Source of the DNA: Ligustrum vulgare
Lineage: Eukaryota; Streptophyta; Magnoliopsida; Lamiales; Oleaceae
Reading direction: 5' to 3'
Length of the DNA stretch: 64,000 bases
NCBI GenBank assembly: GCA_963555705.1
Contig: OY743170.1
Coordinates: 12,687,096 to 12,751,095 of the forward strand
A model generated the notes under the pieces. It made no database searches. It was not told the DNA's origin and saw nothing but the letters and a program-made list of their open reading frames with translations. Shown one piece after another: positions 1 to 64,000 of this stretch. The stretch's first letter is position 1, and the number at the start of each line of letters is the position of its first letter. The translations under genes were made by a program, and so were the position numbers.

Positions 1-1007
1 TCCAAGTCATAATTAATGTATGACCCATAATAATACATGGGCTGGACCACATAATATTTTAATCCCAACAGTTTGACCCTCTTTTTTTGGAATACATTTT
101 GTAAAGAGTGATTTGTTTGGAGAATACATGGTTAAAATACATGGAAAAGTCTTGGGTTTACATGTAAAATTATTTATTATGAGAATGTAGGAATGAAAAT
201 GAACTTAATCCAAAGGAGTCAAAAATTTTCCCTCAATAATTTGGCTATGATGCATCTTTTCACCAAACACGCGATGCTCTAACTATTACAATACTCAAGC
301 ATGGTTTAGAAAAAATGTTCCCGAAGAGGCTCCCCTCAGGCTAAGTCGTTGGAAAAGCATCATGAGGCTCGTGTTTTTTAAGTGCCAAGAGGCTTACGCA
401 TGATTGAGGTGTAAGTCTCAAGGGGACACACCTCATTGATTAAGAAGCAAGCGCCTCACAAATACCTAGTGTCTTCCACTTCTTAAAACAAAAAATTCAC
501 ATTATTTGACACGTTTTAAAAATTAATTTTACACCTAGTCTACATGGGTAATTTAGTTAGATCTTTAATATGCTAAAACCTGAATTAATTATTAGATCTT
601 TAATATGCTAAAACCTGAATTAATTATTTGATTTGCTACAAATAAAAGTAAACAAAATAAACTAATCCTAAAACAAAAGGGAAAAAGAAAAATTTATGGA
701 TGATATTTTTACATTTTGTTTATGTTATTACATGTTTTGAAGACTTCAACATTTGTTTATGTTATTGCATGTTTATAATTTTCTTTTTTTTAATATTTTT
801 ACAAAATATTGAGGCTTACGCCTTAAAGCGCCTCGAGACTTATGGCTCGCCTCAAAAAGTAACGTCTCAGTACCCTTTTCAGCCTTTTCAAACTTCTTCC
901 AGAAGCAACATTTTATTTTAGAATTCAAAGTGTGTTACTAAGGATTAGCGCTTGATTTTTGTTGCATTACACTATGTTAAAGGCATAGCAATTGTTGTTA
1001 ATGCATG

Positions 1008-1056
<49 letters not shown>

Positions 1057-1061
1057 ATTAC
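1..1061. other. Non-coding repeat-rich flank
   Basis: No gene is supported here. The stretch holds an imperfect two-copy tandem repeat of about 37 bp at 557-630, several GAGGCTT/GCGCCTC-type dispersed repeat words at 320-470 and 810-860, and a TTA/TAT microsatellite at about 1015-1054. If the neighbouring minus-strand MYB-CC gene continues, this is its intron 5, since a splice donor sits just to the right (1056-1061). I searched the minus strand for its next coiled-coil exon and did not find one. Confidence 0.5.
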
Positions 1062-2124
1062 CTCCAGCTGCTCATGTAGCCTTCTCTGAGTATCAATTTG
1101 CATTTGTATTGCTTCACTTAATGGTAAATTTCTGAATATCAGGCAGAAGGTTACAACATTGTCAGTTGAATTGCAATTAAAGTATACGAGTTAACAAAGA
1201 AAAAAAATGTATTTTCATACTTATTCGTTTGGTCGACCATGCTGGGATGACACATGTGAGTTCCATTTGTTTCAGGCATCCTTTGTCCTTTAGCTGCAAT
1301 ATTACTTAACGCAGTAAAGTTCTATACACTTTTCTCATTAATAGCCGTAATCTTTTAAAAGTTTTCAGGGAGTTACCAGACTCGTTACCAGCGTTATTGA
1401 TACCACAATTAGCTTGTCGTTGGAGGTTTTTACTGAGTCTGTATTTCTGCCAACAGAGATATAGAAGGTTGAGAACATGTTTTATCTGTATGTTTATTAA
1501 TGAGACACGCATGCATGATGCATGCTGATCGTGAAAGAATACGTGCATATATACATATGCACAGAGTAAATCTTTTCCTTTCATTAAGAAAGAAGGTTTT
1601 ATAGTTTACTGTTTCTTTATTTTTAGCAATTTCTTAAGGGTTCTGTGGGAATTTAAGGTATGGATTGTGTGACTGAAAAACCTGGCTGCTTCTTTGAAAT
1701 GGTTGCATTAAGATTGGAAACTAACTTGCACATAGAATTGGCAATAAAGAATTTACCTGAAGGTGACTCTTCAAGTGGTATAAGGTTAGTCCTTGGATTC
1801 CCATAAGTTTCAAGACTGATTTTGGAGTGGCTTCTGCAACAGAAGAAAAATCATATTGAATAGCTGAATACAATAGCGCTTTATTGGGGCTTCATGAATC
1901 ATGAGCTTGACATGTTGTATGCACTTACTGTCTGCTCCACCAAGTTGATTAACTGCCTCAATGAACCGCTCATGGAGGTCCAGATTCCATTTCAGTCTTG
2001 GGTTGGCATCAGTGGAAAGTACAAGTCTTGAATCCCCAGTGCGGTGGAACAAGTGCCTTTCAGGTGGAGTGAACATTTCTGAAGAGGAGTGAAGGTTTTT
2101 TCCTTGGAGGTGGCGACGATACAT
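1062..2124 (-). CDS. MYB-CC (PHR1-like, GARP) transcription factor, exons 1-5, 3' part not seen
   Basis: Five exons can be placed by reading frame and GT/AG sites: 1929-2124, 1757-1833, 1389-1446, 1221-1293 and 1062-1131, together 158 codons with consistent phase. Exon 1 starts at the Met of MYRRH and carries LVLSTDANPRLKW and LHERFIEAVNQLGGAD. Exon 2 completes the single MYB/GARP repeat (KATPKSVLKLMGIQGLTLYH, then LKSHLQ). Exon 3 begins KYRLSKNL. Exon 5 ends in the LHEQLE signature of the MYB-CC coiled coil. Known role of the family: nuclear, sequence-specific DNA-binding regulators, many linked to phosphate starvation. The remaining coiled-coil and C-terminal exons would lie left of 1062, possibly beyond the window. 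The Met ten codons upstream (2154) is a less likely start because similar proteins begin MYxxxR. Copy 2 at 33581 is broken. Confidence 0.85.
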
Positions 2125-3942
2125 TTTGTTGTCTTCATCATGCGTTCGCAACAAATTAGCTTCATATTAAAAGCGAAAGGATATGATCTATGTGATTGTG
2201 AACAAAAAATATTTGTATAAGGCCCCTGTTTCAACCTTTTTATGAGAATTGTGAGTCTGCTATATTCTGCACTCCTGATACTTTAGTAAACAGATGTTGT
2301 CTACTACACAGCCCTTATCTATTTCTCGTTTTCTTTGATCAATTTTCACGTTCTAAAGCTGTGCTCAGTGATGTCTTATAAGTAAATGAGGAGAGGTGGG
2401 GTTACAAGTGAGGCATAGAATATTGGACAGGCCCAACAAAACATCAGATCCAATCCAATCTTCACACATCCCTGGGTGGGGTCCCCTCTCATTTTCCATT
2501 CTCCGACAGATGCACTACCCACTTAAAATTCCTCTGCACAATGAATCTTGACAAACTTGACACCTTACACTAGATACAAGAATAGATCCACCTCAGTCCT
2601 TTCCATGTGCACTTATATTTGTCATTTGGCAAATTTTAGGAATCTTATTCCAGAGTGAATGGTGGATTTTTTTTTTTTTTTTTTTATCTCCAGTCTGATT
2701 TACAAAAAGATCTTAGCTATTTGGATTGAATCTTTCCACACTCCTTTCTTCGTATAATACTGCCTCAAACAGCAAGCTGTATTCCTGTTTCCTTATCTGG
2801 ACCCTGTAATTTTTAAGGATTGAATTGTTGTGTTTTTCCTGTATCTCTTCTAGACACAAGCACAAACTTGTGCTTAAGTGTGAGATTTAGCCTTTCCAAT
2901 ACAGGCTAGACATTCTTTAAGTTAGCTTCTAAACGGTTGTTTATAAATATTGTTTTACGGAGAGAAGACACCTACTGTGTTCTGCACTTCTTTCTGGAGC
3001 ATGACACTGTAACACAGAGCACATGACTGCACCTATTTTATCTTTTCTGACATACTGTCATTGTATTTCTTTGTGCACATTCTTCTTGTTATCTTAGTAA
3101 TTATCATTTTTTGTCTTATGAAAGAACATTTTTAGTGTTTTCTTATAAAAGGGAGAATAAATGCTTCTTCTTGGCTTTGTTTGAAGGCCAGGAATGGCAT
3201 AACGAATGTATTCCTTTTTGTCTTCTTCAGTGAGTTTGATACTTATTCAGCCTGGATGGAATTAATAAAGAGAGAAGAGAGGTTCCAGTGAAATCTTTAA
3301 AATTCGTCAAATGGAATAAAAAATTGGACCCTTCAAAAAGAAAATAAAGTATCTATACTTGCATCTAATGGAAAGCTTAACAAGTCATAACCAGCCACTT
3401 CCTTTCCCCTTGAGACGTCAATCAGCTTTGCAGATAATTGGACATAAATCTATATTTGTTTTGCTGCAATTTATTACATTTTCTAATCTCTGCTTTAGTG
3501 GATTTTGGGTATGAGTGGATGTGGTTCGATTTGGTTCTTCTGAAATCAGAATCAAATCATAAATCGATGATTTTTTATTAATGGAACCAATTGATTTTTT
3601 TAAAGATATAGAACCAAATCGGAACCAAACCGCTCGGTTCTGGTTTGGTTCTGGGACCATTACAGCATTACTTGAATCTTTAAAAAATAAATGTAAATTA
3701 AATGTTGTTTATATTCGTTTTTTCATTAGAATTCATCTACATCATTACTAAATAGAAAATAAAAATTTTAATTAACAAAACAAAAATTTTAAAAAATTAA
3801 CATGCTATTTTATGTCAAAGAAGAAGAAACTCGTCTGAAGGAAGCTCACCGACTCGTTAAAACTTAGAGAATCAATCATAAAGGCCCTTTAGACTTATAG
3901 ATATAGGTTACGATGAAATTCTGACTCTCATTCTACCGTGAT
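2125..3942. other. Upstream region of the MYB-CC gene, non-coding
   Basis: No open coding sequence is convincing. The stretch lies 5' of the minus-strand MYB-CC start and probably holds its leader, an upstream intron and promoter. A TATA-like TTTTATAAG read on the minus strand near 3145-3155 is a candidate core promoter. A poly-T run lies at about 2669-2685. From about 2686 rightwards the sequence recurs in unit 2 (34262 on), while 1665-2685 is absent there. Confidence 0.4.
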
Positions 3943-4372
3943 TAAGGATGGCAAAACGGCTCGTCAGTTCGAGCCGCTCGAGCTCGACTCGAAAAAAGTT
4001 CCGGCTAAGCTCGGCTCACGGCTCGAGATTTCGAGCCGAACTTTTTTTTGAGAGACGGACTTTGGCTCGGCTCGAGCAAAAAAAAAAAAAGCCCGCTAAA
4101 AAAAACTCGATGGGAGTTTGAGTAATGAATTTCGACCACGAGCTCAGCTCAACTTGCCATATATATACATTTTCAATAAAAATTTTATGAATTTTTGCTA
4201 TATAAATAAAAAAAATTAAAAGTTCGGGACTCGGTTCGGCTCGGCTCAGAAAAAGCTTGAGCTAAAGCTCGAGTCGAGCCTTATTTTTTGAGACGAACTT
4301 TAGCTCGGCTCGGGCCAAAAAAAGCTCGAGCGGAACTCCAGCCTTGATCTTCGGCTCGTTGACATCCCTAAC
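3943..4372. mobile_element. MITE-like repeat rich in GCTCGAGC words
   Basis: About 430 bp packed with CTCGAGC/GAGCCG words, with inverted ends: a left GGATGGCAAAACGGCTCG and a right end whose reverse complement reads GGGATGTCAACGAGCCG. This is the usual look of a non-autonomous DNA element or foldback repeat. The unit 2 copy is at about 35497-35927. No coding capacity is seen. Confidence 0.55.
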
Positions 4373-4735
4373 CGTGATGTTGTGTGAGTTAGGGATGGAA
4401 TTTGCAATTTGAGTTTGGGTTTGGGTTAACTCTTGAGAATTGACGAATTGGGCTGAAATTTATATATACATAAATTTTAAAAAATATACATCAATGTCGT
4501 CGATGTGACTAAGGAGTGCAACGACTACTGTGTTATATCATATATGAGTGCAAATAAAGTAGTGTGAATGCGTGTCTATAATTGAAAAGAAGAAAAATGA
4601 ATTAGATTTAGAATTTAGATTTATGAGTTAAAATCTTTGTCTAATAGGAAATGAGATAAAATATATGGTAAATAATATTTTTGTACATTTCACATTTATA
4701 ATTTCAGATTTGAATTTTTTGTTGAGATGAATACC

Positions 4736-4737
<2 letters not shown>

Positions 4738-4775
<38 letters not shown>
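4738..4775. repeat. (AT)n microsatellite
   Basis: A run of AT dinucleotides. The matching site in unit 2 (about 36305-36318) is where the second Copia element inserted. Confidence 0.9.
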
Positions 4776-4779
<4 letters not shown>

Positions 4780-5225
4780 ATTATTTTTAAACCAAAAAGT
4801 ATGCTATATTGTGAACTATGACGACATGATTAATCACTGATTTAAAACATAGAAAAAAAAATGTCTTTTAAACAATAGTGACTAGGTTTGCCAACTCACC
4901 GATACTCTACTAAGATAGAAAATTAAACATGGCAGTTAAAAATTATTGAGTGGTAGATATTGCGTATATTTAGTGCTGTCCCTGTGCATTAGTTCCAACC
5001 AGTTGGGCTTTTCTGGAAAGATCATTTGATTCTTATAAGTCAGGAAATTTTATGCAGTATGGAGGAATCTGTAGAACCCTTTATGTAAAGGATTAAAGTG
5101 TGTTTGCTTGCACGTGGATAGGATTGACATTATCACTTTTATCATTATATTATTATATATATATGTACATAAATCTTTTGGACAGGCTATGCAGCCATAT
5201 GTAGAATAATTATTTATATGAAACT

Positions 5226-5433
5226 TGTTATAAATAATGTATATATGTGAATGACATTACCATTATATCCCTGTAAACTTTACAATATTACGATTGTGCC
5301 ATTGTCCACTCCTATAAATAGGAGCCTATACTTACCAATTTATTACACCAATTCTTGAAGAGAAATTCTCTCCTCTAAACTCTCTCCATTTCTCTTTCTA
5401 TGTTGTTCTTATGATTTCGATGATTTTATAACA
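5226..5433 (+). repeat. 5' LTR of cassette-bearing Copia element
   Basis: 208 bp, TG...CA ends. It contains a TATAAATA box (about 5310-5320) followed by a pyrimidine-rich leader (CTCTCCTCTAAACTCTCTCC). I see no difference from the right LTR. Confidence 0.95.
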
Positions 5434-5450
5434 CGTTATCAGCACGAGTC
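5434..5450 (+). other. Primer binding site (minus-strand start)
   Basis: CGTTATCAGCACGAG immediately follows the left LTR. The same word follows the LTR of the element at 36319, so it marks the element's plus orientation. This is the half-tRNA-type primer site often seen in plant Copia elements. Confidence 0.8.
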
Positions 5451-5569
5451 TCTAACCAATTGAGTAATAACGGGAGTATGCTCTACAGTTGCATCTAAAT
5501 GATGAGCCTCTGTATCAGAAACCTGATTATTACTAACCAATGTTTCCTTTTCTCTCAAACTGAAAAAGA

Positions 5570-5880
5570 ATGATTCTGGCCGATCCAGATATCCGATCGA
5601 CGATCGGCCACCGCCATCAGAACGGGCTTGTCAAGGAGAAGACTCGCCTAAAATTTGGCGCAGAACCAACGGCTGAAACAAAAGATATCGACCGAAGAAG
5701 AAAATCTGAAAAACTGTGCAAAAACAGATATCTGACCGAAAATTGAAATGCTTATTCCGGACGATTCTGAACTCCGATCGACGATCGGCCAGCGGCATAT
5801 CAACGGGTTTTTCCAGGAGAAGACTCGACTGAAATTTGGCGCAAATCCAACGGTTAAAACGGAAGTTATTGTCCGGAGAA
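5570..5880 (+). repeat. Leader tandem repeat, two units of about 195 bp
   Basis: Two diverged copies share CCGATCGACGATCGGCCA, then AAGACTCG, then AAATTTGGCGCA, starting near 5590 and 5776. Non-coding leader sequence between primer site and cassette. Short frames across it are not gene-like. Confidence 0.7.
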
Positions 5881-6364
5881 GAAGATGCTGGCGGACTGAA
5901 AAATGATGATTCCGGCCAAACGGTTGATCTTTTGGAAAATCGGAGACCACCGGCATGTTCAGGATGCCGAGGCACATATTATGGTGATGGGTTAATTTTT
6001 CCGATCACCGGCGCGTGGCGGCCGGCGGCGGCGGCGCGTGGCGGATCCGGCGATGACGAAAGGCAGTTTGTCCGTTTTGATGAATTGGATTTTTCTATGA
6101 TCTCATTTTTCTGTTTTGTGCAGTTTTTAAAATATTCCGGCGGTCGAACATGGCGGTTTTCTTAAAAACTGTTTTTGGAGCAATCCTGACGAGATTTTGA
6201 ACTTCGGACCAAAAGTAAGTTTGTTCTAAATTAAATTTTAAACCTATTGACGGTTTCAATTTATTCATATGAGCAATATATTAAAATATGGACGATTTTG
6301 CCCTTAATAATACATACAAGTATAATAATCGTAAATTAACGATTAATATGTGATCAATTGAATT

Positions 6365-6550
6365 ATATTATGCTGCCACCTACATGGTTGGTTTTACCAC
6401 CTACATGGTTGGCTTTACCCGGTTTAATTATTTCATTATGTCGATTCCGCCTATATGGCCGGTTTAATTGTTTCATCTCGTTGATACCGTCTATATGGCT
6501 GGTTTAATTATTTCATCACGTTGACACCGCCTATATGGTCGGTATATCAA
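6365..6550 (+). repeat. Short tandem repeats, about 60-bp period
   Basis: Repeated CCGCCTATATGGCCGGTTTA-like units interspersed with ATTATTTCAT and CGTTGA, four to five diverged copies. No coding capacity is seen. Confidence 0.65.
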
Positions 6551-6689
6551 TTGAATACATATAAACACATCAGTTGTTGGTTAATTCTAACATATTAGAG
6601 GGTTGTTGTCAACATATATACTTGGTGGTATAACCCCAGTATCGTTATTGTTAATATATATATATACAATATTATTGTTATTTGATACT

Positions 6690-7090
6690 TCATTAAATGA
6701 TACCAGAAGTTATCAATACTAAAGTTAGAAAATATTTTATCAAATGATACCAGAAGTTATCATTACCAAAAGGTTGATAAATATTAATAAAATGTTTTAT
6801 CCAATGGTACCAGAAGTTACCAATATCTGAATTTGAATGGGTGGATGAAAATTATTCAACAAGAGAATGTTGATGTATGATAAGATAATATCACATGATA
6901 GCACGGATATAGCTAATGTGAAAATAATCTCATCAGTATTATGAGATGAATGTTAGATGATAAGTGCCTGGAAAAGTTCTTGCACGAGCACTTATATATT
7001 CCAGAAGAAGTACATATTTACTCCAGAAGAAGTAAAAATTATCATCTAAACATACTGAAATGATATTATTATTGCTCCTGAAGAAGCATA
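6690..7090 (+). repeat. Micro-hairpin cluster upstream of the cassette
   Basis: Several short inverted repeats share the centre CCAGAAG or CCTGAAG but differ in stem. Examples are GATA/TATC stems at 6698-6714 and 6743-6764, TGGTA/TACCA near 6805-6820, TTACT/AGTAA near 7018-7036, and TGCT/AGCA near 7073-7088. Similar hairpins occur elsewhere in this element and in the element at 36319. Confidence 0.75.
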
Positions 7091-7147
7091 AACGAGACAT
7101 ACATGCAAAATGCAAAAGGGGAAAACATTTATGATCCTCAAAATTAG

Positions 7148-7343
7148 AGATGTGTTTCGGGAGTAGCCGTATCCTACCACCTCTGACCTTTTGAGGAAAT
7201 AAAGAAAAAAGTGTGTTTCAAGAGTAAGAAATACTCCATACTCTACCACTTTAAATCTTTGAGGTACACAAGATTAATACATTGATAAAATCCTAGAAAT
7301 TTATGGTGTGTCTCAAGAGTGAGAATACTCCGTACTCTACCAC
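7148..7343 (-). repeat. Three-unit repeat downstream of LOG copy 1
   Basis: Three diverged units with period about 75-80 bp, near 7149-7182, 7210-7247 and 7303-7343. On the minus strand each reads GTGGTAG, then TACGGAGTATTC or similar, then TTGAGACAC. Two are separated by CTTTGAGG or TTTTGAGG words. The same arrangement follows LOG copy 2 at about 23150-23360, so it belongs to the cassette. It could be a 3' processing or structural element; the function is unknown. Confidence 0.65.
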
Positions 7344-7358
7344 CACCTATTCTAGAGT

Positions 7359-8012
7359 TCACAAAGATAAATTTACATTAACCGGACTCCATTTTCGCTT
7401 GATTCCCCTTCCTTGCGACCAATCTATCTTTACTCCTGCTGGATCTTGTATTGGAATATATGATTGCAACTTATCCAGCAGTTCCTCGATAGTAGGAGCA
7501 GAAATAAGGATTCTCCTAGAAAATGGAGATATGAATCCCTGTTCCACAGCATAATCAAGAAATGTTAGCAAACCATCAAAGAAATTGTTTACATTTAAAA
7601 GCCCTATAGGCTTAGTATGGAGATCTAGTTGAGCCCATGAAGTAATATTAAAGATTTCTTCTAAAGTACCAAAACCTCCAGGCAGGGCTATGAAGGCATC
7701 AGAACCATATAACATGCAAGTTATGCGTTCATGGATAGATAAGGTTTGTACTTCATGCCCTCGTGTTTTGCCTGCAATATCAGCTAAAGGAGTAGGTATA
7801 ACACCTATCACTCTTGCTTTCTCTACTAGAGCGGATTGTGAAACACAACCCATCAATCCACTGCTACCTCCTCCATACACGAGAGTGATACCTTTCTCTC
7901 CCAATTTCTTTCCTAAATCCACGGCTGCTTCTAGATACCCAAAACCTTTTCCCACTTTTGATCCACAAAATACACAGATAGTTTTGATCTGTCGAAATTT
8001 TGGTCCTTCCAT
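7359..8012 (-). CDS. LOG-type cytokinin riboside 5'-monophosphate phosphoribohydrolase, copy 1
   Basis: 217 residues without interruption, the usual length of plant LOG proteins. LOG enzymes cleave cytokinin riboside monophosphates to the active free base and ribose 5-phosphate. Visible landmarks: ICVFCGS near residue 12 (Rossmann start), LVYGGGSSGLMG near 44, and ALPGGFGTLEE near 108, the family's nucleotide-binding signature with F for the common Y. The C-terminal part reads TWAQL-like SWAQLDLHTKP and PIGLLNV. The family's RKxxM segment reads RITCM: Arg is kept and the Lys is lost, so activity cannot be taken for granted. Plant LOG genes normally have several introns; this frame has none, suggesting a retrocopy. 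It lies antisense inside the retrotransposon, 248 bp downstream of the Cys-finger gene. About 93% identical in protein to copy 2 (23368-24021). Confidence 0.92.
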   Translation of the reverse strand: MEGPKFRQIKTICVFCGSKVGKGFGYLEAAVDLGKKLGEKGITLVYGGGSSGLMGCVSQSALVEKARVIGVIPTPLADIAGKTRGHEVQTLSIHERITCMLYGSDAFIALPGGFGTLEEIFNITSWAQLDLHTKPIGLLNVNNFFDGLLTFLDYAVEQGFISPFSRRILISAPTIEELLDKLQSYIPIQDPAGVKIDWSQGRGIKRKWSPVNVNLSL

Positions 8013-8072
8013 TTTTGAAAGTAAAGAAGGAAAATGTTATTTTGGGATGCATGAACTATGAAAAATGTTTGG

Positions 8073-8081
8073 CTATTTAAA
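8073..8081 (-). promoter_or_regulatory. TATA-like box upstream of LOG copy 1
   Basis: The minus strand reads TTTAAATAGCCAAAC here, about 61 nt before the ATG. The same TTTAAATAG stands before LOG copy 2 and before both Cys-finger genes, in otherwise diverged spacer. A core-promoter role is inferred. Confidence 0.5.
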
Positions 8082-8260
8082 ACCGAAAAACTTCACTATT
8101 TACTGGTCGTTTTTCGAAAAAGTGAAGATTTACTTTTGACAAAATCATCCTACTCACCTTTCGGCGATTTAATATTTTTAACCAGCCTTTATCAAAACTC
8201 GTGAAAGGAAACAGAAAAAATATTTTATATGTGCATATATATCAAATGATTTACCTTGTA

Positions 8261-8806
8261 TTAATGCTGCATAGCCAAAGCATCATTGTTTATAACAGCA
8301 TGGCAAACAGGATCTTTTGCTATTATATTTTTGAGACTATATCTCTCTTTATCGCTGATGAATTTAGCCCATAAAGATAGTAGCTCACGCTGCACATATC
8401 CACTAGGGTGCGTCTCAAGAGTCAATCGGATATCATCCAATGACTCCTTACTCAGTCCACCCTTAATGAAGTCTATCTTATCATCTCGATTTATGGATGA
8501 ATATCCTATTGATTTACAACGGGTATCACATGTCCATCGAGCACATTTGTAGCAACTATTTAATCTTTTTGCTCTTCGCTTCTTTGCAAAAGTACTCTTA
8601 CCTAAGCCAGGCTTGTGCTTAGAAAATGAATCTGGTAATTCACCAGCTAATCGAACTTTTGCTTCGATCAACCAGCGAACATCTTCTGACATGCCATGAT
8701 CCATCAGCAACCTCAATCTTTCGAGCCTAATTCGATAAATTTTTCTCAAATCATTTACTGGAAGATTGGAATAATATTTGCGAATATTTGAAAGTATGAT
8801 ATCCAT
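8261..8806 (-). CDS. Basic Cys-finger protein resembling plant-virus nucleic-acid-binding proteins, copy 1
   Basis: 181 residues from the Met of MDIIL. This start is chosen because identity with copy 2 begins exactly there, whereas the upstream in-frame residues differ. The order is an alpha-helical N-terminal part (residues 1-57), then GKSTFAKKRRAKRLN (about 69-83), a basic stretch leading straight into a CYKC...C...C finger (about 85-97), then DDKIDFIKGG and a conserved tail containing LETHPSGYVQRELL. The basic block, Cys finger and FIK-G segment in that order resemble the NABP/cysteine-rich proteins of carla-, viti- and trichoviruses, which bind nucleic acid and in several cases suppress RNA silencing. 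This comparison is from memory and covers only about 50 residues. The N-terminal and C-terminal parts are not recognised. First gene of the minus-strand pair, followed by LOG. Confidence 0.75.
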   Translation of the reverse strand: MDIILSNIRKYYSNLPVNDLRKIYRIRLERLRLLMDHGMSEDVRWLIEAKVRLAGELPDSFSKHKPGLGKSTFAKKRRAKRLNSCYKCARWTCDTRCKSIGYSSINRDDKIDFIKGGLSKESLDDIRLTLETHPSGYVQRELLSLWAKFISDKERYSLKNIIAKDPVCHAVINNDALAMQH

Positions 8807-8838
8807 TTTTGATGGATCTAGCCTTCTTCCCAAATCAT

Positions 8839-8847
8839 CTATTTAAA
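8839..8847 (-). promoter_or_regulatory. TATA-like box upstream of Cys-finger copy 1
   Basis: Minus-strand TTTAAATAG, ending 33 nt before the MDIIL start; the spacing before copy 2 is 35 nt. Such spacing would leave a very short leader. Confidence 0.45.
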
Positions 8848-9099
8848 TGCATTATTCAACGCGTAAAAGAGCGGCGGCTCCGCGTGTCAGTGATATGGAT
8901 TCCATCAAGAAATAATGGAATAAATTATTGAAAAGGTGAGATAATATGCCATTACCTTTTTCGATATAAGGGAAGATTTGGCGACAAGATTGAGATTATG
9001 AGATATTTCCTTGGATATTGTACCTGATTTTTCGGTATACTAAAAGTAATAAAGGTATACTGATTTGAACTATATAGAATACTAATGAAATAAATGTTG

Positions 9100-9312
9100 T
9101 ATTGAACCAGAAGTTCATACATATGTACAAGTGAAATATCTTATTGAACCAGAAGTTCATACGTACAAGTGAAATATGTATATAGTATGAACCAGAAGCT
9201 CATAAATGAAATATACATTGTATTGAACCAGAAGTTTAGCGATATTGTATTGAATCAAATATTCATACATAGAAATGAAATAAAACCGTATAGAACCAGA
9301 AGTTCTATAATA
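9100..9312 (+). repeat. Micro-hairpin cluster with CAGAA loops
   Basis: TGAAC-CAGAA-GTTCA at 9103-9117 and again near 9135-9149, ATGA/TCAT stems near 9184-9199, and an 8-bp stem TATAGAAC around the same loop at 9289-9309. Loops are constant and stems differ. Confidence 0.8.
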
Positions 9313-10340
9313 AACGGTTAGATTATCAAAAGTTCCAAATTATTTTCTATGAGAATAACTTATTCAGAAATTGTTTATCATACAACAATATTCTATGTCA
9401 AACAGGGAATAGCTCAAGAAGCTTTATTATTTGTAAAAGTGCGATATGCATACACTCCACCAAAGCGCACTGAGATATATGATTGAAATTACATCCCTAA
9501 AAGAATGACATGTGTTATGGCATTTTAGCCGATTGATAATATTTGAGAACATTATGGTGAAAACACGCCTGAAGCGTAATTATGCCTGAAGCATAATGAC
9601 TATCGATTCCAAAAATAAATATCTCTTGAATGATTGAAATGATTCCTTTGAGGCTAAATACTCAAAGTAAGTAAAAGGGACATAGTCAAATGATGAGATA
9701 TTCAGGTACCTGATGATAGAACATATAAAGAGATCTCTCCACGTTATATTGAGATGGAATCGATAAATAAGTCGACTGCATACCCTCTTATGAAATAAGA
9801 TTGATGAAATCATAATTCTTTGGCCAAGTATGAAACCCTAATGTAGGGATTATTGTTCAAGGACCTGAAGTCCAAATGCTTAAATGTGTAAAGCCAGTAA
9901 TTATATGTACAAATGAAAAATATTTCACAGTCGTAAAAGACGACTAGTTGCGCGCGAAATTTTTCATAGAACTGGCATGACATATGGTGGATAGACTATA
10001 GTCTAAATCACTAGCTTGAGCTCCTTGATATACCAATGAGTGAGATCAAAATGTATGATTCTCATCTCGGTACTTTGGGAGTATTCTTTGATGTACCAGT
10101 TGATCGCGGTACGTTGGGATTTCAAGTAAAATGATTGTAGATTATATGTCGAAATTGATATCTATTTCAATGATTGATTATGCTCCTGCAAAATTAGAAA
10201 TTGCAGTTTATAAAGTGCAAGAACATACATGTATAAATCATTGAAAGATTCAATATGCCCAGATTAGTATCACTATAGAATGATACAAATGACTCCATGA
10301 TATAATATGTTGAAAGTGAAATTGGAGTGTACTATTTATG
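9313..10340. other. Internal non-coding part of Copia element
   Basis: No gag or pol similarity and no long open frame. This is where an autonomous relative would have pol. A motif GAGATCAAAATGTATGATTC and similar words give no recognised function. Confidence 0.5.
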
Positions 10341-10349
10341 ACATCTGGG

Positions 10350-10560
10350 AAATTGATTATTCACTAGAAGTGAATACGAAAATGAATATTCACCAGAAGT
10401 GAATTTGAAATTGATTATTCACTAGAAGTGAATTTGAAAATGAATATTTAATTATTCACTAGAAGTGAAAGATGCAATCTATGAAAGTGAATTATAGATT
10501 TGATTATTCACCAGAAGTGAATTCTAAATTTGATTATTCACCAGAAGTGAAAAATACAAT
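10350..10560 (+). repeat. Array of six TTCAC-(TAGAA/CAGAA)-GTGAA hairpins
   Basis: Six near-identical hairpins within about 200 bp, for example ATTCAC-TAGAA-GTGAAT at 10359-10375, spaced 25-50 bp apart. The loop alternates TAGAA and CAGAA. Confidence 0.85.
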
Positions 10561-10614
10561 GAAAAGATTCGTGATTGCACCAATATACATGTAATATTCC
10601 ATGAAAGGAATAAA

Positions 10615-10958
10615 TACGCGTTGCACTCTTTTTCCCTTAGCTGAGGTTTTGTCCCACAGGGTTTTCATAACAAGGTTTTAACGAGGCAGCGGCTGTACTC
10701 TTTTTCCTTCGTTCAGATTTTGTCCCATTGGGTTTTACTGACAAGGTTTTAACGAGGCAGCACTGAAGCACTGAAGAACTTCAAAGATTCAATACATGAT
10801 TTGTTCTACTTGAACATTAAGACTCAACGATTGACGATGGCCAATATCAGGGGGAGCAACTGTACTCTTTTTCCTTCGCTCAAGTTTTATCCCATTGGGT
10901 TTTCTTAGCAAGGTTTTAACGAGGCAGACAATTGCGTAATATGTCATTCAAGGGGGAG
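10615..10958 (+). repeat. 3' domain with repeated ACTCTTTTTCC...ACGAGGCAG motif and polypurine tract
   Basis: Three copies of a block containing CTCTTTTTCC, TTTTGTCCCA or a variant, TTTTAACGAGGCAG, ending in AAGGGGGAG just before the LTR. The element at 36319 has two or three copies at 42252-42415. Typical 3' non-coding end of this Copia lineage; the plus-strand primer is at 10950-10958. Confidence 0.75.
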
Positions 10959-11166
10959 TGTTATAAATAATGTATATATGTGAATGACATTACCATTATA
11001 TCCCTGTAAACTTTACAATATTACGATTGTGCCATTGTCCACTCCTATAAATAGGAGCCTATACTTACCAATTTATTACACCAATTCTTGAAGAGAAATT
11101 CTCTCCTCTAAACTCTCTCCATTTCTCTTTCTATGTTGTTCTTATGATTTCGATGATTTTATAACA
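10959..11166 (+). repeat. 3' LTR of cassette-bearing Copia element
   Basis: 208 bp, same sequence as 5226-5433. The purine tract CAAGGGGGAG directly precedes it (10950-10958), and the 5-bp target duplication AAACT follows. Confidence 0.95.
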
Positions 11167-11554
11167 AAACTTTCATTTTATGTCTCTTTTTAGGATCCAA
11201 TAATCTCTTCAAAAATGGCACATTTAGTTGCCTTTCCTTGATGTTGCCATAATGTCATAACTTCTCTTCTCTGTACTAATGACGGTATATGATTTATTCT
11301 CCACTTTAGAAGAAACAACGTGGCCTGTTATTCTTCTTGTACTTAAAATTTACACTCTCTTCGGCAGCTTCATTTTTTTTTTCTAGCTAAAATGTGTGGA
11401 TGAAAATTAGAGAGAAAAATGTGAGTGATTAAAAAATAGTTTGAAAAATTGTGTTACTTATAAATTGGTTTATAAACCAACTTATAGAGTAGCATTTGAG
11501 AATTGTGAATCCATTAGCTAGTAGTACTCGTGCATAACACTCATTGGATTCTTC
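11167..11554. other. Non-coding DNA with MITE-like tract
   Basis: Between the Copia element and the old element. Contains a foldback-type tract (TTATAAATTGGTTTATAAACC at about 11457-11477) of a kind also seen near 29360-29410 and 56600-56740. Confidence 0.4.
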
Positions 11555-12049
11555 CTTTTTTTATTTTTTTAATACCCAAAAAATTCGGGCAATATATTAA
11601 AAACGTTGTGGGATTATATCGACATCATAACGAATAGCTCGACTCGATAATAACTTGAGGCCACTGAAAGCAATTGTGTCGGCCTATTTAGCGGTCTTGT
11701 GTCTTGCCTTTTGGTTGGTTAAGTTGGGCTAACTTAGTTTAGTTTGTGTATTAGGCTTTGGTTAGTTAAGTTGCCCAAAATATTTAACCTAACCCAATTC
11801 CTTATATACTACCTAAGTCTCATTGTTGCCTTTTGAATTACCGATAGATAGAGAGAAGGAGCTCACATTCAACTTGGAGCTTTTGAAGTCTTCATTGCTC
11901 ATTTTCTTCGACCTTATTCTCCCTTTGTGATATTGTGTTCATCTCCTTCAATCAAGGTGGGTCGATTGCGGAGTCGAGCTTGGAAGTTTGGTGTCGGTTT
12001 TGAAGAGCTTAGCTCGATTTTGTGTGTTAGAGAATAAACAATTTTAATA

Positions 12050-12060
12050 TGGTATCAGAG
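12050..12060 (+). other. Primer binding site of old Copia-like element
   Basis: TGGTATCAGAG, complementary to the 3' end of plant initiator Met-tRNA, directly after the left LTR. Unit 2 has TGGTATTAGAG at about 44807-44817, one base changed. Confidence 0.8.
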
Positions 12061-12894
12061 TTAGTGCGTTATTTGATCAAGATATTAGTAGAAGAAATTG
12101 AAAACTGGAGCTAAAATAATGGGTAGAATCCAAGAGCTAAACTATCCAGAATTTTAGTCAAGTCACCAGACTGAAATCATGTTTTCCGACTAAATGACTG
12201 ACCGCTTGGAAGAACAATTACCACATGTGTACTCAGCAGGTTGAGGCGAAGTTCATTGGTCGGCACGTGGGAATGAGCAGCAGCGTGTGTGACAGCGCGT
12301 GGCTCGATTTTTTGAGGAAGTTTTCTTCAAACAAATTGTGTATTTTATCATTTCTAAAATTTTGGTGGTGTTAGATGTGACGACCCGAATTTTCGACCAT
12401 TCGAGTGCCACTAAAAGTGACTCATATCATATTATCGAGACTTAAATAGTAATGTAATATTATTCAAAAGAATAATTAGAATCCCATAATTTAATTTGTG
12501 AATAAAAATAGAACATAATTTTCTTACATAAAGTTCAACATAATTATCTCATCAATCTTAACCACTTTTGCCACTTCCATGTTGACCGCCTCGAACCTTC
12601 AATTATCTGAAAATGGTAAATATCGTGGAGTGAGATTTATAAAATCCCAGTAAGTATACCAAGCATAAATTTTCTTTTGAAAGCATATGGATCATTTTCA
12701 TCATAACATAGGATAGGATCGAAATACTCATAAACATAGGGAGACACAAGAATTTTACCGAACTTAAATGGCAAGAATTCTTATGTGTAGCGCTACTAAA
12801 CTCCGGTCCCCTTAGCATAATCATAAACATATCATATGGAACCCATAACAATCTTGTGAGATTGATTTCATAGCAATGATCCAAACATTTTCAT

Positions 12895-13545
12895 AAAAAC
12901 ATAAGATATACTTACTTGTCATAAAAACATACTTACTTTTCATAAAAACATAAGGTGTATTTACCTTTCATAAAAACATACTTACTTTTCATAAAAACAT
13001 AAGATATACTTACTTGTCATAAAAACATACTTACTTTTCATAAAAACATAAGGTGTATTTACCTTTCATAAAAACATACTTACTTTTCATAAAAACATAA
13101 GGTGTATTTACCTTTCATAAAAACATACTTACTTTTCATAAAAACATAAGGTGTATTTACCTTTCATAAAAACATACTTACTTTTCATAAAAACATAAGG
13201 TAATACCTTTCATAAAAACATACTTACTTTTCATAAAAACTTAAAGTATATTTACATTTCATAACAACATACTTAATTTTCATAAAAACATAAGATATAC
13301 TTACTTGTCATAAAAACATACTTACTTTTCATAAAAACATAAGGTGTATTTACCTTTCATAAAAACATACTTACTTTTCATAAAAACATAAGGTGTATTT
13401 ACCTTTCATAAAAACATACTTACTTTTCATAAAAACATAAGGTAATACATTTCATAAAAACATACTTACTTTTCATAAAAACTTAAAGTATATTTACATT
13501 TCATAACAACATACTTAATTTTCATAAAAACATAAGATATACTTA
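12895..13545. repeat. Tandem array inside solo LTR (ACATACTTACTTTTCATAAA units)
   Basis: About 13 copies of a roughly 50-bp compound unit alternating CATAAAAACATA with CTTACTTTTCATAA, GTGTATTTACCTTTCATAA and GATATACTTACTTGTCATAA. Copy number and order differ from the arrays in the intact LTRs. Confidence 0.9.
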
Positions 13546-13764
13546 CCTTTTAAAAGATTAAAATGAAGTGTAGTAGTAAATGGACCAAAACTTTCTTGAC
13601 CACCTTGAATTTCTCTTACTTGTGGATTTTGTCAAGAGGTTGGAAATAAGTGTATATGTGTAGAGTTGTGTGTAAAAGAGATGGGTTTAAATAGATGTAT
13701 AAAGTTGGCATATTGTAAACATAATCATTCAATTCTATTAATTTTAACACATCATTTTCTTAAA

Positions 13765-14335
13765 GTAAAGCACCATTCATATACTTTTCCATATTTATAC
13801 AAATAATATGCTCTTCATGATTATATATAATGGAGTCTATCAATCATTCATATACTTTTCCATATTTATACAATTATTATGCTCTTCATGATTATATATA
13901 ATGGAGTATATAAATCATTCATATACTTTTCCATATTTATACAAATATTATGCTCTTCATGATTACATATAATGGAGTATATAAATCATTCATATACTTT
14001 TCCATATTTATACAAATATTATGCTCTTCATGATTACATATAATGGAGTCTTATCAATCATTCATATACTTTTCCATATTTATACAAATATTATGCTCTT
14101 CATGATTATATATAATGGAGTATATAATTCATTCATATACTTTTCCATATTTATACAAATATTATGCTCTTCATGATTACATATAATGGAGTCTATCAAC
14201 CATTCATATACTTTTCCATATTTATACAATTATTATGCTCTTCATGATTATATATAATGGAGTATATAAATCATTCATATACTTTTCCATATTTATACAA
14301 ATATTATGCTCTTCATGATTACATATAATGAAACC
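13765..14335. repeat. Tandem array inside solo LTR, 69-72-bp units
   Basis: About eight copies of a unit containing CATTCATATACTTTTCCATA, TTTATACAAATATTATGC and CTCTTCATGATTA. Counterpart in the intact LTRs is at 19150-19670 and 26090-26590. Confidence 0.9.
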
Positions 14336-15599
14336 TCTCATGCTTGCATATATTTTCTTAATTTCAATAATAAAAATAATTTTTGTATAAATAAATATTG
14401 GGATAACATTGAATTAAGTACTTGGACTTAATATACTTTAAATCAAGAGAATGGAGATATTTTTAGAAATTCGGAATTTAATTTAAAATCGAACGATCTC
14501 GATTATTTCTTGACTTGGCTATACGAATACGTCGCGGCGTTAACTTAATAAAAATGGGTGAAATAGTAGCGACACGATTTTCTATTAAAATAATTATTAA
14601 TCGCGTAAAAATTCTTGGTCGCTACATTAGATTTTCGTTCCAGGTTTTGGATCTTAATCTGGATGATTTTTCCCTTGATAGTTTGGGAATCGATCTTTAG
14701 TTGTTGTATTGCTTCCATTGCTACAAGTTTAGGGACAAAAAGTGGTGGTCCTAAAGTTGAGAAAATCCGCATCTCTCCTAATTTACGGACCGATATATTG
14801 GTCCGCTCGGTAAATTGGCTCATCCCTTTTAAATTTCTTCTTTAACAAACTATCGCGTCGGTTGATCGTTAGGATTGAGATTACCGTAAAGGGGTAACCA
14901 TTCTCTGTTGCTAGAATTTAGGTTTTAACTGTCTTACTAGCTTACGTGTTTGAGGTGTGAAACTGCTTATAAATCTTGTTTGGTCTTTTGATTGTGTGGT
15001 GACATAATTCATGTTTGTTGCTTCTTCTTTTTATTCTTGTTAATCATGTTAGATTTCTTTTGACTCTTGGACTACTTGTTGTGATTAATTGTCAATTCGT
15101 GATTTTTTGTTCAATTCATGTCCAAAAATGAATGTACGTTTTAATTTGGGCATTTTTAATGGGAAAGGGGATTTTCCCATTTGGCAATAGAAAATGAGGT
15201 GAATTTTGGTTCAACAAAATGTTTCAAAAGTTATTACATTTTTTTGTTAATTTCTTTTGACTTTTGAACAACTTGTTGTGATTAATTGTGAATTCGTGAT
15301 TTCTTGTTCAATTCACGTCCAAAAAAGAATGAATGTATGTTTTAGTTTGGGCATTTTTAAGGAGAAAGTGGATTTCTCCATTTGGCAACAGAAATTGAGG
15401 TGAATTTTGATTCAACAAAATGTTTCAAAATTTATTACTGACATTTTTTCATTGATTTGTCGATCAGAAAGATGATTTAGAAGAATTTGTTTATATTTCA
15501 ATTGTTTTACACTTATCTAATGTTGTTTTGAGAAAGGCTGGTAAACTTGATACCACGAACGAACTGAGGACTTCTATTTGCTTAAAACTTCATATAACA

Positions 15600-16150
15600 A
15601 ACTTTACCTACTTGAAAGATTTTTCAGCTTTCTACAAAATGATCTAGATGACAATCTAGATATGTTTAACAAATTTGTGCAAAATATTGTTAATTGTGGT
15701 AAAGATGTGTCTGAAACCTACAAAGCCATTATTTTACTTAATTTTCATGCCTAGATCATATAAAGAGGTTAAGAATGAAATTAAGTATGATATGAGCAAC
15801 TTAACACCTGAGATTGTCATGCATTCTTTTAGGAGTAAGGAAATGGAGATTATGACTGAGAAAGAAGACAAGAGGGGTGTTGAAGAGTAAATGTGAAGGG
15901 TAGGAGTCATTGTACGCAAAAGGGTCATGTTCAAAATAGTAGTGATTCGAGTGATGACTTGAGTGATGAGAGTGGTAAGCAGAAAGGTAAGAGTTGGGAT
16001 AAGTCCAAGATCAGAGTGGGTGGCGGACGATGTTTTATACGTGGTAAGGCTAGAAGTTTTATAAGGGATTGTCCTAAGAGGAAGGGTAAGCAGAAGGAAA
16101 AGGTGAGAGATGAGGAGAATGTTACTGAGTCTAGTTATGACCCCAAGTGA
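15600..16150 (+). pseudogene. Copia-type gag remnant (unit 1)
   Basis: Broken gag. At 15600-15770 the frame has YLKDFSAFY, DDNLDMFNKFVQNIVNCG and ETYKAIILLNFHA, the pattern of the Copia gag (UBN2) domain. At 15893-16150 the basic tail and a ruined zinc knuckle appear: CFIRGKARSFIRDCPKRKG keeps the first Cys, the last Cys and the basic end of a CCHC finger but lacks its second Cys and its His. Stop codons and frame changes separate the parts. No protease, integrase or RT follows. The unit 2 copy is at about 46080-46660. Confidence 0.7.
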
Positions 16151-16919
16151 GATTGATGGTGACCCTTATTGATAGGGAACTTAGTTACTTCATGTGTTTC
16201 TATGTAAAATTTATTTGCATGTTTGATTGCTTAATTCAGTGCATTGTTTTATGTTTGCATTTCAATTTGTTTGATATATGTTTTTGCATGAAATTGTGTG
16301 TGATCTATTTTACTGTGTAATTTGTGTGCATGAATAGTAGTCTGGATGCATTAGTTGTAAGTATAAACAATTGAAATCAAGAGTTGAGATGTGATTAAAT
16401 ATGTATGAAGTCCTCTATATATGAGAATTCTGATCCGATAAAGTTTAAGAGTGACACTTTGATCACTTCTATTGGGTGAGGACTCATTACCCACTTATGA
16501 TCTATTTTGTTTACCAGTTAGATATTTGTAGTGATCAATCTAGTGAATATAGGTGGTGATGTGTATAATATGTATTCATCGAGGTGCGAGTTACACATAA
16601 TGAAATAGGATAATTGTCGTAAGATCTTTTCATGATGTCATTTATGCATTGTGTTATATATGTTGGCTATTGTGTTTGATTAACTTGAGGTTAGTCTTAT
16701 ATTCCTAACTTAGTGAACATGTTTTTTTGATAAGATTGGTTATATCCTATGGTTATATCTTCATCGCATGTGTTATATATTCTTGATTAATTATCGTGGC
16801 TGTCTTTCTTCTAATTGAGTGTTTTTTATCTTAGCCATGGTGAGTAAATGAAGCAAGTATAATGTGTTTCTAGTTTGAGACACGAGGTAAAGTTTATGAT
16901 TCAAATTTTTGTTGGTTAA
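16151..16919. other. Internal non-coding sequence of old element
   Basis: AT-rich, TTGCATG- and GTGTGTG-rich DNA with no open frame of note. It is present in both units; unit 2 has an extra tract near 46868-46935. Confidence 0.5.
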
Positions 16920-18367
16920 TGATAAGTGCATTTTATGCACTTATTTACGTGCTTAAATTAGAATTTTATATAATCGTTTGAGAGTATGCTACTAATTTAT
17001 CCATCATTTTTGTATATTTCACATTTATCTCGAAATCAAGAGAATGAAGAAATTAGAGAAAATAATGAGCAAAAGGGAAGGAAATTGGACCAAAATTGAG
17101 CAAAGCAAGAGTAATGGATACAGAACATGGATAAAGAAGGAGAATCGTGGAAGAAATGATGAAATCGAAGATTTTCAGAAGTATAAGGATCAAAATGTTT
17201 CAATCAGAAGATGGGGACTTGAGGAGAAATAAAGTATAAGGACCAATTTGCAGAAATTAAAAGATGAAAATTGCTGTCGGATTTACAAACGTGCGGCTGC
17301 ACGACCAGGAAAAAAGGCGACTGAAGGACAGGTTTTAGAGTCTGCGACAGCAAGAGATTCCACCATGCGGTCGCACAGTGTCCCGACTGGGCCACTGATG
17401 GGCTTTCCACGCGAATTCTGATTTAATTCATCCCTTTTCTCCTAGGTCAGGGGGAGGCATATATATATATAACAGGTTGCACGAATTTTGTCATTCTCTC
17501 TTGACGTAATACATTAAACAACACATGCAAGTTTTGGAGAGGGAAATTGTGGAAGAATCATCATCAACTCTCGGACTTTTCATATTATAGTTGATGGAGT
17601 TCCTTTATGTTTGTGATTTGCTATTAACAATGTATCTAGACTAATTTTATATAGTGCTGGGATTATGATGAAGTCTTAGATACTTATTTCATGCTTTGGT
17701 TTATTTAATTTTATGATAATTGGTATTTTGAGTAATTGATTCGTACTTAGTTTCATCTATAATTTTGATGCATGAATTATATGATGCTTGTGGTGATTTT
17801 TCTATGATCGAAAGAATGAAATTTTGCTAGACTTGAATCAATGGTCATAGGGTTCGATAGGGATAGAAATATACCACTATGCCCTATGTGATCTTTTCAT
17901 GTTCATGTTTGTTTAATATTTTTCTAAATATTAGCATTCATCATAGAAATATAGGTGGATCGTAATTAGGAAAATGCTTAATTCTTGTTCGAAAGAGAGT
18001 TTTAGGCATTATAGGAACATTGATCGTCAATAATATACCTTGTCATGGATTATTTAAACCATAGTGTGAAATATCGATACTAAGATGGATTCTAAATCCT
18101 AGCACTTCACTCACATATATTTGTTAAACAAATCTTGCATTTCCATTTAGTCTTTAATTTGTTCGATAATTTTAGATTTAGTTGGTATTTTCATCTAATC
18201 ATTTAGGATCCTCTATAAACAACTTTACATTTATTTGTTTCGGTTAAGGTTAATAATCTAAGAAAATAGATCAACTCAATCCTTGTGGGAACGACATTCG
18301 GACTCAATTCCATTTTATTACTTGTTCGATACCGTACATTTGCGGTAAGAGTAAAAATAACCGATCA
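16920..18367 (+). mobile_element. Solo LTR, Tat/Athila-like Gypsy (unit 1)
   Basis: Starts TGATAAGTGCATTTTATGCA and ends AACCGATCA, with target duplication GTTAA on both sides (16915-16919, 18368-18372). The TGATAAGTG start and the GTGGGAACGACATTCGGACT segment near the end are typical of Tat/Athila LTRs. The same insertion is in unit 2 (47491-48940), so it predates the duplication. A 62-codon frame at 17044-17232 is not regarded as a gene. Confidence 0.85.
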
Positions 18368-18881
18368 GTTAATTTGATTGAGCAAGTATAAACATTGTGT
18401 TTGCTTGCAAGTTGATTGTATCAAGGTGGAGACTCGTTAGGCTTTTTGAAATCCAATAAATTTGGTTAATGATGTTAAAACGTTATTGGATTATATTGAC
18501 ACCATAATGAATAACTCAACTCAAAAACCACCAGTGGTCATTGGAAGCAACTTAATTGGGTAGTTGCTCATGACCCATTTGGGAAGACCCAATTGTGTTG
18601 GCTCATTTAGCGATCTTGTTTCTTGCCTTTTGGTTGCTTAGGTTGGGCCAACTTAGTTTAGTTTGTGTATTGGACTTTGGTTAGTTAAGTGGCCCAAAAT
18701 GTTTCACCTAGTCCAAGTCCTTATATACTACCTAAGTCTCATTGTTGCCTTCGAGTTTGAATTACCAATAGAGAGAAGGAAGGAGCGCATAGCCAACTTG
18801 GTGCTTTTGAAGTCTTTACTGCTTGTTTTCTTTTACCTTATTCTCCCTTTGTGATATTGTGTTAATCTCCTTCAACTAAGG

Positions 18882-21113
18882 TGTAGCGACCAAGAATTTT
18901 TACGCGATTAATAATTATTTTAATAGAAAATCGTGTCGCTACTATTTCACCCATTTTTATTAAGTTAACGCCACGACGTATTCGTATAGCCAAGTCAAGA
19001 AATAATCGAGATCGTTCGATTTTAAATTAAATTCCGAATTTCTAAAAATATCTCCATTCTCTTGATTTAAAGTATATTAAGTCTAAGTACTTAATTCAAT
19101 GTTATCCCAATATTTATTTGTACAAAAATTACTTTTATTATTTAAATTAAGAAAATATATGCAAGCATGAGAGGTTCCATTATATGTAATCATGAAGAGC
19201 ATAATATTTGTATAAATATGGAAAAGTATATGAATGATTTATATACTCCATTATATATAATCATGAAGAGCATAATATTTGTATAAATATGGAAAAGTAT
19301 ATGAATGATTGATAAGACTCCATTATATGTAATCATGAAGAGCATAATATTTGTATAAATATGGAAAAGTATATGAATGATTTATATACTCCATTATATA
19401 TAATCATGAAGAGCATAATATTTGTATAAATATGGAAAAGTATATGAATGATTTATATACTCCATTATATATAATCATGAAGAGCATAATATTTGTATAA
19501 ATATGGAAAAGTATATGAATGATTGATAAGACTCCATTATATATAATCATGAAGAGCATAATATTTGTATAAATATGGAAAAGTATATGAATGATTGATA
19601 AGACTCCATTATATATAATCATGAAGAGCATATTATTTGTATAAATATGGAAAAGTATATGAATGGTGCTTTACTTTAAGAAAAGGATGTGTTAAAATTA
19701 ATAGAATTGAATGATTATGTTTACAATATGCCAACTTTATACATCTATTTAAACCCATCTCTTTTACACACAACTCTACACATATACACTTATTTCCAAT
19801 CTCTTGACAAAATCCACAAATAAGAGAAATTCAAGGTGGTCAAGAAAGTTTTGGTCCATTTACTACTACACTTCATTTTAATCTTTTAAAAGGTAAGTAT
19901 ATCTTATATTTTTATGAAAAGTAAGTATGTTTTTATGAAAGGTAAATACACCTTATGTTTTTATGAAAAGTAAGTATGTTTTTATGAAAGGTAAATACAC
20001 CTTATGTTTTTATGAAAAGTAAGTATGTTTTTATGACAAGTAAGTATATCTTATGTTTTTATGAAAAGTAAGTATGTTTTTATGAAAGGTAAATACACCT
20101 TATGTTTTTATGAAAAGTAAGTATGTTTTTATGACAAGTAAGTATATCTTATGTTTTTATGAAAAGTAAGTATGTTTTTATGAAAGGTAAATACACCTTA
20201 TGTTTTTATAAAAAGTAAGTATGTTTTTATGACAAGTAAGTATATCTTATGTTTTTATGAAAAGTAAGTATGTTTTTATGAAAGGTAAATACACCTTATG
20301 TTTTTATGAAAAGTAAGTATGTTTTTATGACAAGTAAGTATATCTTATGTTTTTATGAAAAGTAAGTATGTTTTTATGAAAGGTAAATATACCTTATGTT
20401 TTTATGAAAAGTAAGTATGTTTTTATGAAAGGTATTACCTTATGTTTTTATGAAAAGTAAGTATGTTTTTATGAAAGGTAAATACACCTTATGTTTTTAA
20501 GAAAAGTAAGTATGTTTTTATGAAAATTAAAATACATTATGTTTTTAAGAAAAGTAAGTATGTTTTTATGAAAAGTAAATATACCTTATGTTTTTACGAA
20601 AATGTTTGGATCATTGCTATGAAATCAATCTCACAAGATTGCTATGGGTCCCATATGATATGTTTATGATTATGCTAAGGGGACCGGAGTTTAGTAGCGC
20701 TACACATAAGAATTCTTGTCATCTAAGTTCGGTAAAATTCTTGTGTCTCTCTATGTTTATGAGGATTTCGATCCTATCCTATGTTATGATGAAAATGATC
20801 CATATGCTTTCAAAAGAAAATTATGCTTGGTATACTTATTGGGATTTTATAAATCTCACTCCACGATATTTACCATTTTCAGATAATTGAAGGTTCGAGG
20901 CGGTCAACATGGAAGTGGCAAAAGTGGTTAAGATTGATGAGATAATTATGTTGAACTTTATGTAAGAAAATTATGTTCTATTTTTATTCACAAATAAAAT
21001 TATGGGATTCTAATTATTCTTTTGAATAATTTTACATTACTATTTAAGTCTCGATAATATGATATGAGTCACTTTTAGTGGCACTCGAATGGTCGAGAAT
21101 TCGGGTCGTCACA
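18882..21113 (+). repeat. 5' LTR of Gypsy-type element
   Basis: 2232 bp from TGTAGCGACCAAG to GGGTCGTCACA; the ends are imperfect inverted repeats (TGTAGCGACC and GGTCGTCACA). It holds two tandem arrays: about eight 69-72-bp units at 19150-19670 and about fourteen roughly 50-bp units (GTTTTTATGAAAAGTAAGTA) at 19890-20610. A TTTAAACCCATCTCTTTTAC segment between them may be the promoter and start region. Confidence 0.95.
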
Positions 21114-21127
21114 GTTGGTATCAGAGA
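21114..21127 (+). other. Primer binding site of Gypsy-type element
   Basis: GTTGGTATCAGAG directly after the LTR, complementary to plant initiator Met-tRNA. It sets the plus orientation of the element. Confidence 0.88.
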
Positions 21128-23090
21128 AAAGAGTTTTAAAAACGATTCTGTAGATTTTTGAAATTTTATTTCTTTAAAAAAAAAAAAAAATCACTATTCA
21201 CGTGAACAGTAAAACGACGTGCTATTCATGATGAACAGTGAACGAAATCACTATTCATTATATAAAAAAAAAGTTGAATTTTCACATGTCAAGTATGGTT
21301 ATGATTTTGAAAATTATGATGAAATTTGATGTGCGAATTTCTAGGACAAAATTCATTTTAAGCAAGAGAGTTTGTAATGTCCTGAAAATTTTATGGAATA
21401 TAATTAGTTAGTGATATGATGTTTATATTGATGTCTTTGATAAATTTCTAGAAGTTCGGGGACTAAAGGAAAAATAAGATTTGACGATAAATTTTATTTG
21501 GGTTAAGTTATTAATTATTGATGGGGAGATAATTACTATATCGATATTGGATTTGTTTTGAAGACCGTGATTAATTAGGAATTATGATTCAAGAAAATGT
21601 TGATTTGGATACAACCACATTAAATTATTGTTGATTAAAGGAAAATAAGATTATATGAAATATTTTAACTCATCACTCTACTATGTCACTCTCCACGTAT
21701 TGACTCCTCGAACCAGGTATGTTATATGCTTTGCAAGTCATTTACGATTTTATTAAGACATGTTAAGTATGAAATCTTCATATGTTATGAATCTTTATGT
21801 GTTACACATAATATACATGTCAAGTATGATATAAATTGATAGAAGACTCAATTTTTTTATTCTTTTCAATGTAGAATCATGAGACAGAGAGGATATTTAT
21901 ATGAATTTTGGTGCATATTAAGCTTAGTAAGATTGACTCAATTAGAAATTAAGTTGGGTTGTAACTTTTGCCCAAAATATATGGAATAATATATTAAACA
22001 AACAAAATTGATAATGAATTCGTACAATAATTTATCCCTTTATCACTACCTTTGTGTAAAAACAAGGGAAAAACTGTGGATGGTTATTAGTACTTCCTCT
22101 TCAAGTTTCAATTTTCGGTTCAATAATTTATCCCTTTATCACTACCTTTGCTTAAAAGCAAGGAAAAACTGTGGATGATTATTGGTACCACTCTTCAAGT
22201 TTCAATTCTGAAAAAAATTCGGAAAGAAAGAAAGAGAACGGGTGTTGAGCATAATGGGAATAATATGACTTAAGAATGATTTTCAAAATAATTGTTGTCC
22301 TTGAGTTTAGAAATGATGAACCTTAAATGGACTTTGCATAATTGATTTTAGACATGGCACTAAGTATGAGAAGTCAACAGAAATGATTAGAAATATGTTC
22401 AGATTATCTATCATTTAGATTTAATGAGAAATAGCGAGCCAATTTTATGAAGTTTTATGAGATGTTAAGATTATAAGTGATATGATTTTAATGAGACTTT
22501 TATGAGAAGCATTATGAAGTTAGAGATTTAAAGATTTGGTTATTGGGAATTAAGTAATGGATATTATGTTGAGTAAGTGAATTATGCCTCTATATTGAAG
22601 AGAAATTTATTATGAACTTTGGCCTTGTGATTAAATTTTGGGAATATGATTTATGACTTATAAATATAAGTATGAGTAATCTTTTGAGCCAATTAAGATA
22701 TGGAAGGAAGTGATATTGTGATATTGAAAAATATGATTTGAAATTGTTATGTTGAGAAATTATGAATTGAATTATGGGATATTTTTTGATGATATTGAAG
22801 TGTTGGAATCGTTTTCAATATTTTTAGATTGTTGTGATCAAATGTGGAATTATTTATTATTGTGAGTTATGAAGTATGCTTACGGTTTGAATAAGTCCAA
22901 ATTTCAAAGGAAACTCTGCTTAGAATTTTATCGTTTGGAATTAAGAGCATAGTATGGTATGCAATCACTAAGAGAATTGAGGTTAGACATGCAAATTCAT
23001 TTACATCACAAACGAGATTTAGTAGATGATAACAGAGATATTTATTATTTTCTCGTAAGGAGAACACACAAGAGTCACATTGGAAAGAAA
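21128..23090. other. Internal non-coding 5' part of Gypsy-type element
   Basis: AT-rich sequence with a poly-A run (about 21176-21190), a duplicated tract (CAATAATTTATCCCTTTATC at 22023-22046 and 22122-22145 with related flanks), and no gag or protease similarity. Confidence 0.5.
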
Positions 23091-23149
23091 TACATGAAAC
23101 ACGCAAAATCAAAAGAAAGCAACATGGGAAATTCCTCAAATTGAGAGAT

Positions 23150-23360
23150 GTGTTTCCGGAGTAGCCGTATCCTACCACCTCTGACCTTTTGAGGAAATAA
23201 AGAAACCTTCAAAGAGGTGTCTTTCGAGAGTAAGAATACTCCGTAATCTACCACCTGGAACCTTTGAGGTACACACAAGATTTAAACATTAAGGAAAATC
23301 CTAGGAAATTAGATGGGTGTCTCGAGTGTAAGAATACTCCGTACTCTACCCCCACCTATT
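23150..23360 (-). repeat. Three-unit repeat downstream of LOG copy 2
   Basis: Three diverged units, near 23150-23180, 23217-23255 and 23312-23348, matching the arrangement at 7148-7343. Confidence 0.65.
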
Positions 23361-23367
23361 CTAAGAT

Positions 23368-24021
23368 TCATAAAGTTAAGTTTACATTAACCGGACTCCA
23401 TTTTCGCTTGATTCCCCTTCCTTGCGACCAATCTATCTTAACCCCTGCTGGATCTTGTATTGAGATATATGACTGCAGCTTATCCAGTAGTTCATCAATA
23501 GTAGGAGCAGAAATAAGGAGCCTTCTGGAAAATGGAGAGATGAATCCCTGTTCCACAGCATAATCAAGAAAGGTTAACAAGCCATCAAAGAAATTGTTAA
23601 CATTCAGAAGCCCAATAGGCTTAGTATGGAGATCTAGTTGAGCCCACGAGGTAATGTTAAAGATTTCTTCTAAGGTACCAAAACCTCCGGGCAGGGCTAT
23701 AAAGGCATCAGAACCATATAGCATACAAGTTATGCGTTCATGGATGGATAAGGTTTGAACTTCATGCCCTCGTGTTTTTCCTGCAACATCTACCAAAGGG
23801 ATAGGTATGACACCGATTACTTTTGATTTCTCTGCAAGAGCAGATTGGGAAATACAACCCATTAGACCACTGCTACCACCCCCATACACAAGAATGATAC
23901 CTTTTTCCCCCAGTTTCTTTCCAAGATCTACGGCCGCTTCTAGATAACTGAAGTCTTTCCCCACTTTTGATCCACAAAATACACAAATAGTTTTGATCTG
24001 TCGAAGTTTTGGTGCTTCCAT
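23368..24021 (-). CDS. LOG-type cytokinin riboside 5'-monophosphate phosphoribohydrolase, copy 2
   Basis: 217 residues, uninterrupted and intronless, with the landmarks of copy 1: ICVFCGS, LVYGGGSSGLMG and ALPGGFGTLEE. About 16 residues differ from copy 1, nearly all in the first 80 and last 50. Residues 81-165 are identical although about 20 silent changes separate the genes there. That pattern is expected of a protein kept by selection, not of two decaying copies. It carries the same RITCM in place of RKxxM. It is antisense inside a Gypsy-type element unrelated by LTR to the carrier of copy 1, 296 bp downstream of the second Cys-finger gene. Expected product: cytosolic cytokinin-activating enzyme; activity is unproven. 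Confidence 0.92.
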   Translation of the reverse strand: MEAPKLRQIKTICVFCGSKVGKDFSYLEAAVDLGKKLGEKGIILVYGGGSSGLMGCISQSALAEKSKVIGVIPIPLVDVAGKTRGHEVQTLSIHERITCMLYGSDAFIALPGGFGTLEEIFNITSWAQLDLHTKPIGLLNVNNFFDGLLTFLDYAVEQGFISPFSRRLLISAPTIDELLDKLQSYISIQDPAGVKIDWSQGRGIKRKWSPVNVNLTL

Positions 24022-24095
24022 CTTTGATAGTATAGAAGAGAAAACTTACGAAGAAGATGTGATTTTGGGATGCCTGAACTATGAAATATGTTTGG

Positions 24096-24104
24096 CTATT
24101 TAAA
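24096..24104 (-). promoter_or_regulatory. TATA-like box upstream of LOG copy 2
   Basis: Minus-strand TTTAAATAGCCAAACA, 75 nt before the ATG, matching the box before copy 1 in sequence and surroundings. Confidence 0.5.
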
Positions 24105-24317
24105 GCCGGAAAAATTTACTGTTTTTGATTGATTATGAAAAAGTAAAGATTTACTTTTGACAAAATCGGCCAACTTTTGACTGTTTTACCAAAGATATCA
24201 CCTTTCGGTGATTTATTTCCAGCTTTATCAAAACTCGAGAAAGGAAAATATATTTTATTTCCAAAACGCGTGAAAGAAAACAGCAAAATATTTTAAATGT
24301 GTATCAAGAGATTTACC

Positions 24318-24869
24318 TTATATCATTGTTGAACTGCCAGAAGCCTCATTTTGTAAAACAGACTGGCAAACATGATCTTTTGCTATTATATTTTGGAGAC
24401 TATAACGATTTTTGTCCTCGTTAAACTGAGCGTATAAGGAGAGAAGTTCACGTTGCACATAACCACTTGGGTGCGTCTCAAGAGTCAGTCGAATATCATC
24501 CAAAGACTCCTTACTCAGTCCACCCTTTATGAATTTGATTTTATCATCCCGATTAGTAGAAGAATATCCTACTGTTTTGCAACGAGTATCACAGTTCCAA
24601 CGAGCACATTTGTAGCAACCATTCAGCCTTTTTGCTCTTCGTTTCTTTGCGAAGGTGCTTTTGCCTAAACCAGGCATGTGCTTTGGAAATGTCATAGGTA
24701 ATTCACCAGATAGTCGAACCTTTGCTTCGATCAACCAGCGAACATCTTCTGAAACACCATGAGCCATCAGCAACCTCAATCTTTCGAGTCTTATTCGATA
24801 AATTTTCCTCAGATCATTCATTGGAAGACTGGAATAATACTTGCGAATGTTTGTAAGAATGATATCCAT
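24318..24869 (-). CDS. Basic Cys-finger protein resembling plant-virus nucleic-acid-binding proteins, copy 2
   Basis: 183 residues from the shared MDIIL start. An in-frame extension to 24917 has no counterpart in copy 1, so it is not used. It has the same order: helical N-terminal part, GKSTFAKKRRAKRLN, CYKC...C...C finger, FIKGG, and a tail with THPSGYVQRELLSL. Residues from FIKGG to ELLSL are identical in the two copies. The last 35 or so residues differ most, including the stop position. The resemblance to carla/viti/trichovirus NABPs rests on the basic block, finger and FIK segment, recalled from memory. It may be a captured virus-like gene or an unrelated plant Cys finger. Confidence 0.74.
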   Translation of the reverse strand: MDIILTNIRKYYSSLPMNDLRKIYRIRLERLRLLMAHGVSEDVRWLIEAKVRLSGELPMTFPKHMPGLGKSTFAKKRRAKRLNGCYKCARWNCDTRCKTVGYSSTNRDDKIKFIKGGLSKESLDDIRLTLETHPSGYVQRELLSLYAQFNEDKNRYSLQNIIAKDHVCQSVLQNEASGSSTMI

Positions 24870-24903
24870 GTTTTTGATGGATCTAACCTCTTCCCAGCAT
24901 GAA

Positions 24904-24912
24904 CTATTTAAA
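24904..24912 (-). promoter_or_regulatory. TATA-like box upstream of Cys-finger copy 2
   Basis: Minus-strand TTTTAAATAG, ending 35 nt before the MDIIL start. Confidence 0.45.
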
Positions 24913-25129
24913 AGCATTAAGGATCGGAGGGAATCCGCGTGATATTGATTCCAGCAAGAAAGCGCGGAATAGAATAATGGAAAAGAGGGAACAAGAGTTT
25001 ATGTGCCGTTTACTTTCTTGATAAAAGGAAGATTTGATGATGACGGGATTTGAGATATGGAATATTGTCTTGGATTTTGGGTACTGATATTTTGATATAA
25101 TAATCAAGGTATAGAAATAATACGGGGAT

Positions 25130-25801
25130 ACGTGAAAGTGAAATAAGGACTGTATTAAATCAGGATTAATAAGTTTGTGCAAGTGAAAGGAATACCTTAC
25201 GGGAAATGTTATGATATTTGAGTTAAGAATTTTAATTATTTGGGAGATATTTGTTTATTGAATTTTGCAGAAATTTTGGGTTACAAATATTGGAAAGATA
25301 AACTGATGATTATGTTGATATGTGAATAACATGTTTGGGTATATTACATAGAGAATATTCAGGTAATCGTTTTAATTATTTTGGGATATTTGGTGATAAG
25401 AAGAAATGACAAATTATTATGGTATGATATGTTAGTAAAGATTTATTGAAATTTTAGAGATATTAATACGAATATTTGAGGTCACATGATACGATGATAA
25501 ATGAAAAGTTACATGAATACTACAAGATATGATGAAATATCACATACGATTGGGAATTTTCATTTTGATTCAGAAGAATTTATGAGTAGACATATGTCTA
25601 TTATTGATAGAAAAGTCCATGTCTTAAGAAAACAAATTGATGCATTTAGTCAAAGTCCAGTGGGTTAAATATGGTTGGGTTAAATATGGTAGCGATGATG
25701 CTACATAAGAAGAAGAAGAAGAGATTATGATTACGTGTTCAGAAATCATAAGATCAAGTAAGATTAATTTCGAGGACGAAATTATTTTAAGGGGGTAAGT
25801 T
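25130..25801 (+). other. 3' internal end and polypurine tract of Gypsy-type element
   Basis: Non-coding. A GAAGAAGAAGAAGAGATTATG tract lies at about 25708-25730. The conserved Gypsy 3' end TTCGAGGACGAAATTATTTT begins at 25769, and AAGGGGG at about 25789-25795 is the likely plus-strand primer. Confidence 0.6.
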
Positions 25802-28033
25802 TGTAGCGACCAAGAATTTTTACGCGATTAATAATTATTTTAATAGAAAATCGTGTCGCTACTATTTCACCCATTTTTATTAAGTTAACGCCACGACGTA
25901 TTCGTATAGCCAAGTCAAGAAATAATCGAGATCGTTCGATTTTAAATTAAATTCCGAATTTCTAAAAATATCTCCATTCTCTTGATTTAAAGTATATTAA
26001 GTCTAAGTACTTAATTCAATGTTATCCCAATATTTATTTGTACAAAAATTACTTTTATTATTTAAATTAAGAAAATATATGCAAGCATGAGAGGTTCCAT
26101 TATATGTAATCATGAAGAGCATAATATTTGTATAAATATGGAAAAGTATATGAATGATTTATATACTCCATTATATATAATCATGAAGAGCATAATATTT
26201 GTATAAATATGGAAAAGTATATGAATGATTGATAAGACTCCATTATATGTAATCATGAAGAGCATAATATTTGTATAAATATGGAAAAGTATATGAATGA
26301 TTTATATACTCCATTATATATAATCATGAAGAGCATAATATTTGTATAAATATGGAAAAGTATATGAATGATTTATATACTCCATTATATATAATCATGA
26401 AGAGCATAATATTTGTATAAATATGGAAAAGTATATGAATGATTGATAAGACTCCATTATATATAATCATGAAGAGCATAATATTTGTATAAATATGGAA
26501 AAGTATATGAATGATTGATAAGACTCCATTATATATAATCATGAAGAGCATATTATTTGTATAAATATGGAAAAGTATATGAATGGTGCTTTACTTTAAG
26601 AAAAGGATGTGTTAAAATTAATAGAATTGAATGATTATGTTTACAATATGCCAACTTTATACATCTATTTAAACCCATCTCTTTTACACACAACTCTACA
26701 CATATACACTTATTTCCAATCTCTTGACAAAATCCACAAATAAGAGAAATTCAAGGTGGTCAAGAAAGTTTTGGTCCATTTACTACTACACTTCATTTTA
26801 ATCTTTTAAAAGGTAAGTATATCTTATATTTTTATGAAAAGTAAGTATGTTTTTATGAAAGGTAAATACACCTTATGTTTTTATGAAAAGTAAGTATGTT
26901 TTTATGAAAGGTAAATACACCTTATGTTTTTATGAAAAGTAAGTATGTTTTTATGACAAGTAAGTATATCTTATGTTTTTATGAAAAGTAAGTATGTTTT
27001 TATGAAAGGTAAATACACCTTATGTTTTTATGAAAAGTAAGTATGTTTTTATGACAAGTAAGTATATCTTATGTTTTTATGAAAAGTAAGTATGTTTTTA
27101 TGAAAGGTAAATACACCTTATGTTTTTATAAAAAGTAAGTATGTTTTTATGACAAGTAAGTATATCTTATGTTTTTATGAAAAGTAAGTATGTTTTTATG
27201 AAAGGTAAATACACCTTATGTTTTTATGAAAAGTAAGTATGTTTTTATGACAAGTAAGTATATCTTATGTTTTTATGAAAAGTAAGTATGTTTTTATGAA
27301 AGGTAAATATACCTTATGTTTTTATGAAAAGTAAGTATGTTTTTATGAAAGGTATTACCTTATGTTTTTATGAAAAGTAAGTATGTTTTTATGAAAGGTA
27401 AATACACCTTATGTTTTTAAGAAAAGTAAGTATGTTTTTATGAAAAGTAAAATACATTATGTTTTTAAGAAAAGTAAGTATGTTTTTATGAAAAGTAAAT
27501 ATACCTTATGTTTTTACGAAAATGTTTGGATCATTGCTATGAAATCAATCTCACAAGATTGCTATGGGTCCCATATGATATGTTTATGATTATGCTAAGG
27601 GGACCGGAGTTTAGTAGCGCTACACATAAGAATTCTTGTCATCTAAGTTCGGTAAAATTCTTGTGTCTCTCTATGTTTATGAGGATTTCGATCCTATCCT
27701 ATGTTATGATGAAAATGATCCATATGCTTTCAAAAGAAAATTATGCTTGGTATACTTATTGGGATTTTATAAATCTCACTCCACGATATTTACCATTTTC
27801 AGATAATTGAAGGTTCGAGGCGGTCAACATGGAAGTGGCAAAAGTGGTTAAGATTGATGAGATAATTATGTTGAACTTTATGTAAGAAAATTATGTTCTA
27901 TTTTTATTCACAAATAAAATTATGGGATTCTAATTATTCTTTTGAATAATTTTACATTACTATTTAAGTCTCGATAATATGATATGAGTCACTTTTAGTG
28001 GCACTCGAATGGTCGAGAATTCGGGTCGTCACA
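25802..28033 (+). repeat. 3' LTR of Gypsy-type element
   Basis: 2232 bp, the same as the 5' LTR apart from one noted base. Both arrays have the same copy number and order as in the 5' LTR, which also argues for a young insertion. Confidence 0.95.
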
Positions 28034-28163
28034 TAAGGTGTGTGTTAGAGTTTTATTGGAGCAATCAAGGTGGGTCGATTGTGGAATTAAGCTTAAAGTT
28101 TGGTGTATGTTGTGAAGAGCTAATTGAGCCCCGTTTGGCGTGTTAAAGAAACAACAATTTTAA

Positions 28164-29584
28164 CTCTGACTATTATTTGATTGTATTGGCTGACTTTATA
28201 GAAAGGAACAGTACCAAGGGATGCTTTTTTTCTTTGGGACAATTACAAAAATACCCAACTTTGGGTATCAAAATCGAAATTTACTTTCTTTAAAAAGTAT
28301 AAAAATATGATACATTTCAAATTTTTTTTATGATTTATTGATATTTACGTCATTGAAAAGTATCCCGATTTGATATTTCTCAAATTTGTATGATAATTTT
28401 TAAAATCCTGTAATACTTTTCATATTTTCTATGATATTGTGATTGTGATACTTTGTCTTTTAATGATACTTTTCAATTTATATGATATCTTTCTCACGGG
28501 TAAGTATTTTTTCATAATTTCTTATTTTGCAATAAAAATTAGAGGGGAACAAATAAATTGTCAAACCACGAAATCGAACCAAACCGCAACAAATGGTTTG
28601 CTTTGGTTCGATTTCAAACGTGAAATAGTTATTTGATTTAGAAGTTTGGTTTTTGTTTCAATTGTCAAAATCGCGATTTCAAATCACAACCTGCCATGTT
28701 TTAAATAAATTATAAAAAATTAAAGAATTAATGCAGGAATAGCTTATCAAATTCAAATTGTCATTGAAACCTTTAAGTAATTTTTAGTACTGTTTTAATT
28801 TCTTTTTCCAGTAAAAATGAGTTATAGAATAATTTTTATCAAAATCTGGACGAGTTGTTAAAAGATTTCTAGTATATGTCAATAGCAAAAAATATGGGAT
28901 TTTTTCAGAATAAAGTTATGTTCTAATATATGGCGTTTGATCCCTCCTATAAGCAATCCAACATTATTTCCAACTGAAACTACTGAATGTTGCAAAAAAG
29001 TTAAAATGAGGCATGCAATGTTCATTGTATAACTTTATAAACAAATTAGAAGAGAATTTATTAAGATAGAGATTTATAGCATACTGAATAGAAGAAATAC
29101 TCTTACAGTAATACAGTGTGTTGTCTTTTATTTCTGTGAATAGTTCTGAACAAGTAAATCTCATTTGTAGTTACATATTTTTCATAACTATTTTTCACTT
29201 CACATTTTACCTTAAAAAAAAAAAGACACTAAAATTCCTTATTTATAAATAAAAATCAATCGCCAAACAAATATTCTGTTTGACTACATTATAGCATTTA
29301 TAAATTTGTTTATTTATATTTTTGAGGTAAAACGTGTAGTTAAAAAGTGAAGAGAGAAAATGTTTATAGTTAAAAAATAGTTTGTGAAATTATGTTATTT
29401 ATAAATTGATTTAATGATTGCGTTAAAAAATAGAGGCTTTTCAGGATACTAGTATTCCCCTTGCGATGCACGGGACAAAATTTAGAATTTCACCATTATT
29501 TGACATATATATTTTATAAAAATTAATGAAATGTGTTATTTCAAAGTGGTGCGATTGTGAAACGTGTTGTTAATAAAAATTACA
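28164..29584. other. Non-coding AT-rich DNA (unit 1)
   Basis: No gene is supported. Contains repeated GATACTTTTCA words (28340-28500), a foldback-like tract with TTTGAGGTAAAACGTG at 29320-29400, and at 29446 the motif ATACTAGT...GCGATGCACGGG, which recurs in related form at about 32133 and may be a transposon end. Confidence 0.4.
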
Positions 29585-31060
29585 AATGTTAACTATGACA
29601 TAGATTATAAATTTTTTATGGGCTTCGTTTATACCCGTCCACGTGGTACACATCTTTCGATAATTTTTTAAAAAAAATGCCCAATTCTTGACGGAAGCAA
29701 TTCTTTGTTCACCTATTTCGGTATTTCAAAACAGACTAATAAAATATTGTCACGTTGCTATTTATAAACAAATTTTTTAAACGAATTATAAAATAAACGT
29801 TTATCAAGAAATGTGTGGTTATAAAAGATTTTTTATGAAAAAATAAACAATGGGAATAAAATGTGTTACAAAAAGTATACGTGGTTAAAAAGCTATTTGA
29901 AGAAATGTTAAAATAATTTTCCTTAATAGTGTGTAGTGATATTTCAATTTAAAATAATTGATAATATTATCCTAGTCATTTATCGATTTAATCTAAATTA
30001 GCAATATAATTTTATTGTAGTTTTCTTCATTGACTCGAAACATTGAGTGAATATTTGGTAGATATATTCGGCCTTTTCTTGATCAACATTATTTTTAACT
30101 TATTATTATTATTGTAAAGTAATCATTTTTAACTACTCATTTTATCAATAAAACAATTTACCAAATGATGGCAATAATTCATAGGCTCATTATTTTATTT
30201 CAAATTTAGAATTCATTTTTTTATTACTTATGAAACTTTACTAAAATAAAAATTCATTATTTTACCTGAATTCGAAATTTGAAATGAAATAAAATATTGG
30301 TTATTTAATTAAAATTAAAAATGTTAACTATGACATAAATTATAATTTTTATCGTATTTTTTATGGGCTTCTTTTATACTCGTCCACGTGGTACACATCA
30401 TTCGACAATTTTAAAAAAAATAAAAATAAAATGCCCAATTCTTGACGGAAGCAATTCTTTGTTCATCTATTTCGGTATTTCAAAATAAACTAATGGAATA
30501 TTGTCACGTCGCTATTTATAAACAATTTTTTTAAACGAATTATCAAATAGACGTTTATCAAGAAATGTCTGGTTATAAAAGATTATTTATGGAAAAATAA
30601 ACAATGGGAATAAAATGTGTTACAAAAAGTACACGTGGTTAAAAATCTATTTTAAGAAACGTTAAAATAATTTTCGTTAATAGTATGTAGTGATATTTCA
30701 ATTTAAAATAATTGATAATATTATCATAGTCATTTATCTATTTAATCTGAATTAGCAATATAATTTTATTGTAGTTTTCTTCATTGATTCGAAATATCGA
30801 GTGAATATTTGGTATATATATTCGGTCTTTTCTTGATCAACATTATTTTTAACTTATTATTATTATTGTAAAGTAATCATTTTTAACTACCCATTTTATC
30901 AATAAAACAATTTACCAAATGATGGCAATAATTCATAGGCTCATTATTTTATTTCAAATTTAGAATTCATTTTTTTATTACTTATGAAACTTTATTAAAA
31001 TAAAAATTCATTATTTTACCTGAACTCGAAATTCGAAATAAAATAAAATATTGATTATTC
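29585..31060 (+). repeat. Internal tandem duplication, two units of about 735 bp (unit 1)
   Basis: 29585-30310 and 30320-31060 share GTTAACTATGACATA, CGTCCACGTGGTACACATC, GCCCAATTCTTGACGGAAGC, ATTCATAGGCTCATTATTTT and most text between, with scattered differences. The same two-unit structure is in unit 2 (about 50865-52340), so it predates the segmental duplication. No coding capacity is seen. Confidence 0.85.
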
Positions 31061-32469
31061 AATTTATAGGAATAAAAGCTTAACAATATTTATTTTAGGT
31101 CATGTTCTTAGTGTTGGAATAGACATTACATGACAATATATCATCTAATATTTTCGATTCTCTTTCATTTTCAATATATAGCATTTATTCGTTCTTTTTA
31201 CTTTTCTTTCGTTAGTTGATAAGAAATTTAAGATGGTGCAAGATGCTTAAAATATGTTTTGATAGTTCATTGTTAATCTTGAGTTTTGTGTTGAGCAAAT
31301 TTTGAATTTTTCTTTAGCATGTCAAATTTCAAATTTTCGTAATAATAATGATGTAAAACCATTTTCAAAGTGACCGTTTATATTCTCTAGATAAGAGCAA
31401 TTTTGAAATTTATATAGATAATCAATTTTTTTTTTTAATCTCTATAAATCATGAATTTCCATTTTAGGCAAGTATAAAAAAGGCGGGAAACTGTGTGGTG
31501 TTTTATTTGAAAATTTTATTGTTATAATATATATAAAGATAAAGATTTTGGTCTAAATTTTTTCGAAATGAATATGAAATAATAGAAATTTTAAGGTAAC
31601 CAATCCCAACTCACCAAGTGACGAATGGGGGAGAGTTTATGTACTCATAAACATTCTGTATGGAATAAATTTGAGACACTTTACAAATGACATTGTAAAA
31701 GTGGACACCTTTGGAATTTCCTCAGTTTTATACGATAATGGTCAATATAAATTGACATGTAGTTAAGTTTGAATATTTTGAGTATTGAATATTGTTACTT
31801 ATTAAATGCAATAATTATCAAGTAAAAATAGAGTGTGAACTTGATTATCAAATTTTGAAAAGTTAAACTGACTCTTTATTTAAAAAGTTAAAAATAGAAT
31901 TTCTTGAAGTGTACAGAATTGAATTTTTAAAATAAAGAGCAATTTGTGTCTTTTCGGATGCTTTAAGATGCCTTTATCATGCTTATCAATGATTTGTCAT
32001 CTTAAGTTCTTAACCATAGTATTATTTGTGAAATTTTCGTTATTTTTCACATTTTTGTTTGTTCTTCTCGATATTTTGTGAGCTGGAACCTAGCGTACTT
32101 GATACTCTAGGTCAAGCATTCTTTTCCTTATACTAGTTTGTGCACGTGCGATGCACGTTAATTCTTTCTAATTATATATTTTATAGATTCAACAATTTGT
32201 GTAAATTTAGATTCATTGACATTGAGATAAAAACATGTCTAAAAAGATGAAAGAAACTTATTTTGAGGTAATGTATACATGATGAAATAATTAAACAAGA
32301 TCCTAAAAATAACAAATAAGATTGAAACACAATACAAAGCATTTAGAACATAATAATATAACATTTAAAACAAAAAGTTGATAACTCAATTTTAATGTCA
32401 ATGTATTAGTACTAAATAAGCAGTTGAAAATAATAATTAAGAAGAAAATATTAGGGAACCACACATTTA
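31061..32469. other. Non-coding AT-rich DNA (unit 1)
   Basis: No open frame of note. Contains the second ATACTAGT...GTGCGATGCACG motif at about 32133-32160. Confidence 0.4.
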
Positions 32470-33577
32470 GGAATTAGGTTTCCATCAGTATATATATGCT
32501 TGAATATCTTGGTATTGCTTTGAGTAGGAAAGTTGTTCACCATATTGGTAGTCTTGCCACTCCCCGTAATAATTGACAACCACCGGCCAATGTCTGTCCT
32601 TGCATAGCATCATAACCATTCTAAACATGGGAAAATAAATATTGAGAAAAAAGCTGAAAATGGAGAAGTTGCCATAAAAGGAAAAGAAATTAATAGTCAA
32701 GCGTCAACTGCTATTGGGAGAAGAGTAAATAATTTATCATATATAAGAAATTTCCAAGTCATGCAAAGGCTCATGATCAAGGTTACAGTAACAATATAAA
32801 TATACTTCAATTGTGTAATGTATGTGTTTCACAAAAGATACATGAGAAATCCATATTTTTCAACAACTCAATCAAATTTGATACAAATATATCGCCTCTT
32901 AAATTCATGATATGAAACTATACTTGCTTACCTACTTGCAATTCTTCAATAGATAAGATGGAAGGCTAGAGAAACTAATGCTGCTTAAGAAGTCTCAAGT
33001 TCCCTTTTTGAATGTCTGACATTCTATACCAAAATGAAAGAGATAAGGTTAAAGTTAACTGGCATAAATCAATTGGTTGGAATTATTTTGGCACGGAGAG
33101 CTAGATAACAAGACATATTTTCATGTATTCAGTTGTACAAGACTATGCAATCCCAAGTGCAAGTCTCAATTTTTAAACTTTAAGCAATTACTACAAAAAT
33201 GAAGAACATAAAATTCCAAATTAAATAAGCACTAAACAACCTAATTGCAGCCATAAAAATCTTTCTAGCCTGACGGTCATTTCTTTTTAAAAGATGTCAG
33301 TATGCCAAACATAAAATAAACAAATGATAAGCAATGATCAAACTAATCATAACAAACAATAATAAAAATTACAAAATTGAAAAATATTAACATAAAAATT
33401 TACTTCATAGAAAAACTACACACTCGATTGGCTTTATATAAGGAGAAGGATCAATCAAACTTTTCCAAAAAATCAAAAGTTCTTTATAATTCACGAAAAT
33501 AGATCGTGGCAATGAAATTAGTAAAATATCAAAGAAATATATACAGACCATATGAAAGAAATATGACGGGCAAAGAA
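32470..33577 (-). pseudogene. 5'-truncated copy of an unknown spliced unit (unit 1)
   Basis: Minus-strand counterpart of the 3' part of 53760-56170. A candidate last exon follows TTCCCATGTTTAG near 32622 and can be read as VVVNYYGEWQDYQYGEQ and on to a stop at 32485. The tract ends at 33577 inside what is an exon (54829-54924) of the unit 2 copy, and is joined there to the MYB-CC remnant. The product is not recognised. Confidence 0.35.
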
Positions 33578-33580
33578 AAA

Positions 33581-34133
33581 ATTCACTTAATGGTAAATTT
33601 CTGAATATCAGGCAGAAGGTTACAACATTGTCAGTTGAATTGCAATTAAAGTATACGAGTTAACAAAGAAAAAAAATGTATTTTCATACTTATTCGTTTG
33701 GTCGACCATGCTGGGATGACACATGTGAGTTCCATTTGTTTCAGGCATCCTTTGTCCTTTAGCTGCAATATTACTTAACGCAGTAAAGTTCTATACACTT
33801 TTCTCATTAATAGCCGTAATCTTTTAAAAGTTTTCAGGGAGTTACCAGACTCGTTACCAGCGTTATTGATACCACAATTAGCTTGTCGTTGGAGGTTTTT
33901 ACTGAGTCTGTATTTCTGCCAACAGAGATATAGAAGGTTGAGAACATGTTTTATCTGTATGTTTATTAATGAGACACGCATGCATGATGCATGCTGATCG
34001 TGAAAGAATACGTGCATATATACATATGCACAGAGTAAATCTTTTCCTTTCATTAAGAAAGAAGGTTTTATAGTTTACTGTTTCTTTATTTTTAGCATTT
34101 TCTTAAGGGTTCTGTGGGAATTTAAGGTATGGA
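33581..34133 (-). pseudogene. MYB-CC gene remnant (exons 3-4 and an edge of exon 5)
   Basis: Copy of 1112-1664 at a constant offset of 32469. Exon 3 (33858-33915, KYRLSKNLQRQAN) and exon 4 (33690-33762) remain with their splice sites. Only the first 20 bases of exon 5 remain. Exons 1 and 2, with the start codon and most of the DNA-binding repeat, are gone and replaced by 34134-34261. The upstream non-coding region is kept from 34262 on, so a promoter may survive. Clearly not able to make the factor. Confidence 0.85.
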
Positions 34134-35635
34134 ATGGCAAGTTTGGGTAACAAATATTCTTCCCTTCTATTTTCTCTTATGTTTTATTTAATTTAGTCAC
34201 ATCCATGGCGTGTACTAATAATAAGGCGTGGGTGCAATTCCTTGGATGCCCTTTCATCTTGATCTCCAGTCTGATTTACAAAAAGATCTTAGCTATTTGG
34301 ATTGAATCTTTCCACACTCCTTTCTTCGTATAATACTGCCTCAAACAGCAAGCTGTATTCCTGTTTCCTTAACTGGACCCTGTAATTTTTAAGGATTGAA
34401 TTGTTGTGTTTTTCCTGTATCTCTTCTAGACACAAGCACAAACTTGTGCTTAAGTGTGAGATTTAACCTTTCCAATACAGGCTAGAATTTCTTTAAGTTA
34501 GCTTCTAAACGGTTGTTTATAAATATTGTTTTACGGAGAGAAGACACCTACTGTGTTCTGCACTTCTTTCTGGAGCATGACACTGTAACACAGAGCACAT
34601 GACTGCACCTATTTTATCTTTTCTGACATACTGTCATTGTATTTCTTTGTGCACATTCTTCTTGTTATCTTAGTAATTATCATTTTTTGTCTTATGAAAG
34701 AACATTTTTAGTGTTTTCTTATAAAAGGGAGAATAAATGCTTCTTCTTGGCTTTGTTTGAAGGCCAGGAATGGCATAACGAATGTATTCCTTTTTGTCTT
34801 CTTCAGTGAGTTTGATACTTATTCAGCCTGGATGGAATTAATAAAGAGAGAAGAGAGGTTCCAGTGAAATCTTTAAAATTCGTCAAATGGAATAAAAAAT
34901 TGGACCCTTCAAAAAGAAAATAAAGTATCTATACTTGCATCTAATGGAAAGCTTAACAAGTCATAACCAGCCACTTCCTTTCCCCTTGAGACGTCAATCA
35001 GCTTTGCAGATAATTGGACATAAATCTATATTTGTTTTGCTGCAATTTATTACATTTTCTAATCTCTGCTTTAGTGGATTTTGGGTATGAGTGGATGTGG
35101 TTCGATTTGGTTCTTCTGAAATCAGAACCAAATCATAAATCGATGATTTTTTATTAATGGAACCAATTGATTTTTTTAAAGATATAGAACCAAATCGGAA
35201 CCAAATCGCTCGGTTCTGGTTTGGTTTACTTGAATTTTTAAATAATAAATGTAAATTAAAAGTTGTTTATATCCGCTTCTTTATTAGAATTCATTTACAT
35301 CATTACTAAATAGAAAATAAAATTTTTAGTTAACAAAACAAAAATTTTAAAAAATTAACATGTTATTCTATGTTAAAGAAGAAGAAACTCGACTGAAGGA
35401 ATCTCGCCGACTCGTTAAAACTTAGAGAATCAATCATAAAGGCCCTTTAGACTTATAGATATAGGTTACGATGAAGTTCTGACTCTCATTCTACCGTGAT
35501 TAAGGATGGCAAAACTGCTCGTCAGCTTGAACCGCTCGAGCTCGACTCAAAAAAAGTTCCAGCTAAACTCGGCTCGCGGCTCAAGATTTCGAGCCGAACT
35601 ATTTTTTGAGAGACGGGCTTTGGCTCGGCTCGAGC

Positions 35636-35684
<49 letters not shown>

Positions 35685-36318
35685 CCCACTAAAAAAAGCT
35701 CGATGGGAGCTTGAGTAATGAATTTCGACCACGAGCTCAGCTCAACTTGCCATATATATACATTTTCAATAAAAATTTTATGAATTTTTGCTATAAAAAT
35801 AAAAAAAATTAAAAGCTCGGGACTCGATTCGACTCGACTCGGAAAAAGCTCGACAAAAAAAGCTCGAGCGGAACTCCAGCCTTGATCTTCGGCTCGCGAG
35901 CCGGCTCGATTCGTTGACATCCCTAATCGTGATGCTGTATGAGTTAGAGATGGAATTTGCAATTTGAGTTTGAGTTAACTCTTGAGAATTGACGAATTGG
36001 GCTGAGGTTTATATATACATAAATTTTAAAAAATAAACATCAATGTCGTCGATGTGACTAAGGAGTGCAACGATTACTGTATTATGTCATATATGAGTGC
36101 AAGTAAAACAGTGTGAATGCGTGTCTATAATTAAAAAGAAGAAAAATGAATTAGATTTAGAATTTAGATTTATGAGTTAAAATCTTTGTCTAATAGGAAA
36201 TGAGATAAAATGTATGGTAAATAACATTTTTGTACATTTCACATTTATAATTTCAGATTTGAATTTTTTGTTGAGATGAATAGTACCCACTAATTTGTAA
36301 AAAGTATATATATATAGA
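34134..36318. other. Unit 2 copy of MYB-CC upstream region
   Basis: 34134-34261 is new sequence. From 34262 the text follows 2686-4735, including the MITE-like CTCGAGC repeat at 35497-35927, here with a poly-A run of about 43 at 35638-35683. The unit 1 counterpart of that run has about 12 A. No gene. Confidence 0.6.
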
Positions 36319-36489
36319 TGTTATAAATATTATACTATTTAGTGAATGACATTCATACCCCTGTAACCCTAAGGATAATTACTTTGTATATCTCTTTCTT
36401 CCCCTATATATATGGGGCTCTAATTCTTAATGAAACACAAGTTTATTTGCCTCTTTATTTTCTTCTCTCTTTCTCTCTATTTCATAACA
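36319..36489 (+). repeat. 5' LTR of Copia element with gag-pol
   Basis: 171 bp, TGTTATAAATATTAT to TTTCATAACA. Contains a TATATATATGGGG box region and a CT-rich leader. Confidence 0.95.
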
Positions 36490-37492
36490 CGTTATCAGCA
36501 CGATTCTCTAAAATTATTAGAAGGTAATATTTTTTTTATATATAGTCATCTGTCATGTGTACCAAAATTAATTTGGTTACACGTGAATTTTTTTTTATAT
36601 GTGTGTATCAAAAGGATGTCGAATCTTGTTCAAGTTACACATGAATTCCGTATGAACTCCATCCTCAATTCAATTTCGAATCTGCACACGCAAACCAAGA
36701 ATTATCATTTTAATCATTTCCAAACCTTGAATTGGTCTCCAATTTGGAATCTGGCAGCTTCGAACTTGATTGGTTTAGAGTCATTTTAATCATTTTAACC
36801 CTAGTACCATTAATCGTTCAGAGTCAGAATTGAGGCTGGATGCGATAATTTCTCTAATTTCTTTTCGTTTCCAATAATAATTGGTTTATTCATGTTCTAA
36901 ATTATGTAGATTGTGTACCCATGTTATTATGTTTAATTCATGCATTATTCACATACATATTTATATGTGTTTAATTTATATATATTATGGTTATTGTTGA
37001 TTTTTTTTTTACATTTAAATTAATAGTTCATTACGTTGTTGCTCCTGAAGTAGCGCAACTGTATAATTAATATTCCTGAAGAATATTAATATGACTATCA
37101 TGAATAATTTGTTGTTGCTCCTGAAGTAGCACAACTGTATATAATTAATATTCCAGAAGAATATTAATATGACTATCATGAATAGTTTGTTGTTGCTCCT
37201 AAAGTAGCACAACTTTATAATATTCAAGAAAGATTATTATTTGCTCTAGAAGAGTATAAATTATAATTGTCAATATTTCAGAAGAATATTTGACCTATTA
37301 TTGAAGAAATAATAGAAAAATACAACATGCTCCCGAAGTAGCATATATATCGAAGAATATGTCATAATGTTTATCCCTGAAGGAAAACATACAACTTATG
37401 TGATGTTGATGATCTGATTTATTATTATGTGGTTTAATCACATTCTTCGAAATTAATTGTATTTTTTATTTATTTATTGTGTAGTTATACAA
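36490..37492 (+). other. Leader with primer site and micro-hairpins
   Basis: Begins with the primer site CGTTATCAGCACGA. From 37030 to 37400 it holds many hairpins with CTGAA, CAGAA or CCGAA loops. Two perfect 10-bp stems ATTAATATTC enclose CTGAA (37066-37090) and CAGAA (37144-37168). GCTC-CTGAA-GTAGC types are near 37041-37055 and 37112-37128. Confidence 0.8.
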
Positions 37493-38539
37493 ATGGCCAA
37501 CATCACTAAACTCGAGTTTGTTGCACTTGACATATCTGGCAAAAATTATTTATCATGGGTCTTAGATGCTGATATTCACCTTGTCTCGAAAGGTTTGGGA
37601 GAGACAATAAAAGAAGGAAATAAAGAATCCCTGCAGGATCGTGCAAAAGCACTCATATTCCTTCGTCACCATCTTCATGATGGATTGAAAGTTGAATATC
37701 TCACTGTGAAAGATCCACAAATTCTCTGGAAAAACTTGACTGGAAGGTTTGACCATCAGAGGACTGTAGTTCTCTCCAAAGCTCGCTATGAGTGGATGCA
37801 TCTCCGTTTGCAGGATTTCAAAACGGTCAGTGAGTACAATTCTGAATTGTTCAGAATAAGTTCTAAGTTAAACTTGTGTGGAGAAAAAATCACTGATCAA
37901 GATATGTTGGAAAAAACTTTTTCCACTTTTCATGCCTCGAATGTGCTCCTGCAGCAGCAATATCGTGAGCGTGGTTTTAAAAAGTACTCCGAACTTATAT
38001 CATGTCTGCTTGTAGCTGAACAAAATAATGAATTGCTGCTGAAAAATCATGGGTTACGTCCAACTGGTTCTGTACCATTGCCTGAAGCAAATGGTACCGC
38101 ATTTCCTGAAGTAAATGCAATATCAAGACATGAACGTGGACGTGGACGTGGACGTGGACGCGGAAGAGGACGCGGACGCGGGCGCGGACATGGACGTGGA
38201 AGAAACCATGGACGTAATTTTCAGCAAAACAATCAGCAACAAGGGAACAATTTTAAAAGGCATAAAGCAAACGAAAATAGCATATCAAGAAAGGAGCATG
38301 AAGAAATTTGCTTTAGATGTGGAATGAAAGGGCATTGGGTACGTACCTGTCGTACGGCAAAATATCTTGTGGATCTTTATCAAAAATCAGTAAAGGGGAA
38401 AGAAAAAGTAGAGACAAATTTCGCTGATTATGATGGTCCAATTGATGTGACTCATTTGGACGTCTCTGACTTCTTTGCTGACCCAAATGGCAATATCGAT
38501 CATTTAATTGGAGGCGGTGTACTTGAGAATATTGATTAG
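37493..38539 (+). CDS. Copia gag (nucleocapsid) protein
   Basis: 348 residues from the Met of MANITKLEF, chosen because Copia gags of this kind begin there; upstream residues are hydrophobic leader readthrough. The N-terminal two thirds are the UBN2/DUF4219-type gag domain: SGKNYLSWVLDADIHL near 18, LRHHLHDGLKVEYL, and the KYSELISCLLVAEQNNELLLKN region. A run of Arg-Gly repeats (about 210-235) comes before a CCHC zinc knuckle CFRCGMKGHWVRTC (about 275-288). It forms the particle shell and packages RNA. The frame appears intact and could also package related non-autonomous RNAs. It differs in frame from pol, with about 190 bp between. Confidence 0.93.
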   Translation: MANITKLEFVALDISGKNYLSWVLDADIHLVSKGLGETIKEGNKESLQDRAKALIFLRHHLHDGLKVEYLTVKDPQILWKNLTGRFDHQRTVVLSKARYEWMHLRLQDFKTVSEYNSELFRISSKLNLCGEKITDQDMLEKTFSTFHASNVLLQQQYRERGFKKYSELISCLLVAEQNNELLLKNHGLRPTGSVPLPEANGTAFPEVNAISRHERGRGRGRGRGRGRGRGRGHGRGRNHGRNFQQNNQQQGNNFKRHKANENSISRKEHEEICFRCGMKGHWVRTCRTAKYLVDLYQKSVKGKEKVETNFADYDGPIDVTHLDVSDFFADPNGNIDHLIGGGVLENID

Positions 38540-38727
38540 TTTAATTTTCAGTATCTGAATTGTCCTTTTTCTTTAAAAGTTAGTATGAATTATGTTTTTA
38601 CTTATTTTTTTGAAGTTAGAGACATTTACATTATTAAGCATTTTTAGTTGATTAAAAATGTCGCTAAATTTCTTTTTATGAAATCAAAGTTTTAAAATAT
38701 TTATTTTGTTTTGTTTATAAATTCAGG
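38540..38727 (+). other. Gag-pol spacer with intron-like end
   Basis: T-rich spacer ending TTTATAAATTCAG directly before the GATGAATG that opens pol, a good 3' splice site. A donor-like GTACGT lies at 38339 in the gag zinc knuckle. Pol could be expressed from a spliced RNA; this is inference. Confidence 0.4.
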
Positions 38728-41700
38728 ATGAATGATCAGGATATCTGTTTAGTCGATAGTACAACTACACATACTATTCTTCAAGACAAAAAGTATTTCT
38801 TGAACTTAACATTATCAGAGAATAATGTTAATACAATATCAGGTGCATCAAAAATCGTTGAAGGATCCGGAAGAGCTTGTATTATTTTATCAAATAATAC
38901 AAAATTATATATTGACGATGCACTTTATTCTAGCAAATCCAGAAGAAATTTGCTTAGTTTTAAAGATATTCGCTGCAATGTATATCACATTGAGACGATG
39001 CATGAAAATAATGCAGAATATCTTTGCATAACTTCTTTTATATCTGGTCAAAAGCAGATAAAAGAAAAACTTCCGGCACTCCCTTGTGGCATATATTGTA
39101 CATCTATAAAGATGATTGAATCAAATATTATCACGAACCAGAAGTTCGTTGATCCAAAAAGTTTTATACTTTGGCATGATAGACTTGGACATCCAGGAAC
39201 AATAATGATGCGCCGAATAATTAACAACTCACATGGACATCCTCTAAAGAACCAGAAGATTCTTTTACCTAATGTTTATCCATGTGATGCTTGTTCGCAA
39301 GGCAAGTTGGTCATTAGACCTTCGACTACAAAAGTCAATATTGAATCTCCAACTTTTTTGGAAAGAATTCATGGAGATATATATGGGCCAATACACCCAC
39401 CATGTGGACCATTTCGGTATTTTATGGTTTTAATTGATTCATCTACTAGATGGTCCCATGTTTGCCTACTTTCTACTAGGAATGTAGCCTTTGCTAGACT
39501 ACTTGCTCAAATTATAAAATTACGAGCTCAATTCCCTGATTATTCAATCAAGAAAATTCGTCTCGATAATGCTGGTGAGTTTAGATCACAGATATTCAAT
39601 GATTATTGTATGTCAATTGGAATTGAGGTTGAACATTCGGTTGCTCATGTCCATACACAAAATAGATTAGCTGAGTCGATTATCAAACGTCTACAATTAA
39701 TTGCTAGACCATTACTCATGAAAACAAAACTTCCAACTTCTGTTTGGGGTCATGCCATATTACATGCTGCATCATTGGTTCGTTTAAGACCAACTGCGTA
39801 TTATCAATATTCTCCTTTGCAACTTGCAATTGGTCATGAGCCTAATATTTCTCATTTACGAGTTTTTGGTTGTGCCGTCCAAGTCCCAATTTCACCCCCA
39901 CAACGTACCAAAATGGGTCCCCAACGAAGACTTGAAATTTATGTTGGTTTTGATTCACCATCAATAATAAGGTATCTTGAACCTTTAACGGGTGATGTAT
40001 TCACTGCACGTTTTGCAGATTGTCATTTTGACGAAATGACTTTCCCAACCTTGGGAGGAACAAAACTACATCCTGAAAAACATGGTAAAATTTCATGGAA
40101 TGAAACAACTTTGTCTCACTTTGATCCCCGCAGCAATCAATGTGAGCAAGAAGTTGGGAAAATCATTCACTTGCAAAGAGTTGCAAATCAATTACCGGAT
40201 GTATTTGTTGACACGAGAAAAGTGACAAAGTCACATATACCAGCAGAAAATATCCCTGCACAAATTGATGTCCCTGAAGGACAATCTGCTATAGCAAATG
40301 AATCTCAAATACGCCAGAAGCGTGGTCGACCAGTTGGTGCTAAAGACTCTGTACCTCGAAAAAGAAAAGTACAAGAGAAAAACCAACCAAAAACTTCAGC
40401 AGAAGTAGTATTTGAAAAGATTGATCAATCGGATATTGAGAATATGGATCAATCGGATATTGAGAATATGGTTCCTGCAGAACCACAAGTTTTCGAAAAT
40501 AATGAGATTTCAATAAACTATTTAGTATCTCATAAACTATGGGAAAGGAATACTATTGTCATAGATGACATTTTCGCCTTTAATGTGGCTCTTGAAATAA
40601 TGAAAGATGAAGATCCTGAACCACTGTCTGTGAAAGAATGTCAGCATAGAAATGATTGGCCAAAATGGAAAGAAGCCATACAAGCGGAGTTAAATTCCTA
40701 AGAGAAACGAAAAGTATTCGGACCTGTAGTTCGAACACCTGAAAATGTAATCCCTGTAGGATATAAATGGGGTTTTGTAAGGAAAAGGAATGAAAATAAT
40801 GAGATTACAAGATACAAAGCTCGACTTGTAGCTCAAGGTCTCTCTCAAAGACCAGGAATTGATTATGAGGAAACGTATTCTCCCGTAATGGATACTATCA
40901 CTTTTAGATTCTTAATTAGTTTGACTGTGTCACAAAGGCTTGATATGCGCCTTATGGATGTAGTAACTGCCTATCTATATGGTTCACTTGATAGTGACAT
41001 ATACATGAAAGTCCCTGAAGGACTCAAAATTCCAGAAGCAAATAATACATGCCCGAGAACTATGTTATCTATTAAATTGCAAAGATCATTATATGGATTG
41101 AAACAATCCGGACGCATGTGGTATAATCGTCTTAGCGAATATTTGTTGAAGGAGGATTATAAAAATGATGACATTTGTCCCTGTGTTTTCATAAAGAAAA
41201 CAAATAGTGGATTTGCAATTATTGCAGTATATGTGGATGATTTAAATCTGATTGGAACTCCTGAAGAGCTCAATAAAACTGCAGATTATTTAAAGAATGA
41301 ATTTGAGATGAAAGATTTGGGAAAAACTAAGTTTTGTCTTGGGTTGCAAATTGAACATTTCCCAGAAGGATTATTTGTTCATCAATCTTCTTATACAGAA
41401 AAAGTTTTAAATCGTTTTTATATGGATAAAGCACATCCATTGGCATCCCCTATGGTTATTCGATCACTTGATGTGAAAATAGATCCATTTCGTCCACCTG
41501 AAGATGGAGAAAAAATTCTTGGTCCTGAAGTACCATATCTTAGTGCAATTGGAGCGCTAACATATCTTGCAAATTGTACTCGACCTGACATAGCTTTTTC
41601 TGTAAATCTCATTGCAAGATATAGCTCTACACTAACTCAAAGACATTGGAATGGTGTTAAACACATTTTTCGATACCTAAAGGGTACTATTGATATGGGA

Positions 41701-42231
41701 TTATTTTATTCTCAAAAATTGGGATCTTCTTTATTGGGATATGCAGATGCAGGTTATCTCTCTGATCCACATAAAGCTAAATCGCAAATAGGATATGTGT
41801 TTACACGTGGAGGAACAGCTATATCATGGAGATCCGTGAAGCAAACCTTGACAGCAACATCTTCAAATCATTCAGAAATTATTGCAATCCACGAGGCAAG
41901 TCGAGAATGTGTATGGTTGAGGAACATGACCCATCATATCCAAGCATCATGCGGATTAACTTCAACTAGAGACAGCCCAACAATTTTGTATGAAGACAAT
42001 GCAGCTTGTATTGCACAACTCAAAGGAGGCTTCATCAAAGGAGACAGAACAAAGCATATCTCTCCAAAATTCTTCTACACGCATGAGCTTCAGAAAACTG
42101 GGGATATTGATGTTCAACAAATTCGCTCGAGTGACAATGTAGCTGATTTATTTACAAAGGCATTGCCAACATCCACATTCAAGAAATTGGTTCATGAGAT
42201 TGGAATGCGTCGACTCAAAGATTTACAGTGA
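38728..42231 (+). pseudogene. Copia pol (protease, integrase, RT, RNase H) interrupted by one stop codon
   Basis: 1168 codons with one in-frame TAA at 40699-40701, otherwise open. Protease start CLVDSTTTHTIL has DST where DSG is usual. The integrase zinc site is WHDRLGHPG...CDACSQGK; catalytic residues appear in GDIYGP, RLDNAGEF and NRLAESIIKRL (D, D, E). Later come the basic RQKRGRP linker, the RT core with YVDDLNLIG, and RNase H segments YADAGYLSD and EDNAAC. The stop lies just before the RT domain. It is most likely a point mutation in this copy, so 38728-40701 and 40702-42231 would be separate products at best. The usual role is particle maturation, cDNA synthesis and integration. Confidence 0.92.
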
Positions 42232-42442
42232 TCAGTATCAGGGGGAGTAGCTGTACTCTTTTTCCTTCGCCCAAGTTTTGTCCCACTGGGTTTTCTTGGC
42301 AAGGTTTTGACGAGGCAGCATTTATTGTAATACTCCAAAATAACTGTACTCTTTTTCCTTCGTTTGATTTTTTCCCATTGAGTTTTTATCAAACAAGGTT
42401 TTAACGAGGCAGATATTTTGTAATATGTCATTCAAGGGGGAG
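42232..42442 (+). other. 3' non-coding end and polypurine tract
   Basis: Two or three blocks with CTCTTTTTCCTTCG and TTTTGACGAGGCAG, then TTCAAGGGGGAG before the LTR. Same architecture as 10615-10958. Confidence 0.75.
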
Positions 42443-42612
42443 TGTTATAAATATTATACTATTTAGTGAATAACATTCATACCCCTGTAACCCTAGGGAT
42501 AATTACTTTGTATATCCCTTTCTTCCCCTATATATATGGGGCTCTAATTCTTAATGAAACACAAATTTATTTGCCTCTTTATTTTCTTCTCTTTTCTCTC
42601 TATTTCATAACA
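42443..42612 (+). repeat. 3' LTR of Copia element with gag-pol
   Basis: 170 bp; differs from the 5' LTR at about four bases and one short indel. Confidence 0.95.
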
Positions 42613-42950
42613 ATAGATTATTTTTAAACCAAAAAGTATGCTATATTGTGAACTATGACGGCATGATTAATCACTGATTTAAAACATAGAAAAAAAAATG
42701 TCTTTTAAACAATAGTGACTAGGTTTGCCAACTCATCGATACTCTACTAAGATAGAAAATTAAACATGGCAGGTAAAAATTATTGAGTGGTAGATATTGC
42801 GTATATTTAGTGCTGTCCCTGTGCATTAGTTCCAACCAGTTGGACTTTTCTGGAAAGATCGTTTGATTCTTATAAGTCAGGAAATTTTATGCAGTATGGA
42901 GGAATCTGTAGAACCCTCTATGTAAAGGAAGTGTTTTTGCTTGCACGTGG

Positions 42951-43740
42951 CAGGCCCGGACCTGATGATAGGCCCAGCAGGCCGTCGCCTTGGGCCAAGT
43001 TTTTTACCCAAATTTGAGGGCCCAAAATAGGCTACCCTTTTAAAAAAAACAAAAATGTAGGCCCAATTTAAAAAAAAAAAAAAACAACTGCCAAGTGCTC
43101 CAGGCCACAAACCAAAACCAATAGTCCAATACGGTAAAACATCAATTTAATACTGATTACAAAATCAAAATTATACTTTCAGATTCAAAAAAATCTTCCA
43201 CAGAAGCCCTCGACTCCGGCATCTCCATACTTCATTCAAATGTTCTTCATTCTTCAAGGCTTCACCCCCACATTCACCGTTGCTTGTCGTCGTCTCCTGA
43301 GTCCTGACAGCAGTGGCCCACCTCGGTGCTCTATCACTGGCCGCTCGCCCAACGACCGCTTGGCACTTCGAAAGTTCACTTTTGACTTCTCAAATCTCAG
43401 GCTGAGTTCCCATAAATAATAAATTGCATAAATTAATCCCATGTTTTCTGCTTATGTTATTGTTATATAGCTTATTAGAAATTTAGAATGATTTGGCAGA
43501 ATGTAGTGAGATTCATCATTCAATTATTGAATTAGTTTTTGTTTAATTTTTACTTTTAGCTTGATGTTTCCATGTTGCCAGTTGTTTGGGATTCAGGATT
43601 CTGAATTAGAGAAGGGCTTAAGGGGATATACATTATACATATACACATTACTCCTACTCTGGCTTTCTTTTTGTCTTTCTAGGATTGGGAGGTAAGTGGT
43701 GACCAATCTATTAATTTAAGTTTAATTGATTCTGATAGCT

Positions 43741-43792
<52 letters not shown>

Positions 43793-43973
43793 GATTTTAT
43801 TTGCTTGAATTGAGATGAGTTCTTACTTTGCAGACTTATGGGTTATAAAAAATTTTGTTCATTGTTTTATTGTTAACTTACCATATTTAGTTATTAATAT
43901 TCTTATTGTGTTTGATCGCTTTCAATCTCCTGTAAAAAAAAATAAATAAATAAATAAATAAAAGAAAAAATAA
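42951..43973 (+). mobile_element. Retroposed sequence with A-rich tail and 10-bp target duplication
   Basis: Flanked by perfect TTGCACGTGG repeats (42941-42950, 43974-43983) and ending in an A/TAAA-rich tail (43932-43973), the marks of LINE-machinery retroposition. It begins CAGGCCCGGACCTG. Unit 1 has the single uninterrupted TTGCACGTGG at 5108-5117. The 1023-bp insert includes a (TA)n run (43744-43787) and a C-rich tract at 43200-43400, but no recognised gene. Confidence 0.65.
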
Positions 43974-44169
43974 TTGCACGTGGAAGGGTCCAATTTAAAA
44001 GTTCGCCTTTGACCCATACGATCACAGGTACGACACTGGCACGTGGATAGGATTGTATTGCATATGGGGAATGATGCTACATCATTAAATGACTCCTGAT
44101 AAAGAGAGCTAATATTTATGTATTGCTTGTAAAGGGTTTGAATGTAAGGGCAAAATAAATTACTAAGGG

Positions 44170-44369
44170 CGTGTTCTTTTGCAATTTAATTTGTCATCAT
44201 TACAAAAATTTAAATTACACAATTTCGCATACCGTTTTTTAATCATTCACATTTTTTCTCTTCAATTTTTAACCCTTCATCTTACCTAGAAAACACAAAT
44301 AAATCAACAAATAATTTCAATTCCTTGATTTGATACAAAACATTCCAAATTAAATTCCAAAAGAACACA
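44170..44369. mobile_element. MITE with 23-bp inverted repeats
   Basis: The left end GTGTTCTTTTGCAATTTAAT is matched by the reverse complement of the right end with one mismatch over 23 bases. About 200 bp, AT-rich, no coding sequence. The target duplication is not clear. Confidence 0.75.
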
Positions 44370-44712
44370 AACTAATTAATTGCTATATAATTTATTTATT
44401 TCCTGTCTGTCCGTGTGAGTTTTTCTTTGGTGGGGTGTGCCACAGGGTGATTTTATATCCCCTTTTGTTGTTTATGTTTCTTTCTCCTCTCTTTCCGCTT
44501 GATTTAGGTTGAAATAACTTCCGGAACAACTTGTTCCTCCTTGGATGCACTTTGTTTTGTTTACTTTGGCACACAAACGATAAAGCTGTAATTCCAGATC
44601 AGATGGTAATATGAGGCACAACTATTTATATATGTATGTACATAAATATTGTGTACATATGTATAATGTATAAATAATTATTCTACATATGGCTGTATGG
44701 CCTGTCCAAATC
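44370..44712. other. Non-coding; partly inverted junction of unit 2
   Basis: No gene. 44660-44706 is the reverse complement of 5182-5216 with small changes, marking a small inversion between the units just before the old Copia-like element. Confidence 0.45.
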
Positions 44713-46079
44713 AAGGTGGGTCGATTGCGAAGTCGAGCTTGGAAGTTTGGTGTCGGTTTTGAAGAGCTTAGCTCGATTTTGTGCGTTAGAGAATAAACAA
44801 TTTTAATATGGTATTAGAGTTAGTGCGTTATTTGATCAAGAAATTAGTAGAAGAAATTGAAAACTGGAGCTAAAATAATCGGTAGAATCCAAGAGCGAAA
44901 CTGTCCAGAATTTTAGTCAAGCCGCCAGACTGAAATCGTGTTTTCCGACTAAACGACTGACCACTTGGAAGAACAATTACCACATGTGTACTCAGCAGGT
45001 TGAGGCGAAGTTCATTGGTCAGAAAGTGGGAATGAGCAGCAGCGTGTGTGACAGCGCGTGGCTCGATTTTTTGAGGAAGTTTTCTTCAAACAAATTGTGT
45101 ATTTTATCATTTCTAAAATTTTGGTGGTGTTAGATTTTCGTTCCAATTTTGGATCTTAATCCGGATGATTTTTCCCTTGATAGTTTGGGAATCGATCTTT
45201 AGTTGTTGTATTGCTTCCATTGCTACAAGTTTAGGGACAAAAAGTGGTGGTCCTAAAGTTGAGAAAATTTTCATCTCTCCTAATTTACGGACCAATAGAT
45301 TGGTCTGCTCGGTAAATTGGCTCATCCCTTTTAAATTTCTTCTTTAACAAACTATCGCGTGGGTTGATCGTTAGTATTGAGATTACCATAAAGGGGTAAC
45401 CATTCTCTGTTGCTAGAATTTAGGTTTTAACTGTCTTACTAGCTTATGTGTTTGAGGTGTGAAACTGCTTATAAATCTTGTTCGATCTTTTGATTGTGTG
45501 GTGACATAATTCATGTTTGTTGCTTCTTCTTTTTATTCTTGTTAATCATGTTAGATTTCTTTTGACTCTTGGACTACTTGTTGTGATTAATTGTCAATTC
45601 GTGATTTTTTGTTCAATTCATGTCCAAAAATGAATGTACGTTTTAATTTGGGCATTTTTAATGGGAAAGGGGATTTTCCCATTTGGCAATAGAAAATGAG
45701 GAGAATTTCGGTTCAACAAAATGTTTCAAAAGTTATTACATTTTTTTGTTAATCATGTTAGATTTCTTTTGACTTTTGAACAACTTGTTGTGATTAATTG
45801 TCAATTCGTGATTTCTTGTTCAATTCATGTCCAAAAATGAAGGTATGTTTTAGTTTGGGCATTTTTAAGGAGAAAGTGGATTTCTCCATTTGGCAACAGA
45901 AATTGAGGTGAATTTTGATTCAACAAAAGGTTTCAAAATTTATTACTGACATTTTTTCATTAATTTTTCGATCAGAAAGATGATTGAGAAGAATTTGTTT
46001 ATATTTCAATTGTTTTACACTTATCTAATGTTGTTTTGAGAAAGGCTGGTAAACTTGATACCACGAACGAACTGAGGAC

Positions 46080-46660
46080 TTCTATTTGCTTAAAACTTCA
46101 TATAACAAACTTTACTTACTTGAAAGATTTTTCAGCTTTCTACAAAATGATCTAGATGACAATCTAGATATGTTTAACAAATTTGTACAAGATATTGTTA
46201 ATTGTGGTAAAGATGTGTCTGAAACCTACAAAGCCATTATTTTACTTAATTTTCATGCCTGGATCATATAAATAGGTTAAGAATGCAATTAAGTATGATA
46301 GGGACAACTTAACACCTGAGATTGTCATGCATTCTTTTATGAGTAAGGAAATGGAGATTATGACTGAGAAAGAAGACAAGAGGGGTGTTGAAGGGTAAAT
46401 GTGAAGGGTAGGAGTCATTGTAAGCAAAAGGGTTATGTTCAAAATAGTAGTGATTCGAGTGATGACTTGAGTGATGAGGTGGTAAGTAGAAGGGTAAGAG
46501 TTGGGACAAGTCCAAGTTCAGAGTGGGTAGTGGACGATGTTTTATACGTGGTAAGGCTAGACGTTTTATAAGGGATTGTCCTAAGAGGAAGGGTAAGCAG
46601 AAGGAAAAGGTGAGAGATGAAGAGAATGTTACTGAGTCTAGTTATGACCCCAAGTGAGAT
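46080..46660 (+). pseudogene. Copia-type gag remnant (unit 2)
   Basis: Copy of 15600-16150. It keeps YNKLYLLERFFSFLQNDLDD and FNKFVQDIVNCGKDVSE in one frame at 46086-46271, better than unit 1, then stops. The basic and finger-like tail near 46500-46655 is out of frame with it. Not functional. Confidence 0.65.
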
Positions 46661-47490
46661 TGATGGTGACCCTTATTGATAGGGAACTTAGTTACTTCAT
46701 GTGTTTCTATGTAAAATTTATTTGCATGTTTGATTGCTTAATTCAGTGCATTGTTTTATGTTTGCATTTCAATTTGTTTGATATATGTTTTTGCATGAAA
46801 TTGTGTGTGATCTATTTTACTGTGTAATGTGTGTGCATGCATAGTGGTCGGGATGCATTAGTTGTAAGTATGTCTTTTGGTAATGTGTAGTATAGATGTC
46901 TGATGATGCATTGATGAGATATATAGGGGATGCGTGAACATTTGAATCAAGAGTTGAGATATGATTAAATATGTATGAAGTCCTCTATATATGAGAATTC
47001 TGATCCGATAAAGTTTAAGAGTGACACTTTGATCACTTCTATTGGGTGAGGACTCATTACCCACTTATGATCTATTTTGGTTTACCAGTTAGATATTTGT
47101 AATGATCAATCTAGTGAATATAGGTGGTGATGTGTATAATATGTATTCATCGAGGTGCGAGTTACACATAATGAAATAGGATAATTGTCGTAAGATCTTT
47201 TCATGATGTCATTTATGCATTGTGTTATATATGTTGGCTATTGTGTTTGATTAACTTGAGGTTAGTCTTATATTCCTAACTTGGTGAACATGTTTTTTTG
47301 ATAAGATTGGTTATATCCTATGGTTATATCTTCATCGCATGTGTTATATATTCTTGATTAATTACCGTGGCTGTCTTTCTTCTAATTGAGTGTTTTTTAT
47401 CTTAGCCATGGTGAGTAAATGAAGCAAGTATAATGTGTTTCTAGTTTGAGACACGAGGTAAAGTTTATGATTCAAATTTTTGTTGGTTAA

Positions 47491-48940
47491 TGATAAGTGC
47501 ATTTTATGCACTTATTTACGTGCTTAAATTAGGATTTTATATAATCGTTTGAGAGTAATTGCTACTAATTTATCCATCATTTTTGTATATTTCACTTTTA
47601 TCTCGAAATCAAGAGAATGAAGAAATTAGAGAAAATAATGAGCAAAAGGGAAGGAAATTGGACCAAAATTGAGCAAAGCAAGAGTAATGGATACAGAACA
47701 TGGATAAAGAAGGAGAATCATGGAAGAAATGATGAAATCGAAGATTTTCAGAAGTATAAGGATCAAAATGTTTCAATCAGAAGATGGGGACTTGAGGAGA
47801 AATAAAGTATAAGGACCAAGTTGCAGAAATTAAAAGATGAAAATTGCTGTCGAATTTACAAACGTGCGGCTGCACGACCAGGAAAAAAGGCGACTGAAGG
47901 ACAGGTTTTAGAGTCTGCGACCGCAAGAGATTCCACCATGCGGTCGCACGGTGTCCCGACTGGGCCACTGATGGCCTTTCCACGCGAATTCTGATTTAAT
48001 TCATCCCTTTTCTCCAAGGTCAGGGGGAGGCATATATATATATAACAGGTTGCACGAATTTTGTCATTCTCTCTTGACGTAATACATTAAACAGCACATG
48101 CAAGTTTTGGAGAGGGAAATTGTGGAAGAATCATCATCAACTCTCGGACTTTTCATATTATAGGTGATGGAGTTCCTTTATGTTTGTGATTTGCTATTAA
48201 CAATGTATCTAGACTAATTTTCTATAGTGCTAGGATTATGATGAAGTCTTAGATACTTATTTCATGCTTTGGTTTATTTAATTTTATGATAATTGGTATT
48301 TTGAGTAATTGATTCGTACTTAGTTTCATCTATAATTTTGATGCATGAATTATATGATGCTTGTGGTGGTTTTTCTATGATCAAAAGAATGGAATTTTTC
48401 TATACTTGAATCAATGATCATAGGGTTCGATAGGGATAGAAATATACCACTATGCCCTATGTGATCTTTTCATGTTCATGTTTGTTTAATATTTTTCTAA
48501 ATATTAGCATTCATCATAGAAATATAGGTGGATCGTAATTAGGAAAATGCTTAATCCTTGTTCGAAAGAGAGTTTTAGGCATTATAGGAACATTGATCGT
48601 CAATAATATACCTTGTCATGGATTATTTAAACCATAGTGTGAAATATCGATACTAAGATTGATTCTAAATCCTAACACTTCACTCACATATATTTGTTAA
48701 ACAAATCTTGCATTTCCATTTAGTCTTTAATTTGTTCGATAATTTTAGATTTAGTTGGTATTTTCATCTAATCATTTAGGATACTCTATAAACAACTTTA
48801 CATTTATTTGTTTCGGTTAAGGTTAATAATCTAAGAAAATAGATCAACTCAATCCTTGTGGGAACGACATTCGGACTCAATTCCATTTTATTACTTGTTC
48901 GATACCGTACATTTGCGGTAAGAGTAAAAATAACCGATCA
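47491..48940 (+). mobile_element. Solo LTR, Tat/Athila-like Gypsy (unit 2)
   Basis: Same insertion as 16920-18367, TGATAAGTGC to AACCGATCA with GTTAA on both sides, 1450 bp. Confidence 0.85.
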
Positions 48941-49441
48941 GTTAATTTGATTGAGCAAGTATAAACATTGTGATTGCTTGCAAGTTGATTGTATCAAGGT
49001 GGAGACTCGTTAAGCTTTTTGAAATCCAATAAATTTGGTTAATGATGTTAAAACGTTATTGGATTATATTGACACCATAATGAATAACTCAACTCAAAAA
49101 CGACCTGTGGTCATTGGAAGCAACTTAATTGGGTAGTTGCTCATGACCCATTTGGGAAGACCCAATTGTGTTGGCTCATTTAGCGATCTTGTTTCTTGCC
49201 TTTTGGTTGCTTAGGTTGGGCCAACTTAGTTTAGTTTGTGCTTTTGAAATCTTTACTGCTTGTTTTCTTTTACCTTATTCTCCCTTTGTGATATTGTGTT
49301 AATCTCCTTCAACCAAGGTGTGTGTTAGAGTTTTATTGGAGCAATCAAGGTGGGTCTATTGTGGAATTGAGCTTAAAGTTTGGTGTATGTTGTGAAGAGC
49401 TAATTGAGCCCCGTTTGGGGTGTTAAAGAAACAACAATTTT

Positions 49442-50864
49442 AACTCTGACTATTATTTGATTGTATTGGCTGACTTTATAGAAAGGAACAATACCAAGGG
49501 ATGCTTTTTTTCTTTGGGACAATTACAAAAATACCCAACTTTGGGTATCAAAATCGAAATTTACTTTCTTTAAAAAGTATAAAAATATGATACATTTCAA
49601 ATTTTTTTTATGATTTATTGATATTTACGTCATTGAAAAGTATCACGATTTGATACTTCTCATATTTGTATGATAATTTTTAAAATTCTGTAATACTTTT
49701 CATATTTTCTATGATATTGTGATTGTGATACTTTGTCTTTTAATGATACTTTTCAATTTATATGATATCTTTCTCACGGGTAAGTATTTTTCATAATTTC
49801 TTATTTTGCAGTAAAAATTAGAGGTGAACAAATAAATTGTCAAACCACGAAACCGAACCAAACCTCGACAAATGGTTTGCTTTGGTTCGGTTTCAAACGT
49901 GAAATAGTTATTTGATTTAGAAGTTTGGTTTTTGTTTCAATTGTCAAAATCGCGATTTCAAATCACAACTTGCCATGTTTTAAATAAATTATAAAAAATT
50001 AAAGAATTAATGCAGGAATAGCTTATCAAATTCAAATTGTCATTGAAACTTTTAGGTAATTTTGAGTACTGATTTAATTTCTTTTTCCAGTAAAAATGAG
50101 TTATAGAATAATTTTTATCAAAATTTGGACGAGTTGTTAAAAGATTTCTAGTATATGTCAATAGCAAAAAATATGGGATTTTTTCAGAATAAAGTTATGT
50201 TCTAATATATGGCGTTTGATCCCTCCTATAAGCAATCCAACATTATTTCCAACTGAAACTACTGAATGTTGCAAAAAAGTTAAAATGAGGCATGCAATGT
50301 TCATTGTATAACTTTATAAACAAATTAGAAGAGAATTTATTAAGATAGAGATTTATAGCATACTGAATAGAAGAAATACTCTTACAGTAATACAATATGT
50401 TGTCTTTTATTTCTGTGAATAGTTCTGAATAAGTAAATCTCATTTGTAGTTACATATTTTTCATAACTATTTTTCACTTCACATTTTACCTTTAAAAAAA
50501 AAGACACTAAAATTCCTTATTTATAAATAAAAATCAGTCGCCAAACAAATATTCTATTTGACTACATTATAGCATTTATAAATTGGTTTATTTATATTTT
50601 TGAGGTAAAACGTGTAGTTAAAAAGTGAAGAGAGAAAATGTTTATAGTTAAAAAATAGTTTGTGAAATTATGTTATTTATAAATTGATTTAATGATTGCG
50701 TTAAAAAATAGAGGCTTTTCAGGATACTAGTATTCCCCTTGCGATGCACGGGACAAAATTTAAAATTTCACCATTATTTGACATATATATTTTATAAAAA
50801 TTAATGAAATGTGTTATTTCAAAGTGGTGCGATTGTGAAACGTGTTGTTAATAAAAATTACAAA
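49442..50864. other. Non-coding AT-rich DNA (unit 2)
   Basis: Counterpart of 28164-29584 with few differences; no gene is supported. Confidence 0.45.
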
Positions 50865-52340
50865 TGTTAACTATGACATAGATTATAAATTTTTTATGGG
50901 CTTCGTTTATACCCGTCCACGTGGTACACATCTTTCGATAATTAAAAAAAAAAATGCCCAATTCTTGACAGAAGCAATTCTTTGTTCACCTATTTCGGTA
51001 TTTCAAAACAGACTAATAAAATATTGTCACGTTGCTATTTATAAACAAATTTTTTAAACGAATTATAAAATAAACGTTTATCAAGAAATGTGTGGTTATA
51101 AAAGATTTTTTATGAAAAAATAAACAATGGGAATAAAATGTGTTACAAAAAGTATACGTGGTTAAAAAGCTATTTGAAGAAATGTTAAAATAATTTTCCT
51201 TAATAGTGTGTAGTGATATTTCAATTTAAAATAATTGATAATATTATCCTAGTCATTTATCGATTTAATCCAAATTAGCAATATAATTTTATTGTAGTTT
51301 TCTTCATTGACTCGAAACATTGAGTGAATATTTGGTAGATATATTCGGCATTTTCTTGATCAACATTATTTTTAACTTATTATTATTATTGTAAAGTAAT
51401 CATTTTTAACTATTCATTTTATCAATAAAACAATTTACCAAATGATGGCAATAATTCATAGGCTCATTATTTTATTTCAAATTTAGAATTCATTTTTTTA
51501 TTACTTATGAAACTTTACTAAAATAAAAATTCATTATTTTACCTGAATTCGAAATTTGAAATGAAATAAAATATTGGTTATTTAATTAAAATTAAAAATG
51601 TTAACTATGACATAAATTATAATTTTTATCGTATTTTTTATGGGCTTCTTTTATACTCGTCCACGTGGTACACATCATTCGACAATTTTAAAAAAAATAA
51701 AAATAAAATGCCCAATTCTTGACGGAAGCAATTCTTTATTCACCTATTTCGGTATTTCAAAATAAAGTAATGAAATATTGTCACGTCGCTATTTATAAAC
51801 AATTTTTTTAAACGAATTATCAAATAGACGTTTATCAAGAAATGTCTGGTTATAAAAGATTATTTATGGAAAAATAAACAATAGGAATAAAATGTGTTAC
51901 AAAAAGTACACGTGGTTAAAAAGCTATTTTAAGAAATGTTAAAATAATTTTTGTTAATAGTATGTAGTGATATTTCAATTTAAAATAATTGATAATATTA
52001 TCCTAGTCATTTATCTATTTAATCTGAATTAGCAATATAATTTTATTATAGTTTTCTTCATTGATTCGAAATATTGAGTGAATATTTGGTAGATATATTC
52101 GGTCTTTTCTTGATCAACATTATTTTTAACTTATTATTATTATTGTAAAGTAATCATTTTTAACTACCCATTTTATCAATAAAACAATTTACCAAATGAT
52201 GGCAATAATTCATAGGCTCATTATTTTATTTCAAATTTAGAATTCATTTTTTTATTACTTATGAAACTTTATTAAAATAAAAATTCATTATTTTACCTGA
52301 ATTCGAAATTCGAAATAAAATAAAATATTGATTATTCAAT
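50865..52340 (+). repeat. Internal tandem duplication, two units of about 735 bp (unit 2)
   Basis: Counterpart of 29585-31060. Each unit contains CGTCCACGTGGTACACATC. Confidence 0.85.
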
Positions 52341-53759
52341 TTATAGGAATAAAAGTTTAACAATATTTATTTTAGGTCATGTTCTTAGTGTTGGAATAGA
52401 CATTACATGACAATATATCATCTAATATTTTCGATTCTCTTTCATTTTCAATATATAGCATTCATTCGTTCTTTTTACTTTTCTTTCGTTAGTTGATAAG
52501 AAATTTAAGATGGTGCAAGATGCTTAAAATATGTTTTGATAGTTCATTGTTAATCTTGAGTTTTGTGTTGAGCAAATTTTGAATTTTTCTTTAGCATGTC
52601 AAATTTCAAATTTTCGTAATAATAATGAGGTAAAACCATTTTCAAAGTGACCGTTTATATTTTCTAGATAAGAGCAATTTTGAAATTTATATAGATAATC
52701 AAATTTTTTTTTTAATCTCTATAAATCATGAATTTTCATTTTAGGCAAGTATAAAAAAGGCGAAAAACTGTGTGGTGTTTTATTTGAAAACTTTATTGTT
52801 ATAATATATATAAAGATAAAGATTTTGGTCTAAATTTTTTCGAAATGAATATGAAATAATAGAAATTTTAAGGTAACCAATCCCAACTCACCAAGTGACG
52901 AATGGGGGAGAGTTTATGTACTCATAAACATTCTGTATGGAATAAATTTGAGACACTTTACAAATGACATTGTAAAAGTGGACACCTTTGGAATTTCCTC
53001 AGTTTTATACGATAATGGTCAATAAATTGACATGTAGTTAAGTTTGAATATTTTGAGTATTGAATATTGTTACTTATTAAATGCAATAATTATCAAGTAA
53101 AAATAGAGTGTGAACTTGATTATCAAAATTTGAAAAGTTAAACTGACTCTTTATTTAAAAGGTTAAAAATAGAATTTCTTGAAGTGTACTTTTAAGAATT
53201 GAATTTTTAAAATAAAGAGCAATTTGTGTCTTTTCGGATGCTTTAAGATGCCTTTATCATGCTTATCAATGATTTGTCATCTTAAGTTCTTAACCATAGT
53301 ATTATTTGTGAAATTTTCGTTATTTTTCACATTTTTGTTTGTTCTTCTCGATATTTTGTGAGCTGGAACCTAGCGTACTTGATACTCTAGGTCAAGCATT
53401 CTTTTCCTTATACTAGTTTGTGCACGTGCGATACACGTTAATTCTTTCTAATTATGTATTTTATAGATTCAACAATTTATGTAAATTTAGATTCATTGAC
53501 ATTGAGATAAAAACATGTCCAAAAAGATGAAAGAAACTTATTTTGAGGTAATGTATACATGATGAAATAATTAAACAAGATCCTAAAAATAACAAATAAG
53601 ATTGAAACACAATACAAAGCATTTAGAACATAATAATATAACATTTAAAACAAAAAGTTGATAACTCAATTTTAATGTCAATGTATTAGTACTAAATAAG
53701 CATTTGAAAATAATAATTAAGAAGAAAATATTAGGGAACCACACATTTAGGAATTAGGT
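52341..53759. other. Non-coding AT-rich DNA (unit 2)
   Basis: Counterpart of 31061-32469. Nothing gene-like is seen. Confidence 0.4.
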
Positions 53760-56170
53760 TTCCATCAGTATATATATGCTTGAATATCTTGGTATTGCTT
53801 TGAGTAGGAAAGTTGTTCACCATATTGGTAGTCTTGCCACTCCCCGTAATAATTGACAACCACCGGCCAATGTCTGTGCTTGCATAGCATCATAACCATT
53901 CTGAACATGAGAAAATAAATATTGAGAAAAAAGCTGAAAATGGAGAAGTCGCCATAAAAGGAAAAGAAATTAATAGTCAAACGTCAACTGCTATTGGGAG
54001 AAGAGTAAATAATTTATCATATATAAGAAATTTCCAAGTCATGCAAAGGCTCATGATCAAGGTTACACTAACAATATAAATATAATTCAATTGTGTAATG
54101 TATGTGTTTCACAAAAGATACATGAGAAATCCACATTTTTCAACAACTCAATCAAATTTGATACAAATATATCGCCTCTTAAATTCATGATATGAACCTA
54201 TACATGCCTACCTACTTGCAATTCTTCAATAGATAAGATGGAAGGCTAGAGAAACTAATGCTGCTTAAGAAGTCTCAAGTTCCCTTTTTGAATGTCTGAC
54301 ATTCTATCCCAAAATGAAAGAGATAAGGTTAAAGTTAACTGGCATAAATCAATTGGTTGGAAATATTTTGGCACGGAGAGCTAGATAACAAGACAGATTT
54401 TCATGTATTCAGTTGTACAAGACTATGCAATCCCAACTGCAAGTCTCAATTTTTAAACTTTAAGCAATTACTACAAAAATGAAGAACATAAAATTCCAAA
54501 TTAAATAAGCACTAAACAACCTAATTGCAGCCATAAAAATCTTTCTAGCCTGACGGTCATTTCTTTTTAAAAGATGTCAGTATGCCAAACATAAAATAAA
54601 CAAATGATAACCAATGATCAAACTAATCATAACAAACAATAACAAAAATTACAAAATTGAAAAATATTAACATAAAAATTTACTTCATAGAAAAACTACA
54701 CACTCGATTGGCTTTATATAAGGAGAAGGATCAATCAAACTTTTCCAAAAAATCAAAAGTTCTTTATAATTCACGAAAATAGATCGTGGCAATGAAATTA
54801 GTAAAATATCAAAGAAATATATACAGACCATATGAAAGAAATATGACGGGCAAAGAACATAAAAAAGGGGCTCCAAGCTTTAAGATTACAAGTACAACGC
54901 CATCCAAAGAATTGATGGTGCACCCTAAAAGGTCGAATGTTAAGAGCATTATGAGGAAAACATAACCCATAAAGCAAACAAATAAATTAGATCATTGTTG
55001 AGACATGAGCTCACCTTGTAAAATGTCGCCATATAAAAATTTGGTTTGGCTCCTAAGGTTATTACAGTAGGAAAATTTTACAGAAAATTTTTGCATCAAA
55101 TCGGCTAAATCAACAATCCAAATATTGCAACATAAAAAGGAAGTGTAATCAATGGTTTCAGTAACACTAAAACATCAGTTCCTTTACAGTCGAGGTATCG
55201 TATACACACATATAGAGGAAGGAGGAAGCTGTTATTCAGCAAGTGCTCTATCTAGAAGCAATATTTTTTCAGAAAATATATCTTCTAAAATGATAATCTG
55301 ATCACATGACCCAATTGGGCTAAGCAAAATAAGTATTAATTCTGGATTCTAATTAGCTTCTGATTTTCTTAAACAATAAAATTAAAAATATCTTACACAT
55401 TCTCAGCCCAAATCCAAATTCTATAAAGAACAGAGATTCATCTGTATTTTTACTAAAATCTGTTCACATTATCGCAGTTATACAAAAAGAAAATTAAGTA
55501 AAATAAAAACAAACTCCAAACCCACAAAAAACATATCTTCATTTGCATTTTTATTCTTTGTTGGTATGGGAACTTACCATTATAAGATCCTGTGAGTCTG
55601 TGACAATACACAACAAAAAAATTGTCATAAAAAAATCAACAAAATAATAGATGCACATCAAATCACGACATAAAAACAATAAAATTAAATGGATTTGGGA
55701 AGAAACTAACATATTAAAGCGATGAATTTCAGTAGGATCGAAAACAAAACCTGATTTTGAGAGCTCTCGACCGAATATCGAAAGGGAAACGAGAAATGTA
55801 AGAAATAATGGAAGATTCTGATATGAGATTTGGATGGATTTGAGAAGAAACTTACAGATTAAAGCGATGACTCTAGAAGAACCGATTAGATGACTACACA
55901 GAGAAAGAGCACACAGTCGATGCGAGATATGGTGCTCTAGTGACATGGCGAAGCTGGAGGGAAGGAGCTGCAATTGGAAGAGATCGAGAGAGAGAGAGAG
56001 ATCAAGAACTACGCCTTTTAGGGTTAGAGGGTTAGAGAGAAGTTTAGAAATGAGGTTCTCGGAATTCCATTTCACATTTGTCTTCTCTCTGTTGCGTGAA
56101 AAAACTGGGTCATTTTCTCAAGACCAAAACGTTGTCGTACAGGTCGAAAAATTACACTGTTCTCTCCCAT
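53760..56170 (-). other. Spliced transcription unit of unknown product
   Basis: Transcribed leftwards from a TC-rich leader. Candidate exons with good splice sites: about 56170-55856 (donor GTAAGTTTC), 55597-55578, 55052-55015 (donor GTGAGC), 54924-54829, a tract near 54310-54235 (contains ATGTCAGACATTCAAAAAGG), and a last one from about 53905 leftwards after CTCATGTTCAG. No single frame runs convincingly through them and I recognise no domain. It may be a decayed gene, a non-coding RNA, or a gene whose exons I have misplaced. An uninterrupted 174-codon frame at 55551-56075 crosses the splice sites and is not taken as coding. Unit 1 keeps only the 3' part. Confidence 0.4.
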
Positions 56171-56300
56171 CCCCTTAGCCTCACCTTGAGAAGAAGGAGA
56201 GATTGCTGCGACGTCGGGTGAAGAAGAAAGGAAGGGAAGGAGAGAAAATGAGATCTAGGTTTGCAAACGGCAGTATAGTGTCAAAAAAAAAAAGATATAA

Positions 56301-56322
56301 TGACGTCATCAATACGACGTCG
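56301..56322. promoter_or_regulatory. Paired palindromes TGACGTCA and CGACGTCG
   Basis: TGACGTCA (56301-56308), a strong bZIP-type site, and CGACGTCG followed by TTTT (56315-56326) lie about 130 bp upstream of the presumed start of the minus-strand unit. A promoter role is inferred. Confidence 0.5.
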
Positions 56323-56398
56323 TTTTGGTCGAAAATTGAAACACTGTGCGGACACTTCTACTCTTTTAATATAGTTAAGACATGCATTGAGAATATGC

Positions 56399-56765
56399 CT
56401 TGTTTGGTGATAATTAAATTTCATATCTTAATTTAAGTCAAAATCAATAATTAATTTTAATTACGATTTATAACACTCACAATTTTTCAACAACATATTT
56501 CATCACTTTTATAAAAATTTACCAAAAATCTAATTTTAATACCCACCAAACTGGGGTATTTATTATGTGAAACGTCACATTGTGTTCAGTAAACAATAAT
56601 AAATGATTTATAAATATATTTATAAACTACACAATTTCTCAAACTACTTTTTAACCGTACACATCTTCTCTTTCCAATTTTCAATTACTACTTTTTACCT
56701 CAAAATCATAAATAAACCAGTTTATAAATCAAATAGTGCTATCAAACGGAGGTGTTAACTATAGA
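56399..56765. mobile_element. Two adjacent MITE-like sequences
   Basis: The first (56399-56552) is bounded by GTTTGGTG and CACCAAAC. Its interior resembles 57640-57800. The second (about 56575-56765) has TTATAAATC-type inverted words and the TTTTTACCTCAAAAT tract also seen inverted near 29320. No coding sequence. Confidence 0.45.
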
Positions 56766-57379
56766 TGTTTTGTTTGAATCTTTATTTTTAAAATTTTAAT
56801 ATCTCTTTTCCCATTTTTGGAAACTGACACAAGTAAAACTGAAGAAAAGTCATGTTACATTGAAAGTTTTTACTAGGAAAAAAAATTTGAAAGTATGCTA
56901 CCAATTGTTTACTGTTCATATTTAGTGTTATCGTTGCCCACTCTAATACTACGTGTGACTTGACTGCCCCACCGTCCCCCGAGTTCCCAGAGTCCTTCAA
57001 CAGCCTTCCAAACAAAAGCTAATTCTATACGGACATAGAAATCTGGCCTGCTAAAATCAATAATTCTACACGGACATAGAAATCTGACCTTCAAAATTGA
57101 CATGGTGAGGTGGCAACACATGTGACAAAAGTTGTGGGCCTTGTGTTTAATTAAAAAAATGGTAAATTGTGGACTTTCAACCTCAATTGTTTTAAACGTT
57201 CATTTTCCTCCCAAATCCACAAACCACAGCATATGAACCCTAACCTACGTCCTCCTCCTCACCGATTCAAAATCACCATCTCCTTCTCCGCCTGCAAATC
57301 CTCTGTCGTCCTCATCCCCGCCGAAGAAATCTTCTAAAAAAGTCTGCTCTTCTCGATCCACCTCGCCTTCCCCTCCACC

Positions 57380-58057
57380 CAGTGGCGGACACATAAGGGG
57401 GTCACGTGACCCCCCCCCCCCACCCCACATTTTGATTTTAATTTTATTTTGAAAAATCCAAAAAAAAAAAAAAACACCAAAAAAGATGCTTTGAATAGTT
57501 GAATAATTGATTTTTATTTTTTAATTGAATGAAGATAAAGTTTGGACTTTGAATAATTGAAATTTATGCATATTGAATAGATTGTTTTAGATGAAATATA
57601 TGAAAAATATTGTAGAATGTACTCAGTAAATATAGTCTCTTTTTATACCAATTAAAATCTAAATTTTAATCTTGGTCAAAGTCAACAATTAATCTCAACC
57701 ATAGATTTCATGAGACTCATAACTTTTCAACCATGCATCTCATCAACTTTTATCAAAATTTATGAAAAATCTATTTTAAATCTACACTAAACAGGAATAT
57801 AATTGATTGAAATTTGAATATGTTAATTGATTGTTTACTGCGATATAATCTGTCAATTTCTTTTGAATTATAACGTAGAACTTACTGAAAATAATTTAGT
57901 ATATTTGTGAGATTGCATATTATTTAATACATTATCATTTGTGAATTTGAATTTTATCATTATTTTTGATCTTTTCCTAAAAAAAAGCACCCCCGAACCC
58001 CGTGAGATTTACCAAAAACTATGCTTCCCTGCTACAAAATGTCTACGTCCGCCACTG
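57380..58057. mobile_element. Non-autonomous hAT element
   Basis: 678 bp with perfect 11-bp inverted ends CAGTGGCGGAC and GTCCGCCACTG. Near-identical 8-bp flanks CCTCCACC and CCTCCAAC fit hAT. It splits a C-rich captured tract (57230-57379 with 58058-58090). No transposase. Confidence 0.85.
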
Positions 58058-58260
58058 CCTCCAACTCTCTCCCTCGTCTCGTCCGAAATGTGAGTTGGAA
58101 TCTAGAGTGTAATGGATGTTTTATGGCTGCTTGCAGGAGTTCCCCTACTTGGTCTTGTGAAAACATCAATCTGTAAGGTTTTATTCCATGCATTTTCCAA
58201 ACTTACGACAAACAAAAATGCCTAAGGAAATCCTAAATCTTTGTATTATGTCCTCATTGA

Positions 58261-58560
58261 ACAAAGAAACTGGTGAAAAATGGAGATTTTGAAGAAGCTG
58301 CTTATATATTTCACAACCCAAGTTGGGGTCCCTATCCCACCCCACATGGCAAGTATACGATTAAAGTTGTTGGAAGAAAGGAGAGTGCCATTGCACAAGT
58401 AGTAAGAACCATCGTAGGAAAAACTTACCAACTCACATTTCCCGTGGGTGATGCTAGCAATTCTTGCAAGGGATCAATGATAGTTGAGGCATGTGCTGGA
58501 GGATGGGAGACTGTCAAGGTTCCTTGTGAATCCAAATGTGAAGCTATTGAGTGTTCGTAA
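58261..58560 (+). pseudogene. DUF642 cell-wall protein fragment
   Basis: The frame from 58261 reads KKLVKNGDFEE, then jumps to TPHGKYTIKVVGRKESAIAQ, then VGKTYQLTFPVGDASNSCKG and VEACAGGWETVKVPCESK before a stop. These are parts of the second galactose-binding-like domain of plant DUF642 (BIIDXI-type) extracellular proteins. About 45 residues between the first and second blocks are missing, and the frame ends soon after VPCESK, well short of the family's about 370-residue length. There is no signal peptide and no first domain. It lies inside the Pack-MULE-like element, hence a captured and broken copy; AG before the first codon may be an old splice acceptor. Confidence 0.85.
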
Positions 58561-59611
58561 CCCCAGACGACTCGTCCGATCGAAAAGTTTTGTTGTACTA
58601 TGAATTATTGTTGTAAGGATTTTATGTAAATAGACTTCATACCGATTTAAGCTTGAATAAGCATATTGCTAGTGGTTTTTTTATAAAATTTTTTAATGCT
58701 TGTCCCTTATGAGTCTCTGTAAGGCTTTTCCTTCCAATACTAAGGCATGTCATAAATGAATGTTGCAATCAATTAATATTCACAACACTATTGAATTTTA
58801 CAATTTGTGGAATGCTGATGTTTAAAAATGGTACATAAAGGATAGTGAAAACATGATGCAAAATGAACTGAGTTACTGGTGTTGTGTTATCTTCACAGTA
58901 GCAACAGAACAAAAAACTCATCACAACATTTGAAAACTTGCAACACCAGTCCAAAACTACATTTGAACCACAAGACGAAATTTGAACCAAAAAACTACAT
59001 TTGAACCATTCAGCCTCTCGACACCCTCTTGACACCTTCTGCTTCCATTCTGAAAATAAAAAATAAAAGAATATTAACAGAGTTCCTAAAAAATATATCA
59101 TATCACTAACATGAAAAATATTTAAAATTAAAACAATTTGATAAATTTTTAGCAAACTATTGGGAACATTCATTTAAATAGGATTTTAAGATGCAAACAA
59201 TTTAGATGTTCTGCTTTGAACGGTCTCTTACATTAACAAAATTGCAAGAAAGATTCCAGATTGCAACTTACTTACCTATAATGGTCTACTTGGATCATCA
59301 AAACTTAGCTCAGTCCCGACTGGTTATTCCTACGAAATCTTGGGCTTTAATCACTTCGAAATATGTAGGAATATAGCTAGGTGGGGGTTAGGGTATTTTG
59401 GAGCTGATTTTGAAGAAAATATATGGGAAGTCTGAGAATAAAATTCTAACAGGAGAGTTTTTAGGAAAAGAGGTTCAGAATTTGGAAAATAATCATGTCA
59501 GGGAAAGTTACTGTATGTGAGCTGGTTTTGGAAGAAAGAAAATAGAGGGAAAGTTGATAGGTTTTTTAGGAAGAAGAGAGGGAACGTGTGATATTTGAAG
59601 GAAGAGTTAAT
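58561..59611. other. Pack-MULE interior, non-coding
   Basis: 3' flank of the DUF642 fragment and further sequence of unknown origin. A 134-codon minus-strand frame (58769-59173) shows no family features. Confidence 0.4.
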
Positions 59612-59944
59612 GTTTTTTAAATTAAACACCAGATCCACAACTTTTGCCACATGTACTACCACCTCACCATGTCAGTTTTGAAGGTCAGATTTCTATGTCC
59701 GTGTAGAATTATTGAGCTAAAATATAGGGTAAACACAATTATGGTATACTCTGGCTAGGAAGTTTGCACATATAATTGTACGAGACGTACCCAATAACGG
59801 CTACTGTGGGGGAAGTGGAGTCACTGCCCCCGCTAAACTTTGGATTCTTTTGCATTTTAGTCCAAATTTTTTTATTTTTTGCATTTCAACCTCTCATTTT
59901 TTATTGTTTTGCCCCCACTGTATTGACCCTCTACTAGTTTGCCA

Positions 59945-61496
59945 TGTTGGGAATTTACTTAATCATGTACAGCGAAATAAAAAATATTTTCAATTCTCCA
60001 ACGAAGATCTTCTTTGTGTTTAGATAAAAATCGTGACAAAAATAATACCTCTTGATTATTTTGCAGATGGATATGAAAAATCTTGATTCCTTCAATCTAC
60101 TTGACCACCACAACTGTTCAATTGTCCAGTCTCCAAAGGTAGGTAATCCACACGAGAGAACAAGAATGAGATGGTAGGGTTTCTCTCTTCTTGTACTAGC
60201 AAGAGATAATAAATTAGGGTTAACTTTTTTCAAACACTAGTTGTTCATTAATATAAGTCAAAGTGGGCTTAACCCATAACTTAAACATCACCCGGTCCAT
60301 ATAGTTTAATTAATCCAATTAATTAAACATGAACAGTAGTTAATCAATCCGATCAATTAACTCGAGTCTATTAATAAACAACATAATTAATTAATTCTAC
60401 AAACATCGAACACTTGTTAATTTATTAATTCCAATTACATTCTTCTAATTATCCCCTTGTGTGTGACCCTCTAGGTTCCCAACCACGATGTCAAACTACT
60501 GAATTATTATTTTGATCTAATCAAAATAATATTAGTTAAAACTCTCCTTTCAATTAATCATTAATTCTCCTAAATTAATTAATTCACATTAGTTGTCACA
60601 GATTGACATCTAGCAATGTTTCGAGCAATACATGTGATGGGGAATGTCACGTGATGTGACAAAACCAAACTAGTTCGTTTATCATGAAATTTTAATCCCT
60701 TTATCAATATGATCCGATCAATTACGAGATATGAAAATGTGTCAATCTCGTTTATTGATCATATCTTATATTTCTCTCTTAAATCAATAAATGTCGAAAC
60801 AATTTTCGACTATATTAATTCACCTTGGCCAAGAATTTTGATATCGACTTAACCAAATAAAACGTAGATCATAATCTTTTACTATCTAAGAGTGACGAGT
60901 CTTATATTATCATTCACAATCTTCATGTGATCTTGACATACTCGAACGACATCGTATTAGCAACTCCTTTCAGAGCAACAACCGACATCACCAAAGTATG
61001 ACTCCTTATAAGGTACTATGATGATATCAAGTCAAATGATCAATTCCACTAACAAACATTAGAAATTAACCACTAACACTCAGATAGTTATCCATATGAA
61101 ATCTCTGTTACGGGTCTCCAATATTTTGTTCTCTTCACAAAACATCAACGTTTTCATTTAGATGTTTCTACATCTTAGCTTGCGAGATCAGCTACTCACT
61201 TTTAAAGTGGGCGATGACACAAGTGTTGGTCTATCTGTAATAAAGATATTTGTATCTCGATATTAATTTACGACCAAGGATATTTAAGATTCAATTGTAA
61301 CTTATATATCACAATCACAACTTCTTGTGAGTAACAAGTTATCAAAATTTAAATTTACTGACTCTGTTAATTAAATTTGCAAGATTAATAATATTAATAT
61401 AAATCAATTAAATAACAGATCTGCCATATATTACATACATCAAATATATTAGTAAGTATTTGGTCAAACAATTGGACCTAGGGCATAAAACTTACA
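59945..61496 (-). mobile_element. LTR with adjacent purine tract of a truncated Copia-like element
   Basis: On the minus strand it starts TGTAAGTTTTATGCCCTAGG and ends AAATTCCCAACA (1552 bp). GTGGGAGTGAGAG just outside its start (about 61500-61512) is a typical purine tract, so this is a 3' LTR whose body would continue to the right but is cut after about 70 bp at 61570. Confidence 0.7.
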
Positions 61497-61569
61497 AACT
61501 CTCACTCCCACTAGATCCAATCACTTATGTATTTAATACCATAAGAATTCATATGACGATCATGTTTAT

Positions 61570-62830
61570 TGTAGCGCCCCGAGTTCCGTATACCCGATTC
61601 ACTACGTCATTTTCTGTCTAAATTTTTCGAATAATATTTTTGCGGAAGAAATAATTGAAATTCATTTTTGGCAACATTAAATAAACTGTAATGGCCGCTA
61701 AAATTGAAAACATTTATGAAACCATTTGAAATAGTAAATCGAACCATTAATATTGTAAAGAAATTGTCAATATCATAATTTCTCAAATAAATGAACTTCT
61801 CTAAATTATTCGATTGTTTGGAAAATACGGAAATCATTAACGTCAAACTTTCAACCGTTCAACGATTATTGCCACCATCATTCATCGCTCGCCACCGTCT
61901 CCGAAATCTGCAAAACTGTTAAAAAGTAGGGTGAGTATTTCATGGGGGAAATACTCAGTAGACTCATCGCAAATTAATTTAATTTATAAGATGATTAAAC
62001 ACATAAATCCCGGCTCTTTATAAAACGGGCATTGATAGAGCTTCTTTATAAAACTGCTATTGATAAAACTCATATTGTGCATTACAGCACGGGACATATT
62101 TTACAAATCATAGGCTCTTTGAAAATAGCTCTTTGAAAACAGCTCTTTGAAAACCATATACTTATAAAAACATTTTAATTATGTCAAGCATAATTTCTTT
62201 TGAAAGCATAACATAAGATAGGATTTAAATCCTCATAAACATAAATAGACACAAGAACTTTACCGAACTTAGGTGGCAAGAATTCTTATGCAGTAAAATC
62301 ATAATAACAGTAAGTTTTCATCATAACATAGGATAATATCGAAATCCTCATAAACATAAGAATTTTACCGAACTTAGGTGGCAAGAATTCTTATGTAGTA
62401 AGTATAATAACAGTAAGATCATAATAACAGTAAGATCATAATAACAGTAAGTATACCAAAACATAATTCATGAAATTCATAGGGATCATTTCCATCATAA
62501 CATAAGATAGGATCGAAATCCTCATAAACATACGCGACAGGAATTTTACCGAACTTAGGTGGTAAATCCTCATAAACATATGGAAAGACAGGAATTTTAC
62601 CGAACTTAGGTGGTAAATCCTCATAAACTTATGGAGACACAGAATTCTACCGAACTTAGGTGGTAAGAATTCTTATGCGTAGCAATGATCCAAAACATAT
62701 AAAACATTATCGTAAAAACATAGGGTATACTTACTTTTCATAAAAACATAAGGTATATTTACCTTTCATAAAAACATACTTGTTTTTCTTAAAAATTGAC
62801 TTTCACAAGTCACATGACATTTATATGAAA
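61570..62830 (-). mobile_element. LTR-like sequence related to the 2.2-kb Gypsy-type LTR
   Basis: TGTAGCGCCCCGAG at 61570 opens a stretch collinear with the solo LTR at 12376 on: AAGCATAATTTCTTTTGAAA, ATAGGATCGAAATCCTCATA, TTTTACCGAACTTAGGTGG and the CATAAAAACATA array near 62700-62790. Repeats of the ACCGAACTTAGG block occur at 62265, 62365, 62545, 62595 and 62645. It is clearly diverged. The right limit is unclear. Confidence 0.6.
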
Positions 62831-62989
62831 TCATAATTTAAATCAATTAATAAGTGCGAGTCTACCTCAAATCCGACGAGTGCAAAGTTGAGCGGGAATG
62901 ACTTCAATTTCTTTAAATTCTCCGTACGCTTCGTCTTAGCCAATAAGTCACTTTAGTATATCGAATATATAGTTCAAAATGATAAATTA

Positions 62990-63300
62990 TAATTTGAGGA
63001 CTAAAATTGATGTTTTGAAAGTTGAGGGACTAAAATGAATACTTTTGAAAGTTCAGGGACTAAAATAGATATTTTGAAAGTTGATGGATTAAAATGAATA
63101 CTTTGAAACTTGAGCTTAAAATCAAATCAGCAGGTACTGCAATAAAAGAGTTTAAAGTTAAAGGGCTGATTAAAAATAATTTAGAACTTTAAAGGGGCTG
63201 AAATGATTAGTTTAAAACTTAAGGGCTGAATTGGAGTACTATAAAATTTGGGGACTGATTTGAATAACTTTAAAGCTTAGGGACTAAAGTGAAATATTTG
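62990..63300 (+). repeat. Tandem repeat, GAGGGACTAAAATGAAT-type units
   Basis: Seven or more diverged units of about 40-45 bp with (G)GGACTAAAAT(G/A)(A/G)A and TTTGAAAGTT, a pattern common in plant Gypsy LTRs. Confidence 0.7.
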
Positions 63301-64000
63301 AAAGTTAATATTATAACGTCAGATCTATCTTCTCTCTCTCACTTTACTCAAAACACACTCTTTCTCTCTCTCGCGCGATTTCAGAACGGTGATAGGGAAG
63401 CAAGGAACTCCGGCGTGTACTGCGCAAAATCGTAGGTGATTCCACGGCGGTATCACCGCCGTTGAATGGTGATAACAAAGAGGAAGGTGTGGTAGCAAGA
63501 AAGGCGGAGATTGGTGCGATTTGGGGATGAAATCCGAGATTCTAGGTCGGGGTTTTTCCGACGAAAATCCGGCATTTGAGGTAGGTGATTATCTGGTTAC
63601 TCTGTTTCTTGGGTTTGGGTTTTGGTACAACTTTATACTGAATTGGAGTTGGGCAGTAGGCGGTTGTGGGTGGTGTGTGACGGTTTGGGAAATGGTGGTG
63701 GTTGCGCTACAGCAGTGTTGGTGATGGATATGTATGCTTATATATATTGTATTGTGGAATCTAAGTACATGGAAGTGTGAGTTGTGCCATGAGTATTGAA
63801 ATGAAGATGGGGTAGATGATGATAATGATGAAGATGCTTTGCTTTGGTGTTTGTATAATGAGATGGAATATGAAATAGATGTAAAATTTATATATATAAT
63901 GATGATGTTTTTGTATAAGGAATTGTATTAAAACTGATATATTTTGGACTGAAAATAAATTTGAATAAGGAAAATTGAAATATTTTAATAAATTTGGAAT
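63301..64000 (+). other. Leader-like sequence, product unknown
   Basis: A CT-rich tract (TCTTCTCTCTCTCACTTTAC at 63329 on) followed by GC-richer sequence and a donor-like GAGGTAGGTGA at 63577 looks like a transcription start and first exon on the plus strand. A 67-codon frame at 63521-63724 is not recognised. It may belong to an LTR continuing beyond the window. Confidence 0.35.

Follow-up and report, generated by a model that had tools for sequence, protein, structure and literature searches.

The window considered here, a 64,000-nt stretch of Ligustrum vulgare DNA, contains two LTR retrotransposons, El1 and El2, that hold the same antisense pair of genes, one encoding a flexivirus-type nucleic-acid-binding protein (NABP) and the other a LOG-like protein, and comparison with further sequences suggests that this two-gene module is carried by at least two, and probably a third, unrelated kinds of LTR element. 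With reasonable probability we regard the cassette as an accessory module, NABP then LOG, that can be transferred and that selection on LTR retrotransposons has kept; its presence in unrelated kinds of element suggests both help to the carriers and passage between them.

The two carriers

El1 is enclosed by the target-site duplication AAACT (5221..5225 and 11167..11171, unstranded) and has 208-bp LTRs (5226..5433 and 10959..11166, on the plus strand like all other stranded features in this section) that are 100% identical. Its primer-binding site CGTTATCAGCACGAG (5434..5448), which may correspond to half tRNA-Ile, shares its first 14 bases with that of El3, a Copia element with gag and pol in the same window (36319..42612; LTRs 36319-36489 and 42443-42612). 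The polypurine tract TTCAAGGGGGAG (10947..10958) is identical in El3 and the LTR ends TGTTATAAAT...ATAACA are common to both elements. Alignment of the El1 and El3 LTRs scored 156, against a mean of 104.7 (sd 6.8, maximum 123.5) for 300 shuffles, and in sequence comparison within the window El3 also matched the 3' region (E 8e-35) and the primer region of El1. No copia-type reverse transcriptase or integrase of its own was found in El1 among frames of at least 130 aa. By the LTR termini, primer-binding site and polypurine tract that it has in common with the gag-pol element El3, El1 is classified as Copia-type, strictly as a non-autonomous relative, and El3 is likely its autonomous kin. According to PMC6317226, half-tRNA primer sites are reported in Ty1/copia only, and a site complementary to half tRNA-Ile is the rule for the Ty1/copia Bianca lineage.

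El2 lies between copies of the target-site duplication TAAGG (18877..18881 and 28034..28038, unstranded) and has LTRs of 2232 bp (18882..21113 and 25802..28033; 99.955% identity), the 5' one with 71-bp and 49-bp tandem arrays. The primer-binding site TGGTATCAGAG (21116..21126), of tRNA-Met type and presumably complementary to tRNA-Met, is also present in all three El2 copies that were fetched, and the polypurine tract region (25785..25801) has ahead of it the motif GAGGACGAA, which we take as a pointer to the gypsy lineage. A pol with chromodomain is absent from El2, which has no frame of pol size among those of at least 130 aa, and the lineage therefore rests on the primer site and the tract motif; on these sequence features El2 is classified as gypsy-like with a tRNA-Met primer. 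According to PMC6317226, tRNA-Met sites occur in most chromoviruses but in most Copia elements too, so that such a site is unspecific for a Ty3/gypsy chromovirus.

The shared cassette

Both elements hold, on the minus strand and antisense to the element, a LOG-like gene of 217 aa with PF03641 (7359..8012 in El1, 23368..24021 in El2) and a flexivirus-type NABP gene, with 181 aa, PF05515 and PF01623 in El1 (8261..8806) and 183 aa from the conserved start in El2 (24318..24869; the listed ORF starts at an ATG farther upstream, overlapping the TTTAAATAG box, and extends to 24917, giving 199 aa). The four start codons each have a TTTAAATAG TATA-like box ending 32-74 bp ahead of them, and both LOGs are followed 3' by a three-unit repeat, also on the minus strand (7135..7358 and 23133..23367). 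When El1 was compared with the interior of El2, the cassette alone matched, over 1909 bp of El1 at 80.3% identity, in an alignment that takes in the two genes, the repeat downstream and some of the spacer; besides a 40-bp match inside the cassette, every other match had E >0.02. Stop-to-stop frames of at least 130 aa in El1 and El2 comprise the two genes, one frame overlapping LOG1 and nothing else. As a candidate RNA structure the three-unit repeat was rejected, its folding being weakly better than that of shuffles (z -0.86 to -1.62), and an Rfam search of 5000-28200 returned nothing.

An earlier note on this DNA had described carriers without gag and pol, with LTRs of 208 and 2232 bp and differing primer sites, that hold the same two intact antisense genes in the same order with the same boxes and three-unit repeat. 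All of this was seen, the lack of gag and pol among frames of at least 130 aa and the likeness at 80.3% identity over ~1.9 kb; its figure of about 2 kb shared also held, but the span it had given, 7098..25130, is corrected to cassette cores at ~7135-9043 in El1 and ~23133-25103 in El2.

Between El1 and El2, the two cassette genes have dS of 0.51 and 0.64 and dN/dS of 0.071 and 0.192 (Fisher P 2e-24 and 2e-13), which points to an old divergence under purifying selection, whereas the LTR identities of 100% and 99.955% mark young insertions. Within families selection is weak (LOG P 0.019, NABP P 0.23), and recent spread alone is therefore no proof of use.

The encoded proteins

PF05515 scored 34.2 and 32.8 bits in the window NABPs (curated cut-off 23) and PF01623 scored 25.1 and 23.1 bits (cut-off 20.9), and at E <=0.01 the two profiles matched 109 and 102, respectively, of 114 sequences, window copies included. 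On these profiles the second cassette protein is assigned to the flexivirus NABP type. What had been noted earlier as a Cys-finger protein does contain the finger but is not anonymous, passing both cut-offs, and the accompanying guess of a silencing-suppressor-like protein gains a real basis because the protein is of this type. As in carlavirus and flexivirus NABPs, a basic KKRRAK stretch is followed by a Cys finger in the window copies; unlike those, the window NABP has ~180 aa with conserved flanks, and its finger spacing is C-X2-C-X4-C-X3-C as against C-X2-C-X9-C-X4-C given for PVH. Among the flexivirus homologues, that of PVH is reported to suppress silencing and CVB p12 to be a transcription factor causing hyperplasia.

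A first NABP fold model (pLDDT 55.9) was dropped. The second (pLDDT 79.2) gave no match worth keeping against the PDB and none at E <=0.001 against viral structures, where the best E was 0.07 and TM-scores were low. Of its first 20 viral matches 18 have names, the annotation being in most cases that of a silencing suppressor or nucleic-acid-binding protein, and all 18 presumably come from flexiviruses; we regard these modelled matches as supportive only. The NABP profile found nothing among PDB sequences, tblastn with NABP found nothing in phage records, and none of the 62 stretches that NABP patterns picked out in IMG/VR contigs was confirmed. NABP identity is 95% between P0003, an NABP from a further contig, and El1, 84% between El1 and El2 and 81% between P0003 and El2; if P0003 is from another species, the El1 and El2 cassette lineages would therefore have persisted apart before the species split.

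The closest solved relative of the window LOGs is 2a33 (E 1e-57), which we take to be AtLOG3. The window LOGs keep the equivalents of Arg99 and Glu122 (CgLOG numbering) and the PGGxGTxxE motif, and among 124 other LOG rows (120 search matches and four Orobanche fusions, some gapped) the two residues occur in 112 and 122, respectively. From the proposed prenyl-pocket set Met96, His97, Lys100, Glu125 and Trp129, three of the five are changed in the window LOGs (Ile in place of both Met96 and Lys100, Asn in place of Glu125); among the other 124 rows, Lys100 and Glu125 are each kept in 6. AtLOG3, a plant cytokinin riboside monophosphate phosphoribohydrolase, thus agrees with the window LOGs in the catalytic residues but not in those of the pocket, and these changes make cytokinin release by the window LOGs doubtful, which weakens the cytokinin part of the earlier guess. 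P0121 falls together with the El1 and El2 LOGs in a single clade (support 100/99).

Copy families and other carriers

A cassette-free query found 39 El1 copies, and all 28 of those fetched hold both genes, a few of them broken (LOG in 3/28, NABP in 3/28; in copy L011 NABP is split by an insertion). Exact 5-bp target-site duplications flank 25 of the 26 El1 copies with both LTRs, and in 17 of these 26, the copies being best matches, the LTR pair is identical. The longest stretches of eight El1 copies compared are 97.3-99.7% identical, with a further stretch of L017 at 94.9%. El2-type NABP and LOG were free of stops in 150 of 150 matches each, these being the best-scoring 150 of thousands; LOG is shortened in two of three further El2 copies, so that the stop-free best matches are not typical of all copies. 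By these matches both El1 and El2 are multi-copy families present at many loci.

The genes also occur in sense. In a plant contig, L001, which was the only one of 56 stretches confirmed in an NABP search of prokaryote genomes, NABP lies in sense behind a gypsy integrase and LOG is absent, and in the Populus nigra model P0271 NABP lies in sense behind gypsy pol. At one locus of the Ligustrum vulgare genome, L041, NABP-TAG-LOG runs in sense and the primer site is of OTA type; there is no clean LTR pair (a 552-bp repeat was rejected, as its ends do not fit) and LOG lacks both catalytic residues. The NABPs of L001 and L041 pass the PF05515 cut-off and narrowly miss that of PF01623 (20.4 against 20.9). 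Models that fuse the NABP and LOG domains are found in Orobanche (18 of 44 search rows, query counted), and Arg99 is missing in all three fusions that align there. The order NABP then LOG is the same in El1, El2, L041 and the inspected Orobanche fusions. Putative pairs of NABP and LOG on the same contig numbered nine, against a jitter mean of 1.3 (maximum 6), with 119/120 NABP rows and 67/120 LOG rows as input; five were dropped, four because the contig could not accommodate both genes and one because it was a whole chromosome. The remaining four compare with a mean of 0.73 in a second control (contigs of at least 1300 bases, source ignored), in which four or more arose in 0.6% of 5000 trials, and we take this pairing as weak support. 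The LOG P0163, which belongs to these pairs, keeps Lys100.

Sense NABP behind gypsy pol and sense NABP-TAG-LOG therefore indicate spread of the module among LTR lineages. The portable module between retrotransposon classes proposed in the earlier note is supported by the Copia-type and gypsy-like carriers, with dS of 0.5-0.64, young insertions and multi-copy families, and its range is extended by a third, sense arrangement lying next to gypsy features.

Origin and possible role of the module

The older form was probably NABP-TAG-LOG in sense behind gypsy pol, and in Ligustrum vulgare the module also lies antisense, in the form of two separate genes that have their own TTTAAATAG boxes, in Copia-type and gypsy-like families without gag and pol; any direction of transfer between elements we infer from unrooted comparison. 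El1 and El2 may be mobilised in trans by enzymes of autonomous kin such as El3. NABP, as a basic zinc-finger nucleic-acid-binding protein, might weaken element silencing or alter host transcription, a role proposed because flexivirus homologues act so, and LOG, as a nucleotide phosphoribohydrolase, could shift a nucleotide or cytokinin signal, making the cell more permissive or prompting it to divide.

The genes could instead be neutral passengers, taken up in a single event and multiplied along with families that did well, their conservation reflecting constraint before capture and the youth of the copies. The many identical LTR pairs among the best-matching El1 copies (17/26), the non-significant within-family selection on NABP and the broken copies all fit this, but both frames have been kept despite a dS of 0.5-0.64 between El1 and El2, and the NABP of P0003 is nearer to that of El1 (95%) than El2's is (84%); we judge such a history unlikely. 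Somewhat less likely still is that antisense transcripts, rather than proteins, matter, regulating the element through dsRNA or transcriptional interference: the antisense orientation of the two cassettes, which have TATA-like boxes of their own, would fit, and a review of antisense ORFs proposes dsRNA regulation, but purifying selection at the codon level (dN/dS 0.07 and 0.19) and the sense arrangement elsewhere point to proteins.

That each lineage separately gained an NABP from a virus and a LOG from the host, with convergence on a useful pair, might explain the opposite orientations in different carriers and the lack of LOG in L001. We find it improbable, as the alignment of the El1 and El2 cassettes runs through the genes, the repeat and some of the spacer, the gene order is constant from El1, El2 and L041 to the inspected Orobanche fusions, and the El1 and El2 LOGs fall with P0121 in the one clade (100/99). 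El1 and El2 lie close together in the window, 8 kb apart, and local homogenisation or copying between them would be conceivable, but 80.3% identity and a dS of at least 0.5 contrast with the 97.3-99.7% among eight El1 copies, and both families occur at many loci with their own target-site duplication at each insertion. We give this account practically no credence and reject local gene conversion and a single-locus origin, the two findings that the earlier note had named as fatal to its proposal.

Returning to the transferable module, it is possible, and we offer it tentatively, that NABP is an effector gene common to plant LTR retrotransposons and flexiviruses, and that with the altered-pocket LOG it forms a host-manipulation module that, much as accessory genes on plasmids do, moves between elements of Copia, tRNA-Met gypsy-like and OTA type and helps those without gag and pol to attain a high copy number. 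For most extra genes of plant LTR elements neither source nor function is known, and the usual view of non-autonomous elements is that of empty templates; the families described here, without gag and pol, encode two proteins that can be recognised and are under selection, one of them belonging to a type with which RNA viruses counter silencing or alter host transcription. Should the module benefit its carriers, it would allow a direct test of counter-defence genes in retrotransposons and of their passage between element classes and viruses.

Comparison with known systems

A LOG-family domain in plant LTR elements, as found here, is already known: YgdH (LOG) has been reported in two Citrus species and, when the filter was relaxed, in Populus trichocarpa, in each case within LTR elements (Steinbauerova 2011, cited in PMC9289625). 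The section of PMC9289625 on such domains assigns 15 of 15 extra domains passing the filter to gypsy elements and names no Copia carrier, no NABP partner and no antisense cassette in elements lacking gag and pol. In the literature searched we did not find the NABP-LOG pair, the viral-type partner or a Copia carrier; the earlier note had known of no description of the pair, and the novelty is reduced by the LOG domains already known from gypsy elements. Orchid gypsy elements with an m6A demethylase domain likewise show the acquisition of an enzyme domain by LTR elements of plants; in PMC9289625 the enzyme is a different one, confined to two orchids, with no move between element classes described in the sections considered, and related AlkB domains in plant viruses appear in its reference list.

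The antisense genes of Grande (gene23), RIRE2, Retand and PvRetro13 also have relatives in other species, and that of Grande has its own promoter. Those ORFs lie between pol and the 3' LTR, whereas El1 and El2 have no pol frame. A review of antisense ORFs found no clear likeness to known proteins, although it assigns PvRetro13 an SMC domain and Retand a transposase 28 domain; both antisense proteins of El1 and El2, in contrast, belong to known families.

Structure of the two carriers and of the gene pair they share

Both LTR elements, El1 (5226-11166) and El2 (18882-28033), possess an LTR pair, a target-site duplication, a primer site and a polypurine tract. Besides the two antisense genes, the only stop-to-stop frame of at least 130 aa in either is one that overlaps the LOG gene of El1 (LOG1) on the opposite strand, in agreement with the earlier note, which had described both carriers as lacking gag and pol. 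The El2 LTRs (18882-21113 and 25802-28033) contain two tandem arrays, a 71-bp unit repeated about 6.8 times and a 49-bp unit repeated about 14.7 times.

The same two genes were also said to lie antisense and in the same order in both elements, and they do: the minus strand reads NABP (a flexivirus-type nucleic-acid-binding protein), spacer, LOG (a LOG-family phosphoribohydrolase-like protein) and three-unit repeat. El1 and the interior of El2 are 80.3% identical across 1909 bp of El1 and have little else in common, all matches beyond this stretch having E > 0.02 and one 40-bp match lying inside it. At all four start codons, TTTAAATAG ends 32-74 bp upstream. The repeat 3' of LOG (7135-7358 in El1, 23133-23367 in El2) is conserved between both carriers, gives a weak folding signal and matched no Rfam family.

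A reversed solo LTR of the El2 family lies at 12376-14626, with TTAGA at either side. The block 11950-33577 is paralogous to 44709-54857 (95-98%), and since neither the solo LTR nor El2 is present in the second copy, the empty sites of both insertions can roughly be read there.

The window also holds a Copia element, El3 (36319-42612), with gag, two pol frames, LTRs about 97% identical and ATAGA at either side, in which copia gag and RVT_2 were matched and the integrase core scored just below the cut-off. El1 and El3 have in common the LTR termini, the start of the primer site and the polypurine tract; their 3' regions are 73-87% identical (best E 8e-35) and their LTR alignment scores 156, against a mean of 104.7 and a maximum of 123.5 in 300 shuffles. 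El2 is probably a chromovirus-like gypsy element, a class that is not proven because it is based on what we take to be a fit of the primer site TGGTATCAGAG to tRNA-Met and on a presumably chromovirus-like GAGGACGAA-tract motif. According to excerpts of PMC6317226, half-tRNA primer sites are exclusive to Ty1/copia, and tRNA-Met sites are shared by Copia and the majority of chromoviruses and are absent in non-chromoviruses.

Copies of both families in the genome

The possibility, raised in the earlier note, that the pair sits only at this locus is answered by the 1.38 Gb genome (window at G000:C3:12687096-12751095). A cassette-free query from the 3' end of El1 gave 39 further loci among the best 40 scored of 4285 candidates, and all 28 of the 39 that were fetched contain both genes, some broken or split. 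The cassette is antisense in 27/27 copies where LTRs were seen; both LTRs are present in 26/28, with exact 5-bp duplications in 25 of these 26 (the exception is L024). The LTR pairs are 99.0-100% identical (17/26 identical), a youth that is partly selected because the copies are best matches. Among the window copy and 27 of the 28 fetched (L011, its NABP split by an insertion, was omitted), frames are intact in 25/28 for LOG and 25/28 for NABP.

For El2, a first look gave 8746 NABP and 9449 LOG candidates, which are unconfirmed and may include chance matches; the best 150 scored of each, the window's own included, are all stop-free, at identities of at least 99% and at least 98%, respectively. 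On contig C3, among the matches listed, a comparison by eye placed a same-strand LOG at a distance of 0.85-1.04 kb from 14 of 33 NABP matches. Three El2 copies (L038-L040) all have an intact NABP, with LOG full-length in L040 and shortened in L038 and L039; target-site duplications are AAAAC in L039 and ACTTA in L040, L038 having been fetched without its 5' end. A related family (L042), with mostly different LTRs, also has the cassette in antisense. NABP matches spaced 6.5-7 kb occur in runs of two to five (for example C2:4713503-4727372 and C23:10311325-10338630), which suggests tandem elements with common LTRs.

The encoded proteins

The protein first described as "Cys-finger" does have the finger and proves to be of viral NABP type, both copies exceeding the curated cut-offs for Viral_NABP (PF05515) and Carla_C4 (PF01623). 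When the two window copies are aligned with 112 of 120 listed relatives, these families are matched at E <=0.01 by 109/114 and 102/114 sequences; the relatives number 397 proteins at E <=0.01, with Orobanche, Populus, Xanthoceras and Acer among the 120 listed.

The solved chain closest to the window LOGs is At2g37210 (2a33), presumably AtLOG3. Compared with the pocket of the reference enzyme CgLOG, as described in an excerpt of PMC4979012, they retain Ser19, His97, Arg99, Thr119, Glu121, Glu122 and Trp129 and are altered at Met96 (Ile), Lys100 (Ile) and Glu125 (Asn). The cytokinin-releasing enzyme of the earlier note stands as a LOG-family member with Arg99 and Glu122 kept; release itself is doubtful, and one option only, because the pocket is altered. 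In 124 other rows (120 listed matches and four Orobanche fusions, some partly gapped), Arg99 occurs in 112, Glu122 in 122, and Lys100 and Glu125 in 6 each. Arg99 is missing in the Orobanche NABP-LOG fusions P0016, P0018 and P0020, and both catalytic residues in the LOG of L041, each of which counts against an enzyme role. As 39/120 listed LOG matches come from one plant, Reevesia pubescens, repeats are suggested there. In a tree of 124 of 128 rows (P0018, P0020, P0022 and P0123 omitted), midpoint-rooted only and with bootstrap short of settling, the two Arabidopsis rows cluster with P0122, P0178 and P0224 (100/94), with P0163 next (100/98).

Sense arrangements and proposed origin of the antisense pair

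A plant-like 3.3-kb contig, L001, encodes an integrase frame with rve and H2C2, which we read as gypsy type, and NABP 192 bp 3' of it in the same direction; after the NABP stop comes a stretch homologous to that of L041, yet no LOG in the next 1 kb. This retrotransposon-bearing contig is assigned to a bacterial record, a Candidatus Nomurabacteria genome, probably through contamination. With its NABP as query, 9 of 150 scored matches in the Ligustrum genome fall at 70-73% and represent a further family or families that include L041. There (L041:3937-5319, minus strand), NABP, a single in-frame TAG and LOG follow one another, a possible readthrough fusion, flanked on the same strand by a TGGCGCCGTTGCCGGGGA primer-like site, which we take to be the tRNA-Asp type of OTA elements, and a AAGTTTGGGGG tract. 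A chromovirus-type pol end 3.6 kb upstream (SH3_Tf2-1 matched, integrase core below cut-off) may be part of another element. Among gene models, in which neighbours are possibly fused wrongly, RT-RNaseH domains and NABP stand together in Populus nigra P0271, NABP and LOG domains in Orobanche models that make up 18 of the 44 rows of one search, and NABP and a copia gag domain in P0256.

We propose that an OTA-type element once carried the sense pair, which would then have been inserted reversed into gag/pol-less elements, have acquired or retained its own start sites, and since have been copied along with its hosts. NABP might act in trans, against silencing or on transcription, and LOG in trans on a nucleotide or hormone signal. 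Antisense regulation, neutral passengers and independent capture were weighed as rivals to this proposal. Between El1 and El2, LOG has 92.6% protein identity (dS 0.505, dN 0.036) and NABP 81.8% (dS 0.638, dN 0.122), with a synonymous/non-synonymous contrast at Fisher P 2e-24 and 2e-13, respectively; within the El1 family, in the same set as the frames, synonymous/non-synonymous SNPs number 10/10 in LOG (P 0.019, significant) and 7/14 in NABP (P 0.23, non-significant). The dS values mark the split of the two cassettes as old; the insertions are recent.

Comparison with known systems

Titles and abstract starts among the literature matches listed, subscription papers mostly outside, gave no NABP-LOG pair, no NABP in retrotransposons and no Copia carrier of LOG. 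According to excerpts of PMC9289625, two Citrus species have a YgdH/LOG domain among their LTR consensus sequences, and so does Populus trichocarpa when the filter is dropped, in agreement with Steinbauerova 2011; the extra domains passing the filter were in gypsy elements in 15/15 cases. Antisense ORFs without clear homologues are reviewed in PMC7264820, as far as its excerpt goes. Of the flexivirus homologues, that of PVH suppresses silencing, and p12 of CVB works as a transcription factor and brings about hyperplasia; one assay saw no suppression by p12 of silencing that had been induced locally (excerpts of PMC3689765, PMC12172455). The finger spacing of the Ligustrum NABP is unlike that given for a carlavirus, and its likeness to the flexivirus NABP families spans the basic KKRRAK stretch together with the finger.
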